From a virus: a DNA stretch of 64,000 bases. Below, piece by piece: positions 1 through 64,000 of the stretch. The position numbers were made by a program, and so were the translations under genes. Below the pieces are notes generated by a model. It had not been told where the DNA came from, did no database searches, and worked only from the letters and a program-made list of their open reading frames with translations. Position 1 is the stretch's first letter. Each line of letters starts with the position of its first letter. The stretch covers positions 1 through 64,000 of the IMG/VR virus record IMGVR_UViG_3300019487_000028. One strand, 5' to 3'.

Positions 1-143
1 AGGCGTCCATCAACGTTTGGCACGACGTGGTAGCTTGGACGATCGGGCGGGAAGAGGACCGGCGGCCATCTCAGCGGCGCCGGGACGACCGGGAGGTTAC
101 CGAGGACCCGGACCCGGAAGCGATCCTAGGAGGTGAGTTGTGA
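1..143 (+). CDS. Hypothetical protein, C-terminal fragment (5' end outside window)
   Basis: Reading frame open from the window edge to a TGA at 141-143. Its first 13 readable residues (ASINVWHDVVAWT) match the C-terminal end of the protein at 736-987 (ASVNVWSDVVAWT), so this is a paralogue of that small protein with a longer charged tail rich in Arg, Asp and Glu. Function is not recognised. Confidence 0.6.
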   Translation, partial: ASINVWHDVVAWTIGREEDRRPSQRRRDDREVTEDPDPEAILGGEL

Positions 144-149
144 TGACCC

Positions 150-335
150 GTGGTCGAGGATTTAGCGGACGAGCTGGGCGACGTCTTTCACCTCCTGGTG
201 CAGATCTCCGCCGTGGCAGGGGTCGACCTGGGCCGCGCCGTGGCCGACAAGTTCGCCGTCAACCTCGAGCGGGAATGGAAGTCGCTGGACGAGCAGGGCG
301 TCGTCGAGCACGTGGAGAAGGGGGTGGAGCGATGA
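150..335 (+). CDS. Short MazG-like NTP pyrophosphohydrolase fragment
   Basis: 61 aa from a GTG start. The sequence DLADELGDVFHLL followed by AGVDLGRAVADKFAVN matches the C-terminal helices of MazG-type all-alpha NTP pyrophosphatases: the second metal motif ExxD is present as ELGD, then the conserved K/N helix. The first ExxE motif and N-terminal helices of a full MazG (about 100 aa) are missing and no upstream frame supplies them, so this is either a minimal member or a remnant. It overlaps the next gene by ATGA. A vestige of the same C-terminal end (IEYVEEKGVER) is seen on the minus strand near 61710-61745. Confidence 0.6.
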   Translation: MVEDLADELGDVFHLLVQISAVAGVDLGRAVADKFAVNLEREWKSLDEQGVVEHVEKGVER

Positions 336-514
336 AGACAGAAGAGCTTGTGGAGCGCCTTGATGCGCTCAGTGAGAGCCTGAACGGGGTCCTCGGACGG
401 CTCGTGCTTTACCGCAGCATACCGGAGGTGGGGGAGGCTCACAGAAAGCTGGTAGAGGCATTCTACCGCATGGAAGACCTGATCGGGGAGCTGAGGGGGG
501 GGATCGAGCGATGA
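332..514 (+). CDS. Small helical protein, paralogue of 61234-61527
   Basis: 60 aa, ATG overlapping the upstream stop (ATGA). Predicted all-helical, amphipathic (KTEELVERLDALSESLNG). It is clearly paralogous to the minus-strand protein at 61234-61527, sharing KTEE, the SLxGVxGRL segment, EVGEAHRxL and DLIGEL. It is followed at once by a CPRxWGFLWRxHC protein, the same order as in the minus-strand copy. No known function. Confidence 0.65.
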   Translation: MKTEELVERLDALSESLNGVLGRLVLYRSIPEVGEAHRKLVEAFYRMEDLIGELRGGIER

Positions 515-708
515 GCGCCTCCCAGGCCACGTGTCCACGCCTGTGGGGATTCCTCTGGCGGAAGCACTGTAGGCACTTCAGGTACGGAGGGTTCGAGTGG
601 ATCAGGTGGCGTCAGAGGTACCACCACGTGAATCGAGCGTACTGTTGCCGGTGCAAGTGGCTGGGACGGATTTCGGTTGTCCCCGACGCGAGGCTGTGGA
701 ACTTCTAG
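511..708 (+). CDS. Small Cys/Trp-rich protein with CPRxWGFLWRxHC motif
   Basis: 65 aa, overlapping the previous gene by ATGA. The N-terminal CPRLWGFLWRKHC is shared with the minus-strand proteins at 60983-61216 and 61586-61705. A second pair of cysteines (CCRC) lies near residue 45, and the protein is very aromatic and basic, suggesting a small metal-binding fold. Function unknown. Confidence 0.65.
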   Translation: MSASQATCPRLWGFLWRKHCRHFRYGGFEWIRWRQRYHHVNRAYCCRCKWLGRISVVPDARLWNF

Positions 709-735
709 GGTGGGTCTTGATTAGGAGGGGTGGTA

Positions 736-987
736 ATGCTAAAGATCAAGTTCGGGTACGAGGGCAACTGGACGAAAGCGTTCTCGTTCCCCAGCGAGAG
801 GGCGCTGCTGATAACCTACGACACGATCAAGTCCGTCCCCGGAGTGGAAGAGTTCGCTAACGCGGGCATCGCCGGCTCATGGAAGCTCGCCGATGATCCC
901 CCCTCCCAGCTCGTTCCGGAACAGCGTGACGCGTGGACGACGGCATCCGTCAACGTTTGGAGCGACGTGGTAGCTTGGACGACCTAA
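736..987 (+). CDS. Hypothetical protein (paralogue of the protein ending at 143)
   Basis: 83 aa. The ATG at 736 is preceded by a strong ribosome site (AGGAGGGG) at a good distance; a GTG two codons upstream is less well placed. The C-terminal VNVWSDVVAWT block repeats the fragment at the window start, including at DNA level (about 30 bases nearly identical), so this is a recent local duplication. No recognised domain. Confidence 0.65.
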   Translation: MLKIKFGYEGNWTKAFSFPSERALLITYDTIKSVPGVEEFANAGIAGSWKLADDPPSQLVPEQRDAWTTASVNVWSDVVAWTT

Positions 988-993
988 AGGTCC

Positions 994-1260
994 ATGAGCC
1001 TCCCGTGGGACGACGAGCCGCCGGAGCCGTCGCACCGGGTCTGGGACCGCGGCTACGTCGGGGCGCACCCCGACATGTTCCCGAAGGTGATAGGAGACTG
1101 CCCCGCGAACCCGGTACACTGGTGGGAGCCGTGCCTGGTCGGCGACTGTCACGTACCAAGCACGGTCCACTACGGGCTGGGGGCCCTGTGTCTGGCGCAC
1201 GCCCTGGAGGAGGAGTCTCGCGCTGCCGGTCGGTCTGACGAGGACTTGGTGGTAGAGTAG
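994..1260 (+). CDS. Hypothetical protein, 88 aa
   Basis: Starts MSLPWDDEPPE, with several Cys, His and Trp residues (CPANPVHWWEPCLVGDCH, then CLAH) that could form a zinc site. Acidic C-terminus. It lies between a small duplicated gene and the ParB-like gene, same strand. No family recognised. Confidence 0.55.
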   Translation: MSLPWDDEPPEPSHRVWDRGYVGAHPDMFPKVIGDCPANPVHWWEPCLVGDCHVPSTVHYGLGALCLAHALEEESRAAGRSDEDLVVE

Positions 1261-1279
1261 TTCTTGGTAGGAGGGTAAG

Positions 1280-2341
1280 GTGGGGAAGACCTCAAATAAG
1301 GCCGTCAAGTGGAGGGGAGCCCCCCAGCTTCGGGAGAGGCTGGTGGAGCTGGACAAGCTCAGGCCAGACCCAAAGAACGCCAGGCGGCACACCGAGCGCA
1401 ACGTCGAGGCCATCCGAAGGTCCCTGGAGTCTTACGGCCAGAGGAAGGCCGTCGTCGTGCGTAAGGGTCAGATCGTAGCCGGACACGGGACAGCCGAGGC
1501 AGCCAAGCTCCTCGGATGGACCCACCTGGCGGCCGTCACGGCGGACGACCTGACCGAAGCTCAAGCTCGGGAGTACGCCGTCCTGGACAACCGGGCCCCA
1601 GAGCTGGCCGAGTGGGACACCGAGAACCTGCTCCAGCAGCTCGACGGGTTCAGCAGCCCGGAGGCCCTCGGCTTCTCCGCCGAGGACCTGGCAGCGTTCA
1701 GGGTCGGAGACAGGTTCGTGCCGGTCATGGCGAAGGTCGACTCACTGAAGGCCCACCCTCAGAACTACCAGACCCACCCGGAGGACCAGCTCAAGCACAT
1801 CCAGAGGAGCATCGAGCTCCACGGGTACTACCGCAACGTCGTCGTGGCCAGGGACAACACGATCCTCGCCGGACACGGGGTGGTGGAGGCGTCCAAGAAG
1901 ATGGGCAAGAAGTTCGTCCCGGTGGTTCGGCTAGACCTGGACCCTGGCGAGCCGAGGGCGCTCAAGGTCATGACCAGCGACAACGAGATCAGCAACATGG
2001 CCGTCACGGACGACAGGGCCTTGACTGAACTCCTGAAGGAGATCATGGCAACGGACGGACTGGACGGGACCGGGTTCGATCCGGAGAGCCTGGCGGCAAT
2101 GGCGTTCGTGACCCGCCCGGAGAGCGAGATCCTGGATAAGAACGAAGCGGCCGAGTGGGTCGGGATGCCGGAGTACGAGGCCCAGTCTCCAAGCATCAAG
2201 CTGTGGATGAACTTCGCCAGCGCAGAAGACAGGGCGGACTTCTTGAAGAGACTGGGGCTTGACATCCCAGCTAACGCGAAGTCAGCGTGGTGGCCCCCGA
2301 GGGGGAGGGACGACGTCGAGTCGATCAAGTTCGAGGCGTGA
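1280..2341 (+). CDS. Double ParB/Srx-domain protein
   Basis: 353 aa from a GTG start after an AGGAGGGTAAG site. Two ParB-type N-terminal domains are fused in tandem. Domain 1 (about residues 18-130) has RPDPKNARRH, YGQRKAVVV and IVAGHGTAEAAK; domain 2 (about 150-260) has HPQNYQTH and ILAGHGVVEASKK. Phage ParB-like proteins of this kind are nucleases or CTPase-like DNA-binding proteins and often sit in DNA-modification clusters. The following gene is a base-glycosyltransferase candidate, and a second ParB (4135-4743) lies three genes on, so a role in modifying or recognising phage DNA is inferred rather than partition. Confidence 0.8.
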   Translation: MGKTSNKAVKWRGAPQLRERLVELDKLRPDPKNARRHTERNVEAIRRSLESYGQRKAVVVRKGQIVAGHGTAEAAKLLGWTHLAAVTADDLTEAQAREYAVLDNRAPELAEWDTENLLQQLDGFSSPEALGFSAEDLAAFRVGDRFVPVMAKVDSLKAHPQNYQTHPEDQLKHIQRSIELHGYYRNVVVARDNTILAGHGVVEASKKMGKKFVPVVRLDLDPGEPRALKVMTSDNEISNMAVTDDRALTELLKEIMATDGLDGTGFDPESLAAMAFVTRPESEILDKNEAAEWVGMPEYEAQSPSIKLWMNFASAEDRADFLKRLGLDIPANAKSAWWPPRGRDDVESIKFEA

Positions 2342-2344
2342 TCC

Positions 2345-3244
2345 GTGCTAAGGTACCCCCTATATATCATCAGCAAGGGCAGGGCAGACGGCTGCCTCAC
2401 GGCGCGCTGGCTGTCACGAGAAAAAATCCAGTTCAAGCTGGTCGTCGAGCCGCAGGAGAAAGACGCGTACTCTTCCAGGTACGGCGAGGAGAGGCTGCTC
2501 GTCCTCCCGTTCTCAAACCTCGGTCAGGGGTCCATACCGGCGCGGAACTGGGTGTGGGAGCACGCGAAGGCTCTCGGGGCCGAGAAGCACTGGATCCTCG
2601 ACGACAACATTCGGGGGATGATTCGATGCTGGAAGGCCAAGCGCATAGGAGTCTCTGGTGACTCCGGGTTCAGGTGCGTGGAAGACTTCTCCGACCGCTA
2701 CGAGAACATCGCCATAGCCGGGATCAACTACTACTTCTTCGTCGGTTCGAACATGGGTGCCAGGAAGGTCGGGAGACCTCCGTTCTACCTGAACACTCAC
2801 GTCTACAGCTGCCTCCTCATCAAGAACGACCTCCCCTACAGGTGGCGCGGCCGATACAACGAGGACACTGACCTCTGCCTACAGGTGCTCTCCGGAGGGT
2901 GGTGCACGATCCTGGTCAACGCGTTCTCCATCAAGAAGAGTGCGACTATGTCCATGAGGGGCGGGAACACCGACGAGCTCTACGAGGGGGACGGCCGCCT
3001 GGAGATGTCTCGAAGCCTCGAGCGAAGGTGGGGCCCGTACGTGGTGTCTACGAAGCGCATGTTCAAGAGGCCGCAGCACTATGTCAGGTCGTCGTGGAGG
3101 AGGTTCGACACCCCACTGAAGCTTAAGCCTGGGCTGGTGGTGAAAGACGGCCCGAACGAGTACGGCCTGAAGCTGGTCCAGGTAGCGCCAATCAAGAGTG
3201 AGAGGGTGAGGAAGATCCTCGAGCGGTCAAAGGCCAAGCCGTGA
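2345..3244 (+). CDS. TET-associated-type glycosyltransferase (DNA base hypermodification)
   Basis: 299 aa, GTG start just after the ParB stop. Residues 6-13 LYIISKGR, 60-74 containing IPARNWVWEHA, and 82-89 HWILDDNI match the hallmark motifs of TET-associated glycosyltransferases. That family attaches sugars to 5-hydroxymethylpyrimidines in phage DNA; DDN supplies the metal/nucleotide-sugar acid residues. A later NEDTDLCLQ is the usual GT-A acidic helix. No TET/JBP hydroxylase is visible in this window, so the acceptor base is unknown. Neighbours (two ParB-like genes, a UDG-like protein) fit a base-modification cluster. Glycosylation of another substrate cannot be excluded. Confidence 0.8.
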   Translation: MLRYPLYIISKGRADGCLTARWLSREKIQFKLVVEPQEKDAYSSRYGEERLLVLPFSNLGQGSIPARNWVWEHAKALGAEKHWILDDNIRGMIRCWKAKRIGVSGDSGFRCVEDFSDRYENIAIAGINYYFFVGSNMGARKVGRPPFYLNTHVYSCLLIKNDLPYRWRGRYNEDTDLCLQVLSGGWCTILVNAFSIKKSATMSMRGGNTDELYEGDGRLEMSRSLERRWGPYVVSTKRMFKRPQHYVRSSWRRFDTPLKLKPGLVVKDGPNEYGLKLVQVAPIKSERVRKILERSKAKP

Positions 3245-3399
3245 CTTGCGCCTGCTGCGGCTCGACCGAGTCCCTGAGGTGGAAGTTCACCGTGGAGCGC
3301 GGGTGGGTTTGCGACCGCTGCGCAGGAGGGCACGTCCACGTCATCAGAGTTAGAGAGGGTGATTTCAAGATGGTCTATGGGGAGATTCAACCTACTTGA
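3241..3399 (+). CDS. Small zinc-ribbon protein
   Basis: 52 aa, GTG start overlapping the glycosyltransferase stop (GTGA). CACC at residues 3-6 and CDRC near residue 28 form a four-cysteine zinc ribbon, with a GHVHV strand after the second pair. Its stop overlaps the TTG start of the next gene, so the three are translationally coupled. Confidence 0.6.
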   Translation: MTCACCGSTESLRWKFTVERGWVCDRCAGGHVHVIRVREGDFKMVYGEIQPT

Positions 3400-3821
3400 A
3401 GCCGTTACTGGTCGGAGAAGACAACCCGCTCCGCAGTGACCCCGTGTTCGCCCTCTACCCCCTCCCGGCAGGGAGGTCTGGGGACAGGCTGAGGAAGATC
3501 CTCGGTCTCACTTGCGGAGAGTACGTCCGGAAGTTCTCTCGGGTGAACTTGTGCGGCGGGGCGTGGGCCTGGAAGGAAGCCCGGGCAGAGGCTTCCAAGA
3601 TCATGACGGACCGCGTCCTGAGTGGAGCCCCGGTAATCTTGCTGGGGGCCAAGGTCGCCGCCGCGTTCGGACTGCCGTCGACTCCGTTCAAGAAGTACGG
3701 CAGCGTCCTGGTGCTCCCACACCCAAGCGGGAGGTGCCGAGTGTGGAACAAGAGGGGGAGCGCGGCCAGGGCACGAAGGGCGGTGTCCAACTTGATCGAA
3801 GAGCCCAGGAGGGGAGCATGA
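3396..3821 (+). CDS. Uracil-DNA-glycosylase-superfamily-like protein
   Basis: 141 aa from a TTG start overlapping the upstream stop. LLVGEDNP (residues 4-11) sits where UDG-fold enzymes have motif I, and LPHPSGRCRVWN (108-118) resembles motif II (H/N-PSG) of the MUG/TDG and related phage families. Between them are a WAWKEA helix and an ILLGAKVAAAFG strand-helix typical of the fold. Such UDG-like proteins occur in phage base-modification clusters, where they may bind rather than excise modified bases. Catalysis is not established. Confidence 0.65.
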   Translation: MKPLLVGEDNPLRSDPVFALYPLPAGRSGDRLRKILGLTCGEYVRKFSRVNLCGGAWAWKEARAEASKIMTDRVLSGAPVILLGAKVAAAFGLPSTPFKKYGSVLVLPHPSGRCRVWNKRGSAARARRAVSNLIEEPRRGA

Positions 3822-4138
3822 GGGACATCGTCGTCACGATTCCAAAGAGTAGGCTCGAAGCAGTCGCAGCAGAAGAGGCGATAGTAGAGCGTGCGGTCTC
3901 CAGAGGTGAGGCGTTTAACTACTTCTGGAAGGTCGGGAGGCTGCCTAAGGAGATACCACGGAGGATCTACTTCGTGTGGGAGGGCGCGGTGCGGGCCTTC
4001 CACGAAGTGAACCGCATGACTGTGGTGGGGGGGGCGAAGATCTTTATGGCCACGAAGATCCACGACATCGAGCCGATCCCGATGCGGGGGTTCCAGGGTA
4101 GGCGCTACTTCGACGAGTCAGAGTCCAGGCGGTCATGA
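3818..4138 (+). CDS. Possible ASCH/PUA-like protein
   Basis: 106 aa, ATG overlapping the previous stop. The segment PRRIYFVWEGAVRAFHEVNRM followed by a GAKIFMATKI strand has the look of an ASCH/PUA-like beta-barrel (P-x-K/R-I-Y-F, then a small-G-hydrophobic turn), a fold used to bind modified nucleobases or RNA. The assignment rests on motif resemblance only. It is coupled to the second ParB gene by ATGA. Confidence 0.45.
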   Translation: MRDIVVTIPKSRLEAVAAEEAIVERAVSRGEAFNYFWKVGRLPKEIPRRIYFVWEGAVRAFHEVNRMTVVGGAKIFMATKIHDIEPIPMRGFQGRRYFDESESRRS

Positions 4139-4743
4139 ACTGGAAAGGCCCCGGTCTGGACCTAGCCCTAGTAGAGATCGCTTCTCTGAAGCGAGACCCG
4201 AAGAACGCCAGGAAGCACTCCCGACGCAGCTTGGACGCGATCAAGACGTCTCTGTCTGAGTTCGGCCAGCGGAAGCCCATCGTCGTCAGGGACGGGCTGG
4301 TGGTCGCCGGCAACGGGCTGCACCAGGCCGCCGAGGAGCTGGGTTGGACGCACGTCAGGGTGGTCTACGCGAGCGACCTCACCTCCGATCAAGCGCGCGA
4401 GTACGCCATCGCCGACAACCAGACCGGACTCCTCAGCGAGTGGGACTACGACGCCCTCGGGGAGCACTTCAGGGAGATCCAGGAAGACCGGCGCCTCCTC
4501 CTCGGGTTCGACCCGGAAGAGGTCAAGGCCCTGCTGGACGGGAAGTCTCCGGAGGAGTGGAGAGCTTCCCACGAGTGGGGGGGCGGCGACAGGCCAGAGA
4601 TGGTATCGTTCCGGGCCACGGAGGACCAAGCTCAGACTATACGGGAGGCCCTGAAGTCACTCCGAGAGCGGGAGGGCGAGGACTCGATCCCAGACGGCAG
4701 GGCCCTCGAGCTGATCTGCGCGGACTACCTGAGCGGAGCCTAG
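4135..4743 (+). CDS. ParB-like protein, single domain
   Basis: 202 aa. Residues 10-105 carry the ParB motifs RDPKNARKH, FGQRKPIVV, VVAGNGLHQAAEELGW and REYAIADNQ, close in sequence to domain 1 of the protein at 1280-2341. The usual catalytic-type GHG/GNG loop is GNG here. The C-terminal 80 aa are acidic, with an ATEDQAQTIREALKSL helix. It ends the coupled cluster that starts at 1280. Confidence 0.78.
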   Translation: MNWKGPGLDLALVEIASLKRDPKNARKHSRRSLDAIKTSLSEFGQRKPIVVRDGLVVAGNGLHQAAEELGWTHVRVVYASDLTSDQAREYAIADNQTGLLSEWDYDALGEHFREIQEDRRLLLGFDPEEVKALLDGKSPEEWRASHEWGGGDRPEMVSFRATEDQAQTIREALKSLREREGEDSIPDGRALELICADYLSGA

Positions 4744-4758
4744 GTGTAGAATAGCCAC

Positions 4759-4968
4759 ATGGGTTCTTCCTCTGACCACGAGTGGGCTCCGAGGCTGGCC
4801 AAGAAGCCCACCATCTTGCCAAACGAGAGGGGCGGACGGTACGCACGGTTTAAAGGCGAGCGAGGGGCGAAGTGTAAGTCTAGGTCGGGACGGAAGAGGA
4901 AGGAGCACGACTTCGACCGGGACGGGAACTGCTACTTCTGCCCGGCCAAGTCGAAGGGGGAAGAATGA
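4759..4968 (+). CDS. Small basic protein with CxxC
   Basis: 69 aa. Lys/Arg-rich middle (RSGRKRKEHDFD) and a C-terminal CYFCPAKS knuckle; a lone Cys near residue 39 may complete a metal site. The ending overlaps the next start (ATGATG). Unknown function. Confidence 0.5.
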   Translation: MGSSSDHEWAPRLAKKPTILPNERGGRYARFKGERGAKCKSRSGRKRKEHDFDRDGNCYFCPAKSKGEE

Positions 4969-5417
4969 TGAGAACAACGACGGCGCTTGTCGCGGCCACG
5001 ATCCTGGCGGCGACGGCCCACGGGAAGCCGGACCAGTACCAGGTCAGGGTCCACGGCAGGGTCAACCTGGCCGGCCCGAAAGGCTACTCGACGGTCATGG
5101 TGGTGGCCGAGATCAAGGGAGACGTCACCGAGGAGAACTACTGCGTCCACGCGGAGTTCGACCTCGGAGACGGCACCAAGCCGAGCTCCCAAGACTCAGA
5201 CTGCCCGGCGTGGGACGACTACCTGAGGCAGCAGTCCAGGTACGAGCTCTGCGTGGACAACAGCCGAGAGCCGGAAGAGTGCCGCGAAGAGTACGAGCTG
5301 CAACGCGTGTGGAGGTTCATCAGGAACTACGTCCCCGGAGACCACCAGGTGGTGGTACGCTTCAAGCTCGGAGAGAAGACGGTCAGCACCCAGCAGGCGA
5401 GGTTCAGGGTGGTCTAG
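4965..5417 (+). CDS. Exported protein, 150 aa
   Basis: N-terminus MMRTTTALVAATILAATAHG is a classical signal peptide with cleavage likely near AHG. The mature part is beta-rich with six cysteines and a C-terminal immunoglobulin-like strand pattern (VVVRFKLGEKTVSTQQARFRV). It is paired with another exported protein immediately downstream. A periplasmic or surface role during infection is inferred; the family is not recognised. Confidence 0.6.
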   Translation: MMRTTTALVAATILAATAHGKPDQYQVRVHGRVNLAGPKGYSTVMVVAEIKGDVTEENYCVHAEFDLGDGTKPSSQDSDCPAWDDYLRQQSRYELCVDNSREPEECREEYELQRVWRFIRNYVPGDHQVVVRFKLGEKTVSTQQARFRVV

Positions 5418-5418
5418 G

Positions 5419-5733
5419 ATGCGGTCACTGGCGTTGGTAATGTCGCTCTCGGCCGCTGCGTTCGCCGGAGAGCAGCCCGTCCACTGGAACTCCAAGAACA
5501 AACCCGTCGTCGTCCTGGCCGACCGGGACAGGTCAGACCCCGAGGAGTACCGCTACGTACTGGTCAACGCCCGCCACGAGGAGTACTGCTTGGTGGTAGA
5601 CCGACACGACGGACGGATCTGGCTCTGCGACCAGAGGGCCGGGAACGAGGTCCGGTACAACTCCCAGGGCCAAATACTGCTCGGGTCTTGCGCCCAGGTC
5701 TATGACGGCCCGGTACTCGTGCGTGGGAAGTGA
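5419..5733 (+). CDS. Exported small protein, 104 aa
   Basis: Signal peptide MRSLALVMSLSAAAFAG, then a 87-aa mature domain with three cysteines and alternating strands (EYRYVLVNARHEEYCLVVD). It starts one base after the stop of the preceding exported protein. No family recognised. Confidence 0.6.
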   Translation: MRSLALVMSLSAAAFAGEQPVHWNSKNKPVVVLADRDRSDPEEYRYVLVNARHEEYCLVVDRHDGRIWLCDQRAGNEVRYNSQGQILLGSCAQVYDGPVLVRGK

Positions 5734-5978
5734 CGGACCCGCTCAGGCACTTGGTCATAAGGGACTGCAACATCTGCCGAGAGCGGGCTCCGGTAAGGTA
5801 CTGCCACCGGTGCGGCGCGTGGCTCTGCACTCCCTGCCGCAAGTCGTGGTGGCGGAGGGCGAAGGCTGCCTTCTGGAAAACTACGGGGTGCAGGCCGTGC
5901 GGGTCGCAGTCCGCTAGACAACTGATCCTGAAGGTGTTAAAGTCTCTCGGGTTGGGACAGAGGAGGAGTGGGCCGTGA
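5730..5978 (+). CDS. Zinc-finger protein, B-box/RING-like cysteine spacing
   Basis: 82 aa, GTG start overlapping the upstream TGA. CNIC, YCHRCGAWLCTPC and CRPCG provide eight metal ligands in a treble-clef-like order. Basic C-terminus. It overlaps the next small gene by four bases. Confidence 0.6.
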   Translation: MTDPLRHLVIRDCNICRERAPVRYCHRCGAWLCTPCRKSWWRRAKAAFWKTTGCRPCGSQSARQLILKVLKSLGLGQRRSGP

Positions 5979-6187
5979 AAGAGTACCCGCCGTATTCCGT
6001 GGGGAGAGCCTACCCGGTGGGGGAGTCCGAGTCACTGGGGAACGTCCTCGCAGAACTCCGAGCCATGCGGAAGTCGATGGAGAGGCTCGAGGTCTTCTTC
6101 GAAGAAGCAGTCAAACTAGCGAAGGAGTTCGGCACCAAAGGGGCGAAGTCTGGGCGTCGCTGTGGTGGGAAGGAGGACTTGGGTTGA
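5975..6187 (+). CDS. Small coiled-coil protein
   Basis: 70 aa, GTG start. Residues 20-55 form an amphipathic heptad helix (LGNVLAELRAMRKSMERLEVFFEEA). The stop overlaps the TTG start of the phosphoesterase, so it may be a partner of that enzyme. Confidence 0.55.
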   Translation: MKEYPPYSVGRAYPVGESESLGNVLAELRAMRKSMERLEVFFEEAVKLAKEFGTKGAKSGRRCGGKEDLG

Positions 6188-7125
6188 GATACTTCAGGTT
6201 CGTGGTGCCCGGCGACGAAGTCCACCTCTACCCGTTGCCTTGCTGGCACATCGGAGCCAGGCAGTCGTCGGAGGGGTTCATAAGGCACGTACTGAAACTG
6301 ATCCGGGAGGACCCGCTAGCCAGGTGGATCTACCTCGGTGACGGCGGGGAGTGCGCCCTGAAGAACTCCAAGGGCAACATCTACGAGCAGCTCATGAACC
6401 CCGGAGAGCAGCTCCGCACGGTGGCTGCACTGTTGGCTCACGTCAAGGACAAGGGCTTGTTCGGGATCAGGGGTAATCATGGCAACCGGATCGACAGGGA
6501 GACCGGCCTCGGGTGGGACGAGATGCTCTGCTCCAGGATCGTAGTACCGTACCTCGGGGTCTCGTCGTTCGGGACCATCGAGCTCAGACCAGACGCCGGG
6601 CCGGGAGTCCCCGTCTCGGTCTACGTGCACCACGGGTCTTCGTCGTCGGTCAGCGTCGGGGGGAAGTTCAACGCGGCCAAGAAGCCCGAGGCTTACTCCA
6701 TGGCGGACGTGACACTGACGGCCCACACTCACATGTTGGCCGAGGTCCCTGAGCGCCTGGTCGCGTGGGTGAATCACGAGTCGTTCCGGGTGGAGTGGAA
6801 GCGACTCTACGGGTTCGTCTGCGGGTCGGCCTACGACTCTCGGTCGGGCTACGCCGAAGAGAAGCAGTACCCTCCGATAGTCCCGGGGCACATGGTGGTC
6901 AAGCTGAAAGTGCTCCAGGAGGGCCACTCGCGCAGGATCGTCGTGTCAGGCGAAAAAATCCGGGGCATCGGCGAGGAGTTCACCGACGACCGGGAACTGA
7001 TGAAGTGGACGCTGTCCGCGGCCCAGGGGGTGAAGGGGACGATCGACGACGAGCCGAGACCCTGGGTCGACACGAACCTGGACGACTTCGTGCTGGTCGA
7101 CCCAGAGCCGGAGGTGCAGTCGTGA
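6184..7125 (+). CDS. Calcineurin-like metallophosphoesterase
   Basis: 313 aa from a TTG overlapping the previous stop. Ordered motifs of the family are present: CWHIGA near residue 20, YLGDGGE near 45, GIRGNHGNR near 97, VHHGSSSS near 147 and LTAHTHM near 179. These supply the di-metal His/Asp/Asn ligands. Length fits phage phosphoesterases acting on nucleotides or nucleic acid 2',3'- or 5'-phosphates; the substrate cannot be read from sequence. An end-healing role next to the RNA ligase at 17 kb is possible but unproven. Confidence 0.8.
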   Translation: MRYFRFVVPGDEVHLYPLPCWHIGARQSSEGFIRHVLKLIREDPLARWIYLGDGGECALKNSKGNIYEQLMNPGEQLRTVAALLAHVKDKGLFGIRGNHGNRIDRETGLGWDEMLCSRIVVPYLGVSSFGTIELRPDAGPGVPVSVYVHHGSSSSVSVGGKFNAAKKPEAYSMADVTLTAHTHMLAEVPERLVAWVNHESFRVEWKRLYGFVCGSAYDSRSGYAEEKQYPPIVPGHMVVKLKVLQEGHSRRIVVSGEKIRGIGEEFTDDRELMKWTLSAAQGVKGTIDDEPRPWVDTNLDDFVLVDPEPEVQS

Positions 7126-7385
7126 TCCCTCGTGAGAAACCGGAGTCTCTCAGGTCAGACTACATCGAGCGGTTCGAGCCCACCAAGTTGGAGCCGCCGT
7201 CCAGGGAGGATACCAGACCAAAGAAGCGGATCATCGACGAGGCCGCGCTGGCGCAGCTGGAGGACAGGATCGACGAGGCGCTGAGGTCTGGAGCTTCTAC
7301 CACCCAGGAGATAGCGGACCTCCAGAGGGAGCGGTTGGCCTTAATTTACGGGGAGGACTTGATCGGGTTTTACGAGTCGTATTGA
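7122..7385 (+). CDS. Small charged helical protein
   Basis: 87 aa, GTG start overlapping the phosphoesterase stop. Two predicted helices (EAALAQLEDRIDEALRSG and TTQEIADLQRERLALIYG). It is directly followed by the first copy of the GGCNN repeat element. Unknown function. Confidence 0.55.
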   Translation: MIPREKPESLRSDYIERFEPTKLEPPSREDTRPKKRIIDEAALAQLEDRIDEALRSGASTTQEIADLQRERLALIYGEDLIGFYESY

Positions 7386-7396
7386 GATCGAATCGC

Positions 7397-7495
7397 GGCG
7401 AGGCGTGGCAAGGCTTGGCGAGGCGTGGCTCGGCGTGGCAAGGCAAGGGACGTACCCTCGGGGAGTCGGCGCGAGCCGATGATAGACCGAGGGGG
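7397..7495 (+). repeat. GGCNN array plus hairpin element, copy 1
   Basis: Ten GGC triplets spaced exactly five bases (7397 to 7442) end in a GGG at 7447, then the invariant GGGACGTACC and a two-stem hairpin. The outer stem is CCCTCGG with CCGAGGG; the inner stem TCGGC/GCCGA is closed by a GCGA tetraloop. It begins 12 bases after a stop codon. The outer 3' strand contains GAGGGGG just ahead of an ATG at 7498, so the stem could mask a ribosome site in this copy. Confidence 0.85.
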
Positions 7496-7524
7496 TTATG
7501 GATTTGAGAGAGAGAGAGTATGTG

Positions 7525-8091
7525 ATGAGTAACGACTCCAAGAAGTACGCGGTACGGTTCGAGGGCAACAAGCCGATCCTGTTCGACCGGTACGCCGGAG
7601 ACAACAAGACGAAGCTTCCGGCGCAGGACAAGTTCTACTTTGGTCCTGACGGCAAGACTCTGGTGATCCCGGCGTTCAACTTGAATTCAATGTTATCCGC
7701 AGAGAACACCAAGTCTGTATGCAAGCTCCTGATGGGCCGGAGCGGACGACAGGTCGGTCAGGCCCTGGGGTCGAACCTGGAGATCACGCCGGCCGACATC
7801 CCGCTGCTGGGGGAGGGCGACAAGCCCCTCGTCTGGGCCGGGAAGTTCGATGGTCAGTTCGGAGTCCGGCACGACGTAGCCAGAGTAAAGAACGGAGTCC
7901 CCGTCCCCAAGGAGCGGCCGTTCGTCAGGCTTCCGTGGGCGATCGACTTCGAGATCGGCTGGACCAAGCACCCCGACGTCTCCTACGACACACTGAAGAA
8001 CGTCTTCGAGCTGGCCCAGAAGATCGGCCTGGGGACGTTCCGGCCATTCTTCGGGACTTTCGTACTGGTCAAATTCAAGGAGATTTCGTAA
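7525..8091 (+). CDS. Conserved-looking phage protein, unknown function
   Basis: 188 aa from ATG 7525 (upstream GAGAGAGAG as ribosome site); an in-frame ATG at 7498 behind GAGGGGG is an alternative. It is globular and beta-rich, with a C-terminal ending IGLGTFRPFFGTFVLVKF, a Gly/Phe-rich pattern reminiscent of the last strand of RAMP/Cas7-like folds, but this is only a resemblance. It is flanked on both sides by GGCNN repeat copies. Confidence 0.6.
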   Translation: MSNDSKKYAVRFEGNKPILFDRYAGDNKTKLPAQDKFYFGPDGKTLVIPAFNLNSMLSAENTKSVCKLLMGRSGRQVGQALGSNLEITPADIPLLGEGDKPLVWAGKFDGQFGVRHDVARVKNGVPVPKERPFVRLPWAIDFEIGWTKHPDVSYDTLKNVFELAQKIGLGTFRPFFGTFVLVKFKEIS

Positions 8092-8095
8092 CCGC

Positions 8096-8140
8096 GGCAT
8101 TGCGCGGCTTGGCTCGGCGAGGATTGGCAAGGCAAAGGGA
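8096..8140 (+). repeat. GGCNN array, truncated copy without hairpin
   Basis: Eight in-register triplets (GGC, TGC, GGC x3, GGA, GGC x2) starting four bases after the stop of the upstream gene. The terminal GGG is shifted by one base, and the GGGACGTACC core and hairpin are absent. Confidence 0.7.
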
Positions 8141-8183
8141 GGTTCGGCTATGAAGTGGGCGGTGTGGGCTGTGGGCAGCGATC

Positions 8184-8462
8184 TTGTTGACGCAGAACTT
8201 GTCTTTCACCCTGGTCAGCAGGGCCAGGAACTCCGGTAGCTACGCGTGGCACGCGGTGGCGGCGGTCGGCTCCAACGGGGTGTGGATCCTGAGTCAATTT
8301 TTCCTAATCGAAAGTATCGTGTCGGCCATGAAGGCGGCCACGCTCTGGCCTGCCGTCGGGCTCGGTGCGTTCTACACGACCTTCACGGTGCTGGGGTCTC
8401 TGCTCGGGCACTACGTGGCCATCCGGTACATCGAGAAGGGTCGGAGGAAGGTCGGCGCGTGA
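8184..8462 (+). CDS. Small two-helix membrane protein (holin candidate)
   Basis: 92 aa from a TTG start; no convincing ribosome site, so the start is uncertain. Two hydrophobic segments (about residues 25-48 and 55-78) are followed by a basic cytoplasmic tail EKGRRKVGA. This is the size and topology of class II holins, but there is no lysin next to it. The end overlaps the next GTG start. Confidence 0.5.
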   Translation: MLTQNLSFTLVSRARNSGSYAWHAVAAVGSNGVWILSQFFLIESIVSAMKAATLWPAVGLGAFYTTFTVLGSLLGHYVAIRYIEKGRRKVGA

Positions 8463-8722
8463 AGAAGATCCGGCTGCGGCGCGTGACGGCTCCACACTAC
8501 GTTGTCGAGGGGATGGTTGAGAGCCGCTCCGCACGCCGACTGCTCTCTCAGTGTGGGGATGCCACGGACGCGATCGTAGCTACTCGTAGCGGTAGGCTAG
8601 TGGGCTTTGTCCGATGGTTCGACGAAGACGGGGAGGCGGTCTCTGCCGGAACGTGGGTAGACCCGAAGCTCAGACGCCGGGGTCTGGCGAAGCGCATGTG
8701 GCGATGCGCCACGTTGAGTTGA
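8459..8722 (+). CDS. GNAT-type acetyltransferase, apparently frameshifted
   Basis: 87 aa from a GTG start. It carries the GNAT core: VGFVRWFD strand, AGTWVDPKLRRRGLAKRMW with the acetyl-CoA loop R/Q-x-x-G-x-A. The frame stops at 8722, but the next frame continues from about 8703 to 8808 with HVELMQLVTCTKSGLALATTVQ, which looks like the missing C-terminal strands. The gene is probably broken by a single-base indel, or is read through a shift. Confidence 0.6.
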   Translation: MKKIRLRRVTAPHYVVEGMVESRSARRLLSQCGDATDAIVATRSGRLVGFVRWFDEDGEAVSAGTWVDPKLRRRGLAKRMWRCATLS

Positions 8723-8808
8723 TGCAGCTAGTAACCTGCACCAAGAGCGGACTCGCACTGGCCACGACCGTGCAAGAGATGCATGTGGGACGGGTGGTTA
8801 TTTCATGA
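8703..8808 (+). pseudogene. Displaced C-terminal part of the GNAT gene
   Basis: The frame beginning MRHVELMQLVTCTKSG and ending VGRVVIS carries the expected beta5-alpha4-beta6 continuation of the GNAT at 8459-8722 in another frame. It has no ribosome site of its own. Confidence 0.45.
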
Positions 8809-8841
8809 AACAACTTCGTCCGACAAGACAACCGGTGAGCA

Positions 8842-9078
8842 TTGAACGACGCTGAAGAAGAGAACCTCCAGGGCTGGGTGGCGATGTGCTCCCGGGGCTA
8901 CCCCGGGCTGATCCTGGGGAACACCCGGCAGTCCGTGACCTACCCGGACGGGAACACCGGGACGGCCTGGACCGGGATCCACCTCGACCCGGACATCTTC
9001 GGTCAGCCGTGGTCCAGCCGGAACCCGAAGCTGATGTACAGGGCGTACAGTCCGACTCGGGCAGCAGAACGTTTTTGA
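8842..9078 (+). CDS. Hypothetical protein, 78 aa
   Basis: TTG start at 8842. Aromatic, Gly-rich sequence (SRGYPGLILGNTRQSV, YPDGNTGTAWTGIH) with no recognised domain. It is followed after 31 bases by a complete GGCNN element. Confidence 0.45.
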   Translation: MNDAEEENLQGWVAMCSRGYPGLILGNTRQSVTYPDGNTGTAWTGIHLDPDIFGQPWSSRNPKLMYRAYSPTRAAERF

Positions 9079-9109
9079 ACAGGGTGGCAGAACAAGTTTT
9101 CGTAACCGC

Positions 9110-9227
9110 GGCAGTGCACGGCGTGGCGAGGCACGGCGCGGCGAGGCACGGCACGGCACGGCACGGCAAGGCAAGGGACGTACCCTCGGGGAGTCGGTCC
9201 GACGCGGGACTGATTATTGACCGAGGG
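9110..9227 (+). repeat. GGCNN array plus hairpin element, copy 2
   Basis: Thirteen units in 5-nt register (one is TGC) from 9110 to 9170, then GGG at 9175 and the GGGACGTACC core. The inner stem sequence differs from other copies (TCGGTCC with GGACTGA) yet pairs over seven bases, and the outer stem CCCTCGG/CCGAGGG is intact, so pairing rather than sequence is conserved. Confidence 0.85.
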
Positions 9228-9255
9228 AAACTAGGTTCTTGACGGGAGGGATGAG

Positions 9256-9552
9256 TTGAATTTCGAATCACCGGAAGAACATCGTGAATCAATCGTCGAA
9301 GAGTTCTCGGCAGCGTATCGGGAAAAATACAACCGGGGTCAGGCCGAGCACGGCGGGAACTTATGGCGAAAAGACAACCTGAGCTTCGCCAAAGAAGAAG
9401 TCCTCGATTTCGCCAGCTACGTTTTCACCGCAGACTGGCAGCGCCGTAAGGCCCTGCGGCTACTGGAGCTCGCGGTCCAGTCGCCGGAGACCTTGCAGTA
9501 CGTCTACGAGGCGATGTCGGTCCTGAGGGGCGAGTCTGGCCTGGGGACATGA
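9256..9552 (+). CDS. MazG-like/all-alpha phage protein
   Basis: 98 aa, TTG start after GGGAGGGATGAG. KYNRGQAEHGGNLW followed by FAKEEVLDFASYV resembles the phage family of all-alpha NTP-pyrophosphatase-like proteins (EExxD metal motif, here KEEVLD). A nucleotide-pool role is inferred. It overlaps the HAD phosphatase gene by four bases. Confidence 0.55.
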   Translation: MNFESPEEHRESIVEEFSAAYREKYNRGQAEHGGNLWRKDNLSFAKEEVLDFASYVFTADWQRRKALRLLELAVQSPETLQYVYEAMSVLRGESGLGT

Positions 9553-10094
9553 GCCGGAAACGGGCCGGGATCGACCTCGACGGGGTCTGCTACGACTGGG
9601 ATTCTTCCGCGAAGTTCCTGCTGTCGCACAGCTTCGGCTACTCCCTCGACGTGACCACGAGGTGGAACCACATAAAGGACTCCGTACACGCGGTCCACTG
9701 GGAGTGGCTGTGGACTGAGGGCGTGAAGCTCGGACTCTTCCGCCACGGGAACCTCTACCGGGGGAGCATCGAGGCGCTGCGGACGCTGGACAGGAAGGGC
9801 CACAACTTGGTCATTATCACGACCAGGCCGGACTCGGCCAGGGTCGACACCCTGGACTGGCTGTCATACCACAAGATCCCGGCGAAGGAAGTCCACGTCC
9901 TAGGCCAGGGTGCCAACAAGGCCAACGTCGAGTGCGACTGGTACGTCGACGACATGCCGAACAACGTCTCGGACATCTGCGCCGCCGGGAAGACCGCCTA
10001 CCTCTTCGACCGTTCCTGGAACCGAGAATGCCGCGACGGGGTCCGGGTCGCGTCCTGGGCCGAACTCCTCTACCACCACGGGATAGTCTTCTAG
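9549..10094 (+). CDS. HAD-superfamily phosphatase, 5'(3')-deoxyribonucleotidase type
   Basis: 181 aa, ATG overlapping the preceding stop. Motif I IDLDGVCYDW (nucleophile D9, acid D11), motif II VIITTRPDS near residue 95, and motif III DWYVDDMPNNV near 135 define the HAD fold. The length and DDMPxNV ending fit phage deoxynucleotidases that trim nucleotide pools, in keeping with the coupled NTP-PPase-like gene. Confidence 0.75.
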   Translation: MSRKRAGIDLDGVCYDWDSSAKFLLSHSFGYSLDVTTRWNHIKDSVHAVHWEWLWTEGVKLGLFRHGNLYRGSIEALRTLDRKGHNLVIITTRPDSARVDTLDWLSYHKIPAKEVHVLGQGANKANVECDWYVDDMPNNVSDICAAGKTAYLFDRSWNRECRDGVRVASWAELLYHHGIVF

Positions 10095-10115
10095 AGAGAA
10101 GAGTAAACTGGAGGC

Positions 10116-10289
10116 ATGGCCTCCCTCTTCGACGAGAGAGTCATGTACCTAATGAGGGGAGACATCGCGCGGGTCGAGCTGTGCCAGAGACTCGTGACGG
10201 CGCTGGACGAGATCGAAGACTTGAAAAAGTTGATTGACAGCATCTCTCCGGCGGTATATGATCAGCCGTCGTCGGGGGGGCTGAGGTAA
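10116..10289 (+). CDS. Small acidic helical protein overlapping tRNA-Trp
   Basis: 57 aa, ATG preceded by GGAGGC. Mostly helical (RVELCQRLVTALDEIEDLKKLI). Its last five codons lie inside the 5' end of the tRNA-Trp gene. Unknown function. Confidence 0.5.
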   Translation: MASLFDERVMYLMRGDIARVELCQRLVTALDEIEDLKKLIDSISPAVYDQPSSGGLR

Positions 10290-10348
10290 CGGCAGCCGGA
10301 GGGCCTCCAAATCCCTCAGTCTGGGTTCGACCCCCAGGTCCCCCGCCA
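10275..10348 (+). tRNA. tRNA-Trp (CCA)
   Basis: Acceptor GGGGGGC pairs GTCCCCC, loop CTCCAAA gives anticodon CCA at 10307-10309, T-arm CTGGG/CCCAG with TTCGACC, encoded CCA end. C31-T39 is unpaired. First gene of the tRNA island. Confidence 0.9.
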
Positions 10349-10369
10349 ACTGGAAAGACTCAATCGCGT

Positions 10370-10481
10370 AGCGAGGCAGAGCCAGGCGGGGCGGGGCGAG
10401 GCGTGGCTAGGCGAGGCATGGCCCGGCAAGGCAAGGGACGTACCTTCGGGGAGTCGGCGCGGCCGATGATAGACCGAGGGG
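10370..10481 (+). repeat. GGCNN array plus hairpin element, copy 3
   Basis: Thirteen units in register from 10370 (AGC at 10370 and 10380, otherwise GGC) to 10430, then GGG at 10435, core and hairpin. Inner stem TCGGC/GCCGA with a three-base loop; outer stem CCTTCGG/CCGAGGG keeps pairing through a T-G wobble. Starts 22 bases after tRNA-Trp. Confidence 0.85.
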
Positions 10482-10611
10482 TCGTGGCTCGGCGGTATTG
10501 AATCTGCCGAGAGCCGGCCGGAAGCTGGAGCCGGCACCAGGCGTGGCCGGGGGACATCTTTGAAAACTGAGCGAAGAAGAAAAGGCGGCGCTAGTGTGGA
10601 GCGCTGCTCAA
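10482..10611 (+). other. Spacer with hairpins, no gene
   Basis: Contains a perfect stem CTCGGC/GCCGAG around 10488-10511 and a GCCGGC-bounded hairpin near 10513-10534. No open frame with a ribosome site and no tRNA fold. Confidence 0.5.
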
Positions 10612-10704
10612 GGGCGTCACGGGACAAAGGAGTCCCACCTGGCTGTAAACCAGGCGCCCCCTGATGGGGGATCACGGCAGGTTCGATCCCTGCGGCGCCC
10701 ACCA
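10612..10704 (+). tRNA. tRNA-Tyr (GTA)
   Basis: Acceptor GGGCGTC/GGCGCCC, anticodon stem CCTGG/CCAGG with loop CTGTAAA, long class II variable arm (GCCCCCTGATGGGGG), T-arm GCAGG/CCTGC, encoded CCA. Confidence 0.92.
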
Positions 10705-10710
10705 ACTAAT

Positions 10711-10785
10711 GCGACGCGGGCCGGGCGGTAAGGCTCCAGTCTTCCAAACTGGGAACGCGGGGTTCGACTCCCCGGCGTCGCTCCA
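10711..10785 (+). tRNA. tRNA-Gly (TCC)
   Basis: Acceptor GCGACGC/GCGTCGC, anticodon stem CCAGT/ACTGG with loop CTTCCAA, T-arm CGGGG/CCCCG, discriminator T and encoded CCA. Confidence 0.92.
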
Positions 10786-10880
10786 AGCAGCCCATCCAGC
10801 AGGGCTGAGAGGCGCCTGGCCCGGGCCAGGAACCGCGCGCAGGTGCGGGCTCGTCCTAGGGCGAGTGCCGCTGGCTACTC
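10786..10880 (+). other. Structured inter-tRNA spacer
   Basis: Carries the 16-base palindrome CCTGGCCCGGGCCAGG and hairpin CTCGTCC/GGGCGAG, with flanks CCAGC/GCTGG, so the segment folds strongly. It lacks a T-loop and CCA; a decayed tRNA-Pro-like gene is possible but not supported. Confidence 0.4.
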
Positions 10881-10955
10881 GCTCTCGTAGGATCAACAGC
10901 AGACCGTCGCCTTGGTAAGGCGAAAGTCCGGGGGCAGGACCCGGTGAGAGCTCCA
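10881..10955 (+). tRNA. tRNA-Thr (GGT), divergent T-loop
   Basis: Acceptor GCTCTCG/TGAGAGC, anticodon stem TCGCC/GGCGA with loop TTGGTAA, T-stem CCGGG/CCCGG but loop GGCAGGA instead of TTCGANN, discriminator T and encoded CCA. The cloverleaf is complete; the missing TTC makes activity uncertain. Confidence 0.7.
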
Positions 10956-10960
10956 CTAAA

Positions 10961-11036
10961 CCACCGCAGGTGCTAGCGGCAGCACGTCGCGCTCTTAACG
11001 CGAGAGGTCGGGGTTCGAGCCCCCGGCGGTGGACCA
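10961..11036 (+). tRNA. tRNA-Lys (CTT)
   Basis: Acceptor CCACCGC/GCGGTGG, anticodon stem TCGCG/CGCGA with loop CTCTTAA, normal T-arm with TTCGAGC, encoded CCA. Confidence 0.92.
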
Positions 11037-11037
11037 T

Positions 11038-11114
11038 CTGCTCGTGGTGGAATGGCAGACACCCTGGTCCGAGAAGCCAGGCTAATAGGGGTTCGAGTCC
11101 CCCCGGGCAGACCA
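11038..11114 (+). tRNA. tRNA-Leu (GAG), short variable arm, C33
   Basis: Acceptor CTGCTCG/CGGGCAG, anticodon stem CTGGT/GCCAG with loop CCGAGAA, so position 33 is C rather than U. The D-arm GGTGGAATGGCAGAC is Leu-like, but the variable region is only six bases. Encoded CCA. Confidence 0.75.
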
Positions 11115-11116
11115 TC

Positions 11117-11195
11117 CCCCAGGTACTCCAATCAGGCAGAGAGCGTCGGCTCAGACCCGGCGAAGGTGGGCGTTCGAGTCGCCCCCTGGGGACCA
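11117..11195 (+). tRNA. tRNA-Leu (CAG), short variable arm
   Basis: Acceptor CCCCAGG/CCTGGGG, anticodon stem GTCGG/CCGGC with loop CTCAGAC, variable region GAAGGT, T-arm GGGCG/CGCCC, encoded CCA. Confidence 0.88.
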
Positions 11196-11211
11196 AATTC
11201 AGAAACGAGAG

Positions 11212-11472
11212 ATGAGAATGGACCCGACGAAGGACATGGACCTCGAGAGCCTATACGACGAGTACGTGTACGAGTGTGCATACTGCTGGCTGACCAGGGA
11301 CAAACACCCGGACAGGGAGTACGCGTCGTACTCCAGAGACAGGGACATCGTGTCCGCGGCCGCCAGGGAGCACCGCCGCAAGACGGGACACCCGGTCCAC
11401 GTGTACCTAAAGAAGTGGTTGTACGAGGAGTCGGGCAGGTCCGACGCCAGAGAAGAGCGGGGCTGTCGCTAG
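11212..11472 (+). CDS. Hypothetical acidic/aromatic protein, 86 aa
   Basis: ATG 17 bases after tRNA-Leu(CAG). Contains YVYECAYCW (CxxC) near residue 20 and many Asp, Glu and Tyr, then a basic helix AAAREHRRKTGH. No family recognised. Confidence 0.5.
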   Translation: MRMDPTKDMDLESLYDEYVYECAYCWLTRDKHPDREYASYSRDRDIVSAAAREHRRKTGHPVHVYLKKWLYEESGRSDAREERGCR

Positions 11473-11610
11473 TTAAAAGTCGAGGGCGCTGTACCGGACC
11501 CACGGCGCTACACCTTTAAACGGAAGGGCAGGAGTTAATTGAGACGAACGGCGAGCTGGCCTTCGACTTCCTGGGGCTGTTGGTCCGGCGCTCGCTGTTA
11601 ACTAAGACGC
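11473..11610 (+). other. Spacer in tRNA island, possible 36-aa frame
   Basis: No tRNA fold seen. A protein-like frame (NGELAFDFLGLLVRRSLL) runs 11538-11648 behind GGCAGGAG but would need an ATT start and would overlap the next tRNA, so it is not called as a gene. Confidence 0.3.
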
Positions 11611-11688
11611 GCGCGGGTGACGGTAACTGGCAAACCTCACTGCCTTAGAAGCAGTGGTCTGTGGGTTCGACTCCCACTCCGCGCACCA
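11611..11688 (+). tRNA. tRNA-Leu (TAG), short variable arm
   Basis: Acceptor GCGCGGG/TCCGCGC, anticodon stem ACTGC/GCAGT with loop CTTAGAA, five-base variable region, T-arm GTGGG/CCCAC, encoded CCA. Confidence 0.9.
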
Positions 11689-11690
11689 CT

Positions 11691-11767
11691 CGCCGCCTAG
11701 CCCAGATGGCAGAGGCCCCGTCTTAAACACGGGTCAAGCGTGGGTTCGACTCCCACGGCGGCGACCA
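11691..11767 (+). tRNA. tRNA-Leu (TAA), short variable arm
   Basis: Acceptor CGCCGCC/GGCGGCG, anticodon stem CCCGT/ACGGG with loop CTTAAAC, variable region TCAAGC, T-arm GTGGG/CCCAC, encoded CCA. Confidence 0.9.
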
Positions 11768-11769
11768 TA

Positions 11770-11845
11770 CCATCCCTGGCGCAAATGGCAGACGCGCACG
11801 GCTCAATCCCGTGAGATCAGGGTTCGAATCCCTGGGGATGGACCA
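11770..11845 (+). tRNA. tRNA-Leu (CAA), short variable arm
   Basis: Acceptor CCATCCC/GGGATGG, anticodon stem CACGG/CCGTG with loop CTCAATC, variable region AGAT, T-arm CAGGG/CCCTG, encoded CCA. Confidence 0.9.
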
Positions 11846-11852
11846 CTCTGGA

Positions 11853-11931
11853 GGGGACGTAGATCCTGCGGGCTAGGATCACTGCGTTGTCAGCGCAGAG
11901 GGCGCGGGTTCGAGTCCCGTCGTCCCCGCCA
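11853..11931 (+). tRNA. tRNA-Asp (GTC)
   Basis: Acceptor GGGGACG/CGTCCCC, anticodon stem CTGCG/CGCAG with loop TTGTCAG, T-arm with TTCGAGT, discriminator G and encoded CCA. Confidence 0.92.
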
Positions 11932-11950
11932 AAGTGGTACCGACTGTACT

Positions 11951-12025
11951 GGGCGGCTAGTGTTAACGAGAGCACGAGTGGTTTGCACCCACTAGGACGG
12001 AGTTTGAATCTCCGGCTGTCCACCA
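11951..12025 (+). tRNA. tRNA-Ala (TGC)
   Basis: Acceptor GGGCGGC/GCTGTCC (with G-T pairs), anticodon stem AGTGG/CCACT with loop TTTGCAC, T-arm CGGAG/CTCCG with TTTGAAT, encoded CCA. Confidence 0.9.
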
Positions 12026-12249
12026 TTTCTTCACCGCGGCCGAGCGACCTGGCCGGTGCGGCTCCAAGGCAGGTGCGCAATTCCCGCCAGGAGGCCGCCG
12101 CTCCTTTCTCCACTCCTGCGAGGTGGAGGTCGCGTTCGCAGCCGGACCCGAGACCTGGGCGGAGAGAGCTGCCGCGGGGAGTGAGAAACCCCCAACGCTT
12201 ACCTGCCGCCGCCTGTCGCAACCGCCGGGTGAGGGCCCCGGCTTTCTAA
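12026..12249 (+). other. Structured spacer in tRNA island
   Basis: 224 bases, GC-rich, with stem CTCCAC/GTGGAG near 12110-12130 and a CGGC/GCCG hairpin whose loop reads TTTCTAA (12239-12253), like an Arg(TCT) anticodon arm but without T-arm or acceptor. No gene supported. Confidence 0.4.
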
Positions 12250-12323
12250 GCCGCCGTACGCTAATGGAAGGCGACCGTCCTCTCAAGGCGGTGGTCCGAG
12301 TTCGATCCTCGGCGGCGGTACCA
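12250..12323 (+). tRNA. tRNA-Glu (CTC)
   Basis: Acceptor GCCGCCG/CGGCGGT, anticodon stem CCGTC/GGCGG with loop CTCTCAA, T-arm CCGAG/CTCGG, encoded CCA. Confidence 0.9.
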
Positions 12324-12325
12324 GA

Positions 12326-12408
12326 CGCGGACGAGTGGGCACGGACACATAAACCACGTCAGCCTCATAAGCTGAAGATACCGGGTTCGACTCCCGGGTC
12401 CGCTCCCA
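12326..12408 (+). tRNA. tRNA-Met (CAT), C1-T72 mismatch, initiator-like
   Basis: Acceptor CGCGGAC against GTCCGCT leaves C1 opposite T72 unpaired, as in bacterial initiators (C1-A72). Anticodon stem TCAGC/GCTGA with loop CTCATAA. The D-loop is enlarged (about 15 bases between GTGG and CCAC). T-arm CCGGG/CCCGG, encoded CCA. The initiator role is inferred; the anticodon stem lacks the three G-C pairs usual for initiators. Confidence 0.75.
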
Positions 12409-12409
12409 T

Positions 12410-12487
12410 CGCAGGGAAGTTCCTTGGTAGGAACGCAGGTCTCATAAGCCTGGCGCTAGTAGGGTTCGAATCCCACCCCTGCGACCA
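12410..12487 (+). tRNA. tRNA with CAT anticodon (elongator Met or Ile2)
   Basis: Acceptor CGCAGGG/CCCTGCG, anticodon stem CAGGT/GCCTG with loop CTCATAA, D-arm GTTCCTTGGTAGGAAC, encoded CCA. The T-stem has only three clean pairs. Met and lysidine-type Ile2 cannot be separated from sequence alone. Confidence 0.85.
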
Positions 12488-12490
12488 ACG

Positions 12491-12564
12491 AGCCGGTTCG
12501 TTCAAAGGAAGGACGGCGGTCCTACAAACCGCTCATGGGGGTTCGATTCCCTCACCGGCTACCA
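12491..12564 (+). tRNA. tRNA-Val (TAC), C33
   Basis: Acceptor AGCCGGT/ACCGGCT, anticodon stem GCGGT/ACCGC with loop CCTACAA, so U33 is replaced by C. T-arm GGGGG/CCCTC, encoded CCA. Confidence 0.85.
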
Positions 12565-12720
12565 CCACAACTCGGTCAGAGAGAAGCCGGCGGGCAGGCC
12601 GGAGGCGTCGCGATGCCAAGCGCGGCGTTCTGCTCGCCGGCTGCTCTGTGGCCGAGACGTCGGGGGTCGACACCCGATTAGCCACGAGGAGCCCGGAGAT
12701 GGTCAAGCCTCCGGGCCGCT
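12565..12720 (+). ncRNA. Long hairpin in tRNA island (unassigned RNA)
   Basis: A 12-base arm GCCGGCGGGCAG (about 12583) pairs with CTGCTCGCCGGC (about 12628) with one G-T pair, and inside it CGTCGCG pairs with CGCGGCG, giving a rod-like hairpin. Downstream GGGGGTCGACACCC resembles a T-arm. It does not fold as a standard tRNA; a Gln(CTG)-like loop (TTCTGCT) is present but lies inside the long stem. Confidence 0.35.
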
Positions 12721-12794
12721 GGGTCGCGAGTGTTGAGGAAGCATGGCAGGTTGTGTCCCTGCCGGGTGGGGTTCGAGTCCCCAGCGACCCTCCA
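12721..12794 (+). tRNA. tRNA-His (GTG)
   Basis: Acceptor GGGTCGC/GCGACCC, anticodon stem GCAGG/CCTGC with loop TTGTGTC, T-arm TGGGG/CCCCA. The base before position 1 is T and the discriminator is T, so the usual G-1:C73 His identity pair is not encoded. Encoded CCA. Confidence 0.88.
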
Positions 12795-12795
12795 T

Positions 12796-12869
12796 TGGGG
12801 AGAAGTGTTACGGTAGCATCCCGGCGTCGGAAGCCGGTGGCGAGGGTCCGACTCCCTCCTCTCCAACCA
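12796..12869 (+). tRNA. tRNA-Pro (CGG)
   Basis: Acceptor TGGGGAG/CTCTCCA, anticodon stem CCGGC/GCCGG with loop GTCGGAA, T-arm GAGGG/CCCTC with TCCGACT, encoded CCA. Confidence 0.9.
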
Positions 12870-12886
12870 AAATCTCAGTCTGCATC

Positions 12887-12960
12887 CGGGGATTGATGTA
12901 ACGGAAGCATCCGGCGTTTGGAACGCCGTCGCGGGAGTTCGACTCTCCTGTCCCCGACCA
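12887..12960 (+). tRNA. tRNA-Pro (TGG)
   Basis: Acceptor CGGGGAT/GTCCCCG, anticodon stem CGGCG/CGCCG with loop TTTGGAA, T-arm GGGAG/CTCCT, encoded CCA. Confidence 0.92.
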
Positions 12961-12961
12961 T

Positions 12962-13036
12962 CGGGCCTTAGCTCAACGGCAGAGCACTCGGCTGGGGGCC
13001 GAGGAAATGCGAGTTCGAGTCTCGTGGGCCCGACCA
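12962..13036 (+). tRNA. tRNA-Pro (GGG)
   Basis: Acceptor CGGGCCT/GGGCCCG, anticodon stem CTCGG/CCGAG with loop CTGGGGG, classical D-arm AGCTCAACGGCAGAGC, encoded CCA. Confidence 0.93.
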
Positions 13037-13287
13037 ATAACCAACGACGCACTGAGCGGTGGAGCCGTGGCGGGTGGCTCCAGACTGAAAGCTGCGAACA
13101 CGGGGAGCGCTTTACCAGTCAAAGGGCGCGAGGATCCGGACCGCGGCCCCGCCCTGCTTCATTCCTAGGTCAATGAAGTGAGACGACCTCGTGCGGTACG
13201 TATGGCCTGCGGGAGTGAGAATCTCCCGGAGGTGCAGGAATCATTCTCCTGAGTTCTCGGCCAGCGTGTAGAAACCGCACACCTTAC
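13037..13287 (+). other. Structured spacer in tRNA island
   Basis: 251 bases without a clear gene. Contains GGAGCC/GGCTCC near 13072-13090, a perfect CTTCATT/AATGAAG hairpin near 13160-13181, CGGGAG/CTCCCG near 13210-13230 and CAGGA/TCCTG with a seven-base loop near 13235-13252. GCCGTGG and CCGCGGC could pair as an acceptor around a Phe-like GAA loop, but no T-loop or CCA is present. Confidence 0.4.
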
Positions 13288-13363
13288 TGCGGTGTAGCAC
13301 AACGGAAGTGCGGTCGGCTCTGAACCGACGTCAATGGGGGTTCGACTCCCTCCGCCGCAGCCA
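13288..13363 (+). tRNA. tRNA-Gln (CTG)
   Basis: Acceptor TGCGGTG/CGCCGCA with U1-A72 as is common in Gln tRNAs, anticodon stem GTCGG/CCGAC with loop CTCTGAA, T-arm GGGGG/CCCTC, encoded CCA. Confidence 0.92.
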
Positions 13364-13366
13364 AAC

Positions 13367-13440
13367 TGGGGGATCATTCAATGGTAGGATGCGCCGCTGT
13401 TACCGGCGTCATGGCGGTTCGAGTCCGCCGCCCCCAGCCA
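13367..13440 (+). tRNA. tRNA-Asn (GTT)
   Basis: Acceptor TGGGGGA/GCCCCCA (A7-G66 mismatch), anticodon stem CGCCG/CGGCG with loop CTGTTAC, T-arm GGCGG/CCGCC, encoded CCA. Confidence 0.92.
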
Positions 13441-13467
13441 ACTGCCAGAGGTTTTCAATCGTACCGT

Positions 13468-13566
13468 GGCGGGGCGGGGCGCGGCTCGGCGTAGCTCGGC
13501 AAGGCGCGGCACGGCAAGGGACGTACCTTCGGGGAGTCGGCCGCACTCCGATGATAGACCGGGGGG
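13468..13566 (+). repeat. GGCNN array plus hairpin element, copy 4
   Basis: Ten units in register from 13468 to 13513 (one AGC at 13493), GGG at 13518, then core and hairpin. Inner stem TCGG/CCGA with a larger loop; outer stem CCTTCGG/CCGGGGG. Begins 28 bases after tRNA-Asn. Confidence 0.85.
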
Positions 13567-13578
13567 TCGGAAATTCGG

Positions 13579-13654
13579 GGGACCGTAGCAAAAGATGGGT
13601 TGCGCCCGCCTTTTAAGCGGAACAACGTCGGTTCGATTCCGACCGGTCCCACCA
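13579..13654 (+). tRNA. tRNA-Lys (TTT)
   Basis: Acceptor GGGACCG/CGGTCCC, anticodon arm CCGC/GCGG with loop CTTTTAA (outermost pair C-A), T-arm GTCGG/CCGAC, encoded CCA. Confidence 0.9.
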
Positions 13655-13662
13655 TACGGATT

Positions 13663-13736
13663 CCACGGATCGTCCAAAGGTAGGACGCGCGGCCGATAAC
13701 CGCGCAATGTGAGTTCGATTCTCGCTCCGTGGACCA
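13663..13736 (+). tRNA. tRNA-Ile (GAT), C33
   Basis: Acceptor CCACGGA/TCCGTGG, anticodon stem CGCGG/CCGCG with loop CCGATAA, so position 33 is C. T-arm GTGAG/CTCGC, encoded CCA. Confidence 0.87.
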
Positions 13737-13739
13737 ACC

Positions 13740-13812
13740 GCCGGTCAGGCCGAGGTGGCCAAACTGCCCCGTAAGCAGCAGGGCGTGGGTTCGACTCCCC
13801 GGGCCGGCTCCA
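13740..13812 (+). tRNA. tRNA-Thr (CGT), C33
   Basis: Acceptor GCCGGTC/GGCCGGC, anticodon stem ACTGC/GCAGC with loop CCCGTAA (C33). The T-stem has only three firm pairs around TTCGACT; discriminator T and encoded CCA. Confidence 0.8.
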
Positions 13813-13827
13813 CAAAATAGGAGCTAA

Positions 13828-14178
13828 GTGGCGATCAGTATCAAAGTCTTTGGTGGCACCGCGTCTTCCGACGAGAAGTCGCTCTGCCTCTCGTGCAAGA
13901 GGGCGACGATTATCCGGGGCCAAGCTCTCGACGAAGAGATCATCGAGTGCGGCGCTCTGTCCGGCGGTGGGGACCGGCTGTCCGGCGGTGGGGACCGGAT
14001 CAGGTTCAAGGTCACCAGCTGCAACGCTTACAGAGACAGCGCGCAGCCCTCCCTCCAGGACATGCAGGAGTTGGCGTGGGTCCTGAAGACCGACAACAGG
14101 ACCAGGACGATCGGGTTCGTCCCGGCAAAGAAGCTGAGCTCCGCCGAGCGGTATTCCTTGACGGAATATCAGGACTGA
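13828..14178 (+). CDS. Cysteine-containing protein with internal tandem duplication
   Basis: 116 aa, GTG start behind TAGGAGCTAA. CLSC near residue 20 plus later Cys at about 41 and 65 suggest zinc. A 21-base unit is repeated exactly in tandem at about 13957-13998, giving LSGGGDR twice. No family recognised. Confidence 0.55.
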   Translation: MAISIKVFGGTASSDEKSLCLSCKRATIIRGQALDEEIIECGALSGGGDRLSGGGDRIRFKVTSCNAYRDSAQPSLQDMQELAWVLKTDNRTRTIGFVPAKKLSSAERYSLTEYQD

Positions 14179-14197
14179 AACGCGAGAGGGGGGAGGA

Positions 14198-14392
14198 ATG
14201 AGTAACTGCGAGAGGGCCAACGGGGACACGAGCTTCATCGGCCGCTTTGGGGGGACGAGCTGTACCTGCCCGGTAGGCTCTCAGGCGCCGGTGTGCCAGT
14301 GGTGTGCGGAGGTCATCACCGCTCTTGACGAGATCAGACGGCAGGCGTGGAACGAAGGCTGGGACGCGAGAAGGAGGGCCACGAAGTGGTGA
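14198..14392 (+). CDS. Small Cys-rich protein, 64 aa
   Basis: ATG behind GGGAGGA. Five cysteines (TSCTCPVGS, VCQWCAEV) and an amphipathic C-terminal helix (ITALDEIRRQAW). The end overlaps the next GTG start (TGGTGA). Confidence 0.5.
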   Translation: MSNCERANGDTSFIGRFGGTSCTCPVGSQAPVCQWCAEVITALDEIRRQAWNEGWDARRRATKW

Positions 14393-14829
14393 ACGCCCAA
14401 GTGACCAAGCAGCAGCTCGACGCCTACCGGAAGATGGACGTGTGGGCGATGCTGCTGAGTAGCAGCCCACTCATTTACTTGTGTACCCGAGCCCAGGTAC
14501 TGTGGTTCGATCGCAAAATTTCGGGTGATGAGTTCAAGTACGTGCTCGGGGTCGTGGAGAAGGCCCGGCCCACCGAGGCCGAGCAACCCAGAATGGTGCG
14601 CTTCTTCACATCTCCCAGTGTGGGCGTCCCGCTCACCGCGCCGCAAACTGTGGGTCCTCGAACAGATCGCCAAGGCCGGACAGGAGGCGATCCAGAACTG
14701 AAGTCCGCAGTGCTCCTCAAGCTAACCCAGTGGAAGCGCTTCGCTGAAGACGAAGAGGGCCCGGTGCGACACCGGGGGGGGGCACCACTACGGGGGCGCA
14801 ACGGTATCGACCGGGGCGCTTCGGCGTGA
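14389..14829 (+). CDS. Hypothetical protein, frame uncertain after residue 75
   Basis: GTG start coupled to the previous gene. The first 75 aa (KQQLDAYRKMDVWAML, then ISGDEFKYVLGVVEKARP) look coding. After about 14618 another frame gives a protein-like ending KLWVLEQIAKAGQEAIQN and stops at 14701, while the original frame resumes a plausible KSAVLLKLTQWKRFAEDEE and runs on into the tmRNA. An indel, a programmed shift or two small overlapping genes are possible. Confidence 0.4.
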   Translation: MNAQVTKQQLDAYRKMDVWAMLLSSSPLIYLCTRAQVLWFDRKISGDEFKYVLGVVEKARPTEAEQPRMVRFFTSPSVGVPLTAPQTVGPRTDRQGRTGGDPELKSAVLLKLTQWKRFAEDEEGPVRHRGGAPLRGRNGIDRGASA

Positions 14830-15095
14830 CGTGCAGGCGGAGGGGCTCCGAGTCTCCCTCCTAAATCTCGACCGGAAACCTCAAGCGCAGACTACGCTCT
14901 GCCGCAGGCCGCCTAGGCGGCCTCGTCGCCCAGGTTCCTCCCTCGCTAGTGCCTGGAGCGGCGTCACGACGGCGAGGACCAGTACCCCAACGCCGTGAAG
15001 GGGTGACGCTCACGGCCAACTGACGCACACAAGCCTGTGCAACTCGTCGCGTCGTTCGTGTCGGGACGCGGGTTCGACTCCCGCCGCCTCCACCA
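14792..15095 (+). ncRNA. ssrA: tmRNA (transfer-messenger RNA)
   Basis: The 5' end GGGGGCGCAACGGTATCGACC is replaced here in description by its halves: acceptor GGGGGCG pairs CGCCTCC at the 3' end, followed by A and an encoded CCA. The 3' tRNA-like part has a T-arm GCGGG/CCCGC with TTCGACT. The internal frame starts at GCA (14887) and ends at TAG (14914-14916), giving the tag ADYALPQAA. The stop codon lies in a perfect GGCCGCC/GGCGGCC hairpin, as usual for tmRNA helix 5. Its role is to rescue stalled ribosomes and tag products; in this island it complements the tRNA set. It is about 300 nt, shorter than most bacterial copies. Confidence 0.88.
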
Positions 15096-15115
15096 CTTCT
15101 CAAGGGGGACAAGAC

Positions 15116-15187
15116 GCCACCCGGTCACGGGACCGGCGGAGGTTTGTATCTTCAGCCAGCGGGGTTCGACTCCCCGGGGTGGCTCCA
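15116..15187 (+). tRNA. tRNA-Thr (TGT)
   Basis: Acceptor GCCACCC/GGGTGGC, short D-arm GGTC/GACC, anticodon arm GAGG/CTTC with loop TTTGTAT, T-arm CGGGG/CCCCG, discriminator T and encoded CCA. Compact (72 nt). Confidence 0.78.
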
Positions 15188-15192
15188 GAAAC

Positions 15193-15266
15193 GGGGTCGT
15201 ATGCTAACGGTAGGCGGGCTGCCTTTCACGCAGTTGATGCGGGTTCGACTCCCGCCGACCCCACCA
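15193..15266 (+). tRNA. tRNA-Glu (TTC)
   Basis: Acceptor GGGGTCG/CGACCCC, anticodon stem GCTGC/GCAGT with loop CTTTCAC, T-arm GCGGG/CCCGC, encoded CCA. Confidence 0.92.
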
Positions 15267-15277
15267 AACAGGAGAGC

Positions 15278-15451
15278 ATGCAGATGGCGTGGGCACACAA
15301 GAGGAAGGGAAAGAAGCGCAAGCGCGAACTCCGCATCGTCCGCGAGCTTCACCGCCGCAGCGGTCCTAAAGCGGGCCACGGGTGGGCCGCCCGCAGGGCT
15401 GCCCGAAGAGCCAACGTTTCTGCTTCGAAGCGGAAGCGCCGGAAGGTCTAG
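15278..15451 (+). CDS. Very basic small protein, 57 aa
   Basis: ATG behind AGGAGAGC, 11 bases after tRNA-Glu. About 40 percent Lys/Arg (HKRKGKKRKREL, RRAARRANVSASKRKRRKV). A nucleic-acid or ribosome-binding role is likely from charge alone. Confidence 0.5.
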   Translation: MQMAWAHKRKGKKRKRELRIVRELHRRSGPKAGHGWAARRAARRANVSASKRKRRKV

Positions 15452-15463
15452 GGACTCTCTCTG

Positions 15464-15646
15464 ATGGGGAAACACGTCACTCGGGCAGACGTTGTGCTGG
15501 ACCTCTACCACAGGGGCTACTCCGTCACTGAGATCGCGAAGGAGTTGTGCTGGAAAGGCCCCCGGTCGGAAATCAGAGCCATAATCGAAGAGTCAGGATC
15601 GGATCCGGACGATTCCCCGAGTACCGGCCAGGTCTCCGAAACCTGA
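15464..15646 (+). CDS. Small helix-turn-helix protein overlapping tRNA-Arg
   Basis: 60 aa. ADVVLDLYHRGYSVTEIAKELCWKG has the helix-turn-helix pattern of terminase-small or transposase-like DNA-binding proteins. Its last ten codons lie inside the tRNA-Arg(CCG) gene on the same strand. Confidence 0.5.
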   Translation: MGKHVTRADVVLDLYHRGYSVTEIAKELCWKGPRSEIRAIIEESGSDPDDSPSTGQVSET

Positions 15647-15690
15647 CGCCGTAACTGGAGATGCGGGTTCGAGTCCCGCCTCGGGGTCCA
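15615..15690 (+). tRNA. tRNA-Arg (CCG)
   Basis: Acceptor CCCCGAG/CTCGGGG, anticodon stem CAGGT/ACCTG with loop CTCCGAA, T-arm GCGGG/CCCGC, discriminator T and encoded CCA. Overlaps the upstream HTH gene by 32 bases. Confidence 0.92.
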
Positions 15691-15693
15691 CAA

Positions 15694-15767
15694 AGCCGCG
15701 TGGTCCAACGGAAAGGCGTAGGGCTACGAACCCTGAGATGGCAGTTCGACTCTGCCCGCGGCTTCCA
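15694..15767 (+). tRNA. tRNA-Arg (ACG)
   Basis: Acceptor AGCCGCG/CGCGGCT, anticodon stem TAGGG/CCCTG with loop CTACGAA, T-arm GGCAG/CTGCC, encoded CCA. A34 would need host TadA deamination to read CGC and CGA. Confidence 0.92.
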
Positions 15768-15769
15768 GA

Positions 15770-15844
15770 GCTCCACATTCGCGGCGGACGCGAACCGGTT
15801 TCCTAAACCGGCAAAGCGGGGTTCGACTCCCCGGTGGGGCTCCA
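15770..15844 (+). tRNA. tRNA-Arg (CCT)
   Basis: Acceptor GCTCCAC/GTGGGGC, anticodon stem CCGGT/ACCGG with loop TTCCTAA, T-arm CGGGG/CCCCG, encoded CCA. Reads AGG, a codon used very often in the phage genes here. Confidence 0.92.
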
Positions 15845-15858
15845 TCTTCATCCAACGT

Positions 15859-15967
15859 GGCCCGGCGAGGCGGGGCGCGGCGCGGCCCGGCTGGGCTAGG
15901 CGAGGCGCGGCAAGGCAAGGGACGTACCCTCGGGGAGTCGGCCGCACGCCGATGATAGACCGGGGGG
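15859..15967 (+). repeat. GGCNN array plus hairpin element, copy 5
   Basis: Twelve perfect GGC units in register (15859-15914), GGG at 15919, core and hairpin. Inner stem TCGGC/GCCGA with loop CGCAC; outer stem CCCTCGG/CCGGGGG. Begins 15 bases after tRNA-Arg(CCT). Confidence 0.87.
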
Positions 15968-15977
15968 TCGTGACGGA

Positions 15978-16051
15978 GGCCCGCTGGTGGTGGACACCGC
16001 CGGCACTTCTAATGCCGGACCATCTCGGTTCGACTCCGGGGCGGGCTTCCA
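15978..16051 (+). tRNA. tRNA-Arg (TCT)
   Basis: Acceptor GGCCCGC/GCGGGCT, anticodon stem CGGCA/TGCCG with loop CTTCTAA, T-arm CTCGG/CCGGG, encoded CCA. Confidence 0.92.
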
Positions 16052-16058
16052 GTTTCAT

Positions 16059-16147
16059 CCACGGTGGGAGGACGGTTCTCAGGGCGGCCTATAACCGCTC
16101 CCCCAGATCGGGGCCAGAACGGGGTTCGACTCCCCGACCGTGGTCCA
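16059..16147 (+). tRNA. Class II tRNA with TAT anticodon, C33 (nominal Ile)
   Basis: Acceptor CCACGGT/ACCGTGG, anticodon stem GGCGG/CCGCT with loop CCTATAA (C33, anticodon TAT), T-arm CGGGG/CCCCG, encoded CCA. Between anticodon and T stems is a true variable arm with CCCC/GGGG stem. Ile tRNAs are class I, so the amino acid charged (Ile, or Ser/Leu/Tyr-type recognition) is open. Confidence 0.75.
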
Positions 16148-16261
16148 TTGTTTGGGAGGGAGACAAAACGTGGTCGAGTTTGGTTCTGAAGGCTACACCG
16201 CAAGGCTGTCTGGATGGCGCTGAAGGATGGGCCTCCTGCTAGCAGCGGTGGGGAGGTCGGA

Positions 16262-16675
16262 GTGAAGGTGGCAGTAGTAGGTTCGAGGAACTTCAAGTAT
16301 CTGGACCTCGTGAAGGACTACATCGACTCCCTACCGGACAAGACGGTGGTGGTCACGGGAGGGGCTCGCGGAGTCGATGCTGCGGCCGAGGATGCAGCCA
16401 GGAAGCGGGGCCTGGAGGTGGTCGTGGTGACTCCCGACTACTCTTCGTATGGCCACATCGCCACGAAGGTCAGGAACTCGGTCATAGCCAGGATGGCCGA
16501 CAAGGTGACGGCCTTCTGGGACGGGCTCTCGGGAGGTACGGCCAACACGCTAGCGTGGGCCGCAGTTTGGGGACGGCCAGTTGAGGTCTTCATGAAACGC
16601 AGATGGCGCAACACGCTCCACTCAACATGGGGACCGACGGATGCCCGAGGAGTGGGCAGTACGAAGGGGGGTTGA
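16262..16675 (+). CDS. SLOG-fold (DprA/YspA-like, DUF2493-type) protein
   Basis: 137 aa, GTG start behind GGGAGGTC. VAVVGSRNF at the start, VVVTGGARGVDAAAEDAARKRG in the middle and VTAFWDGLSGGTANTLAWA near the end are the nucleotide-binding loops of SLOG/Rossmann-like proteins, which bind nucleotides or NAD derivatives and feature in DNA uptake, signalling and phage defence. The last 20 residues come from a duplicated DNA segment read out of its usual frame (see 16678-16959). Confidence 0.75.
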   Translation: MKVAVVGSRNFKYLDLVKDYIDSLPDKTVVVTGGARGVDAAAEDAARKRGLEVVVVTPDYSSYGHIATKVRNSVIARMADKVTAFWDGLSGGTANTLAWAAVWGRPVEVFMKRRWRNTLHSTWGPTDARGVGSTKGG

Positions 16676-16677
16676 TA

Positions 16678-16959
16678 ATGAGCAAGGCGAGACAGAAACT
16701 CGTTCGTAAAGCCCTGAGGGCAAAAGAGAGCGAGTGTCGCTCCTGGAGGTACTACGTCGTTGTCGAGGAAGGCGGGCATCCCCTCAACATGGGGATCGAC
16801 GGATGCCTGTGGAGAGGAATGGGCAGTGAAGCCTGCTCAAATATGTTTTTCAGTAGCAGGCGCGCCGCCAGTTCGGCCATCACGAGGACGGTGAGGCGGG
16901 GCCTCGCCTGGACTCGGGACAACAAGCTCAGGGTCGTGGAGAAGCTGGAGCGGTTCTGA
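16678..16959 (+). CDS. Hypothetical basic protein containing a duplicated segment
   Basis: 93 aa from ATG 16678 behind GAAGGGGGG; an in-frame ATG at 16603 would extend it into the SLOG gene. PLNMGIDGCLWRGMGS (about 16781-16828) repeats DNA also found at about 16618-16660, in the same frame as the 16603 extension. Otherwise basic, with RRAASSAITRTVRR. Unknown function. Confidence 0.5.
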   Translation: MSKARQKLVRKALRAKESECRSWRYYVVVEEGGHPLNMGIDGCLWRGMGSEACSNMFFSSRRAASSAITRTVRRGLAWTRDNKLRVVEKLERF

Positions 16960-16966
16960 CCACACT

Positions 16967-17036
16967 GGAGGGTGCGCAGTTGGACAGCGGGTCGCCTGCT
17001 AAGCGGTCTAACGGGGTTCGATTCCCCGACCCTCCG
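16967..17036 (+). tRNA. tRNA-Ser-like (GCT), short arm, no encoded CCA
   Basis: Acceptor GGAGGGT/ACCCTCC with discriminator G, anticodon stem GTCGC/GCGGT with loop CTGCTAA, variable region only CTAA, T-arm CGGGG/CCCCG. The 3' end is followed by AAC, not CCA, unlike the other genes in the island. Short-armed Ser tRNA is unusual in bacteria; it may be decayed. Confidence 0.65.
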
Positions 17037-17063
17037 AACCTGAGAAGCTGGAGACAAAAGTAC

Positions 17064-17137
17064 GGAGAGTTTGCTTTGGGACAAGGCTGGGATTCGAATC
17101 CCTGGCTAGGCCGGTTCGAATCCGGCACTCTCCGCCA
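17064..17137 (+). tRNA. tRNA, Ser (CGA) or Arg (TCG)
   Basis: Acceptor GGAGAGT/ACTCTCC with discriminator G (Ser-like), T-arm GCCGG/CCGGC, encoded CCA. The anticodon arm is the palindrome GGGATTCGAATCCC, so the loop can be set as TTCGAAT (anticodon CGA) or ATTCGAA (TCG). The short variable region favours Arg, the acceptor favours Ser. Confidence 0.7.
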
Positions 17138-17162
17138 AACTAACGAGGGAGAGAATATAGCC

Positions 17163-17762
17163 ATGACGGAAGAGACTGGGTCCGCACTTAGCTTCAACGA
17201 GTTCTCGGGCTTTGAGGAGTTCCCGAAGATCGCGAGGCTGTCGAGGGAGATCGTCGTAACCGAGAAGATCGACGGGACGAACGCCCAGGTCGCAGTAGAT
17301 CATGACGGGACCGTCCGGGCCGGGAGCAGGAACCGCTGGATCTCCCCCGAGAACGACAACTTCGGCTTCGCCCGGTGGGTCAAGGAAAACGAAGCCTTGC
17401 TGCGCGAGACCCTCGGGGTGGGACGACACTACGGGGAGTGGTTCGGGGCTGGGATCCAGAGAGGCTACGGACTCAAAGAGAAGCGCTTCGCACTATTCAA
17501 CGTGAGCCGCTGGGCCGACGTCAAGCCCCCGCTCTACAGCGTGCCGATCCTCTACAGGGGTCCCTTCAGCACGGACGCGATTGACGACGAACTGGCCTGC
17601 CTGGCTGAGCTCGGGTCTGAGGCGGCATCCGGGTTCAAGCCGGCCGAGGGGGTCGTGATCTACCACGTGGCCGGGAACGTCTACTTCAAGAAGACCCTCG
17701 TCGGGGACGATTCGCCCAAGTCGGCCCCAGACAGAGTCCTCCTGGGGGTGACCAAGGCATGA
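17163..17762 (+). CDS. RNA ligase, Rnl2-like (AMP-dependent)
   Basis: 199 aa; ATG 17163 lies behind GGGAGAGAATATAGCC and just after a tRNA. All nucleotidyltransferase motifs are present in order: I EKIDG (adenylated Lys35), SRNRW, III GEWFG (91-95), IIIa FALFNV, IV AEGVVIY (E162) and V YFKKT (K176/K177). It joins RNA ends through an AMP intermediate. Compact size lacks the extra C-terminal domain of T4 Rnl2. Position inside a tRNA island suggests repair of cleaved tRNAs, as phages do against host anticodon nucleases; no kinase partner is obvious, though a metallophosphoesterase is at 6184. Confidence 0.85.
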   Translation: MTEETGSALSFNEFSGFEEFPKIARLSREIVVTEKIDGTNAQVAVDHDGTVRAGSRNRWISPENDNFGFARWVKENEALLRETLGVGRHYGEWFGAGIQRGYGLKEKRFALFNVSRWADVKPPLYSVPILYRGPFSTDAIDDELACLAELGSEAASGFKPAEGVVIYHVAGNVYFKKTLVGDDSPKSAPDRVLLGVTKA

Positions 17763-18019
17763 AGGTCCGGGTCAAGTGCTCTTGCGGCTGGTCCGGAGTC
17801 CGCAAGGACAGCCCGTCAGAGTGCTGCTGTTACGACGAGTGGGCCGTAGTCTGCACCGGGATGAGTCCTGGCCCCGGCTGCCCGCGCCCGTGGCTGTGCG
17901 CACCGTGCCCGAAGTGCGGCCTGAAGCCTTGGCGACAGAGGACAAGAGCCGAGAAGGCGGAAGATGCCAGAGTGGACGCCTTGCTCGCCCGCGAGCTGGC
18001 CACACAAGCCGGAAACTGA
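17759..18019 (+). CDS. Cysteine-rich zinc protein
   Basis: 86 aa, coupled to the ligase by ATGA. Cysteines cluster as CSCGW, CCCY, then CAPCPKCG, enough for two zinc sites. Charged helical C-terminus. May work with the ligase; function unknown. Confidence 0.55.
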   Translation: MKVRVKCSCGWSGVRKDSPSECCCYDEWAVVCTGMSPGPGCPRPWLCAPCPKCGLKPWRQRTRAEKAEDARVDALLARELATQAGN

Positions 18020-18068
18020 CGGACGGGACCGAGAGCCTCTGGGCAGGGTTCGATGATAGAGTGGTGAC

Positions 18069-18581
18069 ATGGCAGAACGTCGGTGGAAAACTCTGGGCGG
18101 GGAGCCGGTCCAAGACATAGCACGGTGGGTCCGCGAGGCGTCCAGCGGTGGTCAGGTGGTCCACGTGGGTACCGACTCGCTACAGACCGGACGCTGGACC
18201 CAGTTCGTGACAGTCATAGTGATACATACTCCGGGCAAGGGGGGGCGCGTTTCTTACTCCAGGGAGGCCGTCACCAGGATCGTCTCGCTCCGAGAGAGGC
18301 TGCTGAAGGAAGTCTGGCGCTCGGTCGAGATAGCGCTGACCCTGGAGGCCGGGCCGAACCCGATGTCGATCCACATCGACGCGTCTCCTGAGGAAAAGAA
18401 TCTTTCAAGCAAGTACCTCCAAGAGCTTGCGGGGATGGTCATGGGCAACGGTTTCAAGGCCGTAGTGAAACCAGACGCGTGGGCGGCCAGTCACTCCGCA
18501 GACTGGGTCGTCCGACACAAGGGGAAGATTCCGCGGGACGGTCCGCAAGCCGCTTTGAAGGCGGCGATGGGGGCGCGGTGA
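18069..18581 (+). CDS. YkuK-type RNase H-like protein (DUF458)
   Basis: 170 aa. VHVGTDSLQ near residue 32 supplies the first Asp, IHIDASPEE near 101 the second, and DAWAASHSADWVVR near 137 the third acidic site plus a His, as in the RNase H-fold YkuK family. Putative nuclease or RNA-processing factor in the tRNA island. Its last 20 codons lie inside tRNA-Ser(TGA). Confidence 0.75.
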   Translation: MAERRWKTLGGEPVQDIARWVREASSGGQVVHVGTDSLQTGRWTQFVTVIVIHTPGKGGRVSYSREAVTRIVSLRERLLKEVWRSVEIALTLEAGPNPMSIHIDASPEEKNLSSKYLQELAGMVMGNGFKAVVKPDAWAASHSADWVVRHKGKIPRDGPQAALKAAMGAR

Positions 18582-18614
18582 GCGCCAGGGGTTCGACTCC
18601 TCAATCTTCCTCCA
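18523..18614 (+). tRNA. tRNA-Ser (TGA), overlapping CDS
   Basis: Acceptor GGAAGAT/ATCTTCC, anticodon stem GCCGC/GCGGC with loop TTTGAAG, class II variable arm, T-arm with TTCGACT, discriminator T and encoded CCA. The first 59 bases also encode the C-terminus of the YkuK-like protein. Confidence 0.88.
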
Positions 18615-18618
18615 CCTC

Positions 18619-18707
18619 GGAGGCGAGGCGAACGGAAAGCAGCGGCGTTGGAAGCGCCGTGAGGCCCGAAGAGGGCCGTGCGGGTTCGAGTCCCGCCGCC
18701 TCCGCCA
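18619..18707 (+). tRNA. tRNA-Ser (GGA)
   Basis: Acceptor GGAGGCG/CGCCTCC, anticodon stem CGGCG/CGCCG with loop TTGGAAG, long variable arm GGCCC/GGGCC, T-arm GCGGG/CCCGC, discriminator G and encoded CCA. Confidence 0.93.
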
Positions 18708-18721
18708 CTCCTACAGAGGCA

Positions 18722-18853
18722 CTTTGTGCTGACTGCGGAGGAGTGCCGGTCGTCCGACTGGTGACCATGTCGGCGCTCTGGAGGTCTCCGGCGAAGATTT
18801 TGCCGCTCTGCGAAGATTGTGCGTTCGGCACGGGGGAGTTGATCGTCGTCTAG
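18722..18853 (+). CDS. Possible small zinc-ribbon protein, start unclear
   Basis: A frame ending at 18853 encodes CADCGG and LCEDCAFG, two CxxC knuckles 28 residues apart. There is no ATG/GTG/TTG before the first pair; GTG 18743 would lose it. It may start at a rare codon or be a remnant. Confidence 0.35.
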   Translation, partial: LCADCGGVPVVRLVTMSALWRSPAKILPLCEDCAFGTGELIVV

Positions 18854-18868
18854 GATTTCGGAAAATGT

Positions 18869-18972
18869 GGCGCGGCGCGGCGCGGCGCGGCGAGGCGCGG
18901 CATGGCCCGGCAAGGCAAGGCAAGGGACGTACCGCTCGGGGAGTCGGCGCGAGCCGATGATAGACCGAGGGG
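18869..18972 (+). repeat. GGCNN array plus hairpin element, copy 6
   Basis: Eleven perfect GGC units in register (18869-18919), GGG at 18924, core with one inserted base (ACCGCTCGG), hairpin as in copy 1 with GCGA tetraloop. Starts 16 bases after the preceding stop codon. Confidence 0.87.
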
Positions 18973-18992
18973 TCGTGGTTGACGGCAGGTGG

Positions 18993-19065
18993 AGCCGGTG
19001 GCCGAATGGCGAGGCAAGCGACTGCAAATCGCTCTATGCGGGTTCGAGTCCCGCCTGGCTCTCCA
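18993..19065 (+). tRNA. tRNA-Cys (GCA)
   Basis: Acceptor GAGCCGG/CTGGCTC, anticodon stem AGCGA/TCGCT with loop CTGCAAA, T-arm GCGGG/CCCGC, discriminator T (usual Cys U73) and encoded CCA. Confidence 0.93.
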
Positions 19066-19093
19066 CTATGCCACCATGCCCAGAGAGGTTTCG

Positions 19094-19345
19094 ATGTCTC
19101 ACAGGACTGTGTCGTGGTCTGACCTGACTTCTGATCAACGATCCCACCCAGAACGTACCAGGAGGAGGGTGCTCCGCTGCTTCTGCGGGGTGGCGACTGT
19201 TGGCCGCTGCGACCTGTGCGGGAAGCCGAGGTGCAGGATGTGCTCCAGCCGAGTCCGGGCCAGAGGGAAGCGCGGACGCGCTCACGTCAGGTGCGCCGTT
19301 CAGATAGGCGGGGTTCGGTCTCTGCACCAGATTATCGGGGCGTAG
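19094..19345 (+). CDS. Zinc-finger protein, 83 aa
   Basis: ATG behind AGAGGT. CFCG, CDLCGKPRCRMC and a later HVRC give a two-zinc arrangement similar to the protein at 5730-5978. Very basic. Its last ten bases overlap tRNA-Gln(TTG). Confidence 0.55.
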   Translation: MSHRTVSWSDLTSDQRSHPERTRRRVLRCFCGVATVGRCDLCGKPRCRMCSSRVRARGKRGRAHVRCAVQIGGVRSLHQIIGA

Positions 19346-19411
19346 CGTAACGGCAGCGCGCGGGGCTTTGACCCCCGGCCAGTCCAGGTTCGACTCCTGG
19401 CGCCCCGGCCA
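19336..19411 (+). tRNA. tRNA-Gln (TTG)
   Basis: Acceptor CGGGGCG/CGCCCCG, anticodon stem CGGGG/CCCCG with loop CTTTGAC, T-arm CCAGG/CCTGG, encoded CCA. Last gene of the plus-strand island before convergent virion genes. Confidence 0.92.
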
Positions 19412-19469
19412 ACCCTACTTCTTGGACGGACTGGACAGACGTTTCCGTCCACTCGTGTTCGGGCCGGAG

Positions 19470-22397
19470 CTAAGCCTGGCCGGGCACGATTTGGCCACCT
19501 TTGGAGAGCCCCGAGCGTCTCAGGTTCGCTATCAGTTCGCGTATCGTCTTCTGCACGATCGGATCGTTCTTGAGAGCCTCGAAAGCGTTCATGAAGGCTG
19601 ATTCTGTCGCCGAGAGTCCGCGGCGCTTCGGGAGGTTCACGTCGGTATGTTCGGTCATTGGCTCGGCGATGATCTGCTTCCCTCTCTGGGTGAACAGTGT
19701 GGCCGGTCCAAAACTCTCTTTCCCTGGGAGACTGGTCCCGAAGTCGTGCGTCGCCTTCTGGTGTGCGAGTTCGTGGAGTAGGGTGTCCGCAACATATTCA
19801 GGAGTCCCTTCCCTGATCGACTTCGGCGAGAAGACGATCGTGTCGGAGCGCCTGTCGTAATGAGGGACTGTGGAGTCGTTTTTCCCTATTCGTACCCTCG
19901 TCGGCTTCGTCTCTCCGAAGACGAACTTAAGCCTCGGGCGGATCCGGTTGAGCGCGATGTTGAGCATGTTGCTGAAGCGGTCGGCCTCAGTGCGCTCCCA
20001 TTCGCCAACGAAAGTTCCAAGCCTCCTGTAGGAGGGCGGCGCCAGGTTCTCGAACTGCTCGCGCAGCGACTTGTACCTGGTGGCCTGCTCCATGACTTCC
20101 AGCAGCGCCTTCCGCTCCCAGGGCAGTCTGTTGTAATGCTTGAGGCTCATGTTCCAGTGAGGCTCAGGCCAGCCCATGAAGTATCCTGACCGCACGTTAT
20201 TCCCCGCGGGATCGTAGATTCGTATGGTCCCGTACCTGCGGACTCCCATGGCCGTCTCTTGGCCCTTCTTCACTCCGCCCACGATCCGGACTGTATAGCC
20301 GACAGGATCCGTGAAGGATGCCAGCAGTTTCTTCGGAGGAGTTTGGCCGTACGAAGCTCCTGGTGCTTGGTACTCTCCACCCTGGCGCCACGGCACCTTG
20401 TACACGGCCTCGACTGGAGACTCGTTCCATTTTGGGCGCGGAACCGTCACGTCTTCAACCAACGGAGACTTGCGCGGAGCGGCGAACAGACCCTCCGCGG
20501 CGGAGGCGCTCAGGGCTTTCTCTGGAGGTATCAGTTCTTTCCCGGCCCCGACCACCTGAGCTCCTGGCTTGGCAGCCTGCTCAGGGGTGATCTTAGCTAG
20601 CGGACGGTTCTTCTTCGCAGCCTCGATGGACGCCCGGAGCTGCGCTTCGAGGTCAACCTGCTCGCCCCCCTCAGCGGGGGCTGGACCTTTTGGGCGGGGC
20701 CGTCTCCTGGAGAGGGACTTGAGGAGGGGCGGGCCAGGCTTGGCTCCGGCCTCGACCTCGGCGAACTTGGCCTCTATAGAAGGAGGCGCCGTCCCCTCTC
20801 TGGTGGACGGGTACTTTCTCTCCAGGGCTAGTATCGCCGCGCCACGACTCTTGGCTCCCTCAACGGCGGCGGCCTCTTTAGGGGTCACCCCGTGGATCCT
20901 GTACAGGGACCCGTCCGGCCTCTCCACTTCCATGACCCTCTGCTCTGGGTCGTAGCCGTAGCTCCTGAACCCCTTGGAGGAGATGCCACTCCTCTCGACT
21001 GGGGTCAGGCCGGGGCGCTCCGGCAGGACCAGCCTACCTTTGGGTGACCTCTCCGTCCTGAAGAGGTCCATGATGCTTGGCTTCGGGCTCTCGCCCCTGC
21101 GAGTCGCAGCCGCCGCCCTTCCGAACATCTCCTCCATCGCCTTCCCTGGGGCGGCTGGGACAGATGGGGCCGGTTCGGGGAGCGCTGCCTTAGCCAGCGG
21201 TGGGGATAGAGACGGATTTACAACGCGCGGTGCGTCTCCGGTGGCTGGCCCTACGATCCCGCCACGCTCCAGTCGATCTAGCAGATCAGTGGCTTTGGAG
21301 AAGCCGATGCTGAACCGGCGCTGAAGCATGCCGCTCGTAGCTTGGCCCTCCCGTCTAACGAAACGTGCGGCCTCGTCAAACAGATCACCTCCGCGTGAGG
21401 CTGCGCCCGAGCGGGAGGTAGTCTCTTGGACCGGTGGTGCTCCCTCCCTGGCCGGCTTCCCTGTCGGCCTCATCGTTGGGGCGGTGTCCGTCCTGCGCGG
21501 TCTGGCCTGCATACCAGTCAATCCCTGGCGTTCTGCCTGCAGCGCCCTGCCTGCCCACACCTCAGCTTCGGCCCTTGTCATCTCCCCGAGCGGGCTCCTG
21601 GGCCCGAACCGAGCCCTCCCCGCCATGAACTCCTGGATGAGCCACTCGCGGGTTCCCGGATCGGGTACAGTAGGTTCTGCTTTCTTCGGTGAGAACAATT
21701 TGTAGAGTCGAGCTAGATACCCGACCTTGCCTGGGACAGCCTCAGCGATGTCTGGCACGGAAGCGCGCCCGGACCCAAGCTTGCCTCCTGCAATGCCGCC
21801 GATCAGTCCTCCAGCGACCGCTCCGGGAGTCCCGGCGACCCTCCCTCCGACGTCTGAACCGACCATTCCTCCGAGGGTGGCCGTAGCGCCGATCTTGGTC
21901 CCCCGGGCGAGCATAGGAAATACTCCGGTCGCTCCGGACCCGAGCCCAAAGCCTGGCGACGTGGCGATGACGTTAGTCCCGATGCGTCCGGCCAACTGTC
22001 CGGCCTCTTCACCACTGGTCGGTTCGGCCGCTTCTTCGGCGAGCCTCATAGCTGCTCCCGGCAGGCCACTCGCCAGTTGTGGGAACAACGTCCTGGCTAT
22101 GTCAGGTCCGGCCGCCAGCACTCCCTTCGTCAGGCCACGAGCTGTCGGAGACGACAGTCCAACAGACTCCAGTGCTGACGTCCCCCCGGACGCCAGCTCT
22201 TCTGCTGCCGGGATTATGCTCCGCGCGGGCTTGGACCGCTCCGACGCACGACCAGCGGCGACGTCCGCCTGCTTGGTCACAACGTCTTTCAAATAGACGG
22301 AAGAGAAGATCCTCTCCAGTTCTCTCTGGGTCGGCGGAGTCGGCCCTGTGATCTCGATCGCTCTCCCGTCTGGAGATGTCACCTCGTAGGTTGGCAT
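19470..22397 (-). CDS. Large ejection/internal virion protein with C-terminal HExxH protease motif
   Basis: 975 aa. The N-terminus MPTYEVTSPDGRAIEITGP is a module common at the start of phage internal virion proteins. It is followed by a Gly/Ala-rich amphipathic region (about 130-230) that could insert in membranes, long low-complexity linkers, and a C-terminal domain with HELAHQ (residues 875-879), a zinc-metallopeptidase signature preceded by VADTLL. Likely ejected with DNA, with a protease acting in the envelope or on virion partners. Last gene of the late region, one codon after the 516-aa protein. Confidence 0.7.
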   Translation of the reverse strand: MPTYEVTSPDGRAIEITGPTPPTQRELERIFSSVYLKDVVTKQADVAAGRASERSKPARSIIPAAEELASGGTSALESVGLSSPTARGLTKGVLAAGPDIARTLFPQLASGLPGAAMRLAEEAAEPTSGEEAGQLAGRIGTNVIATSPGFGLGSGATGVFPMLARGTKIGATATLGGMVGSDVGGRVAGTPGAVAGGLIGGIAGGKLGSGRASVPDIAEAVPGKVGYLARLYKLFSPKKAEPTVPDPGTREWLIQEFMAGRARFGPRSPLGEMTRAEAEVWAGRALQAERQGLTGMQARPRRTDTAPTMRPTGKPAREGAPPVQETTSRSGAASRGGDLFDEAARFVRREGQATSGMLQRRFSIGFSKATDLLDRLERGGIVGPATGDAPRVVNPSLSPPLAKAALPEPAPSVPAAPGKAMEEMFGRAAAATRRGESPKPSIMDLFRTERSPKGRLVLPERPGLTPVERSGISSKGFRSYGYDPEQRVMEVERPDGSLYRIHGVTPKEAAAVEGAKSRGAAILALERKYPSTREGTAPPSIEAKFAEVEAGAKPGPPLLKSLSRRRPRPKGPAPAEGGEQVDLEAQLRASIEAAKKNRPLAKITPEQAAKPGAQVVGAGKELIPPEKALSASAAEGLFAAPRKSPLVEDVTVPRPKWNESPVEAVYKVPWRQGGEYQAPGASYGQTPPKKLLASFTDPVGYTVRIVGGVKKGQETAMGVRRYGTIRIYDPAGNNVRSGYFMGWPEPHWNMSLKHYNRLPWERKALLEVMEQATRYKSLREQFENLAPPSYRRLGTFVGEWERTEADRFSNMLNIALNRIRPRLKFVFGETKPTRVRIGKNDSTVPHYDRRSDTIVFSPKSIREGTPEYVADTLLHELAHQKATHDFGTSLPGKESFGPATLFTQRGKQIIAEPMTEHTDVNLPKRRGLSATESAFMNAFEALKNDPIVQKTIRELIANLRRSGLSKGGQIVPGQA

Positions 22398-23948
22398 CTA
22401 GGGCTTCACCCTGACCTTGAATTGTCCTACTTCGTACAGCTCCCCTCTCGGGGTGACCGCCCCCGATGCTTCTGGCACCCTGACTTTGAACCTGCCGACC
22501 TCGAACGCCTCTGATTCAGGAAGGAGGTGGCTCACGTCGATCCCGAGGTCTCCGAGCTTCTTGAGCGTGGACTTCTTCAGCAGAGGTTCCTTCGGTGGTC
22601 CTCCCATTACCCTCTCGTACTGGTTCTGGATGGCCTCGACCCTTCCGGCTAGAAGGTTGACCGCCTGCTGGATGGCGGCCCTGATCTGCGCCGGGGAGTT
22701 CGACGCGTCGAACACGGCCCTCCACTGCCTGATCTCCTGGTCGGTCGCACCCATGCCCTTGAACACGGCCGCCAGTTCGCCCTCGACTCCAGTCGCGGCG
22801 GTCTTGAACGAGGCCAGCCTTGGGTCACCTGTGGTCTGGGCCAGGCCGACGTTCTTGATCCTGTTCAGGATCGGGACCGGGAAGTTCTCTAGTTCGTCCG
22901 ACGCCTTCTTCAGGTCCGCGAGGTGCTTTACGGACGTCTCCAGAGAGATGATGTTTCCTCCGGCCGTCCCCCTTCGGCTGGACTTCAGCTCCTTGAGGAA
23001 TCCGGCCCTGGCCTGGTACTGGCTCATGTCGAAGCTCGGGTCGAACTGCTTCGTCATGTCGATGATGTGCTGCCTCTCTCCGGACCTGATCGACGCCACC
23101 TTCGCCGGGTCCAGGGTGTAGTCGGCTATGCCCTTCACCAGGTTCCTCTCGCTGATCGGGATGAGCCTCAGGAAGTCTTCTCCTGTGGGGACGTCCTGTC
23201 CCTCCGGGACCTGTGCGATGATCTTGTCCCAGGCGGCGGTGGCCAACTCCGTCCCCTTCTGGGGCTCTGGCTTCGGACCGAACCTCCCCGGGTCTGACGC
23301 GATCTGCTCATCCGTCCTGAGGACGGTCTCTCCAGTCTGCTTGTCCAGCACCGGCTTGAACGTCCCGACGCTAGGAGGCTTCCTGTACTTCGCCTCGATC
23401 CTGGCCCTCTCTTCCGCTACCTGCCCCTCCTGGAACAGCCTCTCCGCGAACGCCCTCGCGGCCTCGCGCTCGGTCGACACCCTGGCGGTGAGGGCCTCTT
23501 CGACCGGGCTCGCTTCCCTGGGCTGTATCCCGAACTCCTCTACTCCTGGGATCTGGACCTTCGGGAGCGCTGGCAGCCCCAGTTCGGACGGGGGGCCTAC
23601 CGGGGCCGGGAACTGCCTCTCCTTCGTCGCGGCCTCGACAAGTTCTTGCGGGGCCCTGGACAGCTCCCTCTCTCCTGTCGCCAGCGCCCCCTGGGTGGCC
23701 ATCTCCAGGGCGTCCATCTTGGCCCCCAGCTTCATCCCCCTGAGGCGGTGCTGGAGCGTCTCCATCTCCAGCTTCTTCTTCGCCTGGTCGAACTCACGGT
23801 CCTGCTTCTCCCTCTCCCGGTCTTCTTTCTCCTGCCTCGCCAAGAACACCGAGCCGAAGGCGTGGCTCAGCGCCCCACCGAGGGAGTCCCTCGGGTCTCG
23901 CTGGGTCCCGTAGGCTGCGAACGGGATGATGGGAGGACGAGTCGCCAT
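22398..23948 (-). CDS. Internal virion protein, coiled-coil
   Basis: 516 aa. Residues 35-75 are a highly charged coiled coil (EKEDREREKQDREFDQAKKKLE). The middle is helical, and the end repeats a short motif twice (FEVGRFKVRV, YEVGQFKVRV). Position between other ejection-type genes suggests a DNA-ejection or internal core protein. No enzymatic motif. Confidence 0.6.
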   Translation of the reverse strand: MATRPPIIPFAAYGTQRDPRDSLGGALSHAFGSVFLARQEKEDREREKQDREFDQAKKKLEMETLQHRLRGMKLGAKMDALEMATQGALATGERELSRAPQELVEAATKERQFPAPVGPPSELGLPALPKVQIPGVEEFGIQPREASPVEEALTARVSTEREAARAFAERLFQEGQVAEERARIEAKYRKPPSVGTFKPVLDKQTGETVLRTDEQIASDPGRFGPKPEPQKGTELATAAWDKIIAQVPEGQDVPTGEDFLRLIPISERNLVKGIADYTLDPAKVASIRSGERQHIIDMTKQFDPSFDMSQYQARAGFLKELKSSRRGTAGGNIISLETSVKHLADLKKASDELENFPVPILNRIKNVGLAQTTGDPRLASFKTAATGVEGELAAVFKGMGATDQEIRQWRAVFDASNSPAQIRAAIQQAVNLLAGRVEAIQNQYERVMGGPPKEPLLKKSTLKKLGDLGIDVSHLLPESEAFEVGRFKVRVPEASGAVTPRGELYEVGQFKVRVKP

Positions 23949-23951
23949 CCG

Positions 23952-24956
23952 CTATCCCGGGAAGACTCCTGCCCTCATGAGGTCCCCGAGGGGGGGCGTC
24001 GCGGCTCCAGGGACTCCACCTCCTATCCCTCCGCCTCCACCGAAGAGCGGGTAGAGTGAGGAGAAGATGTTGGCTCCGGCCCCTATACCAGAAGCCAGCG
24101 GGCTGGGACCTGCCGGAGGAGGCTGTACGATCGGGCGCGGCTGCGGAGCCAGCAGTCCCAGGACGCTCAGGATGGACCCGATGTCGGCCGGGCCGGTCGC
24201 CTCAGTGAGTCCGGAAGTCCTGGTCGTCCCCCGCTGCCTCTGGCCTAGCCCGAACGTCTGGGCGAGCCTCTCTGACAGACCGATGTCCTCGGTCTCCCGA
24301 GACCTGCGCATCTCCTCCAGTTCGACTGGGAGCCGGGCCAGGGCTCCAGCGCGCTCTCGGCCGGCTGCGCTCACCGGACCGAGCCCTCCGCCTAGCCTGG
24401 CCGCCCTGTTCCTCTCGGCAGCCTCCGGACCGGCGAAGGCGCGGTTGATGTCCTGGGCCCTGGTCTCGGCGAACCCCGCCGGAAGAGCTCCGCCTTCGGA
24501 CAGTCGGCCCCTGAGCACCTGCTGTAGGTTCGATATGTCCGGCTTGAACTGCTCCGCTATCTCCGGGGCGGTGAGCATGTCCGTCGTCGTGCCTCCGGAA
24601 GTCCTGGTCGTGGAAGTCCTAGGCCCGAACAGGAGTCCCCCCAGCGGCCCTCCGCCGACCGCTCCGCCTAGGGCCGACCCTCCCTGGCTTGCGGACCCGA
24701 CCCCGAGAGCAGTGTCGATCCCACCTCCGTAAGCTCCAGGACCGAACTTGCCGGTCACCTGCTGCTGGAACGGGAGGCCGAACAGGCCAGATACCAAGTT
24801 CTGGAACTGCTGGAGGTCGGAGCGGTCAAGTCCGGACTGGCGCTGCTGCTGCTTGAACTGCTGCTGCTGCTGCTGCCTCGCGCGGTGCGCTCCGACGGCA
24901 CTGGCGCCTGCTCCTGCCAGTCCGATTGCTGCGGGTATTGCTGCTCCTGCCGGCAT
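23952..24956 (-). CDS. Gly/Ala/Gln-rich internal virion protein
   Basis: 334 aa. It opens with a hydrophobic Ala/Gly segment (AIPAAIGLAGAGASAVGA) and a polyglutamine stretch, as in podovirus ejection proteins such as P22 gp7/T7 gp14 types. The rest is Gly-rich with Arg-rich helices. Role inferred from composition and place. Confidence 0.55.
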   Translation of the reverse strand: MPAGAAIPAAIGLAGAGASAVGAHRARQQQQQQFKQQQRQSGLDRSDLQQFQNLVSGLFGLPFQQQVTGKFGPGAYGGGIDTALGVGSASQGGSALGGAVGGGPLGGLLFGPRTSTTRTSGGTTTDMLTAPEIAEQFKPDISNLQQVLRGRLSEGGALPAGFAETRAQDINRAFAGPEAAERNRAARLGGGLGPVSAAGRERAGALARLPVELEEMRRSRETEDIGLSERLAQTFGLGQRQRGTTRTSGLTEATGPADIGSILSVLGLLAPQPRPIVQPPPAGPSPLASGIGAGANIFSSLYPLFGGGGGIGGGVPGAATPPLGDLMRAGVFPG

Positions 24957-24958
24957 CT

Positions 24959-25333
24959 CTATTTCCTCCCCGGGGTGACCATGAAGACTCGACCAGGCAG
25001 CTCCTCGGCCCCGAGCCAGTCCGCCACCCTCCTGGTTTCTACCTTAGAGTCCAAGATGACGGCTACCGCTGCCTTCAGCCCCATCGCGGACATCGCGTCG
25101 GACACCAAGTTCCAGAGCCTCCGTATGATGGTCGGCGACTTCCTGTGCTCCGCACTTATCCACAACGGCTCGAGGTGCACCACAGGTATCATAGCCCATA
25201 TGGCGGCCACTCCTCCAGCCTCGTCTACCGCCGCGAACACCAGCCCTGTGTCCGGCATCTTCATCCCGTCGAGAGCTTCGCTCGGGATCTTCTCGTACTC
25301 GTCGCGCCCCAGGGCGCGGTACTCCATGCTCAC
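24959..25333 (-). CDS. GNAT-like virion-operon protein
   Basis: 124 aa. The layout FAAVDEAGGVAAIWAMIPVVHLEPLWISAEHRKSP then a helix and GLKAAVAVI strand matches GNAT acyltransferase folds. Podoviruses often carry such a protein (T7 gp13 type) needed for internal virion protein assembly. The acetyl-CoA loop is degenerate (HRKSPT), so it may be structural rather than catalytic. Overlaps the upstream gene by ATGA. Confidence 0.55.
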   Translation of the reverse strand: MSMEYRALGRDEYEKIPSEALDGMKMPDTGLVFAAVDEAGGVAAIWAMIPVVHLEPLWISAEHRKSPTIIRRLWNLVSDAMSAMGLKAAVAVILDSKVETRRVADWLGAEELPGRVFMVTPGRK

Positions 25334-26301
25334 ACTAGCCTCCCGTCCGAGGCCCTGAACACCATCACGGAGTAGTCAGCGACAGTCACGTCTGTAGACG
25401 CTCCGCCCTGGGCGGTCAGCTTGAGGAGCTGGTTGGTCCTCCAGTCCACTGTGCCTACTACGTCGTTCTTGAGGATCGTCTCCGGAGCCGCGCCGCTGGC
25501 CGCGTTCCTGAGGTAGAAGCCCTGCAGGGCTCCCCCGGTAGGAGTCCTGACCGTGATGATCATGAAGAAGATCCCTACGTGGCCTGCTACGGCGGACGCT
25601 GAGGAGAACACGGTCACGCCAGTCCCACCCCCCACATACAGACGCACGGTCTTGGTGTTCGTGTTGTTGGCTAGAGAGACGACCCCAAGCACTAGTATCT
25701 TGCTGCCTGCGCACAGGCCGGCTTCGATGATCTTCCCGTACCGGGTCATTTCTGTCTCGGTCGTGGAGACGTTCGCCTGCCCGGACGAGAACCCCACCCC
25801 GAGGACGTTCTGCCCGGACAGCCGGAACTGGTCCACGGCTCCGAACAGGGTCCCCAGCACGTTCACGTCTCCGTCGAGAAATACTGCTCCGAGGTGACCG
25901 CTTGCGCTCTGCACGGCCCCCCCACCCCTGTCTGCGGTCGGTGTGGGCGGAGTGCTCCCGTCTCCTGGGACCAGTCTTATGTCGTATCCGCTCTCTAGGA
26001 TCAGCTTGAGCGCTGACGTCAGCCTCAAGTCCCAACCTCCGGCGTCTAACGACACCCCCCCGTCGACGGACTGGGAGAGCAGGGACTCCTTGCTCACCTG
26101 GCCCCCCGGGAACACGTCGTTCGGGTCTTGCCACTGTGGCTTGACGGACAAGTTCCTCGCGACTCGCTCAAGCTCTAGCAGGCGAGCTTCTGCGTCGACC
26201 GGCTGGTCTTGGCTCTCCGGCCGCTCAAGGTGTTTTATCCTGGTCTCGAGGTCCTTCAGCGCTCGCTGGACGGAGACCGGTGCGTCCGTGGGTAGTATCA
26301 A
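25330..26301 (-). CDS. Virion structural protein, 323 aa
   Basis: N-terminal helix (VQRALKDLETRIKHLER) then a beta-rich body with repeated Gly/Ser/Thr strands, the architecture of a short tail appendage or head fibre with a trimerising coiled coil. Lies between tail hub and ejection genes. No specific family recognised. Confidence 0.5.
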   Translation of the reverse strand: MILPTDAPVSVQRALKDLETRIKHLERPESQDQPVDAEARLLELERVARNLSVKPQWQDPNDVFPGGQVSKESLLSQSVDGGVSLDAGGWDLRLTSALKLILESGYDIRLVPGDGSTPPTPTADRGGGAVQSASGHLGAVFLDGDVNVLGTLFGAVDQFRLSGQNVLGVGFSSGQANVSTTETEMTRYGKIIEAGLCAGSKILVLGVVSLANNTNTKTVRLYVGGGTGVTVFSSASAVAGHVGIFFMIITVRTPTGGALQGFYLRNAASGAAPETILKNDVVGTVDWRTNQLLKLTAQGGASTDVTVADYSVMVFRASDGRLV

Positions 26302-26425
26302 GACCCCTCGCAGAGTGGGCTGCTGGCCGACTGGCGGCTTCTATCCCACGGGGAGGGGTGGGAGCCGGGACAGGCCCTGCCAGGCGCTCTCAGGCGATCC
26401 TGGGGCTCCTGGAGCCCTCCTGGTG

Positions 26426-29365
26426 CTAGGCGTGCTGCCCTACCGGCCAGACCTGTACCCACTTGTGCTCCGACCTGTCGTTGCCAGAACCCCTGGTCCT
26501 GACCCTGACGGAGTACGGCTCGAACCCTATGTTTCCGGTACCGCTGGGGTTGGTCGTCCTGATCAGCAGCCTCGGCCTGCGCGCCTTGAGGCCCCTCGGG
26601 ATTACCCTCCTGTACATGCTCCTCCGGTTTGGAGTGACGGCGATGGTGAGCGGGGACTGCGCCACGTCGTCCTTGTACGGCACGAGCTCCAGGTTCACCG
26701 GCGATATGCAGTCGCACTCGACTTCCTGAATCCAAGTCAAGTCGCCGTTGTCTTGCGGGAGGATGGCCCCGGTGTCCAGGGCCATCATCTGCTGTGGCCT
26801 CTGCCTGTAGCTCAGGTTGAAGTTGTTCAGGACGAACCCGAACCCGAACGTGCCAGAGATCCTGAGCTGCGCCCTGAAGAACGGAGCCAGGGACGACACG
26901 TCCACCCTCGCTACCCCGAGTCCGCTGGACTGGAAAGACTGGCTGAGTGAGGCCGTGATGGACCCGTCCAGCAGCACTTCCACCACCCCGGAGGTCCCGC
27001 CGGTGTTGCAGAGGAGCTGGAGGTCGAAGGGGTCCTTCCTGGAGAGCGGACTGCCGCCGTCCTCGACCGCGGTCAATATTGAGACTGGGATCCCAAGACC
27101 GAGGTCCTGCGTCCCCGACTCCAGCTCCAGGACCCTGCCGTTGTCCGTACCGGCTATCATCTTCCCGTCCGGCTCTCTGAACAGGGACAGGATTTTGTGT
27201 GGGTAGACCGTCCTCGACCAGCGCCCCGACATGAACCTCCACACGACGTTGGAGTCGACGTCGCTGCTCTCTGGGGCCACCATGTACAAGATGTGGTTGT
27301 CCACCGCCAGGCGGAACCTCCCGCTCACCGTGTTGAGCGGCTCTACCCCGTGCCTCGTCTTCCCCCTCCACAGGAGAGACACCTGGGTCTCTGGGACGGC
27401 CGTCGTCGTCACGCCTGAGACCTGCATCAGTCCGTCGGCGGCTCTGTAGACGACCGAGTTCCCGTCGGTGTAGTACGACTCGTCCACTGGGGGGTTGCCT
27501 ACTCCGAGCGGCTCCGGGAACATGTCCACCGCAGACCTGTCCGCGCTCTCGTCGCCGCTTCCCCCTATCCGGACTATGTCCTTGGTCATGCCCACCAGGA
27601 TCCCGCCGTTCGTCCTCACCGCCCACTTGGGGACACCCCACGGCCTGAAGTCTAGGACGTGGTACAGGGAGAAGTTGGACGGGCTGTCGGAGGCGCTCGG
27701 GTAGACGTAGCCCTCCTCGGTGATGGCGAACATCCTCCCCGCCCACGGGCCGGCCACGGCCACGATGTTATCCGGGGCCCCGACGGCGCCTGGCTCCAGT
27801 GCGATGTTCTCTACCAGAACGTCCATCTCGCCCTTCAGGACGTCGACGCTCACTGTCGGGTCGATCGTGAAGCTGGCGATGGCCAGCTCGTACGCAGCGT
27901 GCCTCATGCTGTCGGCCGCGTCTATCGACCCGTCTCCGGACGGGTCCGTCTCCTCCAGTGCCAGGGTGGAGGTGGACGGGTTGCTGCTTGTCACTGCGAA
28001 ACGATAGAAGGTGTCGAGGAACCCACCGAACAGGTAGATCCATATCTGGTTCGTCTGCGGGTCGGCCGCGTTGACCGCCTCGGCCGGGATGGTCACCCTG
28101 AGCGCCTGCTGGGTCAGCACGATCTCGTCCGACAGCGGGGACACTGGGGACTTCTCGACGTAGTTCCCGGTGTCGCGGACGAACCTGTAGCAGACCCGGT
28201 ACTTCCCCGTCAGGGACCGCGCTCCTCCTCCCTGGATCACGGCGCTGTCGAACTGGGCCACTGCCGTGGAGCCCGGGACCACGGTGTACACGACCTTGAA
28301 TCCGCGAACGGTCTTCCAGTCCCGCCCCTGTGTTCCGCCGACCCTCTTGAACTGCCCCCGCATGACCGAGAAGTGGGTCCAGGCGGGGGACGCCTCGGAG
28401 GCGTCGTGTCTCGCCCGGGCTCTCGGCCCGGAGAACCTCTGGAGCCTCTTCAGGACGCGGGACACGTCCGCTGGGGTCCTGACTTGAGTCACGTCGCTGA
28501 TGGTGAGGGCGGTGGCGGTCTTTATCGCGGCCGCGCTGTAGGCTATCGACGTGTTGGCGGTCTCGTCCTTGACGTCGACCTCTCCGTCCTCCCTGATCCT
28601 GAAGTCGAAGTAGTAGTAGTCGTCTCGGAACGGGTCGTCCCCGGTGTTCAGCCCGAACATGACCGTGACCTTGTCGACCCGGCGCGGGTCTTCCAAGAAC
28701 GTGTACATGTCGAACAGGTCGGTGTCTCCTCCTATGCTCCCGGAGATGTTGAGCATGTTCTGGTCAGAGGCGAACTTCTTAGACGCCGACGCCCTCCCGG
28801 TCGTCGGGTTCGGGGCTAGCCGGATGGCTCCGTTCGCGGTGGAGTCGAACCCGGTAGTGAACGAGCCTGTACCCTCGTTGACCACGAACGCCGGACTCTC
28901 GGTGTTCTGGAAAGTAGCGACGGTGAAGAAGACGGCGTTGGTCGCCGTCAGGGTCGGCTTGGCCACCGGGGCAGCAATGCTCCAGTTCCTTAGGGCGGAC
29001 CCGTCAAACTTCTTCTTCACCGTGCCGCGGGCCGCGAACACCTGGTATGAGTCGTCTGCGAACGAGACGTCACCAGACCCGTCGAACACGACGCTCTGGT
29101 CCACCCCGTTCAGGTACAGGTTGTTGTCGACGCACATCAGGCGCCGTATGGTCCCGTCGATCTCGGCAGAGTAGAGGCTGTGGGCCCTCTGGTGGAACAG
29201 TCCGGAGTAGACGGACCCGGTCCCGAGCCTGACTGACATGGCTCCGGCCTCGTCTGGCACTACGTTGTCTGCCCGCAGGAGCGCGCCCTCCGGGGCCCCG
29301 ACGGAGTCGGCGTCCGGGAACCAGGAGTGCCCACCCAGCGCCTTGAAGAGGTTCTGGGCCGTCAT
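26426..29365 (-). CDS. Tail hub/stabilisation-like beta-propeller protein
   Basis: 979 aa. N-terminal KALGGHSWFPDADSVGAPEGALLRADNVVPDEAGAMSVR is the usual opening of podovirus tail hub proteins (gene products that recount 'input data points'). The middle AGRMFAITEEGYVYPSASDSPSNF and later GILVGMTKDIVRIGG repeats are beta-propeller blades, as in P22 gp10-like packaged-DNA stabilisation proteins. Beta-rich throughout. It would close the short tail below the adaptor proteins at 32.8-34.5 kb. The 124 bases downstream (26302-26425) hold no recognisable gene. Confidence 0.65.
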   Translation of the reverse strand: MTAQNLFKALGGHSWFPDADSVGAPEGALLRADNVVPDEAGAMSVRLGTGSVYSGLFHQRAHSLYSAEIDGTIRRLMCVDNNLYLNGVDQSVVFDGSGDVSFADDSYQVFAARGTVKKKFDGSALRNWSIAAPVAKPTLTATNAVFFTVATFQNTESPAFVVNEGTGSFTTGFDSTANGAIRLAPNPTTGRASASKKFASDQNMLNISGSIGGDTDLFDMYTFLEDPRRVDKVTVMFGLNTGDDPFRDDYYYFDFRIREDGEVDVKDETANTSIAYSAAAIKTATALTISDVTQVRTPADVSRVLKRLQRFSGPRARARHDASEASPAWTHFSVMRGQFKRVGGTQGRDWKTVRGFKVVYTVVPGSTAVAQFDSAVIQGGGARSLTGKYRVCYRFVRDTGNYVEKSPVSPLSDEIVLTQQALRVTIPAEAVNAADPQTNQIWIYLFGGFLDTFYRFAVTSSNPSTSTLALEETDPSGDGSIDAADSMRHAAYELAIASFTIDPTVSVDVLKGEMDVLVENIALEPGAVGAPDNIVAVAGPWAGRMFAITEEGYVYPSASDSPSNFSLYHVLDFRPWGVPKWAVRTNGGILVGMTKDIVRIGGSGDESADRSAVDMFPEPLGVGNPPVDESYYTDGNSVVYRAADGLMQVSGVTTTAVPETQVSLLWRGKTRHGVEPLNTVSGRFRLAVDNHILYMVAPESSDVDSNVVWRFMSGRWSRTVYPHKILSLFREPDGKMIAGTDNGRVLELESGTQDLGLGIPVSILTAVEDGGSPLSRKDPFDLQLLCNTGGTSGVVEVLLDGSITASLSQSFQSSGLGVARVDVSSLAPFFRAQLRISGTFGFGFVLNNFNLSYRQRPQQMMALDTGAILPQDNGDLTWIQEVECDCISPVNLELVPYKDDVAQSPLTIAVTPNRRSMYRRVIPRGLKARRPRLLIRTTNPSGTGNIGFEPYSVRVRTRGSGNDRSEHKWVQVWPVGQHA

Positions 29366-29371
29366 TGGTCC

Positions 29372-30313
29372 TTACGGTCCGTCCTGTGCCCCGACCACCT
29401 GGAGGTTCCCGCTGTCTGAGGTCGACGCGTTGGTCAGGACCGTGGTGCCGTCGGCCTTGTACATGGTCTGGGTGTTGACGCCCTTGTCGTGCTCCCTCTT
29501 GAATGCGAGGCGCTGGAACAAGAACTGGAGCTTCTCTCCGGTCGTGCTGCCGGTGAGCTGAGCTCCGCTCCACGACGCCAGCTCAGAGATCACGATGTTC
29601 CACACGTCGTCCCCAGGGACGATCACGTACTCGGTCCCGCTGGCCGGGGCCGTCCACGCCCTGTTCACGGTGCCGACCCTGGTGGAGCCAACGTAGTCCG
29701 TGATCACGCGAGCTTGTCCAGCTCCGGTTCCTGCCGTGAGCAGTATCAGGCCCCCGTTGAAGAAGTCGTCCTGGGTCGGTGGGGCCGGAGAGCTCTCAAG
29801 AGTGAAGGAGGTTCCTCCTCCGGCAGACAGGATGCCGGCCCTCAGGACCATCGACTCCAGGTAGCCCTTGATCCTCGGGAGGGTAGACGCGCTAGGGGCC
29901 ACGCCCTCGAAGGAGTAGCCACCAGTGGACGCCTTGGCCCTGATCGCCGAGGCCGACGACCCGATCTGCGAGGCGTCGATGTCGATCTGCCCGAGGCGCT
30001 GCTTGGTCTCAACCTGCAGGTGGAGGTCCCTCCAGGCACTCCCGGCGTCCTGGAGCACGACCACGACGTCGGTGGCCGTCATCTCCCCGGCCGTCAGGGT
30101 CAGGCTGAACAATCCCTCCGAGGCGAGTGTCGTGACCACCGCGTTGGTGGTCTGAGCGAAGGCGCCGCCGTCCTTGCTCACCCTGGAGTCGGCCGCCACC
30201 ACGTCGGTCCCGGTGTAGAAGTCGTTTGGGCCCGTGGCGGCTGGCTGGTCTAGCGAGAAGTACAGGGTGCGGGCGACCCCGTACTGGCCCTGGAACATCT
30301 CCATCCTAGGCAT
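29372..30313 (-). CDS. Tail/virion protein, paralogue of the C-terminal half of 30328-32403
   Basis: 313 aa. Shares QYGVARTLYFSLD, the SKDGxAF block, SASAIRAKAS, FEGVAPSAS and KGYLESMVLR with the upstream 691-aa protein, so one arose by duplication. Beta-rich with a central helix; likely a tail appendage subunit. Confidence 0.65.
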   Translation of the reverse strand: MPRMEMFQGQYGVARTLYFSLDQPAATGPNDFYTGTDVVAADSRVSKDGGAFAQTTNAVVTTLASEGLFSLTLTAGEMTATDVVVVLQDAGSAWRDLHLQVETKQRLGQIDIDASQIGSSASAIRAKASTGGYSFEGVAPSASTLPRIKGYLESMVLRAGILSAGGGTSFTLESSPAPPTQDDFFNGGLILLTAGTGAGQARVITDYVGSTRVGTVNRAWTAPASGTEYVIVPGDDVWNIVISELASWSGAQLTGSTTGEKLQFLFQRLAFKREHDKGVNTQTMYKADGTTVLTNASTSDSGNLQVVGAQDGP

Positions 30314-30327
30314 GTGGCTATTCTACC

Positions 30328-32403
30328 TCACGAGACGAACCGGTCTATGTCTTCCTTGCTCCCGTCGAAGCTTACTGACGTGGACGCGTAGACCGTCCCC
30401 GTCGGGAGCTGGCTGTGGAAAACGGCGTCCGACTTGTAGAGCTGGATGGTGGTCGCGGACCTGTCGTGCTGGAAGGCGAACCGCTGGAAGCACTGCTGCA
30501 ACTTGTCGCCGCCGTCTCCCCCGGGAGCGACCGCCGCGGACAACTCCGTCGTGGTAGACGCTCCGGTGATCCCGGCGTAGGTCGTGTCCCACATCTCGGC
30601 CCCAGGCATCAAGACGAACACCGACGTCGAGTCCGGGTTGACGACCCAACTCCGGTTCACGTCCGCGATCCTGGACGCCCCGGTGTAGTCCTTCACGAGG
30701 CGAGCCTGGCCAGCTCCGGTCCCTGCCACGACCACGACCACGGCGCCGTTGTAGAAGTCGTTGGACGAGCTGGCCCCGGAGTCCAGGGTGATCGTCCCGG
30801 CCGCCCCACCCTGGGCGATCCCCACCCTCAGGACCATCGACTCCAGGTAGCCCTTGACGCGCGGAACCTCGGACGCGCTCGGGGCCACCCCTTCGAAAGA
30901 GTTCCCTCCGGCAGACGCCTTGGCCCTGATCGCTGAGGCCGAGCCTCCCACTCCGCTGTAGTCGAGGTCCAACTGCCCGACTCGCTGCCTGGTCTCCACC
31001 CGGAGGTGGAGGTCCTGGCATATCGGGACGATAGCGAAGACGTCGTCGTGGATCATGACCAGTACGTCCGTAGCGGCGGTCTCGGCCGGGGTGAGGTCTA
31101 GGGAGTATAGCTTCTCCCCAACGTGTACCGGGAGGTTCGTGGCGTTGGCGAAAGCGGCTCCGTCCTTGCTGATCCTCACGTCCCCGGCCTCGAACGCGAA
31201 CGCCCCGGAGGCGAACACGTCCGGGTTGACGGACACCGGGACGTCCAGGGAGAAGTACAAGGTCCGGGCGACGCCGTACTGCGCTCGGAACCTCTCCATC
31301 CTCGGTGACGACTGCCTGCGGGCCGTCTCGCCTGGGTCTGCTCCCGTGGTGAAGCTGAGGGTCGAACCGGAAGCTCCGTTGGCGAAGCCAGGGCTCGGCC
31401 ACTCCACGAAGGCCCTGAAGAAGTAGGTGGTAGAAGCAGAGAGTCCCGCCAGGGCCTGCAAGAACGCCTTCTCGGTGGATCCGGTGAGGTTCTGGTACGC
31501 CGTCAGGTTGGCCCAGGACCCCGGGGTCGCACCTCCGTCTGAGGTCCCCCAGCCGAACCTGACCCTGACGCTGATGGAGTTCGGGTTCGAGGTCCCGTTG
31601 AGCGTGGCCGAGTCGTGTCCAACCCCGCTGGCAGCGACCGTGGTTATGGTAGGAGCGTCCGGGCTAGTCGTGAAGGTCCCTATGGTCCCGAAGTTGTCCG
31701 TCCCGTTGTTGGTAGTCCGGGTGACCCGCAGCCGGTACTCGTACGTCGTGCTCCCGACCAGGCCGGTGACGGTCACCTGCCGAGTCTGGACCGAGTAGCC
31801 CGAGTAGACCTGGCCGGCGGTCTCTGTCCACGTGCTGCCCCCGAGGACCCTGTACTGGAACAGCGCCGTCGCCGTGGACTCGTTCGTGTTCGGGAAGAAG
31901 CTCTGGCTCAGCGTGGCCTGGCTGTTGGTCACTCCGCTGGTGGACGGGGAGCCAGAGAAGGTCAGGTTGACGGCGTCGGTCTTGAAGGCGAGCTGGCCTC
32001 CCGTGTGGGTGGCGATGAAGTCGCCAGTGTCGCACACGTACAGAGTTCCTCTGGCACGGAAGACGTGGCCCCTGTCTGCCGCGAGCTCAGACACGGTGAG
32101 GAAGCCCGAGTACGACAGCCCGGGGACCCACTCGAAGTCTTCTCCCCAGGCGGAGCTCGGGATGCAGATCGTAACGGTGAAGAACCCGAACGACCCGTCG
32201 GAGAGTAGGATCGGTCCCTCGCTGTCGAAGGGAGGAGCTGTGAAATTATTCCCCACCTCGTAGTCGAACCCTACCCGGTAGTCTCGGTCTTGGGTCGGAG
32301 AGAACGCTCCGCTCCCGGTGGCCCGGCCCTTGAAGGTGACCTGCTCAGTGCGAGCGGACTGGTTCACCGGGCCGTGCGTGGCCGAGATGGTGTTGATGGC
32401 CAC
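30328..32403 (-). CDS. Tail protein with fibronectin type III domains
   Basis: 691 aa. Residues about 165-350 contain two fibronectin type III-like units (VTGLVGSTTYEYRLRV, then a GLSASTTYFFRAFV block). The C-terminal 310 aa are homologous to the complete protein at 29372-30313. A fibre or tail-spike-associated protein with carbohydrate-binding potential is inferred. Confidence 0.7.
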   Translation of the reverse strand: MAINTISATHGPVNQSARTEQVTFKGRATGSGAFSPTQDRDYRVGFDYEVGNNFTAPPFDSEGPILLSDGSFGFFTVTICIPSSAWGEDFEWVPGLSYSGFLTVSELAADRGHVFRARGTLYVCDTGDFIATHTGGQLAFKTDAVNLTFSGSPSTSGVTNSQATLSQSFFPNTNESTATALFQYRVLGGSTWTETAGQVYSGYSVQTRQVTVTGLVGSTTYEYRLRVTRTTNNGTDNFGTIGTFTTSPDAPTITTVAASGVGHDSATLNGTSNPNSISVRVRFGWGTSDGGATPGSWANLTAYQNLTGSTEKAFLQALAGLSASTTYFFRAFVEWPSPGFANGASGSTLSFTTGADPGETARRQSSPRMERFRAQYGVARTLYFSLDVPVSVNPDVFASGAFAFEAGDVRISKDGAAFANATNLPVHVGEKLYSLDLTPAETAATDVLVMIHDDVFAIVPICQDLHLRVETRQRVGQLDLDYSGVGGSASAIRAKASAGGNSFEGVAPSASEVPRVKGYLESMVLRVGIAQGGAAGTITLDSGASSSNDFYNGAVVVVVAGTGAGQARLVKDYTGASRIADVNRSWVVNPDSTSVFVLMPGAEMWDTTYAGITGASTTTELSAAVAPGGDGGDKLQQCFQRFAFQHDRSATTIQLYKSDAVFHSQLPTGTVYASTSVSFDGSKEDIDRFVS

Positions 32404-32410
32404 CCGGACT

Positions 32411-32803
32411 CTACCTCGGCCTCAGGACCAGCACTCTCAGCGTCCCTGAGGATAGGTCGACCGCGGCGGTGGTGTGGTTACTGAGGACCACCGTGACGGT
32501 GTTCGCCGAGGACACGTAGGACGAGAGAGTGAGCCCGCCCAGGCTCAGGCTGAACGAGGTCAGTACTAAGTCACCGAGTTGTGCTCCCTGCACCGTGACC
32601 GTGTTCGTCACCGCCTGCGTCGCCGGGACGGAGCCTGGGTCCCAGGTGGACGTGACTGCGGACGTGGACGCACCGCTCAATCCTAGGGTACTTATCGACA
32701 CCTGGGTCCCGTTGAGAGTACCTCCCCCGGGGGCAGTCTTCGAGACCTGCCCGGTCCCCAGGTCGATGTCTTCTCCGACCAAAGTCTCAAAGACCAAGGC
32801 CAT
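32411..32803 (-). CDS. Small beta-rich virion protein
   Basis: 130 aa. ATG 32803 has an excellent TAAGGAGG ribosome site, so an upstream in-frame start is rejected. Thr/Ser/Val-rich beta strands (VTVQGAQLGDLVLTSFSLSLGG) resemble head-fibre or decoration proteins. Confidence 0.55.
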   Translation of the reverse strand: MALVFETLVGEDIDLGTGQVSKTAPGGGTLNGTQVSISTLGLSGASTSAVTSTWDPGSVPATQAVTNTVTVQGAQLGDLVLTSFSLSLGGLTLSSYVSSANTVTVVLSNHTTAAVDLSSGTLRVLVLRPR

Positions 32804-32817
32804 TTGGAATAACCTCC

Positions 32818-33837
32818 TTACCAGTTTACACGCGGGTACGGCCACGGGAGCTGCACGATCGGCTTGCGGAACGGACGCGGCTTCGTCAGCCCGAAGTGCC
32901 CCACGCGAGCAGCAGTGGTCCGGCTCATCCTCCGGATGATCCTCGCCACCCCGGAATCGAACCTAGCCATGTAGTGGCCCGCCATCTTGAGGTTCTGCCC
33001 AGGACCTTCTCTCTTGAGCGCTTTCGACATCGCGTAGAACACGACGTAGCGGACGTAGTGGTCTGGCATCTCGAACTGCGCGGACCCGGGGTCGGTGCCC
33101 CTTCGGAATACCTCCACGCGCACGTTCTTTCCGTCCCTGTAGACCCTCCTGGGGGTTCCTCTCCCTGGACCGGCAGGGAAGTGCTCTGGAGCCTGCCTCA
33201 GACCTCCCCAGGACCCGAGCACCGGCTCACCGGAGCCGAACTCGTCTGAGGAGGCCCTCCTCAGGGTGCCGTATGTGCCGCTGTGCTCGAAGGTGTCGGC
33301 CCTACCGTCCGGGACGGGGACTTTCCTGATAACGAACACTCCGTCCTCGTCCAGCACGTACGCGGTGGTCGGGCCGACCGTGTACAGGTACCTCCCGTCC
33401 GCCCGCTTGACTCTGGACGAGTGCACCGGACCGATGAGGTAGTCGTCGTAGGTGACCCTGTCGACCTCCAGGAGAGAGTTCGGGAGCTCCGTCGCCGGAA
33501 CGAACAAGTCGGTCTCGATGTGGTCTCGCTCCCACGGGGAGGTGTGGTTCGCTGGTCCTGCCCCGTTCGAGTCGTAGTCGCGCTCCCACTCCCCTCCGGT
33601 GAAAGACAGGAGACCCTGGAACAAAACTGCGAACGGCTCTTCGAACCGACCGGTGTGGTCGCCGGCGTACGGGAGGTTTTCTGAGTACGTCACGTCCCAG
33701 ACGGCGCGAGTCCTGCGGCAGAGTTGATCGTACCCGTCCCGGACGTAGCCCCCGACCTCAGCCCTGCTGGTCCACACCTCCTGGGCCTCGTCCTCCAGCT
33801 GCCTGAAGGTCTTGTCCGTGGCAGTATCTAGGTTCAT
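32818..33837 (-). CDS. Head-tail connector/tail tube-like protein
   Basis: 339 aa. N-terminal helical DKTFRQLEDEAQEVWTSRAEVGGYVRDGYDQLCRRTRAVWD followed by a beta domain with repeated short strands is typical of podovirus tail-tube/adaptor proteins located after the portal-capsid genes. Overlaps the upstream adaptor gene by four bases. Confidence 0.55.
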   Translation of the reverse strand: MNLDTATDKTFRQLEDEAQEVWTSRAEVGGYVRDGYDQLCRRTRAVWDVTYSENLPYAGDHTGRFEEPFAVLFQGLLSFTGGEWERDYDSNGAGPANHTSPWERDHIETDLFVPATELPNSLLEVDRVTYDDYLIGPVHSSRVKRADGRYLYTVGPTTAYVLDEDGVFVIRKVPVPDGRADTFEHSGTYGTLRRASSDEFGSGEPVLGSWGGLRQAPEHFPAGPGRGTPRRVYRDGKNVRVEVFRRGTDPGSAQFEMPDHYVRYVVFYAMSKALKREGPGQNLKMAGHYMARFDSGVARIIRRMSRTTAARVGHFGLTKPRPFRKPIVQLPWPYPRVNW

Positions 33838-34478
33838 CTCGTACCGAAGTGCCCCCTCATCGGTATCTGGGTCCTGTTGGCGACCCTCTTGTCTAGTTCC
33901 CTAGACATCTTCTCGAACTCGGAGAAGTGCTCCAGGGCCTTGGCAGTCTCGTCGTCCCTGGCTAGAAGGTCGTAGACCGCGTACTCCACAAGGGTCCTGT
34001 GGTACTCCTCCGGGAGCTGCCTCGGCCTCTCGGTCTCGTCGGTCATGTGTGGGTGGAGGGCTTTGCCCTTGAGATGAAGGACGCTGTCCTGGGACCTAGA
34101 CCTCGGGTATATCCCGAGCCACCATAGGCCGCGCATGAACCACTGGTCCGGTTCTCCGTCGTTGCGGATCCACTGACGGGACGTGAAATCGTCCAGGTCG
34201 CGCACGTTCGTGGCGTCTATCCATCGGCTCCTGGCGGGGTTGTATATGCTGGAGACACGCAGGAACGGCTCGTCTCCTACTGTCCGTACGTCGTGGTAGA
34301 CCGCCCTGGCCCTGAGCGTGAAGACCGCCGTCCGCTCGTAGAACTCCGTGGCGTCCGACAGCTCGTCGAGTCCGTCGTTGATGCTGTCCCTCGCGTCAGA
34401 CCTGGACCACCTGCTAGGCGAGCCGGTCTCCTCCTCGATGCGCGTCAGCACATCGTCTATGATCTCGCCGAGAGTCAC
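33834..34478 (-). CDS. Head-tail adaptor protein
   Basis: 214 aa. The opening MTLGEIIDDVLTRIEEETGSPSRWSRSDARDSINDGLDEL, a beta insertion, and a final helix LPEEYHRTLVEYAVYDLLA are the standard plan of phage head-tail adaptors of the P22 gp4/phage connector type. Coupled to the connector-like gene. Confidence 0.65.
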   Translation of the reverse strand: MTLGEIIDDVLTRIEEETGSPSRWSRSDARDSINDGLDELSDATEFYERTAVFTLRARAVYHDVRTVGDEPFLRVSSIYNPARSRWIDATNVRDLDDFTSRQWIRNDGEPDQWFMRGLWWLGIYPRSRSQDSVLHLKGKALHPHMTDETERPRQLPEEYHRTLVEYAVYDLLARDDETAKALEHFSEFEKMSRELDKRVANRTQIPMRGHFGTR

Positions 34479-34495
34479 GGCCCAACTTCCCTCCC

Positions 34496-34768
34496 TCAGT
34501 CGAAGCGGGCCACGTCGCTGAACGGGACCGAGTCTACCACCTCGACCCGCTCGATCGGGATCTCAGAGGCGGGGACCCCGTGGGAGTCCTGCGCGAGGGC
34601 TCCAGTGAGGACGTCGGAAACCGGCTCGATGAACACCTGGGGCTCTCCGGGGAGGTCGGAGTTGTACCTCACGGTGCGGAACTTGAGGTGCTCCAGGAGT
34701 CCCCCGTCTTCGGTCTTCTTCCTCAGGTAGACAGTAGCTCGGGCGGACGCGTTGTCGTAGTTCGCCAT
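34496..34768 (-). CDS. Small virion-operon protein, 90 aa
   Basis: ATG 34768 chosen because it follows an AGAGGT site; upstream in-frame ATG lies in intergenic sequence. Contains a RATVYLRKK and IPIERVEVVDSVPFSDVARFD strand pattern. Possibly a head-completion protein; not recognised. Confidence 0.45.
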   Translation of the reverse strand: MANYDNASARATVYLRKKTEDGGLLEHLKFRTVRYNSDLPGEPQVFIEPVSDVLTGALAQDSHGVPASEIPIERVEVVDSVPFSDVARFD

Positions 34769-34814
34769 TCTTGGTACCTCTGCAAGGCCGGGCGATGGCC
34801 GGGCCGCTCTAAGT

Positions 34815-35546
34815 TTACCTCTTGTCGCCCGCGTCCTCAACCCTGATGAACGAGCCCTCGGCTCCGTCCCTGTGCTTGGTGAACGTGTCCACAGTCACTA
34901 CTAGCGGGTCCGCCTCGTGCCCGCACATAATTCCGGTGTCGACGTACGGGGGGAACCCGGCCTTGGCCGCCGAGATGCAGAAGGACAGGTCTTCGCTGTA
35001 CTTCCCGTACTGGAACGGGCCTCCGGCCTCCTTGACCTCCGGGAGGTCGGACACCGCCCTCAGCATCTTCAGGGAGGTGGCGCAGAACCCGAACCCGACC
35101 CCTCCGACCAGAACCAGGGAGTTCTCGGACCACGTCCTGGCCCAGTGGAACGCCTCTCCGTCGAACTTCCCGAAGAGCGGGTGGTGCGGCGGCCTCCTCT
35201 GGAAGTAGACCCCAGACACGAAGTCCAGCGCTTTACCTAACGGGCACGTGTCCTGAGACAGGTACGCCGCGAGCCTGGCTATCGCCTGCTTCGGGACCAC
35301 CACGTCGTCGTCAACCCACACGACGGCGTCCGGGGAGTCTTCAGACATGAGGGCTGTCTTGACGACCATGTTTCGGGCAGCGGCGTAGCCGAGTCGGTCC
35401 GGGCACGCCGCGCCAACCCACTCGTGCCCGCTGTTCGCTGCGTGCATGACGGCCGCGAGGAGGTAGTTCGCCGGGGTGGTCGGTATCGGTCCGTAGGACG
35501 GCCTGGCCAGTACCAACCTCACGCTTCGCCCCTGTACCTTAGCCAC
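34815..35546 (-). CDS. GT-A-fold glycosyltransferase (family 2-like)
   Basis: 243 aa, GTG start overlapping the upstream gene. VRLVLARPSYGPIPT start, AVVWVDDDVVVP (DxD metal motif, about residue 75), GFGFCATSLKML acceptor loop and YSEDLSFCISAAKAG acidic helix are GT-A features. It sits with a zinc-ribbon, radical SAM and methyltransferase gene inside the structural operon, so glycosylation of a virion or host surface component is inferred. Confidence 0.72.
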   Translation of the reverse strand: MAKVQGRSVRLVLARPSYGPIPTTPANYLLAAVMHAANSGHEWVGAACPDRLGYAAARNMVVKTALMSEDSPDAVVWVDDDVVVPKQAIARLAAYLSQDTCPLGKALDFVSGVYFQRRPPHHPLFGKFDGEAFHWARTWSENSLVLVGGVGFGFCATSLKMLRAVSDLPEVKEAGGPFQYGKYSEDLSFCISAAKAGFPPYVDTGIMCGHEADPLVVTVDTFTKHRDGAEGSFIRVEDAGDKR

Positions 35547-35839
35547 GCGAAAGCCCTGACGTTAGGCCTCCTCCACTCGTCCGTGGCTCCGTCCATCGCC
35601 AGGTCGAACAGTCTCTTTGCTTCGTCCACCGACAGCGAGGCTCCCGCCCCGGGCTCGAGGTCAGGAGCCTCTCCGGCCGGATTGGTCGGGGAGTAACGGG
35701 AAGCTCCGCACGGGCACGCCTGTCCGCTCCCGCCCTTGCACGTGGCGGAAAGTTCTTGGAGCCGTGTTATGACGGCGTGGCACTGGGAGCAGCGGTAGAA
35801 GTCGTACACGTTCCCTCCGGTCAGCTCTTCTTCACTCAT
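35519..35839 (-). CDS. Zinc-ribbon protein, 106 aa
   Basis: CSQCHAVITRLQEL and CPCGASRYS provide a four-cysteine ribbon; the C-terminal part is a helix with an exposed WLRYRGEA end. Adjacent to the radical SAM gene, so it could be a substrate or carrier. Function unknown. Confidence 0.5.
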   Translation of the reverse strand: MSEEELTGGNVYDFYRCSQCHAVITRLQELSATCKGGSGQACPCGASRYSPTNPAGEAPDLEPGAGASLSVDEAKRLFDLAMDGATDEWRRPNVRAFAWLRYRGEA

Positions 35840-35846
35840 GTGTTCC

Positions 35847-36728
35847 TCACACCCTCGTGCACTTCGCGCAGGCTCCGTAAGTGTCCGCTCGGTTGTTGAA
35901 GTGGTCTTCCCTAAACTTGGAGTACTTCTCGGACGAGTAGACGTCTCGGAGGCTCTGCGCCTTCAGGTCTCCGAACCCGTCCGGGTGTCCGGTCGCTTCT
36001 CGGGCGAAGTTTCCCAGCGGGTCTAGGCAGCACATCGTCACGATTCCGTCGAACGTGACGTATATCTGCCCCAGGGCTCGTCCGCACGCCTCGGCGTAGT
36101 CCACCGTCCTCTCGTTCTCGTTCTCCCCGGCCCAGTTGGACTCCAGGACTACCTGCCCGTAGCCACCTCCGCTGCGGTGACCCCACCGGTAGTAGAAGCT
36201 TCGCATGTCGTCGCTGGTGAAGTTGGTCCCGTCCATCACGGCCTTGACCTGGATTTGTGGGTGTCCCCTCCTCGGGGTTGACCCTATCGCGTCCTCTATG
36301 TTGCGCACTACTCTGTCGAACACCTTGGGCGAAACGCCCATGATCTTCGCGTGCTGGTCCGCCCGGACCGCGTTGAGGCTGACGCTGACGCACGACACTC
36401 CAGCCTCCGAGGTCTCTAAGAACTTTTTCCTGGTAAGGGAGAACCCGTTGGTGTAGTAGTCGATGAACCAGTCCGGCCTCTTCTCCCTGGCGTACTTGAT
36501 CCTCTTGGGGAGCATGGCGTCGAGCAGGGTCTCCCCTAGCCCCGTGATGCAGAGCTGGTCTATCTTGTCGGACCCGGCGGCCTCGTCGACGATCTTCGTG
36601 TACAGTTCCCACGACATGATCCCGGCCGGCCTCCCGTGGACTTCGTAGTAGGACCTGTCCGTGAGCGGGCAGAAAGTGCACGCAGCGTTGCACCTGCCGC
36701 CGACATTTTCCAGTTGGAGGTGGATCAC
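35847..36728 (-). CDS. Radical SAM enzyme with SPASM-like C-terminus
   Basis: 293 aa. CNAACTFC at residues 13-20 is the CxxxCxxC 4Fe-4S motif; ITGLGETLL and YTNGFSL follow as SAM-binding strands. The C-terminal YVTFDGIVTMCCLDPLGNFA and ACAKCTR are SPASM/twitch cluster ligands. Such enzymes modify peptides or sugars. It overlaps the methyltransferase stop by four bases (GTGA). Unusual inside a virion gene block. Confidence 0.82.
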   Translation of the reverse strand: MIHLQLENVGGRCNAACTFCPLTDRSYYEVHGRPAGIMSWELYTKIVDEAAGSDKIDQLCITGLGETLLDAMLPKRIKYAREKRPDWFIDYYTNGFSLTRKKFLETSEAGVSCVSVSLNAVRADQHAKIMGVSPKVFDRVVRNIEDAIGSTPRRGHPQIQVKAVMDGTNFTSDDMRSFYYRWGHRSGGGYGQVVLESNWAGENENERTVDYAEACGRALGQIYVTFDGIVTMCCLDPLGNFAREATGHPDGFGDLKAQSLRDVYSSEKYSKFREDHFNNRADTYGACAKCTRV

Positions 36729-37249
36729 CTCGTCAGCCTCGCCGGCTTGACCGCCCTGAGACCGAACTCCAGGAAGTCGTCTCCCTCTTTCACGTGCTCA
36801 GCGACGAAGTCCCCCTTCCACAAGTGCCTGAAGTCTGACATCGGGGTAACCCCGACCTCCGAGTACTTCGACTGGTCTAGGAACGTCATTGACCCGGACG
36901 TGATGACACGCTTGTGGCTGGGGTCTCCCCACGCCCACATGCTCTTGTAGCTCGGGCAGGTGCCTACCAAGACCCCGCCGCTCTTGAGAATCCGCCATAT
37001 CTCGTAGAAGTGGGAGAAGAAAGATACCTCGTCTCCCTGCCTCCCGAGGTGCTCCAGGATCTCGAACGCCCCGACCACGTCGAAGCTGTACGACTCCAGG
37101 GGCCACGGGGTCTTCTCCATGTCCCACACGACGTCTGGGTTGTGAGCCGGGTTCACGTCGAGCCTGACCAGCTCGTCTGGCTCAGCCAGTCCGACCGGGT
37201 AGAGCGGGAACCCAATCCTAGACCCGGCCCCGACGAGCAGACCCCTCAC
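36725..37249 (-). CDS. Class I SAM-dependent methyltransferase
   Basis: 174 aa. LLVGAGSRIGFPLYP (motif I), RLDVNP (motif II acidic), DVVGAFEILEHL (motif IV/post) and LKSGGVLVGTCP are typical of Methyltransf_11 proteins. Coupled to the radical SAM enzyme, suggesting a joint modification pathway. Confidence 0.75.
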   Translation of the reverse strand: MRGLLVGAGSRIGFPLYPVGLAEPDELVRLDVNPAHNPDVVWDMEKTPWPLESYSFDVVGAFEILEHLGRQGDEVSFFSHFYEIWRILKSGGVLVGTCPSYKSMWAWGDPSHKRVITSGSMTFLDQSKYSEVGVTPMSDFRHLWKGDFVAEHVKEGDDFLEFGLRAVKPARLTR

Positions 37250-37299
37250 GCCTCACCTCTCTATCTCCCCAACGTCCCGGCCGTGAGCCGGGAGACCGA

Positions 37300-37614
37300 T
37301 CAGTAGTCGTCGCCGGTCTTGCTCTCGCTGCCGTAGTTCGCCGGTAGCTTCCCGCCGCTGTACTTGCGGACGGCGTCGCGGCTCTGGCCACCACCGTAGC
37401 TCATGCCGCCGTTGTTCTCCCTGGTGGCCACCCCGTCGAGCTTCGTGTGCTCGCGGTCGCACTCGGCCTTGGCCTCCTTCAGGTACTTCGAGAATGAAGA
37501 CCCTCCGGACTTCTCGGAAGCCGGCGCCCCCATGTCGTCGTAAGACTCCTCCTTGACGCTCGGGACCTTCGGCTCCGGCTTCACGTCGTGCGCGTAACCC
37601 ATCTTCTCCGGCAT
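37300..37614 (-). CDS. Hydrophilic virion-operon protein, 104 aa
   Basis: Lys/Glu/Ser-rich, predicted largely disordered with one helix (FSKYLKEAKAECDREH) and a Gly/Tyr-rich tail. Start behind a GGAGGT site (rc of 37622-37628). Function unknown. Confidence 0.45.
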   Translation of the reverse strand: MPEKMGYAHDVKPEPKVPSVKEESYDDMGAPASEKSGGSSFSKYLKEAKAECDREHTKLDGVATRENNGGMSYGGGQSRDAVRKYSGGKLPANYGSESKTGDDY

Positions 37615-37640
37615 GGCTCAAGACCTCCAATAAAAAGAGT

Positions 37641-37895
37641 CTACCACAGGGCCGACACTGACTTCAGGGCCGCCACCGCCTGGGTCGCGGCCGCGGTCAG
37701 CATAGCTCCGCCCAGGAGAGCCACTAGTCCGTACGCTATCTTCTGGACCGGCCCGAAGGCGTCCTTAGAGACGAACTTCTCCCCGAGGTCTTCCACGGCC
37801 TCTGCTACCTGGTCCACCTTCTCCTTGATGTACCGGATCTCCACCCTCGCGGCGTCGACCTGGTCGCAGTGTTCACAGCACGCGGCCGGCATCAC
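37641..37895 (-). CDS. XhlA/holin-like membrane protein
   Basis: 84 aa. A heptad helix (VEIRYIKEKVDQVAEAVEDL) precedes FGPVQKIAYGLVALLGGAMLTAAATQ, one transmembrane segment; this coiled-coil plus C-terminal TM plan is that of XhlA-type holin-associated proteins. N-terminal CCEHC could bind metal. Confidence 0.55.
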   Translation of the reverse strand: MMPAACCEHCDQVDAARVEIRYIKEKVDQVAEAVEDLGEKFVSKDAFGPVQKIAYGLVALLGGAMLTAAATQAVAALKSVSALW

Positions 37896-38222
37896 CTACG
37901 TCCAGTTCTCGGTCTCGGCTAGCCACAGCCCACCGTCCGGGTCGCCGTTGTTCCTCACCGGGACCAGACGGAGGACCGCCCCGGAGTGGCCCCCGCTTCG
38001 GAGGTGCGGGGCCTGGTCGCCAGAGCTGATGGTCTCTCCGCCGAACCCGCTCACGATGCTGTCTCCCGACGCTAGGACGACGCTGACGAGCCCAGCTTGG
38101 GTCGCGAGAATCGTTACGTTGGAGCCAAGCAGTGCGGCCGGGAGGTTGACCGTGATGTTCGCGGAATCAGCGTTCGTGTACACCCGGTGCTGTACCAGGC
38201 CCGGCCAGTCTGACAGTGCCAT
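37896..38222 (-). CDS. Small beta-rich virion protein, 108 aa
   Basis: HRVYTNADSANITVNLPAALLGSNVTILATQAG resembles the repeating strands of short phage spike or decoration proteins. Adjacent to the capsid genes. Family not fixed. Confidence 0.45.
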   Translation of the reverse strand: MALSDWPGLVQHRVYTNADSANITVNLPAALLGSNVTILATQAGLVSVVLASGDSIVSGFGGETISSGDQAPHLRSGGHSGAVLRLVPVRNNGDPDGGLWLAETENWT

Positions 38223-38324
38223 CAGTTCACCTCAGTGGGGTAGTGGGTGTCCGCCGGGAGACCGCCGAGCCTGGCCCGGAAGGTCTCCCGACGGCTTCGT
38301 CCTGTCGTGCGGCGAGGCGCTACC

Positions 38325-38762
38325 CTAGAGGGCCCTGATCCACGCCTTCTTTTGCGCCACAGCCGGGGTCGTAGCGGTCACGAAGTCCTCCGCGGCGTAG
38401 AAGAACCCGTTGGCTCCGGTGGCAGCGGTGGTCTCCAGGGAGGCCAGGTGGTTCGCGCTGGCCACGGCGATCAGCACGTCACCGGCGTTGATCGAGTTGT
38501 TGGTCGAGTTGGTGACGTAGACCTGGCTGTTGAAGCCGTAGACCTGGAACTTGCCGAAGGCCGAGTCAGCGACGGACTCTGCCGCGACTCCGACCGCCAG
38601 CCCGAGGGTGGCGGCGGCGGCCTGGCTGACCCTCACCCCGTTGACCGAGCTCGTGATGTCGAGGACGGCGATGGCCCCCTGGGAGATGGTCGACGCCTGG
38701 ACGTTCTGCAGGACCGAGAAGACCTTCTCCGCGTCGGTGCGGTTGATGCGCTGGAACAGCAT
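38325..38762 (-). CDS. Capsid decoration/head fibre-like protein
   Basis: 145 aa, immediately downstream of the major capsid gene. Ala/Val/Ser-rich strands (GAIAVLDITSSVNGVRVSQAAAATLGLAVGVAAESV) match the pattern of small phage virion proteins encoded after the coat gene. Inference from position and composition. Confidence 0.55.
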   Translation of the reverse strand: MLFQRINRTDAEKVFSVLQNVQASTISQGAIAVLDITSSVNGVRVSQAAAATLGLAVGVAAESVADSAFGKFQVYGFNSQVYVTNSTNNSINAGDVLIAVASANHLASLETTAATGANGFFYAAEDFVTATTPAVAQKKAWIRAL

Positions 38763-38879
38763 GTGTTCACTTCCTCAATGAGCGTTTCACTTGCCCGCGC
38801 GCCCAACGCTCTGACCCGACGCGCGGAGTTGGGTTAACGGGGGCCGGTGCTCTGGCCCCCGCCGTTTTGCTCAGTTCGA

Positions 38880-39938
38880 CTACGAGGACACGGTCAGGTC
38901 GATGTTCCCGGCCACGCCCTGCTTCCTGCGGTTCGAAACCCAGTGCACGCCGTACCAGAGGATCTGGGCCGTGCGCGCGTCCTGGTTCTCCGGCCGGATG
39001 AACGGCCCCGGGGCGAAGTTGTGCTCTTTGTCGAAGGTCACTCCCAAGAACTGCGTGTTGAGCATGAACCACGAGCCCTTGGTGACGGTCGTGGAGCCGT
39101 TCTGCACGTCCACGGTGAACTCCTCGGCCACGACCGGCTTGCCCTTGAAGAGCAGGCTCTGGAACGGGATGTCGGCCTTCTGGTAGTCCGGGTTGCGGTG
39201 CGAGGCCGCGAGGGCGGTCTCGTACAGGTCGAAGGTGCCCAGGTCGACGATGTGGGCGTCGGGAGACCCTCCCGGGCCCTTGGAGCACTGCGTGTACAGC
39301 TCGCGCAGCTGCTTCAGGATGGCCGCGAACGAGGCGCCGTTGGCGTTCTTGGTCTGGTTCCTCCACCAGGTGTTGGTGTTCTGGTTGATGCTGCCGATGA
39401 CGGTCGAGGTGGTCGGGGCGAACTTGATCAGCAGTGGCAGCGGGTCGATGAACACGCTGGCGTTCAGGGGCGAGACGTAGGCGGACGTGACGGACGTGGT
39501 GTCGTTCTTGCCCTGGCCCCTCATCAAGGTCTGGGCGAAGAAGTCCTCGATCCCCAGGAGGGCCTGCTTGGTGCGGAGCTTGAGCAGGTCGAGGACCCTG
39601 GTCCCCTGGGCGTCGCGGTTCTGGAACTCCTCCAGCCCAGAGATGGTCACGTGGCTGGCGGTCTGGCGCCAGTCGAAGAAGGCGTCGGTCACGCCCTCGA
39701 ACGGCGTGGTGTCGAGCTGGGAGTAGCCGGCGTAGGAGTCCGAGGCCACGAGCTCGTACATCAGCGGAACGGCGTACTTGGCCCCACCGGAGCTGACGCC
39801 CTTCCAGTTGCCCTTCTTCTTGTAGAAGTACAGCAGCTTGGTCCCGGTGCTGATCTGGTCCTCGATACCCGGACGGATGAGGTCGAGGGTGGTCGTCAGG
39901 ACCGAATCGTAGATCCGGGTGAGTGTCGTTGCAGGCAT
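38880..39938 (-). CDS. Major capsid protein
   Basis: 352 aa. Length, position directly after the scaffold gene and features such as TRIYDSVLTTTLDLIRPGIEDQISTGTKLLYFYKKKG, the SHVTISGLEEFQN strand and a C-terminal GVHWVSNRRKQG fit HK97-fold coat proteins of podovirus-like metagenomic phages. It forms the icosahedral shell. An unusually long 413-base non-coding leader precedes it. Confidence 0.82.
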   Translation of the reverse strand: MPATTLTRIYDSVLTTTLDLIRPGIEDQISTGTKLLYFYKKKGNWKGVSSGGAKYAVPLMYELVASDSYAGYSQLDTTPFEGVTDAFFDWRQTASHVTISGLEEFQNRDAQGTRVLDLLKLRTKQALLGIEDFFAQTLMRGQGKNDTTSVTSAYVSPLNASVFIDPLPLLIKFAPTTSTVIGSINQNTNTWWRNQTKNANGASFAAILKQLRELYTQCSKGPGGSPDAHIVDLGTFDLYETALAASHRNPDYQKADIPFQSLLFKGKPVVAEEFTVDVQNGSTTVTKGSWFMLNTQFLGVTFDKEHNFAPGPFIRPENQDARTAQILWYGVHWVSNRRKQGVAGNIDLTVSS

Positions 39939-40351
39939 TCTGTCAGTCCTCTCGTCAGAGAGTAGTTAACGCGGGCGGACAAAACTGCTCGCGCGGAGCC
40001 CCCGCCCGGGACTGCCCGCGCCTGCTGAACTACCTGGCTCTGACGTCGCTGCGTGTCGCCCGACTACCTTCCCGCCGGCGCGCCCTGTGGGCGTTGGCTC
40101 TCGGGGACGGTGGGGCTGTTCCTGCGACGGCGCCTGCTCCCGCTCCGTGTCTTTCCCGCCCTCGACCCCGCCGGCGCGCCCTGTGGGCGTTGGCTCGGCT
40201 TCAGGTCTGGCGGCGTGTCACGCGGTCGCCTGCTGGCCGCTTCCGCTCTCTGTCTCTCTCGCTCCGGCTCAGACCCTCCGGCTGGCGCCGGCGGTCAAAT
40301 GCTTACGCTACCACGACCATGAGGATGCCGTCAAGTACCTAGCTGCTGGAA
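39939..40351 (-). other. 413-base leader of capsid gene with repeated hairpins, no gene
   Basis: Between scaffold and capsid genes. A 29-base unit containing GCGCCCTGTGGGCG occurs at about 40073-40101 and again at about 40168-40196, each forming a CGCCC/GGGCG hairpin; a related CCGGCTGGCGCCGG lies near 40280. Small frames here have no coding character. A regulatory leader or processing site raising capsid yield is plausible. Confidence 0.55.
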
Positions 40352-41293
40352 CTAGGCCGTACCGCGGTGCTCGGTGGAGGCCATTTCGAAAGCCTTCTCC
40401 AGCATCTCGTCGAAGGACAGCCCCTTGAGCTGTTCCGCCCTGTCAGCCGCGACCTTCGACTCCGACGCCGCGCGGCTAGGCTCCTGCTCTTCCGCAGCCT
40501 TCTTGATCCTGTCCGCCACCTGCGCCGTGGCCTTCTTCCCGCCCAGTTCGGAGCTGGCGATCTGGTAGAGCCTCTTGAGGTATGCCTGCGGGGTGCTCCG
40601 CTCCCCGGCGGCGATCTCGTAAGTCAGCTCGGTCATCCGCTTCTCGACTTCCGGGGTGACGGCGCCCTTCATGGACGCCTTGAACGCCTGGATCTCGGAC
40701 TCGCTGCTGCTGTCCAGTACGTTCCTGGTGAGCTCCTCGGCTCTGGCTTGTAGCGGCGCTACGGCGGAGGCCACGACGCTGCGCGACACCTCCTCTATGA
40801 CCGACCGGACGTCCGCGGCGTACTCCTCGCCGTACAGCTTGGCGATCTTGGCGGTGATGGCGTCCTCCACCGCCTTCGTCTCCTTTTCTGGCTTCTGGTC
40901 TTCTACCACCCTGAGCCCCACGTGGGCGGCGATGGCCTTCGCGGCCTCGAGAGGGTTCGCGCGGATCTGTTCGAGGACCTCCGAGTCCCTGGCGATGGCC
41001 TGGAACTTCTTGGTGGCGGCCCTGCTCAGGTTCTTGTAGACCCTCTTGAGCCGAGGGTCCGCTTTGATGGCCGTCAGGTCCTCGGCGGTGACGGTGAAGA
41101 CCTCGTCGTCGTCGTCGGCTCCGCCGTCGTCGTCGTGGAGGTCTTCCTCTCCGTTGTCGACGGTCTCGTCCGCCTTGTCCGTCTCCTGCGAGGTTGCCGG
41201 ACTCTTCGTCGGCTCGGACTTGGCCTGGTCCGCCGCTCCGGCGGGGGACTTCTTGTCCGCGGCCTCTCCCTCGACCTTCTCTTCTACGGGCAT
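40352..41293 (-). CDS. Scaffolding protein
   Basis: 313 aa. Acidic, disordered N-terminus (residues 1-60 rich in Glu, Asp, Ala), central helices, coiled-coil and Lys/Arg-containing C-terminus (DEMLEKAFEMAS). Direct neighbour of the coat gene. This is the usual make-up of internal scaffolds that drive procapsid assembly. Confidence 0.75.
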   Translation of the reverse strand: MPVEEKVEGEAADKKSPAGAADQAKSEPTKSPATSQETDKADETVDNGEEDLHDDDGGADDDDEVFTVTAEDLTAIKADPRLKRVYKNLSRAATKKFQAIARDSEVLEQIRANPLEAAKAIAAHVGLRVVEDQKPEKETKAVEDAITAKIAKLYGEEYAADVRSVIEEVSRSVVASAVAPLQARAEELTRNVLDSSSESEIQAFKASMKGAVTPEVEKRMTELTYEIAAGERSTPQAYLKRLYQIASSELGGKKATAQVADRIKKAAEEQEPSRAASESKVAADRAEQLKGLSFDEMLEKAFEMASTEHRGTA

Positions 41294-41340
41294 CTTCTTA
41301 CCTCCTCTATCCCAACAAGTGTGAGTCTAGCACAGAACAA

Positions 41341-41547
41341 TCACTGCTTAGTCGGGGTCTTGCCCCCAGCGATGAGTCCGAACAGCCCGCGCTGCTTCTT
41401 GGTCAGGGATCTCCCCCGGACCTCCCCGTGCCTCATGATCTCCTTCGCCTTGGCTTGGCTCAGCCCCTTCTTTCGAGTCTTTCCGCGCAGCTTCCCGCGC
41501 ATCTTCATCTCGGTGAGCCTGTCGGACAGGGACGCCTTCTTCGCCAT
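41341..41547 (-). CDS. Small basic protein, 68 aa
   Basis: Lys/Arg-rich (GKLRGKTRKKGLSQAKAKEIMRHGE) ending in a Gly-hydrophobic segment. Lies between portal-side genes and scaffold. Unknown; perhaps nucleic-acid binding. Confidence 0.5.
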   Translation of the reverse strand: MAKKASLSDRLTEMKMRGKLRGKTRKKGLSQAKAKEIMRHGEVRGRSLTKKQRGLFGLIAGGKTPTKQ

Positions 41548-41554
41548 GCGGTCC

Positions 41555-41860
41555 TCACTTGCCCCCGTTGATCTTGGCCTGGACCTCCATGAGGCGGGCC
41601 TTCTTCACCGCCAGGTCCGTCTTGAGGGAGCGGAGGACCTGATCGGCGGCAGACTTCGGGTTGAAGTTCTTGATGATCTTGTCCGTCTCCTTGATCTCCT
41701 TCTCCAGGCGGTCCCGCTCTTCCTTCCTCCAGGAACTCGGAGTCTCGCCGTGCGGGGCGTAGAAGTCGACCCTGGCCGACACGTCCAGGGAGGGCCTCAT
41801 CTTCTTCTTCTTCGACTCCGAGAGCCTCGAGGCCAGGGACGGTTCGGGGTAGTGTGCCAT
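41555..41860 (-). CDS. Coiled-coil protein, 101 aa
   Basis: Two charged helices (WRKEERDRLEKEIKETDKIIKNF and LRSLKTDLAVKKARLMEVQAKI) likely form a coiled coil. Late operon, function unknown. Confidence 0.5.
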   Translation of the reverse strand: MAHYPEPSLASRLSESKKKKMRPSLDVSARVDFYAPHGETPSSWRKEERDRLEKEIKETDKIIKNFNPKSAADQVLRSLKTDLAVKKARLMEVQAKINGGK

Positions 41861-41871
41861 CTGTTTTCTCC

Positions 41872-42822
41872 TCAGAACATTGGCGCCGCGGCCGACCCGT
41901 AGAGGTCAGACTGCGCGCGGAAAGCTGGCGCGGCGCGGCGTCGCTGACGCGACATCGCCTGCCCGAGCGGTGACGTGGGGGTGAAGGTCGGTATCACCGG
42001 AGGCGCTGCCGGCTGCTGTGGGGCTGGACTGGGCGGCTGCTGCTGCGCCGTGTTGAAGATCGTTCCACCGCCTGGCGTCATGGCCCCTGGCTGTATCGGG
42101 GACAAAGACCTGGCCGTCGTCGGGAGCATCGGACCCGACGGTCCGAGTCCGGTGGGCTGATCGAACGGCCTGTAACCAGCCGTCCCGACGTCGTACACGA
42201 GGCCGGTGCCCTCCGTCTGGGCTCCTCCGGTCAGCAGTGGGTTGCTCCCGAACCCAGAGAGGTCTGTGTATCCCCCGGTAGGCCCCCAGACTATCCCCCC
42301 ACCGGCCAGAGCCCTCCCCTTGATCCCTGGGGACCCGGCGAGCGCCTGTCCTGCTGGGCCAGAGAACATGCCGCTGAGCTGCTGTGCCAGTGGGTTCCTG
42401 CCTCCAGAGAACCCGAAGAGTCCCCTCTGGCCCGTGAACATCTGCTCGAGTTGCTGCTGGAGAGTTAGCGGGGCCGCTGGAGCGGCAGGAGCGCCCGGGG
42501 CCGCTCCGGCTCCTCCGGCGCCTCCCGGCTGTCCGCCGAGCATGGCTGCCGTCCTGGCCTGGGCCTCGGCCTCTGGGATGGCCTGGTTCTGACCCCACGC
42601 GGTGAACCCGTCCGGAGCGTTGTCGGGCTTCTCCACGCAGGTGTTCGCGCTTCCGAAGTTGCCTTGCTTGGCCGTCCTGAACGGCTTGTTGTCGGGGCAG
42701 GACGGGTCGTGCCAGCCCTCGGCGACGTAAGCTTCCCACTGGTCCACCGAGACGGACGGGTCTATGTTCTGCTGGGCCCACTCTGCCAGCTCCCTGTGGT
42801 TCTGTCCGCTCGGGCGGTGCAT
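41872..42822 (-). CDS. Low-complexity Gly/Pro/Ala-rich virion-operon protein
   Basis: 316 aa. The first 75 aa form a small domain with two conserved-looking cysteines (DPSCPDNKPF, ANTCVEKP); the rest is Gly/Pro/Gln-rich and probably disordered, with an Arg-rich stretch (MSRQRRRAAPAF). Lies directly after the portal region. No family recognised. Confidence 0.45.
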   Translation of the reverse strand: MHRPSGQNHRELAEWAQQNIDPSVSVDQWEAYVAEGWHDPSCPDNKPFRTAKQGNFGSANTCVEKPDNAPDGFTAWGQNQAIPEAEAQARTAAMLGGQPGGAGGAGAAPGAPAAPAAPLTLQQQLEQMFTGQRGLFGFSGGRNPLAQQLSGMFSGPAGQALAGSPGIKGRALAGGGIVWGPTGGYTDLSGFGSNPLLTGGAQTEGTGLVYDVGTAGYRPFDQPTGLGPSGPMLPTTARSLSPIQPGAMTPGGGTIFNTAQQQPPSPAPQQPAAPPVIPTFTPTSPLGQAMSRQRRRAAPAFRAQSDLYGSAAAPMF

Positions 42823-42842
42823 GGTGACAGTCTACACTAACC

Positions 42843-43133
42843 CTAGAACATCACGCCTTTCGAGCGGCCGTACCTGCGTCCCCCGAACTCGATCTTGTTC
42901 GCCCTCATGATGGCGCGACGCTGCTCTCGTGATGTGATGCGAGTCCCGCGGACGACCTCTCCGGCCCCGTTCAGTCCGACGTCGGTCCCTCCCTCGAGGA
43001 TGTGCTCGTCGACGTAGTCCCGGAACGGCTCGAACCCGTACCTACCCGGCCGGTGCTCTCCTCCACCACCGCACCAGGGCCAGTCTCCGACCCGGTAGTC
43101 GTTCCCGCACTCGTCACACTTCGTCGTGTTCAC
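42843..43133 (-). CDS. Zinc-binding protein, 96 aa
   Basis: N-terminal CDECGNDYRVGDWPWCGGGGEH is the zinc knuckle common in small phage proteins next to portal genes (also seen as FmdB-like). Basic C-terminus RRYGRSKG. Possibly a head-completion cofactor. Confidence 0.55.
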   Translation of the reverse strand: MNTTKCDECGNDYRVGDWPWCGGGGEHRPGRYGFEPFRDYVDEHILEGGTDVGLNGAGEVVRGTRITSREQRRAIMRANKIEFGGRRYGRSKGVMF

Positions 43134-43143
43134 TCAGTAGACC

Positions 43144-45123
43144 TCACTGCTGAGGGGGAGCCGCCGCGGGTTGGACGATGGGGCCAGGCTGCGGTTGGGC
43201 TTGGTCTGGAGTCGGCGCCCCCGGCCCTGCCGGGGCGGCTGCGAACTGTGGGCCTCCTGGCCCCGGCTGCTGGGCCTGGGACGGGTTCGGCATCGAACCG
43301 GGGACCTGCATGTTCGCCGCGGCGACAAGGCCCAGGGCCTCCTGGACCATCTTGTGGTCGGCCGAAGACCTGAACCCGAACGTGTCCAGAGCCCTCTTGA
43401 GCAGGGTCGGAGCCTTGGCCAGGAGCATCGCCGCGGCCGGCTGGGAGATCATGGTTATGAGCTGACTCATCTCGGCCCGAGCCTCTTGCTCCGTCACTGG
43501 AGACATGGTCTCGATGTCCACCGCTACGTCCCAGCGGAGCGTGCGGTCGGCCTCCATCAGGTCATCCAGGGTTATCTCCCTGTGCAGCTCGGCTATCTTC
43601 TCTGCGTCCCTGGGTGCGCTTGGCGAGTGGAGGTCTACGTTACGCTTGACCCACATGGGGAGGGTCATCTTGTCTATGGCCAAGTTCATCAGCGCCTTGA
43701 TGGCGGAGCCGAGCCACTCGGCCACCAGCATCCGGGCGAAGCTCTCCGTGATCGTCTGCCTCCTGTCCACGATGGCGGCCTGCGTGGCGGTGTCAGACTC
43801 GGCCTGCCCGCGAGACTCCCCGGACACGTGGCTGACCTGGAGCAGGTCCTCTTTCGCGACGGCCAGGGTCCTGACGACCGCCGAGTCGACCAACGGCTGC
43901 TGGAGAGGGACCACCACCCCGGTCGGGTCTCCCTCCACCACGGCATAGACGTTCGGCCCTCCCATCTCCAGCTTCTCGCGCTCCTCCGTCTTCAGCCTGT
44001 CGCTGACCAGGTGGCGGGGGTAGACGGTCTTCCTGAGCCCGCGGAGCATCTCTCTGCTGTCGTTGTACTCGTCCTGCGGGAAGAGCATCGAGTAGATCGG
44101 GGGTATCGGGTAGAACTCGTCGGGGTCCTCTTCTAGCCTGAGGACGTGGAGCAGCATGACGCGGTACTTCTTCTTCAGCAGGAAGTAGTCGTGACCGTCC
44201 GCGAGCACGTACCTGGTGTTGTCCCGGAGGCTCCACACCTTCCAAATTTTCACCATGCCGGACCGCTCGTGCCTGTCCGAGTCCTCGTCCTCCACCGCGT
44301 CGAGGTCGTCCGGAGTCGTGGTCGTCTTCGTCAGAGACGAGTACTCGTTGGCCAGCTTCCCGGACGACTTCAGGCTGGAGGTCCTCCTGTAAGCCGGGGC
44401 CTTCTTCACGTCCTCGACGTACATCCACTCGTAGTAGCCTACCCAGTCGTTGTGTTCCAGCGTCGGATTGCTGTTGACCGAGCACCGGAACGTCTGGGGC
44501 GGGATCCTCTTGACGTAGAAGTGCTCTTCTGACACCAGCTTCTCCAGCGAGCTGATGTCGTCGGCGACCTCGTCTAGGTCAGCCGGCTCGTCCTCTGGGG
44601 CGAGCTTGGCCGTGCTGCTGCCGAGGTCTTCCTTGGCCTTCTCGTCCTCGTACAGAGGGGGCCTCTTGAAGGCCGGGTTGTCCGAGAAGACGGCGCTGTA
44701 CCCGGTCTCCACCACCCCGAAGGCCCAGAAGGCGTCCTTCATCGCCAGTCGGGTCTGGAACTTGAAGTCGGTCCTCTTGTCCCTGACGATGGTGTTCGCG
44801 GTGTCCTGGAGGAGCTGCTTCTTCTCGTCCAGGGTCGAGTCAGCGGTCTCGCTGATGGCCGGTGACGCGCTGATCCGCACGAAGGGGTGGTTGAAGTACA
44901 TGCTCGGGATCTGCACCCCTACCGAGGGCTTGATGAGGTTGACCACGGCGCGCTCCTCGTCGTGGGCGTCGAGTCGGTCCTCCCCCACCCTCTGGTGTCC
45001 CTTCCAGTAGCGCTTGCAGCGAGCGATCTTGTAGTCCTTGGCCCAGGCGTTGTAAGCCTTTTCGGCCTGGTCGATCCTCTCTCGCCAGCGCTTGACGGCT
45101 TTCTTCTCGGACTCTTTGGCCAC
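43144..45123 (-). CDS. Portal protein
   Basis: 659 aa. Opens with a charged helix (RWRERIDQAEKAYNAWAKDYKIARCKRYWKG) then the KPSVGVQIPSMYFNHPF clip/wing entry and long helical stem of phage portals of the P22/metagenomic podovirus type; the C-terminal 50 aa are Pro/Gln-rich. Its size, place directly after terminase and before scaffold/coat make it the dodecameric DNA portal. Confidence 0.8.
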   Translation of the reverse strand: MAKESEKKAVKRWRERIDQAEKAYNAWAKDYKIARCKRYWKGHQRVGEDRLDAHDEERAVVNLIKPSVGVQIPSMYFNHPFVRISASPAISETADSTLDEKKQLLQDTANTIVRDKRTDFKFQTRLAMKDAFWAFGVVETGYSAVFSDNPAFKRPPLYEDEKAKEDLGSSTAKLAPEDEPADLDEVADDISSLEKLVSEEHFYVKRIPPQTFRCSVNSNPTLEHNDWVGYYEWMYVEDVKKAPAYRRTSSLKSSGKLANEYSSLTKTTTTPDDLDAVEDEDSDRHERSGMVKIWKVWSLRDNTRYVLADGHDYFLLKKKYRVMLLHVLRLEEDPDEFYPIPPIYSMLFPQDEYNDSREMLRGLRKTVYPRHLVSDRLKTEEREKLEMGGPNVYAVVEGDPTGVVVPLQQPLVDSAVVRTLAVAKEDLLQVSHVSGESRGQAESDTATQAAIVDRRQTITESFARMLVAEWLGSAIKALMNLAIDKMTLPMWVKRNVDLHSPSAPRDAEKIAELHREITLDDLMEADRTLRWDVAVDIETMSPVTEQEARAEMSQLITMISQPAAAMLLAKAPTLLKRALDTFGFRSSADHKMVQEALGLVAAANMQVPGSMPNPSQAQQPGPGGPQFAAAPAGPGAPTPDQAQPQPGPIVQPAAAPPQQ

Positions 45124-45188
45124 TCTGGGGCGGACCTCCGGTAACTAGTGTACGACGCTAAGTCCGGTAACGTCCAGGAGTGTGGCCT

Positions 45189-45479
45189 CTACTCTTCCGG
45201 CAGTATGTCGACCTGCTCCCTGCTGTGCTTCGGTCGGCCCTGCCCCGCCCTGGGCTCCTTGGCGTTCGGGATGTAGCTGGCCAGCTCCCTGACCGCCTGC
45301 TCGAGGTCGTTGAGCCTCCTGTGTGCCCACCTGAGGATCCTCTGGTCCACGGCCACCAGCAGCGGCGGGCGCGACCTGTCGAAGTTGCTCTTGCGGTCCT
45401 CGATCTCGATCTCCCTGGCCGCGACCGTGAGCTGGTACCACTCGGCGTCGGTCAGGTCTTCGTGCTTCTTGTCGCTCAT
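45189..45479 (-). CDS. Small helical protein between terminase and portal
   Basis: 96 aa, ribosome site GAGGGAAA. Mostly helical and charged (TDAEWYQLTVAAREIEIEDRK, LLVAVDQRILRWAHRRLNDL). Not the small terminase, which is recognised at 54326. Unknown. Confidence 0.5.
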   Translation of the reverse strand: MSDKKHEDLTDAEWYQLTVAAREIEIEDRKSNFDRSRPPLLVAVDQRILRWAHRRLNDLEQAVRELASYIPNAKEPRAGQGRPKHSREQVDILPEE

Positions 45480-45537
45480 CGTCTTGTTTCCCTCACTTTT
45501 ACACCCTACCGTCTCAAGGAGAAGGCTACCACACCTC

Positions 45538-48003
45538 CTACTCCGTTGTCGCGGCCCTCCTCCGCCGCTTGCGGTTCGCCTCCTTGGCGAGCTTGGCGTA
45601 CCCGGCCCACGTCAGGGTCCCCGGCTTGTCCTTCGGCGGGACGAACGCGACGGGCCGGCTGTTGGATATGTATCGGACGCAGTTGTGAGAGGCCAGCCCC
45701 TCGGCCATGAACGTTCGAGTGGAAGTCTTGATCGCGACCACGTCTACGACTCCGATGTACTCGTTCCTCACGACGCTCACTCGGTCCTGACCCCAGACCT
45801 GGAATCTCCCCACGTTCAGGTCCAATTTTTCCAAGAGCCTGCGAGGTCGCACTTCTCCAAGGAAACGCAGGCGTTCGCCCAGAGTTCCGGCTAGCACCAC
45901 TGTACACACGCCAGGCTGGCTGCTCGTGTGTCTATACAGAGAATGCTGGAATCCGAGCGCTCTCAGCGCAGACATGGTGTCCTCAAGAGCAGAGTTGTCT
46001 TTCTGTGACATGGAGATGTTCCGTATCCCCCTGTATTTCAGCTTGCCTTGAGACAGACTACCTTCTCCGTCGAACATCCCAGCTAAGTAACCGTGAGAGC
46101 GAGTGTCACCCTCTTTCCAGACGGACAGAGGCTTGAGTAGGAGCCTCTCGACGGAAGTAGCTCCTCTCGGGACCCCAGGCTCCCAATGTCCCCTTCCGTC
46201 AAGAGAAGCTGTGGACACCCACTTCCTCTTGCATGAAGTAGCACTGGGAAGGTCTGACAACCACCTGTGGTCGTGTGACGACACGACAACAGTCCCGTCG
46301 GAGAGCGTCGTCCTGTACGAGGGCTTCTTCGTGAACTCTACGGACTCGACGAGAGCAGGACGCCAGTGTCTTGGACTCAGCGTCCCGTCACCAAACTCAT
46401 CGAAACCGACGAGTGTGTCCCCAACTTTCACTTCGTCTGCCCTGATCCACCGCAGGTCCCCCCGGAGTATCTTCGTCTCTGGGGCGACGCAATCTAAAGC
46501 GTGGTCTGGAACGCTGTCGTCGCGCTCGTCGCTGAACACCGGCTTCCCGTTGACGGTGCCCACCTGGACCCTCCTGGCCGACTTCACTTCCAGCAGCGCG
46601 TCGAAGCACCCCTCCTGGTAGTCTTGGGTCTTCTTCACGAAGTACATCCTCGGGGCGCCCTTCTCCCTGGTGATCGGGTGGGAGTGTCCAGGGTCGACCA
46701 GGAGCATGTCCTTGATCCTCTGCCTGGAGACCTGCTCGTTGTTGTCGGCGCCCTCCCACGAGACCCTGTCCCACGCCGGGTAGTTCCTCGAGTCGACCCA
46801 CTCCTCGGCCACGGACCACCTGTTCGACACTACCCGGCCTCCGATCTTTTGCGGGACCTTGTAGAAGATGCTCGGGTCGGCCAGGTTCCGGTAGTGCGTC
46901 AGCTCGAACTTGTCTGGCTCCCTCGGGAGGGAGCCGTCGTAGCTCTTTGAGTCCTTGACCGACATCTTCCACACGTTGGCCCTGGTGTCCCTGATGGTCT
47001 GGTCCTCCAAGTAGAGCTCACGGTAGAAGATCACGTTGCCGCCGCCGTCGACCGCCGCCCACAGCACGCACGTGACCCCGGAGTCGCCGTGGTCAAGCAC
47101 GCGGTAGAGCTTGCACGTCTCGCGCAGCTTCTTCATCAACTCTTCGGAGTACTCCAGCACTGACGACGGGTGCACCCGGAAGAACACCCCCTCCGGGTTG
47201 CCCCACTCTCCGCGGACGTAGCGGGCCTGGTACGTGTCGTCCTTGGACTGGAGGATCCTGAGGTTCTCCTCGCTCAAGAACTTGTTCTTCCGCGAGTCGA
47301 ACGTGATCATCTTGTAGCCGCTGCCCTTCCACTTCGACTGCCACTCTTCCGACTCAGGGTGGAAGCGGTTCCACAGCCAGTGCGTCTCGAGGTCTGGGTT
47401 GCACGTGAGCAGCATGAAGCTAGGCGTGGACAGTTTCCCGTTCCGGAACTTGTACGGCCACTCAGTCCCGGTCGACTCCTCGTGGACCCGCACCACCTCC
47501 GAGGGGACGGAGGCGCTCTTCCACCGCCCTATCCTGGAGTGGAGGGTGTCGTATATCTCCTCGGCGGTCTCCTCGGCCTGGTCGATCAGGGCCGCGTTGA
47601 TCTCGAGTCCCCGCAGGATGGAGATGGCGTCCACGCGGTTGAGGTGGAGGAACACGAACCGCGAGCCGTTGGTGAGGGTGACTACAGCCGCGCCGCCGCC
47701 CTCGTTCTTCTGGGCTATGGCCTCTGGGGGGCAGAGCGTGTAGAAGGTCTGGAGCGTGGTCTCCTTGAGCTCGCTCCAGAACCTCCTGGCGATGGCGACC
47801 CTGTACCCTGGGTAGAGCTGCGCGAGGCACAGCAGCTTGAAGATGGCGACGGCGGTCTTCCCGCTGCCGTAGCCTCCAGACAGCAGGAGTGGAGCGGGGC
47901 CGTAGTTGAACGCCTCCTCTTGCTCCCCACCCTCAAACTTCTCGTTGGGTGGGGTGGCCCACTCCCACTGAGCGGTGTCTTGCCCCTGGCTCTCGTACGG
48001 CAA
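45538..48003 (-). CDS. terL: Terminase large subunit interrupted by an intein
   Basis: 821 aa precursor. The ATPase domain has Walker A GGYGSGKT (43-50), Walker B AALIDQAEE (137-145, D141) and coupling motif LLTCNPD (198-204). The nuclease domain starts with VLDHGDSG (302-309) and ends with DHALD joined to CVRY after splicing; this is the conserved metal-binding D-H-x-x-D motif of phage terminases. A 270-aa intein (residues 505-774) splits exactly that motif, so no active nuclease exists until splicing. The ligated mature protein would be about 551 aa, a normal TerL length. It translocates DNA into the head with the portal next to it. Confidence 0.9.
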   Translation of the reverse strand: MPYESQGQDTAQWEWATPPNEKFEGGEQEEAFNYGPAPLLLSGGYGSGKTAVAIFKLLCLAQLYPGYRVAIARRFWSELKETTLQTFYTLCPPEAIAQKNEGGGAAVVTLTNGSRFVFLHLNRVDAISILRGLEINAALIDQAEETAEEIYDTLHSRIGRWKSASVPSEVVRVHEESTGTEWPYKFRNGKLSTPSFMLLTCNPDLETHWLWNRFHPESEEWQSKWKGSGYKMITFDSRKNKFLSEENLRILQSKDDTYQARYVRGEWGNPEGVFFRVHPSSVLEYSEELMKKLRETCKLYRVLDHGDSGVTCVLWAAVDGGGNVIFYRELYLEDQTIRDTRANVWKMSVKDSKSYDGSLPREPDKFELTHYRNLADPSIFYKVPQKIGGRVVSNRWSVAEEWVDSRNYPAWDRVSWEGADNNEQVSRQRIKDMLLVDPGHSHPITREKGAPRMYFVKKTQDYQEGCFDALLEVKSARRVQVGTVNGKPVFSDERDDSVPDHALDCVAPETKILRGDLRWIRADEVKVGDTLVGFDEFGDGTLSPRHWRPALVESVEFTKKPSYRTTLSDGTVVVSSHDHRWLSDLPSATSCKRKWVSTASLDGRGHWEPGVPRGATSVERLLLKPLSVWKEGDTRSHGYLAGMFDGEGSLSQGKLKYRGIRNISMSQKDNSALEDTMSALRALGFQHSLYRHTSSQPGVCTVVLAGTLGERLRFLGEVRPRRLLEKLDLNVGRFQVWGQDRVSVVRNEYIGVVDVVAIKTSTRTFMAEGLASHNCVRYISNSRPVAFVPPKDKPGTLTWAGYAKLAKEANRKRRRRAATTE
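45682..46491 (-). mobile_element. Intein with LAGLIDADG-type endonuclease in terL
   Basis: 270 aa from Cys1 (CVAPETKILRG, block A) to the ending ASHN before extein Cys+1. Block B is VVVSSHDHRW; a single dodecapeptide-like GYLAGMFDGEGSL indicates a LAGLIDADG endonuclease core, compact for its class; block F is YIGVVDVVAIKTSTRTFMAEG. The DNA is visibly less GC-rich than the surrounding extein, supporting acquisition. Confidence 0.9.
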
Positions 48004-48058
48004 GTCTGCTTCCCCCTCCCGCTGACTGGTACTAACGTACCACGGGACAGGCGGGGAG

Positions 48059-48151
48059 CTAGTCGCTGCAAGACTGGAAGTACCCGCAGGTCTCGCAGAC
48101 GAACTTGCAGTGCCCCAGGAACCTCATCGGGCGACCGCAGACGCAGGTCAC
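48059..48151 (-). CDS. Tiny zinc-ribbon protein, 30 aa
   Basis: GTG start overlapping the upstream stop (CCGTGA). CVCGRPMRF and CETCGYFQSC make a four- to five-cysteine zinc ribbon. Too short for functional inference. Confidence 0.5.
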   Translation of the reverse strand: MTCVCGRPMRFLGHCKFVCETCGYFQSCSD

Positions 48152-48495
48152 GGCAGCTCCATGTACCTGTGCGCTCCGGACGGCCTCTCGGGGGCCGCCG
48201 ACTTCTTCTCTCGGACTGGCAGTACCTCCACATAGAGAAGAACCCTCACCCACGAGTGCTGGAGATCGCCCAGCACCCCCCGGTAGTGCTGGAGATTGCC
48301 CAGAACCCCCCGGTACTCGTACAGCCGCTCCGTGGTCTCGTGGTCCGAGCCGGGGAAGCAAGAGCGGATTGCGACTCTCACCTCTCTCTGTGGAGAATCG
48401 ACGGCCACGCGCCTCTCCGCCCCGTCCGCCGTCCTGAGGACCGCGACGTATCTCACCTGATCGGCCTCCCGAACGTCATCGGCCTCCAGAACCAC
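48148..48495 (-). CDS. Hypothetical protein with tandem repeat
   Basis: 115 aa, GTG start. Contains YRGVLGNLQHYRGVLGDLQH, produced by a tandem DNA repeat of about 30 bases at 48255-48315. N-terminal half is beta/charged (DQVRYVAVLRTADGAERRVAV). Unknown. Confidence 0.45.
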   Translation of the reverse strand: MVLEADDVREADQVRYVAVLRTADGAERRVAVDSPQREVRVAIRSCFPGSDHETTERLYEYRGVLGNLQHYRGVLGDLQHSWVRVLLYVEVLPVREKKSAAPERPSGAHRYMELP

Positions 48496-49052
48496 GACGG
48501 GTTCCCCCCGCTGGAGTCCACCAACCCCACGACTCGTCCGCTCCTGTCCCTGATGGGACCACCGGAAGACCCGCGGTTGACCGACACGTCGAGCACGAGG
48601 TCGCCGTCAGAGTCCATCCCCACGTACGAGCCGCACGAGATTCCGAAGCGCCCGCCCTTCATTATGACTGGGGCGCACAGCTCCTTCCCCTGACTCGGGA
48701 CATCCCCGAACTTCACTTTCTTGAGCCCGCGCGGCACTCTGTCCAGGAGAGCTACGACCAGGCCCCCGGCGGTAGAGCCCATCCTCTCGGCGGTCCCGGT
48801 CTCCGACCCACCGTCGGTCCAGTAGACCTTGTTTGGCCAACCCTCCCACACGTGGGGGACTGTCGCTATGCCTCCGTCGTCGTCGACGAGCACAGCCAGT
48901 GCGCACTGAGAGTCTCCCGTCCTGAGCCCCACCATCCCCTGGAAAGCACTCCTGTCCCACTTGAGGTGGGCGCAGGGTCCGTCCTCCGCGGACAGGACCA
49001 AGGATGAAGCTGCCGTCACCACCGCGACCAGTAGGGCTCTTCTCGTCACCAT
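48453..49052 (-). CDS. Exported trypsin-like serine protease
   Basis: 199 aa with a signal peptide (RRALLVAVVTAASSLVLSA). Catalytic triad candidates in order: His in IATVPHVWEG, Asp in VVALLDRVP, and Ser in NRGSSGGPI, the chymotrypsin/DegP-type GxSGGP loop. Four cysteines could form disulfides in the periplasm. Likely cleaves envelope proteins during lysis or helps superinfection control; substrate unknown. Confidence 0.75.
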   Translation of the reverse strand: MVTRRALLVAVVTAASSLVLSAEDGPCAHLKWDRSAFQGMVGLRTGDSQCALAVLVDDDGGIATVPHVWEGWPNKVYWTDGGSETGTAERMGSTAGGLVVALLDRVPRGLKKVKFGDVPSQGKELCAPVIMKGGRFGISCGSYVGMDSDGDLVLDVSVNRGSSGGPIRDRSGRVVGLVDSSGGNPSWFWRPMTFGRPIR

Positions 49053-49071
49053 CTCTTTGCCTCTCTCTTTC

Positions 49072-49455
49072 TCAAGTCTTCGTGACCACGACCAGGTCGA
49101 ACGTCATCCTGTCCCCCACCCGGCCCATGAGCTTGGCGAACCCCTGCCTGCTGCCACTGATCCACGACCCGTTGAACGCGTCCGCCACAAGGATGCACCC
49201 CTCGGTGTCTTTTTCGTAGTTCCCCTTGTGGAATAGGATCCTGGAGTGTCCAGGTACGTTCATGACCTCGAACGTCGTGTATCCGCCGCCGTAGTAAGTG
49301 GTCTTGACACAGGAGAAGGTTCCGTCTGGGATCTTCGTCTTCAGGTCAGGCCCGGTCCACTCCAGGGTGACCGCGAACGGCAGACCGTTGTCGAGCAGCA
49401 CCCCGAAGGCGCCCTCCGGACGGACGGCCACGCGGACTAGGTCCAGCTTCTTCAC
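49072..49455 (-). CDS. DUF5675-type protein (YkuD-like Cys motif)
   Basis: 127 aa, GTG start overlapping the upstream stop. VPGHSRILFHKGNYEKDTEGCILVA has the H-x(n)-G-C-I layout of DUF5675 proteins, which look like short L,D-transpeptidase-related folds found next to phage lysis genes. A peptidoglycan role is inferred. Confidence 0.65.
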   Translation of the reverse strand: MKKLDLVRVAVRPEGAFGVLLDNGLPFAVTLEWTGPDLKTKIPDGTFSCVKTTYYGGGYTTFEVMNVPGHSRILFHKGNYEKDTEGCILVADAFNGSWISGSRQGFAKLMGRVGDRMTFDLVVVTKT

Positions 49456-49628
49456 TCGACCTCCAAGAACCTACCGGACGGGAGCTCCATCACCCTCGGC
49501 TTCTGTCTGGCCGGCTCCTGCCTGGCCTGCTCCTGCCTGTCCGGAGCCTGGCTCTTATTGTTGTAGCCATCGTGAGGGCGTATGAACTCCTGGTAGCGTC
49601 TGAACGGTGACACCGTGGGGGCCACCAT
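49452..49628 (-). CDS. Small Gln/Arg-rich protein, 58 aa
   Basis: ATG 49628, frame VSPFRRYQEFIRPHDGYNN then Gln/Arg-rich repeats (DRQEQARQEPARQKP) and ending SGRFLEVE; the stop overlaps the GTG of the DUF5675 gene. Coupled small lysis-region protein of unknown role. Confidence 0.45.
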   Translation of the reverse strand: MVAPTVSPFRRYQEFIRPHDGYNNKSQAPDRQEQARQEPARQKPRVMELPSGRFLEVE

Positions 49629-49712
49629 CCCTGGAACGGGATCGGCTGGGGAGTCGACTGTGGTGTCTGTGGTGGTGGTGTAGTAGTAGTAGAATTTGTT
49701 TTCGTTTGCTTG
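49629..49712 (-). other. Short gap
   Basis: On the minus strand this contains CTACTACTAC and CACCACCAC runs (microsatellite-like). No gene supported. Confidence 0.3.
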
Positions 49713-49859
49713 TCATGGTATCGCCGCTCTCCTCAATCTACTCCTCAGGTTCTCTCCCAGCTCAGACGCTATCACGACGCCGACCACGACTCCCAGGGCT
49801 GCCCAGAGGAGAGGCTTCTCCAGTTCGGACAGGAGATTACGCCAGCCCTTGACCGCCAC
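49713..49859 (-). CDS. Small membrane protein (holin/spanin-like)
   Basis: 48 aa, GTG start overlapping the upstream stop. A single hydrophobic helix (LLWAALGVVVGVVIASEL) between a charged N-terminal helix and a basic tail (RSRLRRAAIP). Lies beside the SleB-type hydrolase, as holins often do. Confidence 0.55.
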   Translation of the reverse strand: MAVKGWRNLLSELEKPLLWAALGVVVGVVIASELGENLRSRLRRAAIP

Positions 49860-50268
49860 CGAACCCACCCTGCCTCAGCAGGATCTCAGTTATCACGTCG
49901 CGCAGGGTGGGCTGCGGAGCAAAGAGGCTGCTCACGGGCCCCGGAGTCGGAGATGCCAACGGGCTCGGGGATGGTACCGGAGAGGGAGTCGGTGTCGGTG
50001 ACGGAGTTGGGGACGGAGACGGAGCTGGGGACGGTGACGCCGTTACCCCAGACAGGGTCCTCCTGGTCTCGTACCGTCCCGTGTTCGGGTTGTAGAACGT
50101 CTCAGTGCCTCCGGTCCCAGTGGCCAGCTCTGTCCCTCCCGCGGGCCTGTCTGTGCGGGTCTTCTTGAGGTTGCGCTTCCGGAGCTCTCGCTCGTAAGAG
50201 GCGGTCTGGGCCAACCCTGTCGGGTTGTAGGCCAGCAGTTCGGCGTCCGACATGTTGCTGAAGTTCAT
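49837..50268 (-). CDS. Protein with Ser/Pro/Thr-rich linker
   Basis: 143 aa. Short N-terminal helical part, then an extended SPSPTPSPTPTPSPVPSP-type linker encoded by a degenerate hexamer DNA repeat near 49955-50040, and a C-terminal segment PTLRDVITEILLRQGG. Likely a surface or linker protein in the lysis block. Confidence 0.5.
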   Translation of the reverse strand: MNFSNMSDAELLAYNPTGLAQTASYERELRKRNLKKTRTDRPAGGTELATGTGGTETFYNPNTGRYETRRTLSGVTASPSPAPSPSPTPSPTPTPSPVPSPSPLASPTPGPVSSLFAPQPTLRDVITEILLRQGGFGGGQGLA

Positions 50269-50278
50269 CGCGTCTCTT

Positions 50279-50833
50279 TCAACTCCTCTTCTTGGCCGTC
50301 TTGCGCCTGAAGAACCTGTGCGCCCCGAGCTTCCCGGCCGGCTCCAGTTTGCGGAAGTCCCAGCTCGGGGTCCTCCCGGTGAAATAGAACTCCGCGCCGC
50401 CCGTAGGGTCTTCCACTTCTCCCGACACCAGGCCCTCTATAATACCCCTGATCCGAGCCAGCAGGGGGTCCTCTTCGGGGACGGAGAGCATCTTCGGCCT
50501 GTTGGGGTCGCCCGGGTTCCACGCGCTGAACTGCTTCGGCTGGAGCGCGACGTCCTCGAGGGTCTCCCCGTGCTTTCCGGAGCGGAGCCGGTTGACCAGC
50601 ACCGCCGCGACGGCGGGCAAGCTCTCCGGGTCCCCCCTCGCCTCGCCCCAGACCGTCCTCGCGGCCACGTCGAGGCCGGGTATATGGAGGGGCTGCGGCT
50701 GCGCTTCTTGCTCCGGGAGAGGCGTAGGCGGCGGCGGCTCTGGCTGCCTGTACCTCGCCAGCATCGCCTCGACGAGCCTCTGCCGGAGGGTGGGTCCGGA
50801 GGGGAGGAAGACGGGGGCGGCTGGCGAGCCCAT
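50279..50833 (-). CDS. SleB/CwlJ-type cell wall hydrolase (endolysin)
   Basis: 184 aa. After a Pro-rich N-terminus (RQPEPPPPTPLPEQE), residues 55-150 carry the hydrolase_2 signature: AARTVWGEARG with the catalytic Glu, AVAAVLVNRL, ETLEDVALQPKQFSAW and DPTGGAEFYF. These enzymes cleave peptidoglycan glycan strands. It is the best endolysin candidate, next to a small membrane protein. Confidence 0.8.
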   Translation of the reverse strand: MGSPAAPVFLPSGPTLRQRLVEAMLARYRQPEPPPPTPLPEQEAQPQPLHIPGLDVAARTVWGEARGDPESLPAVAAVLVNRLRSGKHGETLEDVALQPKQFSAWNPGDPNRPKMLSVPEEDPLLARIRGIIEGLVSGEVEDPTGGAEFYFTGRTPSWDFRKLEPAGKLGAHRFFRRKTAKKRS

Positions 50834-50843
50834 GCCTACAAGT

Positions 50844-51035
50844 CTAACTCGACTCTGGCACAGGCTCCACGTCTACCTCGTGGGCCTTGGTCAGCGGGTA
50901 CAGCTGGCCCGGGTGCTGCTCGTGCCGACCGACCCAGTCCGAGTACTCTTCTCTGCTTGAGTGGGTGGCCTCTGCCCAGCACCCGTCGCACTTCCACCTC
51001 GATGGGAACACCATTCGCCCTCGGTACTCTGTCAT
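50844..51035 (-). CDS. Small zinc/aromatic protein, 63 aa
   Basis: ATG overlapping the stop of the upstream fibre gene. CDGCWAEATHSS and a WVGRHEQHPGQLY helix suggest a metal site with the two cysteines and two histidines. Unknown function. Confidence 0.5.
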   Translation of the reverse strand: MTEYRGRMVFPSRWKCDGCWAEATHSSREEYSDWVGRHEQHPGQLYPLTKAHEVDVEPVPESS

Positions 51036-52243
51036 CACTTCACCCTGAAGTACACCTGCGCCGACAGCGCCCCCACCCCAACCGTCCCGTCTTGCTGCAC
51101 CGTCACGCCCTCGTTGGTGTTGCAGACCACCGGCCCCCCGCACAGGCTCTCGTCGAACATGACGGCCCGACCCTCGGCTCCGCCAGACTCGTCCTCGTAG
51201 ATTGCCGAGCCGCCGAGGGCGCCGCCGCTCACGGTGGCGTTCTGGCCGTTGGACCTCGCCGTTATCGAGGCATTCAGGTTCGGCTGGGACGTGTCTCTCT
51301 TCTCCGGGGTCACTGTGGTCCCCGCGGAGTGCGCCGTGATCCTGAACAACCTGTAGCCTCGAACGAGACCGGTCACGGCCGCGGTGTTCTCCTGCCACAC
51401 GGCCACGCGCACCACCTCCACCTTCAGCGTCGCGTGCGCGTTGAAGACGGACAGGTAGTGCTTGTTGGCGGACTTGGACATGGCCAGGGCCGACGCGACG
51501 AACACGTCTCCCCCGGGGGCGCCGACTGACACCGGGACGGAGGCCGCCCGCAGCTGTGCGTCGGTGAGCGGGCCGGACACTGTGACCGCGCTCTGGTCGG
51601 ACGCGACCACGACCGGGATCGACTGCCCCATCGCCTTCTGGCCCGTGGTCGGGGCGTTCGAGCCCAGCCACCTCCCGACGTTCACCCTCTGGTGTCCGGA
51701 CAGGTCCACCGACAGCGCGACAGGAGAGCTCTCTCCGTGGAAAGGAGGAGACGAGTTCGCCACGGCGGGTGGTACCGAAGTGACGTTGGCCTGCACGGCC
51801 AGCTCTCCGAGAGCAGTCACCGTCGCTGGAGTTCCGACGGCCGAGTCCAGGATCACGACGCCCTGGGTCGGCCTGGACACCAGGTCGTCCCCGTTGATGG
51901 TGACCAGGACGCTGCCTGAGTTCGTGATGGCGGAGGACAGCCTCACCCTGAACTTTGCCCACCCGGTCACGTCCACGTGCCACGCCGTGTCCTGCGGCGC
52001 GGACGGGAGTTGCAGCGAGGTAGCCCTGACCCCAGTGTCGCTCCTGGTGGCCTGTCGGGCGTGCCACCTCGACCCAGTGCTTGAGACTTCGAACGCCACC
52101 GTACCGAGGTCGATCTGTCCGGACTTGCTGAACTCGACTACCAGCGAGGCGACGGCGCTCGCGTCCGCCTGGAGCTCTTCCCCGGGGGGAGTGGCAGAGT
52201 TCCACGTGGCCGTCGCTTCTGTGAAGTTCCCTCTGACGCTCAT
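51035..52243 (-). CDS. Tail fibre/virion protein, 402 aa
   Basis: Beta-strand-rich, repetitive Val/Thr/Ser sequence; SIPVVVASDQSAVTVSGPLTDAQLRAASVPVSVG is a motif widely seen in phage tail and minor structural proteins of metagenomic podoviruses. Likely part of the adsorption apparatus. Confidence 0.6.
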   Translation of the reverse strand: MSVRGNFTEATATWNSATPPGEELQADASAVASLVVEFSKSGQIDLGTVAFEVSSTGSRWHARQATRSDTGVRATSLQLPSAPQDTAWHVDVTGWAKFRVRLSSAITNSGSVLVTINGDDLVSRPTQGVVILDSAVGTPATVTALGELAVQANVTSVPPAVANSSPPFHGESSPVALSVDLSGHQRVNVGRWLGSNAPTTGQKAMGQSIPVVVASDQSAVTVSGPLTDAQLRAASVPVSVGAPGGDVFVASALAMSKSANKHYLSVFNAHATLKVEVVRVAVWQENTAAVTGLVRGYRLFRITAHSAGTTVTPEKRDTSQPNLNASITARSNGQNATVSGGALGGSAIYEDESGGAEGRAVMFDESLCGGPVVCNTNEGVTVQQDGTVGVGALSAQVYFRVK

Positions 52244-52244
52244 C

Positions 52245-52598
52245 TCAGTACGCCTCCGTGCAGTAGATTACGACACCCCTGGCCGCCGTGCCCGTCGTGA
52301 TAAAGTTGAGTTGCTCTCCGGATGACGTCAGGCAGAACGGGTACCTCTCCCCCATAGTCCACGTGAGGTGGGCGTCTTTCCCAAGGTGCGCAGTCCCGGA
52401 GATGTTGGTTCCTGGAGGACTGCCCGAAGTAAAGCGCCAAGTCATGCTCTTCCCGTCCTCGGTCGAAATGTAGAACCCGATCACCTTGTGGATCTGTCCC
52501 GACTCCGCAGCAGCGACCACCACGGTCCCTGGGGACGACTGGCTCAACACGAACCGCCTAGAGAGGGTGGTTGTCGAGAACGTGGACGTCGCTGGCAT
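52245..52598 (-). CDS. Small virion-like protein, 117 aa
   Basis: Starts MPATSTFSTTTLSRRF; ATG 52598 chosen as it overlaps the upstream stop. Short beta protein similar in style to the 86-aa protein at 59471 (ends in ...ARGVVIYCTEAY). Located between two fibre genes. Confidence 0.5.
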   Translation of the reverse strand: MPATSTFSTTTLSRRFVLSQSSPGTVVVAAAESGQIHKVIGFYISTEDGKSMTWRFTSGSPPGTNISGTAHLGKDAHLTWTMGERYPFCLTSSGEQLNFITTGTAARGVVIYCTEAY

Positions 52599-53878
52599 CA
52601 GCTGAACTCCAAGAAGTCCAACGAGGCTGAGCACTGCGGGTCCGTCCCGACGCCCACCTTGGACGTGGCCAGCGTAAGGGCTATTGGTGTCGTCCCGGCG
52701 ATGTTCAGGGTGATCGGAAGCTTGGTCTTAGAATCCAACTCTATCGACGACGAGCCTACAGAGCCGGTAGACGCCGGGACGTAACCGCTCTGGACAACGA
52801 GGCCACCAGTGAACGCGCCAGCGTTGGCGTCGCCGTGGACGCTGAACTCGACTCCGCTCTGGCTGTTGACTTGGGTCCACGTCAGCGCGCCGGAACTGGT
52901 CGTGAACGTAGGGTCGTAGACCAGCTCCCACAAGACCAGGGCTCCGGTGGCCAAGATGCTCGTCCGCCGGGCTACGATTTGGATGCGGTACACCTTCGAG
53001 GACGGGCCGAAGGTCGCCTTCGGACGTATGGACAGTATCGCTCGGCGCGTGGTGACCGTGACCAGGGACGTCCCCCTTGAGGCGCTGAAAGGTGCGTAGA
53101 AATCGTCGTCGAACCCTCCTTCCGAAGCGACAGAGGCGCATATCTGCCGCATCGTCGGAGCCGAGCCCTGGGCGGAGGTGTTCAGTATCGAGTACCTCAG
53201 CGGGAGCGTCGCCGTGCCCATGAACACGATCTGGGTCTGCCCGCCGAACTGGAACTGGTGCGCGTAGATTACTTCCCCGTGGATGTAGAAGCCGCACCGG
53301 ACCCTGCCCACGCCTAGCCACTGGAAGTCCAGCACGAGGTTCTGGGCGTTGGCTGAGTACAGCTCCTCCTTCGAGGCTCCGGTACCGTCCAGCTTGTCCA
53401 TGTTCCACGACGATTGCTCGGCCTTGGTCTCGACTACGCTCCCTGACGCGGACGACCTCACGACGAAGCTCAGGACCGACCCGTGCTGCTCAAAGTAGAT
53501 CCCGTTAGCGCCGTCGAAGTACCCCACTCTCCTCCTCACTCCGTCGACCCCAGCGCCGAACGCGAAGGTGAGGTTGACGAGGTGACTCTTCCCGGCCTGG
53601 TACTTGAAGTAGCGACGCGTCTGCCTCACCACGCTGTCATTGTTCGAGGTGCCGTTCGTAATGAGCAGGCTGCTCTCGCTCCCGAGGTGCGTCACTGAGC
53701 CTCCCCCGATAATGGAGGTCTCCCAGTCCAGCGGGTCGTCGTCGTAGTCCAGGGTCGACGAGAAGCGGGTCAGTGGCCGGCTCACCCTGAGTCGGCCGAA
53801 GGTGTCCCTCTGTGGTCCGTCCGACAAGACCACCCCACCGGGAGACCTCCTGGAGCCGAAGGAGTCGTAGCCCGTCAC
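52598..53878 (-). CDS. Minor structural/tail protein, 426 aa
   Basis: GTG start overlapping the upstream stop. QRDTFGRLRVSRPLTRFSS near the start is a hallmark of a large family of phage minor structural proteins; the body is a beta-sandwich-like jelly-roll (HLVNLTFAFGAG, GFYIHGEVIYAHQF). Likely host-binding or tail appendage. Confidence 0.65.
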   Translation of the reverse strand: MTGYDSFGSRRSPGGVVLSDGPQRDTFGRLRVSRPLTRFSSTLDYDDDPLDWETSIIGGGSVTHLGSESSLLITNGTSNNDSVVRQTRRYFKYQAGKSHLVNLTFAFGAGVDGVRRRVGYFDGANGIYFEQHGSVLSFVVRSSASGSVVETKAEQSSWNMDKLDGTGASKEELYSANAQNLVLDFQWLGVGRVRCGFYIHGEVIYAHQFQFGGQTQIVFMGTATLPLRYSILNTSAQGSAPTMRQICASVASEGGFDDDFYAPFSASRGTSLVTVTTRRAILSIRPKATFGPSSKVYRIQIVARRTSILATGALVLWELVYDPTFTTSSGALTWTQVNSQSGVEFSVHGDANAGAFTGGLVVQSGYVPASTGSVGSSSIELDSKTKLPITLNIAGTTPIALTLATSKVGVGTDPQCSASLDFLEFS

Positions 53879-53991
53879 TTGGACGACACCGGCTTGGCCG
53901 CGTTCTTCTTTCTGAAGAGGCGCCTCAAGGCTCTGGAGGCGCGAGAGAGCACTGACGGAGACGTCCTGACCACGTCGTACCTGATCGTCAC
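53875..53991 (-). CDS. Small basic protein, 38 aa
   Basis: GTG start overlapping the stop of the upstream gene and stop overlapping the next start. Arg/Lys-rich (RASRALRRLFRKKNAAKP). Coupled on both sides; unknown. Confidence 0.4.
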   Translation of the reverse strand: MTIRYDVVRTSPSVLSRASRALRRLFRKKNAAKPVSSK

Positions 53992-54302
53992 GTCAGCGCC
54001 ACCATGTACAACTCGTCCCCGTCTGCCACCTGGACGAACACGTACTCGCTCTTGACGTTCACGCCCTCGAACGAGATGGACTCCCCAGGGCTGACGAAGC
54101 CCATTTTTGACTGGACCGGGTTGTACTCAGGGGGATGAGTGGAGGACCACACGGTGACGTCCTCCAGGTTGTTCTTGGAGGCTCTCAGGACTATGTCCGT
54201 GAAGTCCAAGCCGCCGGCCTGGAGGCTCGGGACGCACGCGCTCGTGAGCGGCTTCTTTAGGCCGCCGGTCCCAGGTATCGTCCTCCCGACAACGTAGGCC
54301 AT
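53988..54302 (-). CDS. Small structural-like protein, 104 aa
   Basis: ATG 54302. Strands such as DFTDIVLRASKNNLEDVTVW and SEYVFVQVADGDELYMVAL resemble short phage spike/decoration proteins. Position after the small terminase. Confidence 0.5.
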   Translation of the reverse strand: MAYVVGRTIPGTGGLKKPLTSACVPSLQAGGLDFTDIVLRASKNNLEDVTVWSSTHPPEYNPVQSKMGFVSPGESISFEGVNVKSEYVFVQVADGDELYMVALT

Positions 54303-54325
54303 ATACTGTCGACCTCGACTGGACC

Positions 54326-54859
54326 CTATTCTACCTCTTCTGCCTCTACGTCCGTGACGTCCACGTCGGGAGAGGGGAGTCGTCGTCTGACCGGGATGGT
54401 CTGCGTCACCCCCTCGACTAGCATGGCTATCCTGGCCCCGGCCGGGAGGACCACGAGCGGCCTGTGGTCTGTCGGGGCGTCCGGGTTGAGCGTTGGGTGG
54501 ACGGAGAGCCTGTCCGCTGAGGCTCCGAGGGCCATCGCCGCTCGCAGGACGAGCTCCTGGTGGCGTATGACCTCCATCGGCGACGACTTGGCCGGGGGCT
54601 GGGAGGTGAGTATCTCGATCTGCTTGGACTGCGCGACCAGACCACCCTGGAGCGCCCTCACCACGTAGACGTCGAGGGTGGACCTCATCCGCTTCGACAG
54701 CTCGTCGCGGAAGGGCGTCATGCCCATCCACTTCTCTGCCGTCCGCTTCGAGACTCCCGCCTTAGCGGCGGCTTCTTTTACGGACTGGCCTTTGAGCAGT
54801 TCGTCGATGAGGTCGAGTCGCTTCGAGTCGATCTCGCCAGGCTTCCGCACTCCCAGCAC
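54326..54859 (-). CDS. Terminase small subunit-like DNA-binding protein
   Basis: 177 aa. LLKGQSVKEAAAKAGVSKRTAEKWMGM (about residues 22-48) is a homeodomain-type helix-turn-helix like the phBC6A51 small-terminase family; a helical oligomerisation region follows and a Pro/Val-rich tail. It would bind the packaging site and load TerL, though it lies 6 kb upstream of it. Confidence 0.65.
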   Translation of the reverse strand: MLGVRKPGEIDSKRLDLIDELLKGQSVKEAAAKAGVSKRTAEKWMGMTPFRDELSKRMRSTLDVYVVRALQGGLVAQSKQIEILTSQPPAKSSPMEVIRHQELVLRAAMALGASADRLSVHPTLNPDAPTDHRPLVVLPAGARIAMLVEGVTQTIPVRRRLPSPDVDVTDVEAEEVE

Positions 54860-54888
54860 ACACTCTCCACTGACGGCTCCCGCTCCTA

Positions 54889-54990
54889 CTATTGCCCCTT
54901 CTTCCTGTCCCGGATCAAGTCGACCAGCTTGCAGCCCAAGACCGACACTGACACCAACGCCACCGACGCCACGAGGAGTTGAAGGGACAT
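54889..54990 (-). CDS. Small membrane protein, 33 aa
   Basis: ATG 54990 behind GAGGTGG; an in-frame ATG at 55035 would give 48 aa. One hydrophobic helix (LLVASVALVSVSVLGC) and a basic tail (DLIRDRKKGQ). Holin or lysis-regulator candidate. Confidence 0.45.
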   Translation of the reverse strand: MSLQLLVASVALVSVSVLGCKLVDLIRDRKKGQ

Positions 54991-55068
54991 TACCACCTCA
55001 GACAACTTGGCCGCAATGAACAGCATCACGTCCATCGAGCCTGGGCCGGCCACGAGTCGGTAGTCTCC

Positions 55069-55344
55069 CTACGACCTGGGTCCGAAGAAGGGCGCCTTGC
55101 CCAAGTACTCGGCGAAGATGTTCGCCAGCTTCCGGAAGTAGCCCAGGGCCAGCAGCGCTGCCTGAGACAGCTTCGAGATGGCGTCCACGACCTCCAGGTC
55201 CGGAGACGCCCCGAACAGGCCCAGAAAGTTCACGACCTGCTGGGCGATGGCGTCCCCGCTGGCAGGCAGGACGGCTTGAACGGCGAGGGCGAGGCCGGCG
55301 ACAAGGGGACCGAACCGAAGGACCAACTGGATCAGTTTGCTCAC
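55069..55344 (-). CDS. Holin-like membrane protein, 91 aa
   Basis: Hydrophobic helices at about 5-30 (QLVLRFGPLVAGLALAVQAVLPA) and 60-80 (AALLALGYFRKL), with charges at the end. Fits class II holin topology. Near the terminase/lysis genes. Confidence 0.5.
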   Translation of the reverse strand: MSKLIQLVLRFGPLVAGLALAVQAVLPASGDAIAQQVVNFLGLFGASPDLEVVDAISKLSQAALLALGYFRKLANIFAEYLGKAPFFGPRS

Positions 55345-55377
55345 GTTCTAAACCTCCGAGTTAGAGTCTAGCACGGC

Positions 55378-56757
55378 TCAGGGCGTCAGCAGGGCAGAGC
55401 TGCACGGGCCGGCCCCGTCGAGGGCGCACACGGTCACGGAGCCCTGCGTCGTCGGTGGCCAAACGAAGACCGCCAGTGGGTTTCCGGTGCTCCAGCAGGA
55501 CGAGTCCGGCTTGGCCCACGGGTCGCACCGGCGCCCGTTAACGTACCACGCATAGGGCCAGCCGCGCTCAGACTCGCACACCCCCCGCTGGTGCCAGCCC
55601 TCGGCGCTGCCCTCCGCGCCGTAGTCGCAGTGACCTGAGGGACACGCGTACTTCGGGGTGCCGTCCACAGTGAGCGTGTTCGGGGCGTTGTGAAGGCTCA
55701 GGGCGATCCTCGAAACCGGGTCTGGCACCGGACACGGGTACCTCAGGTCGTCTCCGTCCCCCCGGAGCGCGGCGAGGAACTCCGCGTCGCTCATCATCCC
55801 GCGCCAGACGATCTTCGACCCCACGGCCTTCCACTGGTACGGAGGGTGCCACCCGCCGTCGTCCTCAACCAGGATCACCGGGGTCGTGATGGAGTAGCTC
55901 TGTGTGACCTTCGTTCCTGGAGCTGGGGTCGAGTAGAACACGTCCCCGACGGCGACGTAGTCGTAGGTGGTCCTCACGTCCGGGAGCCACCACTCCGAGC
56001 CGACCAGGTGCCTGCGCGAGCCGCGCGCGGCCTCGGTGGCCCTGATCTGGGCCACGAGCCCGTCCTCCCAGGCGGCCGAGGGCTTGCACCGGAACGCTTC
56101 GTTGCCGAGGTTGTAGATCACCTCCAGGTCCCACGTGCTCGACACGAGGGCGTCGACCCACGCAAGGTAGTCCTGGGTTGGGGCCTGCTGCGTGACGCGG
56201 CAGTCGTGACCGAAGGCACCCTGGTCCGGGTGCGAGGCGTGGGTCCAGTAGTCCACGACGGAGACCTCGACGTAGTACCCCCGGCGGTTCGCCTCGACGG
56301 CGAAGGCGCGCAAGTGCGGGAGCACTTCTGCTCCAGCCTTTCCCTCGTACTTCGTGCCGCGCAGGCCCTGGCGACTGTAAGGCCCCGGCCGGACGTGGAC
56401 GAAGTTGCAGCGGCCTCCGGAGCACGCCGGCTCTACGCGGTCCAGTGCTTCCTTGTTGGCCATAGGCCAACCGTCGCGGAGGCCCTCGTCTTCTACCAGT
56501 GGGTCTCCACCGCCGGCGGTGTCGTTGCGCGGGTCGTTGCAGCAGAAGATCGGCCCCTTGAGCTCAGGCACGAAGCTCCCGCCCTCTACCCGCAGCGGCG
56601 CCAGCGTCAGTTGGGGAGGAGACGGCGGGCTCGGCGGGGTGTTCCTGGAACACCCGACCAGCAGCAATGCCAGCGCCGCCGCCGTGGACGCCGCGAGCGC
56701 CGCCCCCAAGAAAACCTTGAGGAAGAACCGGAACCTGCGCCAGTCGTCAGCCATCAC
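55378..56757 (-). CDS. Glycosidase-like lipoprotein
   Basis: 459 aa. N-terminal membrane helix with lipobox LLLVGC followed by a Pro-rich spacer. The body FVHVRPGPYSRQ, VVDYWTHASH and LEVIYNLGNEAF (Asn-Glu acid motif at a beta-strand end) looks like a TIM-barrel glycoside hydrolase of clan GH-A; the C-terminus is Cys-rich. Predicted to sit on the outer face of the cell, possibly altering surface glycans or blocking superinfection. Start GTG 56757 or ATG 56754. Confidence 0.6.
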   Translation of the reverse strand: MMADDWRRFRFFLKVFLGAALAASTAAALALLLVGCSRNTPPSPPSPPQLTLAPLRVEGGSFVPELKGPIFCCNDPRNDTAGGGDPLVEDEGLRDGWPMANKEALDRVEPACSGGRCNFVHVRPGPYSRQGLRGTKYEGKAGAEVLPHLRAFAVEANRRGYYVEVSVVDYWTHASHPDQGAFGHDCRVTQQAPTQDYLAWVDALVSSTWDLEVIYNLGNEAFRCKPSAAWEDGLVAQIRATEAARGSRRHLVGSEWWLPDVRTTYDYVAVGDVFYSTPAPGTKVTQSYSITTPVILVEDDGGWHPPYQWKAVGSKIVWRGMMSDAEFLAALRGDGDDLRYPCPVPDPVSRIALSLHNAPNTLTVDGTPKYACPSGHCDYGAEGSAEGWHQRGVCESERGWPYAWYVNGRRCDPWAKPDSSCWSTGNPLAVFVWPPTTQGSVTVCALDGAGPCSSALLTP

Positions 56758-56882
56758 TTGAGCCCGTCGCGGAAGAGCTCTCCGGCGCTATCTTTGCGCG
56801 ACCACCAGCCCTTATTGCGACCTATCAGCAGCAGGTCGGTGGCGACCTTGAGGACGGCCCGGACCTTGTTGATAAAGTTCAT
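56754..56882 (-). CDS. Small basic protein, 42 aa
   Basis: ATG 56882; stop overlaps the start of the lipoprotein gene. Short helix (RAVLKVATDLLLIGRNKGWW) with Trp/Arg-rich end. Sits between a GGCNN element and the lipoprotein. Confidence 0.4.
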   Translation of the reverse strand: MNFINKVRAVLKVATDLLLIGRNKGWWSRKDSAGELFRDGLK

Positions 56883-56916
56883 TGTTCACACCAGAGTCAA
56901 TGTTATTTGATATTCT

Positions 56917-57015
56917 CTCCCAGGTCTATCATCGGCGTGCGGCCGACTCCCCTGAGGTACGTCCCTTGCCTTGCCGTGCCGTGCCTCGCCGCGCCTCGCC
57001 TCGCAGTGCCGCGCC
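56917..57015 (-). repeat. GGCNN array plus hairpin element, copy 7 (minus strand)
   Basis: Read on the minus strand: ten units in register (one TGC) starting right after a stop codon, GGG, core GGGACGTACC, then outer stem CTCAGG/CCTGGG where both partners differ from the plus-strand consensus CTCGG/CCGAG, and inner stem TCGGC/GCCGA. Only minus-strand copy, oriented with minus-strand transcription. Confidence 0.85.
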
Positions 57016-57016
57016 G

Positions 57017-57580
57017 CTAAAAGACTCTACAGACCCGGCCATTATATCCTGGCGGGTGACTCCTGAGGTCCGCCCCGCCGTGGTTCACGATGGACCAGGT
57101 GGTGCAGCTCGTCTCCCCCTGGTCGCAGACCACTAGTTCATCTGTCCCGAACGAGCCGGCGCAGAACCCCCGCGACTGGACTCCTGCTACCGCGGCGTCG
57201 TAGAGCCACCTCCTCGCCTCGTGCGACCCAGGCTCCTCGTGCCTGGCCCTGGTACCGTCTAACTTCAGCAAGAACACCGGCCCTCCCCACGCCCCCTCGA
57301 ACCGACTCGGCTCTGCGTCGAACAGGTCCTTCTCTGCTCCGACGACGGCGGACTCGTGGTCCGGGTCTCGGTCTCCCTCGCAAGAGTCAAACTCGTGCTG
57401 CGGAGCCGGGAGGCCGCACGGTTCTGGATTCGAGGTCGGCTCCGGACTAGGGGCCTCGGTCGGGCTGGGTGTCGGCTGTGGTGCTGGGACCTCTCGGCAC
57501 GTAGCGTGGAACCCGAACGCGAACATCGCCGCCATCACGGCCGGCGCTAGAGGCCATGCCCGCCTTTCTCTCGCAGTCAT
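57017..57580 (-). CDS. Exported/lipid-anchored protein, 187 aa
   Basis: ATG 57580 behind GGAGAAACAGAC. Hydrophobic helix (WPLAPAVMAAMFAFGFHATC), then a PTPSPTEAPSPEPTSNPEP linker and a domain with several cysteines (FCAGSFGTDELVVCDQG). Likely periplasmic or outer surface; function unknown. Confidence 0.5.
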   Translation of the reverse strand: MTARERRAWPLAPAVMAAMFAFGFHATCREVPAPQPTPSPTEAPSPEPTSNPEPCGLPAPQHEFDSCEGDRDPDHESAVVGAEKDLFDAEPSRFEGAWGGPVFLLKLDGTRARHEEPGSHEARRWLYDAAVAGVQSRGFCAGSFGTDELVVCDQGETSCTTWSIVNHGGADLRSHPPGYNGRVCRVF

Positions 57581-57632
57581 GTCTGTTTCTCCACGGTAGA
57601 GTTTTGCCCGAAAAAATACTTCGTTTTTCCTC

Positions 57633-59039
57633 CTAATACAGCGCGAGACCCGAGCCACCGTTGAACAGCCTGGTCCGCTGGGCGGCGGTCAAGACTGCGC
57701 TGTACACTGCCACCGGCCCGACCCTGCCATTCCAGTACTGACCGTCGACCACGCCGGGCCTGCCGATAGTGAGGTTCGTGCTGGTAGAGTTGCCTCCGGT
57801 TATAGTGGTGGTCGCCCCGGAGTCGTCGTTGACGTAGAGGTGGGCGGTGTCAGTCGCCGCCGTATACGTCGCTATCAGGTGGTACCAGGTCCCGGCGGAC
57901 AGAGCCGTCGGGTTCGTGAGGAACGTGCTTCTCACAGCGAATTCAAACTTGTCAGCACTGCTCCAGTAAAGTGTGCCGAACCCGAAGTGGGCCCCCCCGA
58001 TGAAGCTAGAGTATGCAGCACGGTAGGACCCGATCGAGTCTGACAGCACCCACGCCTCCACCGAGAAGTCCGACTGTCCCCCGCTGGCGGACACCGTTCT
58101 CTGGAGGTACTCGCTGTTGGCCGCGACGGGGGCGGCCGCCCTCGCGTACACTTTGCCGGTCCCGCTCGGCACTGTGTTGAAGTCCGTCAGGTGGTACCCG
58201 TTCGGTCCGCTGTCCAGCCGGTCGGAGTCAACAGCGTCGAGCTTGAACCACACCGGGTTGAGCGCGGCGATCCCTGGCGGAAGGACCGTCACCCCCGACC
58301 CGGCGTTGTACAGGTCGGACCTGTTCTGGGCACTCAGGACGGAGTCGAACTTGTAGACCGGCCCCGCGATGACGTCCGCCCGGTCGAAGGAGTTGATGGT
58401 CGCCCCCACGTTGGTAACCGCGCTCCCCTCCAGGCTCCCCAATCCCTGGGTGCCGCCGGACCAGGAGACAGAGTCCACCGTCCCGTCGTTGACCTGTATG
58501 TTGATCGTGTCCGCCACTGGGTCGTGCCAGCAGACCACGAAGACCTTGGCCCCCACGACGGTGGCGCCGTAGCTGTCGGCGAACACCTGGGCGAAGGAGG
58601 TGTTGTTCCCCAAGTAGAAGGAATACCTGTCTGGCGAGTGCCAGCGGTACATCGCGTAGGTGCCGTCCTTCCCGGCGGCCCCGTCCGCCCTGGTGAAGAG
58701 CCCGTAGTAGTCGGACTTGGCGGTGAGCTTGAACCACCCGGAGACCGTGAACGCCTGGTCGTCAGTAGGAAGTCCGAGCGCTGCTCCCTGTGCGGCCGGT
58801 ATCGTCAAGTACTGAGTGGAGGCGCGGACGAACTCTACCGACGTGCCGTACACCAGACCGGCCACCTCAGTGGGTCCGCCGACTGTTCCCCAGTGGGTGC
58901 CAGAGCCGCCTTCGTCCGTGAGCGCACCGGCTTCGTCCAGCTTCCAGTAGGCGACGACCAGAGCCTTCAGGTCAACGTTCGGGTCGAAGAGGTCTCTGTT
59001 CCCAAGGAGCATCGCCCGGTCTAGCCTCATCATCAGCAC
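57633..59039 (-). CDS. LamG/concanavalin-like double-domain protein
   Basis: 468 aa. Two lectin-like repeats: first with VAYWKLDEAG, FTVSGWFKL and HDPVADTINIQVNDG, second with FSVEAWVLSD and YHLIATYTAATDTAHLYVNDD, each ending with an RxxLYNxG/RLFNGG helix. Typical LamG_3 units of phage tail or receptor-binding proteins that contact glycans. Confidence 0.75.
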   Translation of the reverse strand: MLMMRLDRAMLLGNRDLFDPNVDLKALVVAYWKLDEAGALTDEGGSGTHWGTVGGPTEVAGLVYGTSVEFVRASTQYLTIPAAQGAALGLPTDDQAFTVSGWFKLTAKSDYYGLFTRADGAAGKDGTYAMYRWHSPDRYSFYLGNNTSFAQVFADSYGATVVGAKVFVVCWHDPVADTINIQVNDGTVDSVSWSGGTQGLGSLEGSAVTNVGATINSFDRADVIAGPVYKFDSVLSAQNRSDLYNAGSGVTVLPPGIAALNPVWFKLDAVDSDRLDSGPNGYHLTDFNTVPSGTGKVYARAAAPVAANSEYLQRTVSASGGQSDFSVEAWVLSDSIGSYRAAYSSFIGGAHFGFGTLYWSSADKFEFAVRSTFLTNPTALSAGTWYHLIATYTAATDTAHLYVNDDSGATTTITGGNSTSTNLTIGRPGVVDGQYWNGRVGPVAVYSAVLTAAQRTRLFNGGSGLALY

Positions 59040-59043
59040 GGGG

Positions 59044-59463
59044 CTAGTCCAGAAGGTTGCTCCAGGGCCAGCACCGCCACCACGGACGCAGCGCCACCCC
59101 TATGAGCTTCTGCCCGACGGAATCTTTTAGGGCCTGCTCCTTGATGAGCTTCAATCCCAGTTCGGCGTGCTCTCCCTTCAGTTCTTCTAGAGCCGACCGC
59201 GCCGAGTCCCTCTCCTTCCTGGTCTTGTCCAACAAGGACTCTAGCGCGCACCTCACCCTCTGCTCTTTCTCCAGCTCTTCAGAGAAGACGGTAAAGCCCG
59301 CCGAGAGGTCGGCCAGGGAGTCGACTAACTTGACGACCAGAGTCTCTATCTTGGCCAACCTCCCCAGGTCTGTAGTCGCCTGGTGTTCTTTCTTCCTCTC
59401 AGCGACGCGGCAGAGCTCCTCAGAGAGAATCCTCAGCTGTTCGCTGAGCTCTGGGACTGGCAC
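59044..59463 (-). CDS. Coiled-coil protein, 139 aa
   Basis: Long heptad helices (LSEQLRILSEELCRVAERKKEH; ELEKEQRVRCALESLLDKTRKERDSARSALEELKGEHAEL). Ends with an odd aromatic tail WWRCWPWSNLLD. Structural or regulatory, unknown. Confidence 0.5.
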   Translation of the reverse strand: MPVPELSEQLRILSEELCRVAERKKEHQATTDLGRLAKIETLVVKLVDSLADLSAGFTVFSEELEKEQRVRCALESLLDKTRKERDSARSALEELKGEHAELGLKLIKEQALKDSVGQKLIGVALRPWWRCWPWSNLLD

Positions 59464-59470
59464 CAGCGCC

Positions 59471-59731
59471 TCAGGCCATCCCGACCAGGTTCGTCGCCGT
59501 GGTGCCGGTGGCGAACACCTTCCTGGCCCTGATCGAGAGGACCTGACCGGTCGGCACCCTGGCGAAGACGGCGATGGTCCCCTGGACGAGCATGACAGAG
59601 ACGTCCCCTGTGTTGCCGACGTAGAGGGCCCGTGTCACGACAGAGAGCTCCGACGAGTCGCTCGGGGTGATGCTGAAGACGTGGGTGGCCGGCTGGCCGT
59701 AGCCCCCGCCGGTGATGTCCTCGGCCGCCAT
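59471..59731 (-). CDS. Short virion surface protein, 86 aa
   Basis: TRALYVGNTGDVSVML, VFARVPTGQVLSIRARKVFATGTTATNLVGM is the common small phage protein pattern (ALYVGxxGD...LPxRxxxVxATGTTATD) associated with decoration or spike proteins. Confidence 0.65.
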   Translation of the reverse strand: MAAEDITGGGYGQPATHVFSITPSDSSELSVVTRALYVGNTGDVSVMLVQGTIAVFARVPTGQVLSIRARKVFATGTTATNLVGMA

Positions 59732-59741
59732 GAGTACAAGT

Positions 59742-59969
59742 CTACCTCAAAGACCTGCGGTTCCGCCTGCGGCTCTGCCTCTGCAAAGCATCGCGGCGGC
59801 GGTTGCGCTTCCTGCGCTTGGCGTTGCGGATCTTCTGCGCCAGGAGTCGCCGGCCCTCGCGGATCGTCCTCAGGGCCCGAGTGCCTATCTCCACGAGGTT
59901 CTCCCCGCGCGAGAGAGCGGCCGCGACCTCTTCAGGACCTTCGTAGACCTTGCCCGTGTCGGTGTTCAT
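59742..59969 (-). CDS. Basic protein, 75 aa
   Basis: ATG 59969. Arg/Lys-rich C-terminus (KIRNAKRRKRNRRRDALQRQSRRRNRRSL). Probably nucleic-acid binding. Start overlaps the stop of the next upstream gene. Confidence 0.45.
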   Translation of the reverse strand: MNTDTGKVYEGPEEVAAALSRGENLVEIGTRALRTIREGRRLLAQKIRNAKRRKRNRRRDALQRQSRRRNRRSLR

Positions 59970-60418
59970 CTTTGCCTCGGAGCTCTCAGGCCCCAATCCC
60001 TGGCCAGCCCCATTACGGCCTCTTTCTTTAGTCGCCCTCTGCGCCAACTGTCAGGAGAGTCGTGGAGCACCTGGAGTTGGGTGGCGAAGTCTTTCTCTCG
60101 ATACCTCCTCACGTCGAAGCCGCACGAAGAAAGCAATCTGTCCGGGAAGTTGTGCGGGCTGATGCCTTCCAGAGATTCCGAGTAACTCGAGTCGGGCATG
60201 AGCGCTCCGATGGCACACTTGAGCCCCTCTTTTCCGCGATAGGCACAGACCTCGAGCGTGCCTCCCTTCAGCCGAAGGGACCTCTCTCCCTGCTGGTCGC
60301 AGTGTCGGACTACCTTTTCGAGCAGCTCTTGCCTGGTCATTTCAGAGGCTCCAGGTGCCAGGACCTTGCCCCGCTTCGGCTTCCTGGCCCTGTGTCCTGT
60401 CGGCTTCGGCTTGTGCAT
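59966..60418 (-). CDS. Hypothetical protein, 150 aa
   Basis: Basic N-terminal tail (HKPKPTGHRARKPKRGK) then a globular domain with LEVCAYRGKEGLKCAIGALMPD resembling small phage proteins of unknown role, and FATQLQVLHDSPDSW. Not recognised. Confidence 0.5.
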   Translation of the reverse strand: MHKPKPTGHRARKPKRGKVLAPGASEMTRQELLEKVVRHCDQQGERSLRLKGGTLEVCAYRGKEGLKCAIGALMPDSSYSESLEGISPHNFPDRLLSSCGFDVRRYREKDFATQLQVLHDSPDSWRRGRLKKEAVMGLARDWGLRAPRQR

Positions 60419-60439
60419 GTCTCACCTCCACAAAAAGCT

Positions 60440-60919
60440 CTAGCCCAGAAGTGCTCCGGGCAGTTCTGCGCCACGCAGGTCGGCCCTACGCATGTCGGCC
60501 CCGGTCACGTTGGCCCCGGTAAGGTCGGCCCCGGAAAGGTCGGTGCCGTACAGATCGGCCCCGGTCAGGTTGGCCCCACGCAGATTGGCCCCATGCAGGT
60601 TGGCCCGGATCAGGTTAGCCCCGGTCAGATTAGCCCCGGTCAGGTCGGCTTTGCGAAGGTTGGCCTCGCGCAGATCGGCCCATCGCAGGTCGGCACCGAT
60701 CAGGTCGGACCCTTCCAGGTTGGCATCTCCCAGGTCGGCACCGATCAGGTCGGCCCATCGTAGGCTAGCCCCGCGCAGGTCGGCTTCGCGCAGGTCGGCC
60801 TCTTCCAGGTTGGCCCCGGCCAGACTGGAACCAGCCAGGCTGGACCCGGCCAGGTTAGCCCTGCGCAGGTCTGCGCCGTACATATCGGCCCTTCCATTCT
60901 CGGCTTCTTTCTTTTCCAT
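60440..60919 (-). CDS. Pentapeptide-repeat protein
   Basis: 159 aa, almost entirely A(D/N)LxX repeats (about 28), forming a right-handed quadrilateral beta-helix. Similar folds (Qnr, MfpA) mimic DNA and inhibit or protect gyrase; a phage role in host topoisomerase or transcription control is inferred. No other domain. Confidence 0.8.
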
Positions 60920-60982
60920 TATTCCACCAAATATCTTCCCAAAAGCCCTCGCTTGAGCAAAAGCCCTCTGTCGAACAGCTCC

Positions 60983-61216
60983 TTACTCCTCACCCTTCGT
61001 GCGGATGAAGTGCTCGATGCGGTTAGCGGCGATCCTGGCTCGGCCCTTGAGCGTCTTGGACTTCTGGAAGGCATCCCGATACCTGTCCGGCCAGTGGGCC
61101 AAGAGGAATAGCCGAATCGCTTGCGTGTCATCCACCCCAAGCGCATCGGCTGCGGCCACGCAGTGCGTCCGCCAGAGGAATCCCCACCGGCGCGGACACA
61201 GCTCCTGTCTGGTCAT
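60983..61216 (-). CDS. CPRxWGFLWRxHC protein, 77 aa
   Basis: ATG 61216. Begins MTRQELCPRRWGFLWRTHC, then IRLFLLAHWPDRYRDAF and basic helices. Paralogue of 511-708 (plus strand) and 61586-61705. Confidence 0.65.
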   Translation of the reverse strand: MTRQELCPRRWGFLWRTHCVAAADALGVDDTQAIRLFLLAHWPDRYRDAFQKSKTLKGRARIAANRIEHFIRTKGEE

Positions 61217-61233
61217 CACCCCACCCCCCCTCC

Positions 61234-61527
61234 CTATTCGTCGCCAAGTTTGCGCAGCAAGGTATCCCACTTCGAAAACAGCATGTCGGTTCGCTGATCG
61301 TCCGTAAGGTCTGGCGGTCGGGATGGCTTCCCATCCAGCAGTTCCCCGATCAGGTTATCCACGCAGTTGGCTGTTTCGATCAGGGTCCTATGGGCCTCCC
61401 CGACCTCCGCTGTACTCGCTGTGATTAGGAGAGACGTGAGCCGTCCGATGACCCCTTTCAGGCTCTCATTGATCGAACCGAGCCGCTCGGCAGTCTCTTC
61501 TGTCTTTAACAGGTACACCTCGCTCAC
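61234..61527 (-). CDS. Helical protein, paralogue of 332-514
   Basis: 97 aa from a GTG (61527). Homologous to the plus-strand 60-aa protein (KTEETAERLGSINESLKGVIGRL, EVGEAHRTL, DNLIGEL) with an added C-terminal 25 aa. Upstream GTGGAGCG is conserved at DNA level, but the start ATG of the paralogue is lost and replaced. Confidence 0.6.
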   Translation of the reverse strand: MSEVYLLKTEETAERLGSINESLKGVIGRLTSLLITASTAEVGEAHRTLIETANCVDNLIGELLDGKPSRPPDLTDDQRTDMLFSKWDTLLRKLGDE

Positions 61528-61585
61528 GCCGCTCCACCGCACCGGCCCAGCACTCGGACACCGGCAGCAGAAAGCCCGCTGCGCA

Positions 61586-61705
61586 TCAACAAAAGTGTCC
61601 AAGCTTGCACCGGTCTAGCGGCCGGCGCGGCCGGCTCCCCTCTTCCCTAATGTGGACGCAGTGCATCCGCCAGAGGAAACCCCACTTACGTGGGCACAAG
61701 TCCAT
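61586..61705 (-). CDS. Mini CPRxWGFLWRxHC protein, 39 aa
   Basis: ATG 61705 behind GGGGGTAGAGCG, the same leader as the MazG-end/next-gene junction on the plus strand. MDLCPRKWGFLWRMHC then a short divergent tail and a final Cys. A truncated third family member. Confidence 0.5.
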   Translation of the reverse strand: MDLCPRKWGFLWRMHCVHIREEGSRPRRPLDRCKLGHFC

Positions 61706-61750
61706 CGCTCTACCCCCTTTTCCTCCACGTACTCAATGATGCTGCCAAGC

Positions 61751-62041
61751 TCACTTCAGCAATCCCGATTCATTCAGCGCTTGATACAGCCCGTTCGCAA
61801 GCCGGTCGGTGGCCTTCTCCCCGAGCTTCACGCCGTAGACCCACGCGACCGCGTGGATCAGCTCGTGGAAGAACGTCACCTCCTCGATGCTCGGCTCCAC
61901 TCCTCCGCAGATGTGGATCTCGAGGCCGGAGTGGTCCGTCTGTCCGTAGAGGTCTCCGTCTTCGAACTGATAGTCTCTGACCACCCTGTAGGTGTGGCCG
62001 CCGACCCGGACCCAGCTGGGGAACTTCAAGGCAGTCAACAC
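61751..62041 (-). CDS. Small HExxH metallopeptidase-like protein
   Basis: 96 aa. TFFHELIHAVAWVYG contains HExxH with a following small residue; YRVVRDYQFEDGDLYGQTDHSGLEIHI is a SprT/ImmA-like beta hairpin leading into the helix. A phage protease or DNA-repair-type wss1/SprT relative is possible. First gene of the leftward unit. Confidence 0.6.
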   Translation of the reverse strand: MLTALKFPSWVRVGGHTYRVVRDYQFEDGDLYGQTDHSGLEIHICGGVEPSIEEVTFFHELIHAVAWVYGVKLGEKATDRLANGLYQALNESGLLK

Positions 62042-62185
62042 CCTAATGCAAAGCGCCTTCCAGGGTCAAATTGCTTATATGGTATGTTGTATAGTTGTCG
62101 ACCCATCCGAAAACTATTTTTTAACCCCTTACTTATCAATAACTTACAGGAATAGCCGTCTTGCATTGTGCAAGCCGGGGCTTTA
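62042..62185. promoter_or_regulatory. AT-rich divergent intergenic region
   Basis: Marked drop in GC next to the GC-rich genome (TTATATGGTATG, AACTATTTTTTAACC, TTATCAATAACTTA) and a CTTGCA/TGCAAG hairpin at 62160-62174. Lies between leftward genes and the hairpin-rich region to the right, so it may hold divergent promoters or a replication signal; no clear -35/-10 pair. Confidence 0.4.
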
Positions 62186-62189
62186 GAAT

Positions 62190-62960
62190 AGTCCTTGACA
62201 GTGGGGACCGGGAAGGGCCCCTCAGTTCTTTGACAACCTAACCGAGCGCGGCCAGCCAAAGCGAACCTCTTCACTGAAAGCCGGATGAGCCCCCTAGACG
62301 GGGGCGACGATCCCGGGAGTGGCTGGGGAGGGGCCGCGGTTCGAGCAGGAAGGACCGCTAGGGAGTCGTACTTGGCGCTGGGGGCAGGGAGGCCGAAGAG
62401 CTTCTAACAGCCCGACCCCAGCCGCTCATTATGAATGACCAGCGGCTCAAGCCTGCCGGGCGAGAGGGGCGAAGAGCCCCGCGAGCCGAGCCGGGAGCAC
62501 ACCCCCGGCGAGGCGGCAAACGACTCGGGCGTGACGAGGCAGACGGCCGCGCCAGACACGATTCTGGCACGGCTCCAGTCGCCCCCATCCCGCGACCAGC
62601 AGCGCAGACCCCAGAGCCATAGAGCCAGATGGTCACGAGCGCGACCGGGCAAAACGGCGGGGAAGTAGAGGGGCGTAAGCAAGACGTCAGATGGCGGACG
62701 GGCCGAGGTGCGGTGAACCACGTGAACCACCCCAGCGTGCCCGAGCGGCAGACCAGCCGCGAGTCATTCTTGCGGGGAGCCGAGAGTCGAGCCGTCGGTT
62801 GCGTCACGGACGGAGGCTGCGGGGTCGGCCGGTTCTCACCGGCCGGTTCCGCTGCTCCCTTTGAGCCCACCAGCAACCCGCGAGAGCGCATGGCGAGATG
62901 GAGAGCTGCTCGCCGGACAGGCCGGTCGGGGAACAGGCTGGTGGGCTCAAGAGGAGCAGT
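62190..62960 (+). ncRNA. Candidate large structured non-coding RNA
   Basis: About 770 bases with no coding character and many strong perfect hairpins: GCCCCC/GGGGGC (62289-62305), AGCCGCT/AGCGGCT (62420-62447), GGGGC/GCCCC (62466-62480), CGGCCGGT/ACCGGCCG (62826-62845) and a terminal stem with TTGAGCCCACCAGC (62861-62874) pairing GCTGGTGGGCTCAA (62937-62950), extended by CTGCTCC/GGAGCAG. Size and ornateness recall phage GOLLD/ROOL-type RNAs, but no sequence identity with them is claimed. Orientation is inferred. Confidence 0.45.
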
Positions 62961-63012
62961 TGACGAAGACGGACGTCCGACTCCCGACGCGAACCCGGCA
63001 GTCGGATTCGCA

Positions 63013-63198
63013 GTGTACGAGGCCCACGATCAAGTGATCGGCGGCCGGAAGATCCGCCACGATGAGCAGCGGTTCCCGGTCTGCGCCGACCACGCTCGCA
63101 TGATCAACAGTCTGAAGCATTGGCGGTTCCAGGAGTGGCCTTCTCGTCAGATGCTCGAAGACGCCGAGCGAGAACTGAAGCACGCCCAGGAGAAGTGA
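63013..63198 (+). CDS. Small protein, 61 aa
   Basis: GTG 63013 chosen; longer frame upstream lies in the structured region. YEAHDQVIGGRKIRHDEQRFPVCADHARMI then LEDAERELKHAQEK helix. A C/H cluster may bind metal. Weak ribosome site. Confidence 0.45.
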   Translation: MYEAHDQVIGGRKIRHDEQRFPVCADHARMINSLKHWRFQEWPSRQMLEDAERELKHAQEK

Positions 63199-63284
63199 AC
63201 CGTGGCTCTGTCCCCCCGGGGGGATTCTTCCGGGGGGGCAGCGACGACGGCTCATTAGACTAGCCGCCGAAGGGGGGAGAAGTC

Positions 63285-63494
63285 ATGAGGACACCGTACA
63301 GGACTTGCAGGGCTTGCGGAGAGAAGGACGTCACGGTGTCGTGGCGCGGCGAGAACCTGGCGCTGCTCTGCGTCTCGTGCCACAGCGACGGAGCCAAGCC
63401 GCAGCGGACCGGCCGCAGGCCGCTCTCGCTGGACCAGCACCGGGACGGACTCGTGAGGCTCAGCCCCGCGGCCCTTCGCGCCGCGATGGCGTAG
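63285..63494 (+). CDS. Zinc-ribbon protein, 69 aa
   Basis: ATG behind GGGGGGAGAAG. CRACGEKDVTVSWRGENLALLCVSCHSD is a four-cysteine ribbon as in HNH-associated or TFIIS-like proteins. Basic tail. Confidence 0.55.
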   Translation: MRTPYRTCRACGEKDVTVSWRGENLALLCVSCHSDGAKPQRTGRRPLSLDQHRDGLVRLSPAALRAAMA

Positions 63495-63509
63495 GAGGGG
63501 AGAAAGGTC

Positions 63510-63685
63510 ATGGCGAAGAAGAAGACGGCGAATGGCTGGACAACAAGGGCGGGTTCGACGTTGACCTTGCCGGCGAGGACACCGCGGTGGCTCACTGCCG
63601 AGCCTACGTTCTCGGCCCAAAAGCGTACCGCGAGACAGACGGCCAGCCGGGCGACTTCGCTATCGTCGACGAGTGGAAAGAGTAG
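63510..63685 (+). CDS. Small protein, probable frameshift in sequence
   Basis: ATG 63510 behind GGAGGGGAGAAAGG gives MAKKKTANG and then a non-coding-looking frame. In the -1 frame the sequence LDNKGGFDVDLAGEDTAV through GDFAIVDEWKE to a stop at 63685 is protein-like but has no start. Joining the two after GGC gives a sensible 58-aa protein, so a base loss or -1 slip is suspected. Confidence 0.4.
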
Positions 63686-63695
63686 GGGGGGGGCC

Positions 63696-64000
63696 ATGAC
63701 ACGACGCAGCCGTTCGTTCGACGGACTCCTGAGAGACGTCAAGCACAGAGCCCGCGTCACCAAGACGGTCGACCAGTGCACTCTCGTCACGCTGAGAGAG
63801 GCTACCGTGAAGCTCAACGCCGCTTACGATGCTCTCGCCGCCGCCGAGCACGCGCTGGACCGATCCGCCTGCGACTCGAAGGCGACGGACCGACTCCGCC
63901 GACTCATCCGGGGGCGCAGGAGCTCGGTATACGGGTTGCGCAACTCCTCTGAGTTCCTCTACGAGAGGGTCCTCTCTCTCGTAGGCAGCGAAAAGGAGTA
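63696..64000 (+). CDS. Helical protein, 3' end cut by window
   Basis: ATG 63696 behind a run of G residues (GGGGGGGG); 101 aa visible. Charged helices (LRDVKHRARVTKTVDQCTLVTLREATVKLNAAYDALAAAEHALD). The last two bases read TA, so a stop may follow immediately. Unknown. Confidence 0.5.
   Translation, partial: MTRRSRSFDGLLRDVKHRARVTKTVDQCTLVTLREATVKLNAAYDALAAAEHALDRSACDSKATDRLRRLIRGRRSSVYGLRNSSEFLYERVLSLVGSEKE

Follow-up and report, generated by a model that had tools for sequence, protein, structure and literature searches.

The GGCNN arrays of the source phage are highly likely to be the vrRNA genes of a phage-encoded VIPR system, with the gene at 7525-8091 encoding its Vipr. VIPR systems were described in a 2026 preprint (PMC13142463), in which the RAMP-type protein Vipr binds vrRNA guides. 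A vrRNA consists of 9-16 YNNGG repeats, in which GGY is conserved and NN is hypervariable, and a constant structured 3' tail (PMC13142463). The arrays were assigned to the vrRNAs because their form fits this description, with 10-13 units, GGY/NN and a constant structured 3' tail. Furthermore, a Vipr homologue is encoded in the same genome, and one guide, vrRNA 1, adjoins vipr, as does a decayed copy. The arrays, their layout, the covariation of the tail, and the vipr gene with its predicted RAMP fold come from the sequence analysed here, and RNA binding, DNA recognition and repression were taken over from PMC13142463. The initial annotation knew of no described phage repeat of this form and had named a match to a known element as an outcome that would overturn its proposal. 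The form is already known from the vrRNAs, and the difference is the layout: the guides are scattered across the genome and its tRNA cluster and are not gathered at the protein gene.

The window, that is, the whole stretch of 64,000 nt analysed, contained seven exact sites of the core GGGACGTACC, each preceded by units in strict 5-nt register (Table 1). Nine further sites carried one mismatch, a number close to chance expectation. GGC was found in 74 of the 79 window units, the remaining five being AGC or TGC. The record comprises 76,323 bases, and two further complete copies lie beyond the window, at 70372 and 75792; GGC occupies 95 of the 103 units over the nine complete copies, all of which retain the exact core. 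Six exact in-register GGC units gave 31 overlapping matches, compared with none in 100 dinucleotide-preserving shuffles. These matches came from six of the seven window arrays, AGC interrupting the array at 13468 (vrRNA 4). The YNNGG unit of PMC13142463 counts the dinucleotide before the first GGC, which gives one extra NN per copy. The seven complete arrays of 10-13 units with rare AGC/TGC, as well as the truncated copy at 8096, were recovered as initially annotated; the latter has eight units, one of them GGATT, followed by a one-base register slip. Random GC-rich sequence, the other outcome that would have overturned the proposal, was ruled out by the shuffles and by a permuted control pattern, which gave 9 stretches in viral contigs compared with at least 120 for GGCNN-type arrays. 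The element is very probably an RNA and not a coding repeat, in agreement with the same annotation. Mechanical open reading frames cross several arrays, but they cross tRNA genes too.

Table 1. Putative vrRNA genes and vipr gene in the window.
Feature	Position	Strand	Description
vrRNA 1	7392..7494	+	10 units (7397-7446) and preceding NN; core 7447; two-stem tail; directly upstream of vipr start
vipr	7525..8091	+	188 aa; earlier start possible at 7498; first gene after vrRNA 1
Decayed vrRNA copy (8096)	8091..8141	+	immediately 3' of vipr; without core or tail
vrRNA 2	9105..9227	+	13 units; core 9175; longer inner tail stem with one compensatory pair
vrRNA 3	10365..10483	+	13 units; core 10435; begins about 17 positions past tRNA-Trp end
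vrRNA 4	13463..13569	+	10 units; core 13518; tRNA-Asn (about 23 positions) and tRNA-Lys (about 10) on either side
vrRNA 5	15854..15970	+	12 units; core 15919; flanked by two tRNA-Arg genes, about 10 and about 8 positions off
vrRNA 6	18864..18977	+	11 units; core 18924; tRNA-Cys begins about 15 positions later
vrRNA 7	56917..57020	-	10 units; core 56965; compensatory A-U pair in tail; minus-strand ORFs 57017-57658 and 55378-56757 as neighbours, first NN overlapping the end of the 57017-57658 ORF

The two-stem hairpin behind the core was conserved, as had been proposed. Over the nine complete copies, 98.3% of the cells were paired and the covariation score was reached by 1 of 500 shuffles, the structure having been drawn from the same sequences. 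Three pairs of the tail showed compensatory changes, each in a single copy. Folding of whole copies was weaker evidence, with z-scores from -3.20 to +1.02 among the seven copies folded, and the minimum-energy fold of the 13468 copy lacked the tail hairpin. No Rfam family matched the element at gathering score, and the matches in the window were tRNA and tmRNA only. A search of the IMG/VR viral contigs with GGGACGTACC gave eight stretches, three of them from a near-identical sister contig. The five others had neither an array of at least five units nor a Vipr in the stretch examined, and were taken as chance.

The gene at 7525-8091 is predicted to encode a divergent, RAMP/Cas7-like Vipr homologue. 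The protein matched phrog_4652 (E 1.9e-5), which was matched by all ten tested family members (E up to 0.01). With a profile of 34 family members, the window protein included, the only PDB sequence found at a cut-off of E 1 was 36pp_D ('SUSP1 Vipr protein'), which had an E of 1.1e-51. The AlphaFold model of the protein had a pLDDT of 93.4, and the best 50 of 661 Foldseek rows (E up to 10) were all CRISPR effector chains. In VIA-align, the model possessed a Z of 13.6 and an rmsd of 3.7 over 164 residues with 6xn3_F (Csm complex), and Z values of 12.2-13.0 with three entries named Csm3. The RAMP fold of Vipr comprises an RRM core, a G-loop and a thumb (PMC13142463). The overall predicted fold of the window protein was of the RAMP kind, with a G-loop-like stretch, GLGTFRP..G; G168, R173 and G177 were invariant across the 34 members. 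Outside its own small clade, the window Vipr shared 16-28% identity with the 30 aligned family members. Used alone, it had no match among PDB chains (E up to 10) and none in the phage collection (E up to 0.01), where a relative's Vipr matched 129 records. Membership of the Vipr family rests on the family profiles and the fold. A vap accessory gene beside vipr has been called typical, with families vap1-6 (PMC13142463); PF13455 and PF01541 (GIY-YIG type) were not found in the record. Upstream of vrRNA 1, an open reading frame at 5968-7125 had an exonuclease match (phrog_7339).

The repeat family, which had been called new, has the form of the vrRNAs, and comparable arrays are widespread in viral contigs. 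Vipr was found at 68 of 118 array loci and at none of the 9 control-pattern loci; 35 of 85 is the fairer figure for this co-occurrence, because 33 of the 68 had supplied the profile. In addition, phrog_4652 was present in 25 of 26 array records (source phage and sister included), in most of which it had already been seen beforehand, compared with 0 of 14 control genomes. In IMG/VR, the core and hairpin of these copies were found only in the source phage and its sister contig.

In 23 other records holding both parts, all 44 strict arrays lay within 1.3 kb of vipr, compared with 6 of 8 strict arrays at 2.3-68 kb from it in the source phage record. Two of the seven window copies lie between tRNA genes, and two others beside one tRNA gene. 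The main text of PMC13142463 holds no description of scattered vrRNAs, and its supplement may hold one. Judging from the layout, the guides would be scattered single genes, transcribed jointly with adjacent genes or tRNAs, and tRNA processing may define the ends of some of them. It is conceivable, if rather doubtful, that the guides are released by tRNA-processing enzymes and are gained or moved singly by the phage, like its tRNA genes. In a few other phages, the vrRNA tails end in a tRNA T-arm-like hairpin, which, if this proposal were true, would be another form of guide-tRNA link. The layout suggests that guides need not sit together at the protein gene, and raises the question of whether tRNA processing is a maturation route for some phage guide RNAs.

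In VIPR guides, the fixed GGC letters are unpaired and the NN letters recognise double-stranded DNA by pairing, leaving out one target base between successive dinucleotides (PMC13142463). By the same mechanism, Vipr would bind each vrRNA of the source phage, GGC would stay unpaired and NN would pair with double-stranded DNA, one target base being skipped. The core and the two-stem hairpin would serve as the constant handle, and each copy would be a separate guide, probably for the repression of genes in competing phages or satellites.

Five of the nine guides were decoded by the published 1-nt-skip rule. For these five, five viral and two genome scans gave no convincing target and two exact partial matches, both of which fell to 21 of 28 letters when the whole guide was counted. 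The match in L136 lay in an open frame with the skips at wobble positions, and that in L148 did not. Within the genome of the source phage itself, 1-nt-skip matches reached at best 17/24 letters (guide with core 9175) and 16/20 (guide with core 18924), none being perfect. Moreover, 307 array-like guides, complexity-filtered and with 8 or more units, were compared with fetched loci totalling about 1.2 Mb. The lowest single E was 0.00025 with a 1-nt skip, for a guide of L078 against L118; the Vipr starts of these two loci are nearly alike. Four matches under 0.0025 were obtained with the 1-nt skip, compared with two for the 2-nt skip and none for a skip of 0 or 3. This excess was not counted as support, because the cut-off was picked post hoc, the best match is worth about 0.08 over 307 guides, both skip-2 matches involve the same guide, in two contigs related to each other, and codon periodicity could favour period three. 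The NN letters were also considered as sense-strand codon positions 1-2. The first NN letter was purine-rich, but TG exceeded CA, the reverse of coding sequence, so this reading was discarded.

Several points stand against the VIPR assignment: no target was found for the five guides, no vap gene was identified, the window Vipr had no single-sequence match, and the scattered layout is unlike the clustered guides of other systems. The lack of a convincing target would suit copies that are former guides, now idle, a decaying repeat that has spread without a current role, as would the clearly decayed 8096 copy and one vrRNA 5 unit changed from GGC to GGG in the sister contig. However, the exact cores of all nine complete copies, the retention of GGC, the paired tails with their compensatory changes, and a vipr frame open in both the source record and the sister make this very unlikely.

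TRAP is a ring-shaped protein that binds about 11 triplets with two-base spacers. Binding sites for an RNA-binding protein of this kind, in a cis-regulatory leader of downstream genes, would have a similar spacing and unit number; vrRNA 1 lies just ahead of vipr, and in other contigs a possible start codon closely follows many of the arrays. The gene family accompanying the arrays, however, is RAMP/Vipr, copies of the source phage also lie between tRNA genes, and variable NN with a constant tail suits a guide RNA better, so such sites are extremely improbable here. The VIPR assignment gives a strange-looking repeat a place in an RNA-guided system that was described very recently, and adds to this system a divergent Vipr from a phage whose tRNA cluster is large.

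VIPR types I-VII have been recognised, and the tail of the SUSP1 clade has a pseudoknot (PMC13142463). The system of Escherichia phage SUSP1 (PDB 36pp) shares with the source phage a RAMP-type vipr, GGY/NN pentamers, a structured 3' tail, a phage-borne location and one guide directly adjoining vipr. It differs from the source phage, whose guides are spread over about 68 kb, whose tail sequence was found only in itself and its sister, and in which no vap gene was identified. The closest Viprs found, those of the uncultivated phages L117, L107 and L104, were 41-45% identical to that of the source phage and also accompany GGCNN arrays. All three carry a gene of the GIY-YIG type (MUG113/T5orf172) that overlaps the start of vipr and was not found in the source phage; the strict arrays of L104 and L107 are 89 and 429 nt away from vipr, whereas those of the source phage are mostly scattered. 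Class 1 CRISPR (Cas7/Csm3 with crRNA) is similar in the predicted protein fold and in a guide that combines a variable part with a constant handle. Compared with it, the guide letters of the source phage are broken by a fixed GGC every five bases, and each guide is its own gene.

The core GGGACGTACC was located at seven exact sites in the window, the initial 64,000 bases of the 76,323-base phage record. Each site was preceded by 10–13 GGC units (rarely AGC or TGC) at 5-base spacing, and arrays of six exact units appeared in 0 of 100 shuffles. The seven complete arrays in 5-nt register with a shared core, as described in the initial annotation, were thus recovered, and the supposedly truncated copy at 8096 did lack both core and tail. 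Two further complete copies were found outside the window, at 70372 and 75792. Counted over all nine copies, GGC occupied 95 of 103 units, and the final NN was always AA (9/9).

The tail aligned over the nine copies as an outer stem of 7 pairs and an inner stem of 6 pairs, with 98.3% of cells paired. Both-sided changes were observed at three pairs, each in a single copy. The covariation score of 0.175 was reached by 1 of 500 shuffles and slid versions of the structure scored 0.013 to 0.073, in a test favoured by drawing the structure from the same nine sequences. The two-stem hairpin predicted after the core was therefore supported. Whole-copy folding was less clear than the alignment (z = −3.20 to +1.02, seven copies folded), and the hairpin was missing from the minimum-energy fold of vrRNA 4 (13468). 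The Rfam search of the window matched only tRNA and tmRNA families.

Seven GGCNN units plus GGG occurred in at least 120 stretches of IMG/VR, compared with 9 for a permuted control pattern. Among the matches listed, tails were alike inside one contig and unlike across contigs. In 307 arrays from the fetched loci, the first NN letter was rich in purine and poor in C (A.295, C.147, G.371, T.187), and the second was even. Many arrays adjoined a gene family with a start like 'TLTGTxPLLMH'. The family profile found a member in 68/118 array loci and 0/9 control loci, or in 35/85 once the 33 positive loci that had supplied the profile were set aside; a missing member is weak evidence, as the stretches around the loci were limited. 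All ten members tested, including the window protein, matched phrog_4652 (function unknown), and no Pfam match exceeded the cut-offs. Moreover, a single phrog_4652 match was obtained in 25/26 array records, including the phage and its sister and mostly known beforehand to carry the gene, versus 0/14 control genomes. The member from locus L087 matched 129 phage-collection records, including Escherichia, Salmonella, Gordonia and Mycobacterium phages.

The sole PDB sequence matched by the family profile was 36pp_D, 'SUSP1 Vipr protein' (E 1.1e-51). VIPR comprises a RAMP-type Vipr protein and vrRNAs in which 9–16 YNNGG repeats precede a structured, invariant tail (PMC13142463). The repeat form had been considered novel; however, vrRNAs of the same kind were described in 2026 (PMC13142463). 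The window Vipr (7525-8091) shared 41–45% identity with its relatives in L117, L107 and L104 and 16–28% with 30 other aligned members. Used alone as the query, it matched nothing in the PDB or the phage collection. Its AlphaFold model was confident (pLDDT 93.4), and CRISPR effector chains made up all the best 50 of 661 Foldseek matches. VIA-align gave Z 13.6 (rmsd 3.7, 164 residues) against a Lactococcus lactis Csm complex chain and Z 12.2–13.0 against three entries named Csm3. The structure library ended on 2026-04-08, which may explain the absence of 36pp.

The NN letters of VIPR guides read double-stranded DNA with one base skipped, and natural targets in the two clades analysed are mostly satellites or prophages (PMC13142463). 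Five of the nine guides were scanned with 18- to 20-letter 1-nt-skip patterns in five viral and two genome scans, which require exact letters, so that a diverged target would escape. Two exact matches were obtained; extended over the guide, they agreed at only 21/28 letters and look like chance. The 1-nt-skip search of the phage's own genome gave no strong match. Because these searches gave no convincing match, the proposed guide function, repression of rivals, rests on PMC13142463.

Strict arrays were located in 33 records, of which eight were left out of the distance count (G012, without a phrog_4652 match, and seven not searched for it). In the 23 other records with both parts, 44/44 strict arrays lay no more than 1.3 kb from the Vipr match. 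The phage itself had 6/8 at distances of 2.3 to 67.7 kb, and 4/6 were likewise far in the sister. Distant guides elsewhere could escape notice, because the strict pattern does not catch degenerate arrays and many records are only fragments.

Locations and neighbours of vrRNAs, T-loop-motif tails and candidate accessory genes (tail ends used for vrRNA–tRNA distances were our choice)
Feature	Position	Strand	Context
vrRNA 3			starts ~17 positions past tRNA-Trp
vrRNA 4	13468		between tRNA-Asn and tRNA-Lys
vrRNA 5			between two tRNA-Arg genes
vrRNA 6			ends ~15 positions ahead of tRNA-Cys
vrRNA 7	57015	−	between ORFs of same strand
T-loop-motif tails	L138 2726-2815, 2861-2950, 4316-4405		also L031, L087, L100, L104, L121
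MUG113/T5orf172 gene	L104 4396-4923		overlaps vipr start
MUG113/T5orf172 gene	L107 9776-10225	−	overlaps vipr start
MUG113/T5orf172 gene	L117 4422-5009		overlaps vipr start

The layout suggests that guides may be freed by tRNA processing, for at most four of the nine copies, because only vrRNA 3–6 adjoin tRNA genes and the final 16 kb of the record, where copies 8 and 9 lie, yielded none. Of the 33 tRNA genes predicted in the window's cluster (10275-19411), one had no clear anticodon; the cluster also included a tmRNA and an RNA ligase gene (16980-17762). The T-loop motif of tRNAs, GTTCRANYC, was present in 12/298 tails (6 contigs), frequently as part of a T-arm-like hairpin, versus 260/20,000 stretches drawn at random from the same loci. 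The contig L138 corresponds to Mycobacterium phage LittleE; the Rfam search of L138, L137, L104, L031 and L087 gave no match.

In three compared stretches, the sister, IMGVR_UViG_3300019458_000038, was 99.8–99.9% identical to the phage. Within the seven vrRNAs of the window, the sister differed at one NN in vrRNA 1 and by one GGC-to-GGG substitution in vrRNA 5. Sequence comparisons did not point to a single host: the terminase was nearest to Mycobacterium and Gordonia phages (~36% over a third of its length), and a virion protein to a Puniceispirillum phage and cyanophages (~35–37%). A TET-associated glycosyltransferase gene (2345-3244), a hint that the phage DNA may be modified, was also observed, as were two ParB-like genes (1280-2341; 4135-4743).

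A GIY-YIG-type gene, a candidate accessory nuclease, overlapped the vipr start in all three closest relatives, whereas neither PF13455 nor PF01541 was found in the phage record. Apart from targets and an accessory gene, all sequence features tested place the GGCNN copies in the VIPR guide family. Guides of this kind have been known since 2026; in this phage the Vipr is divergent and the scattered layout of the guides is unusual.
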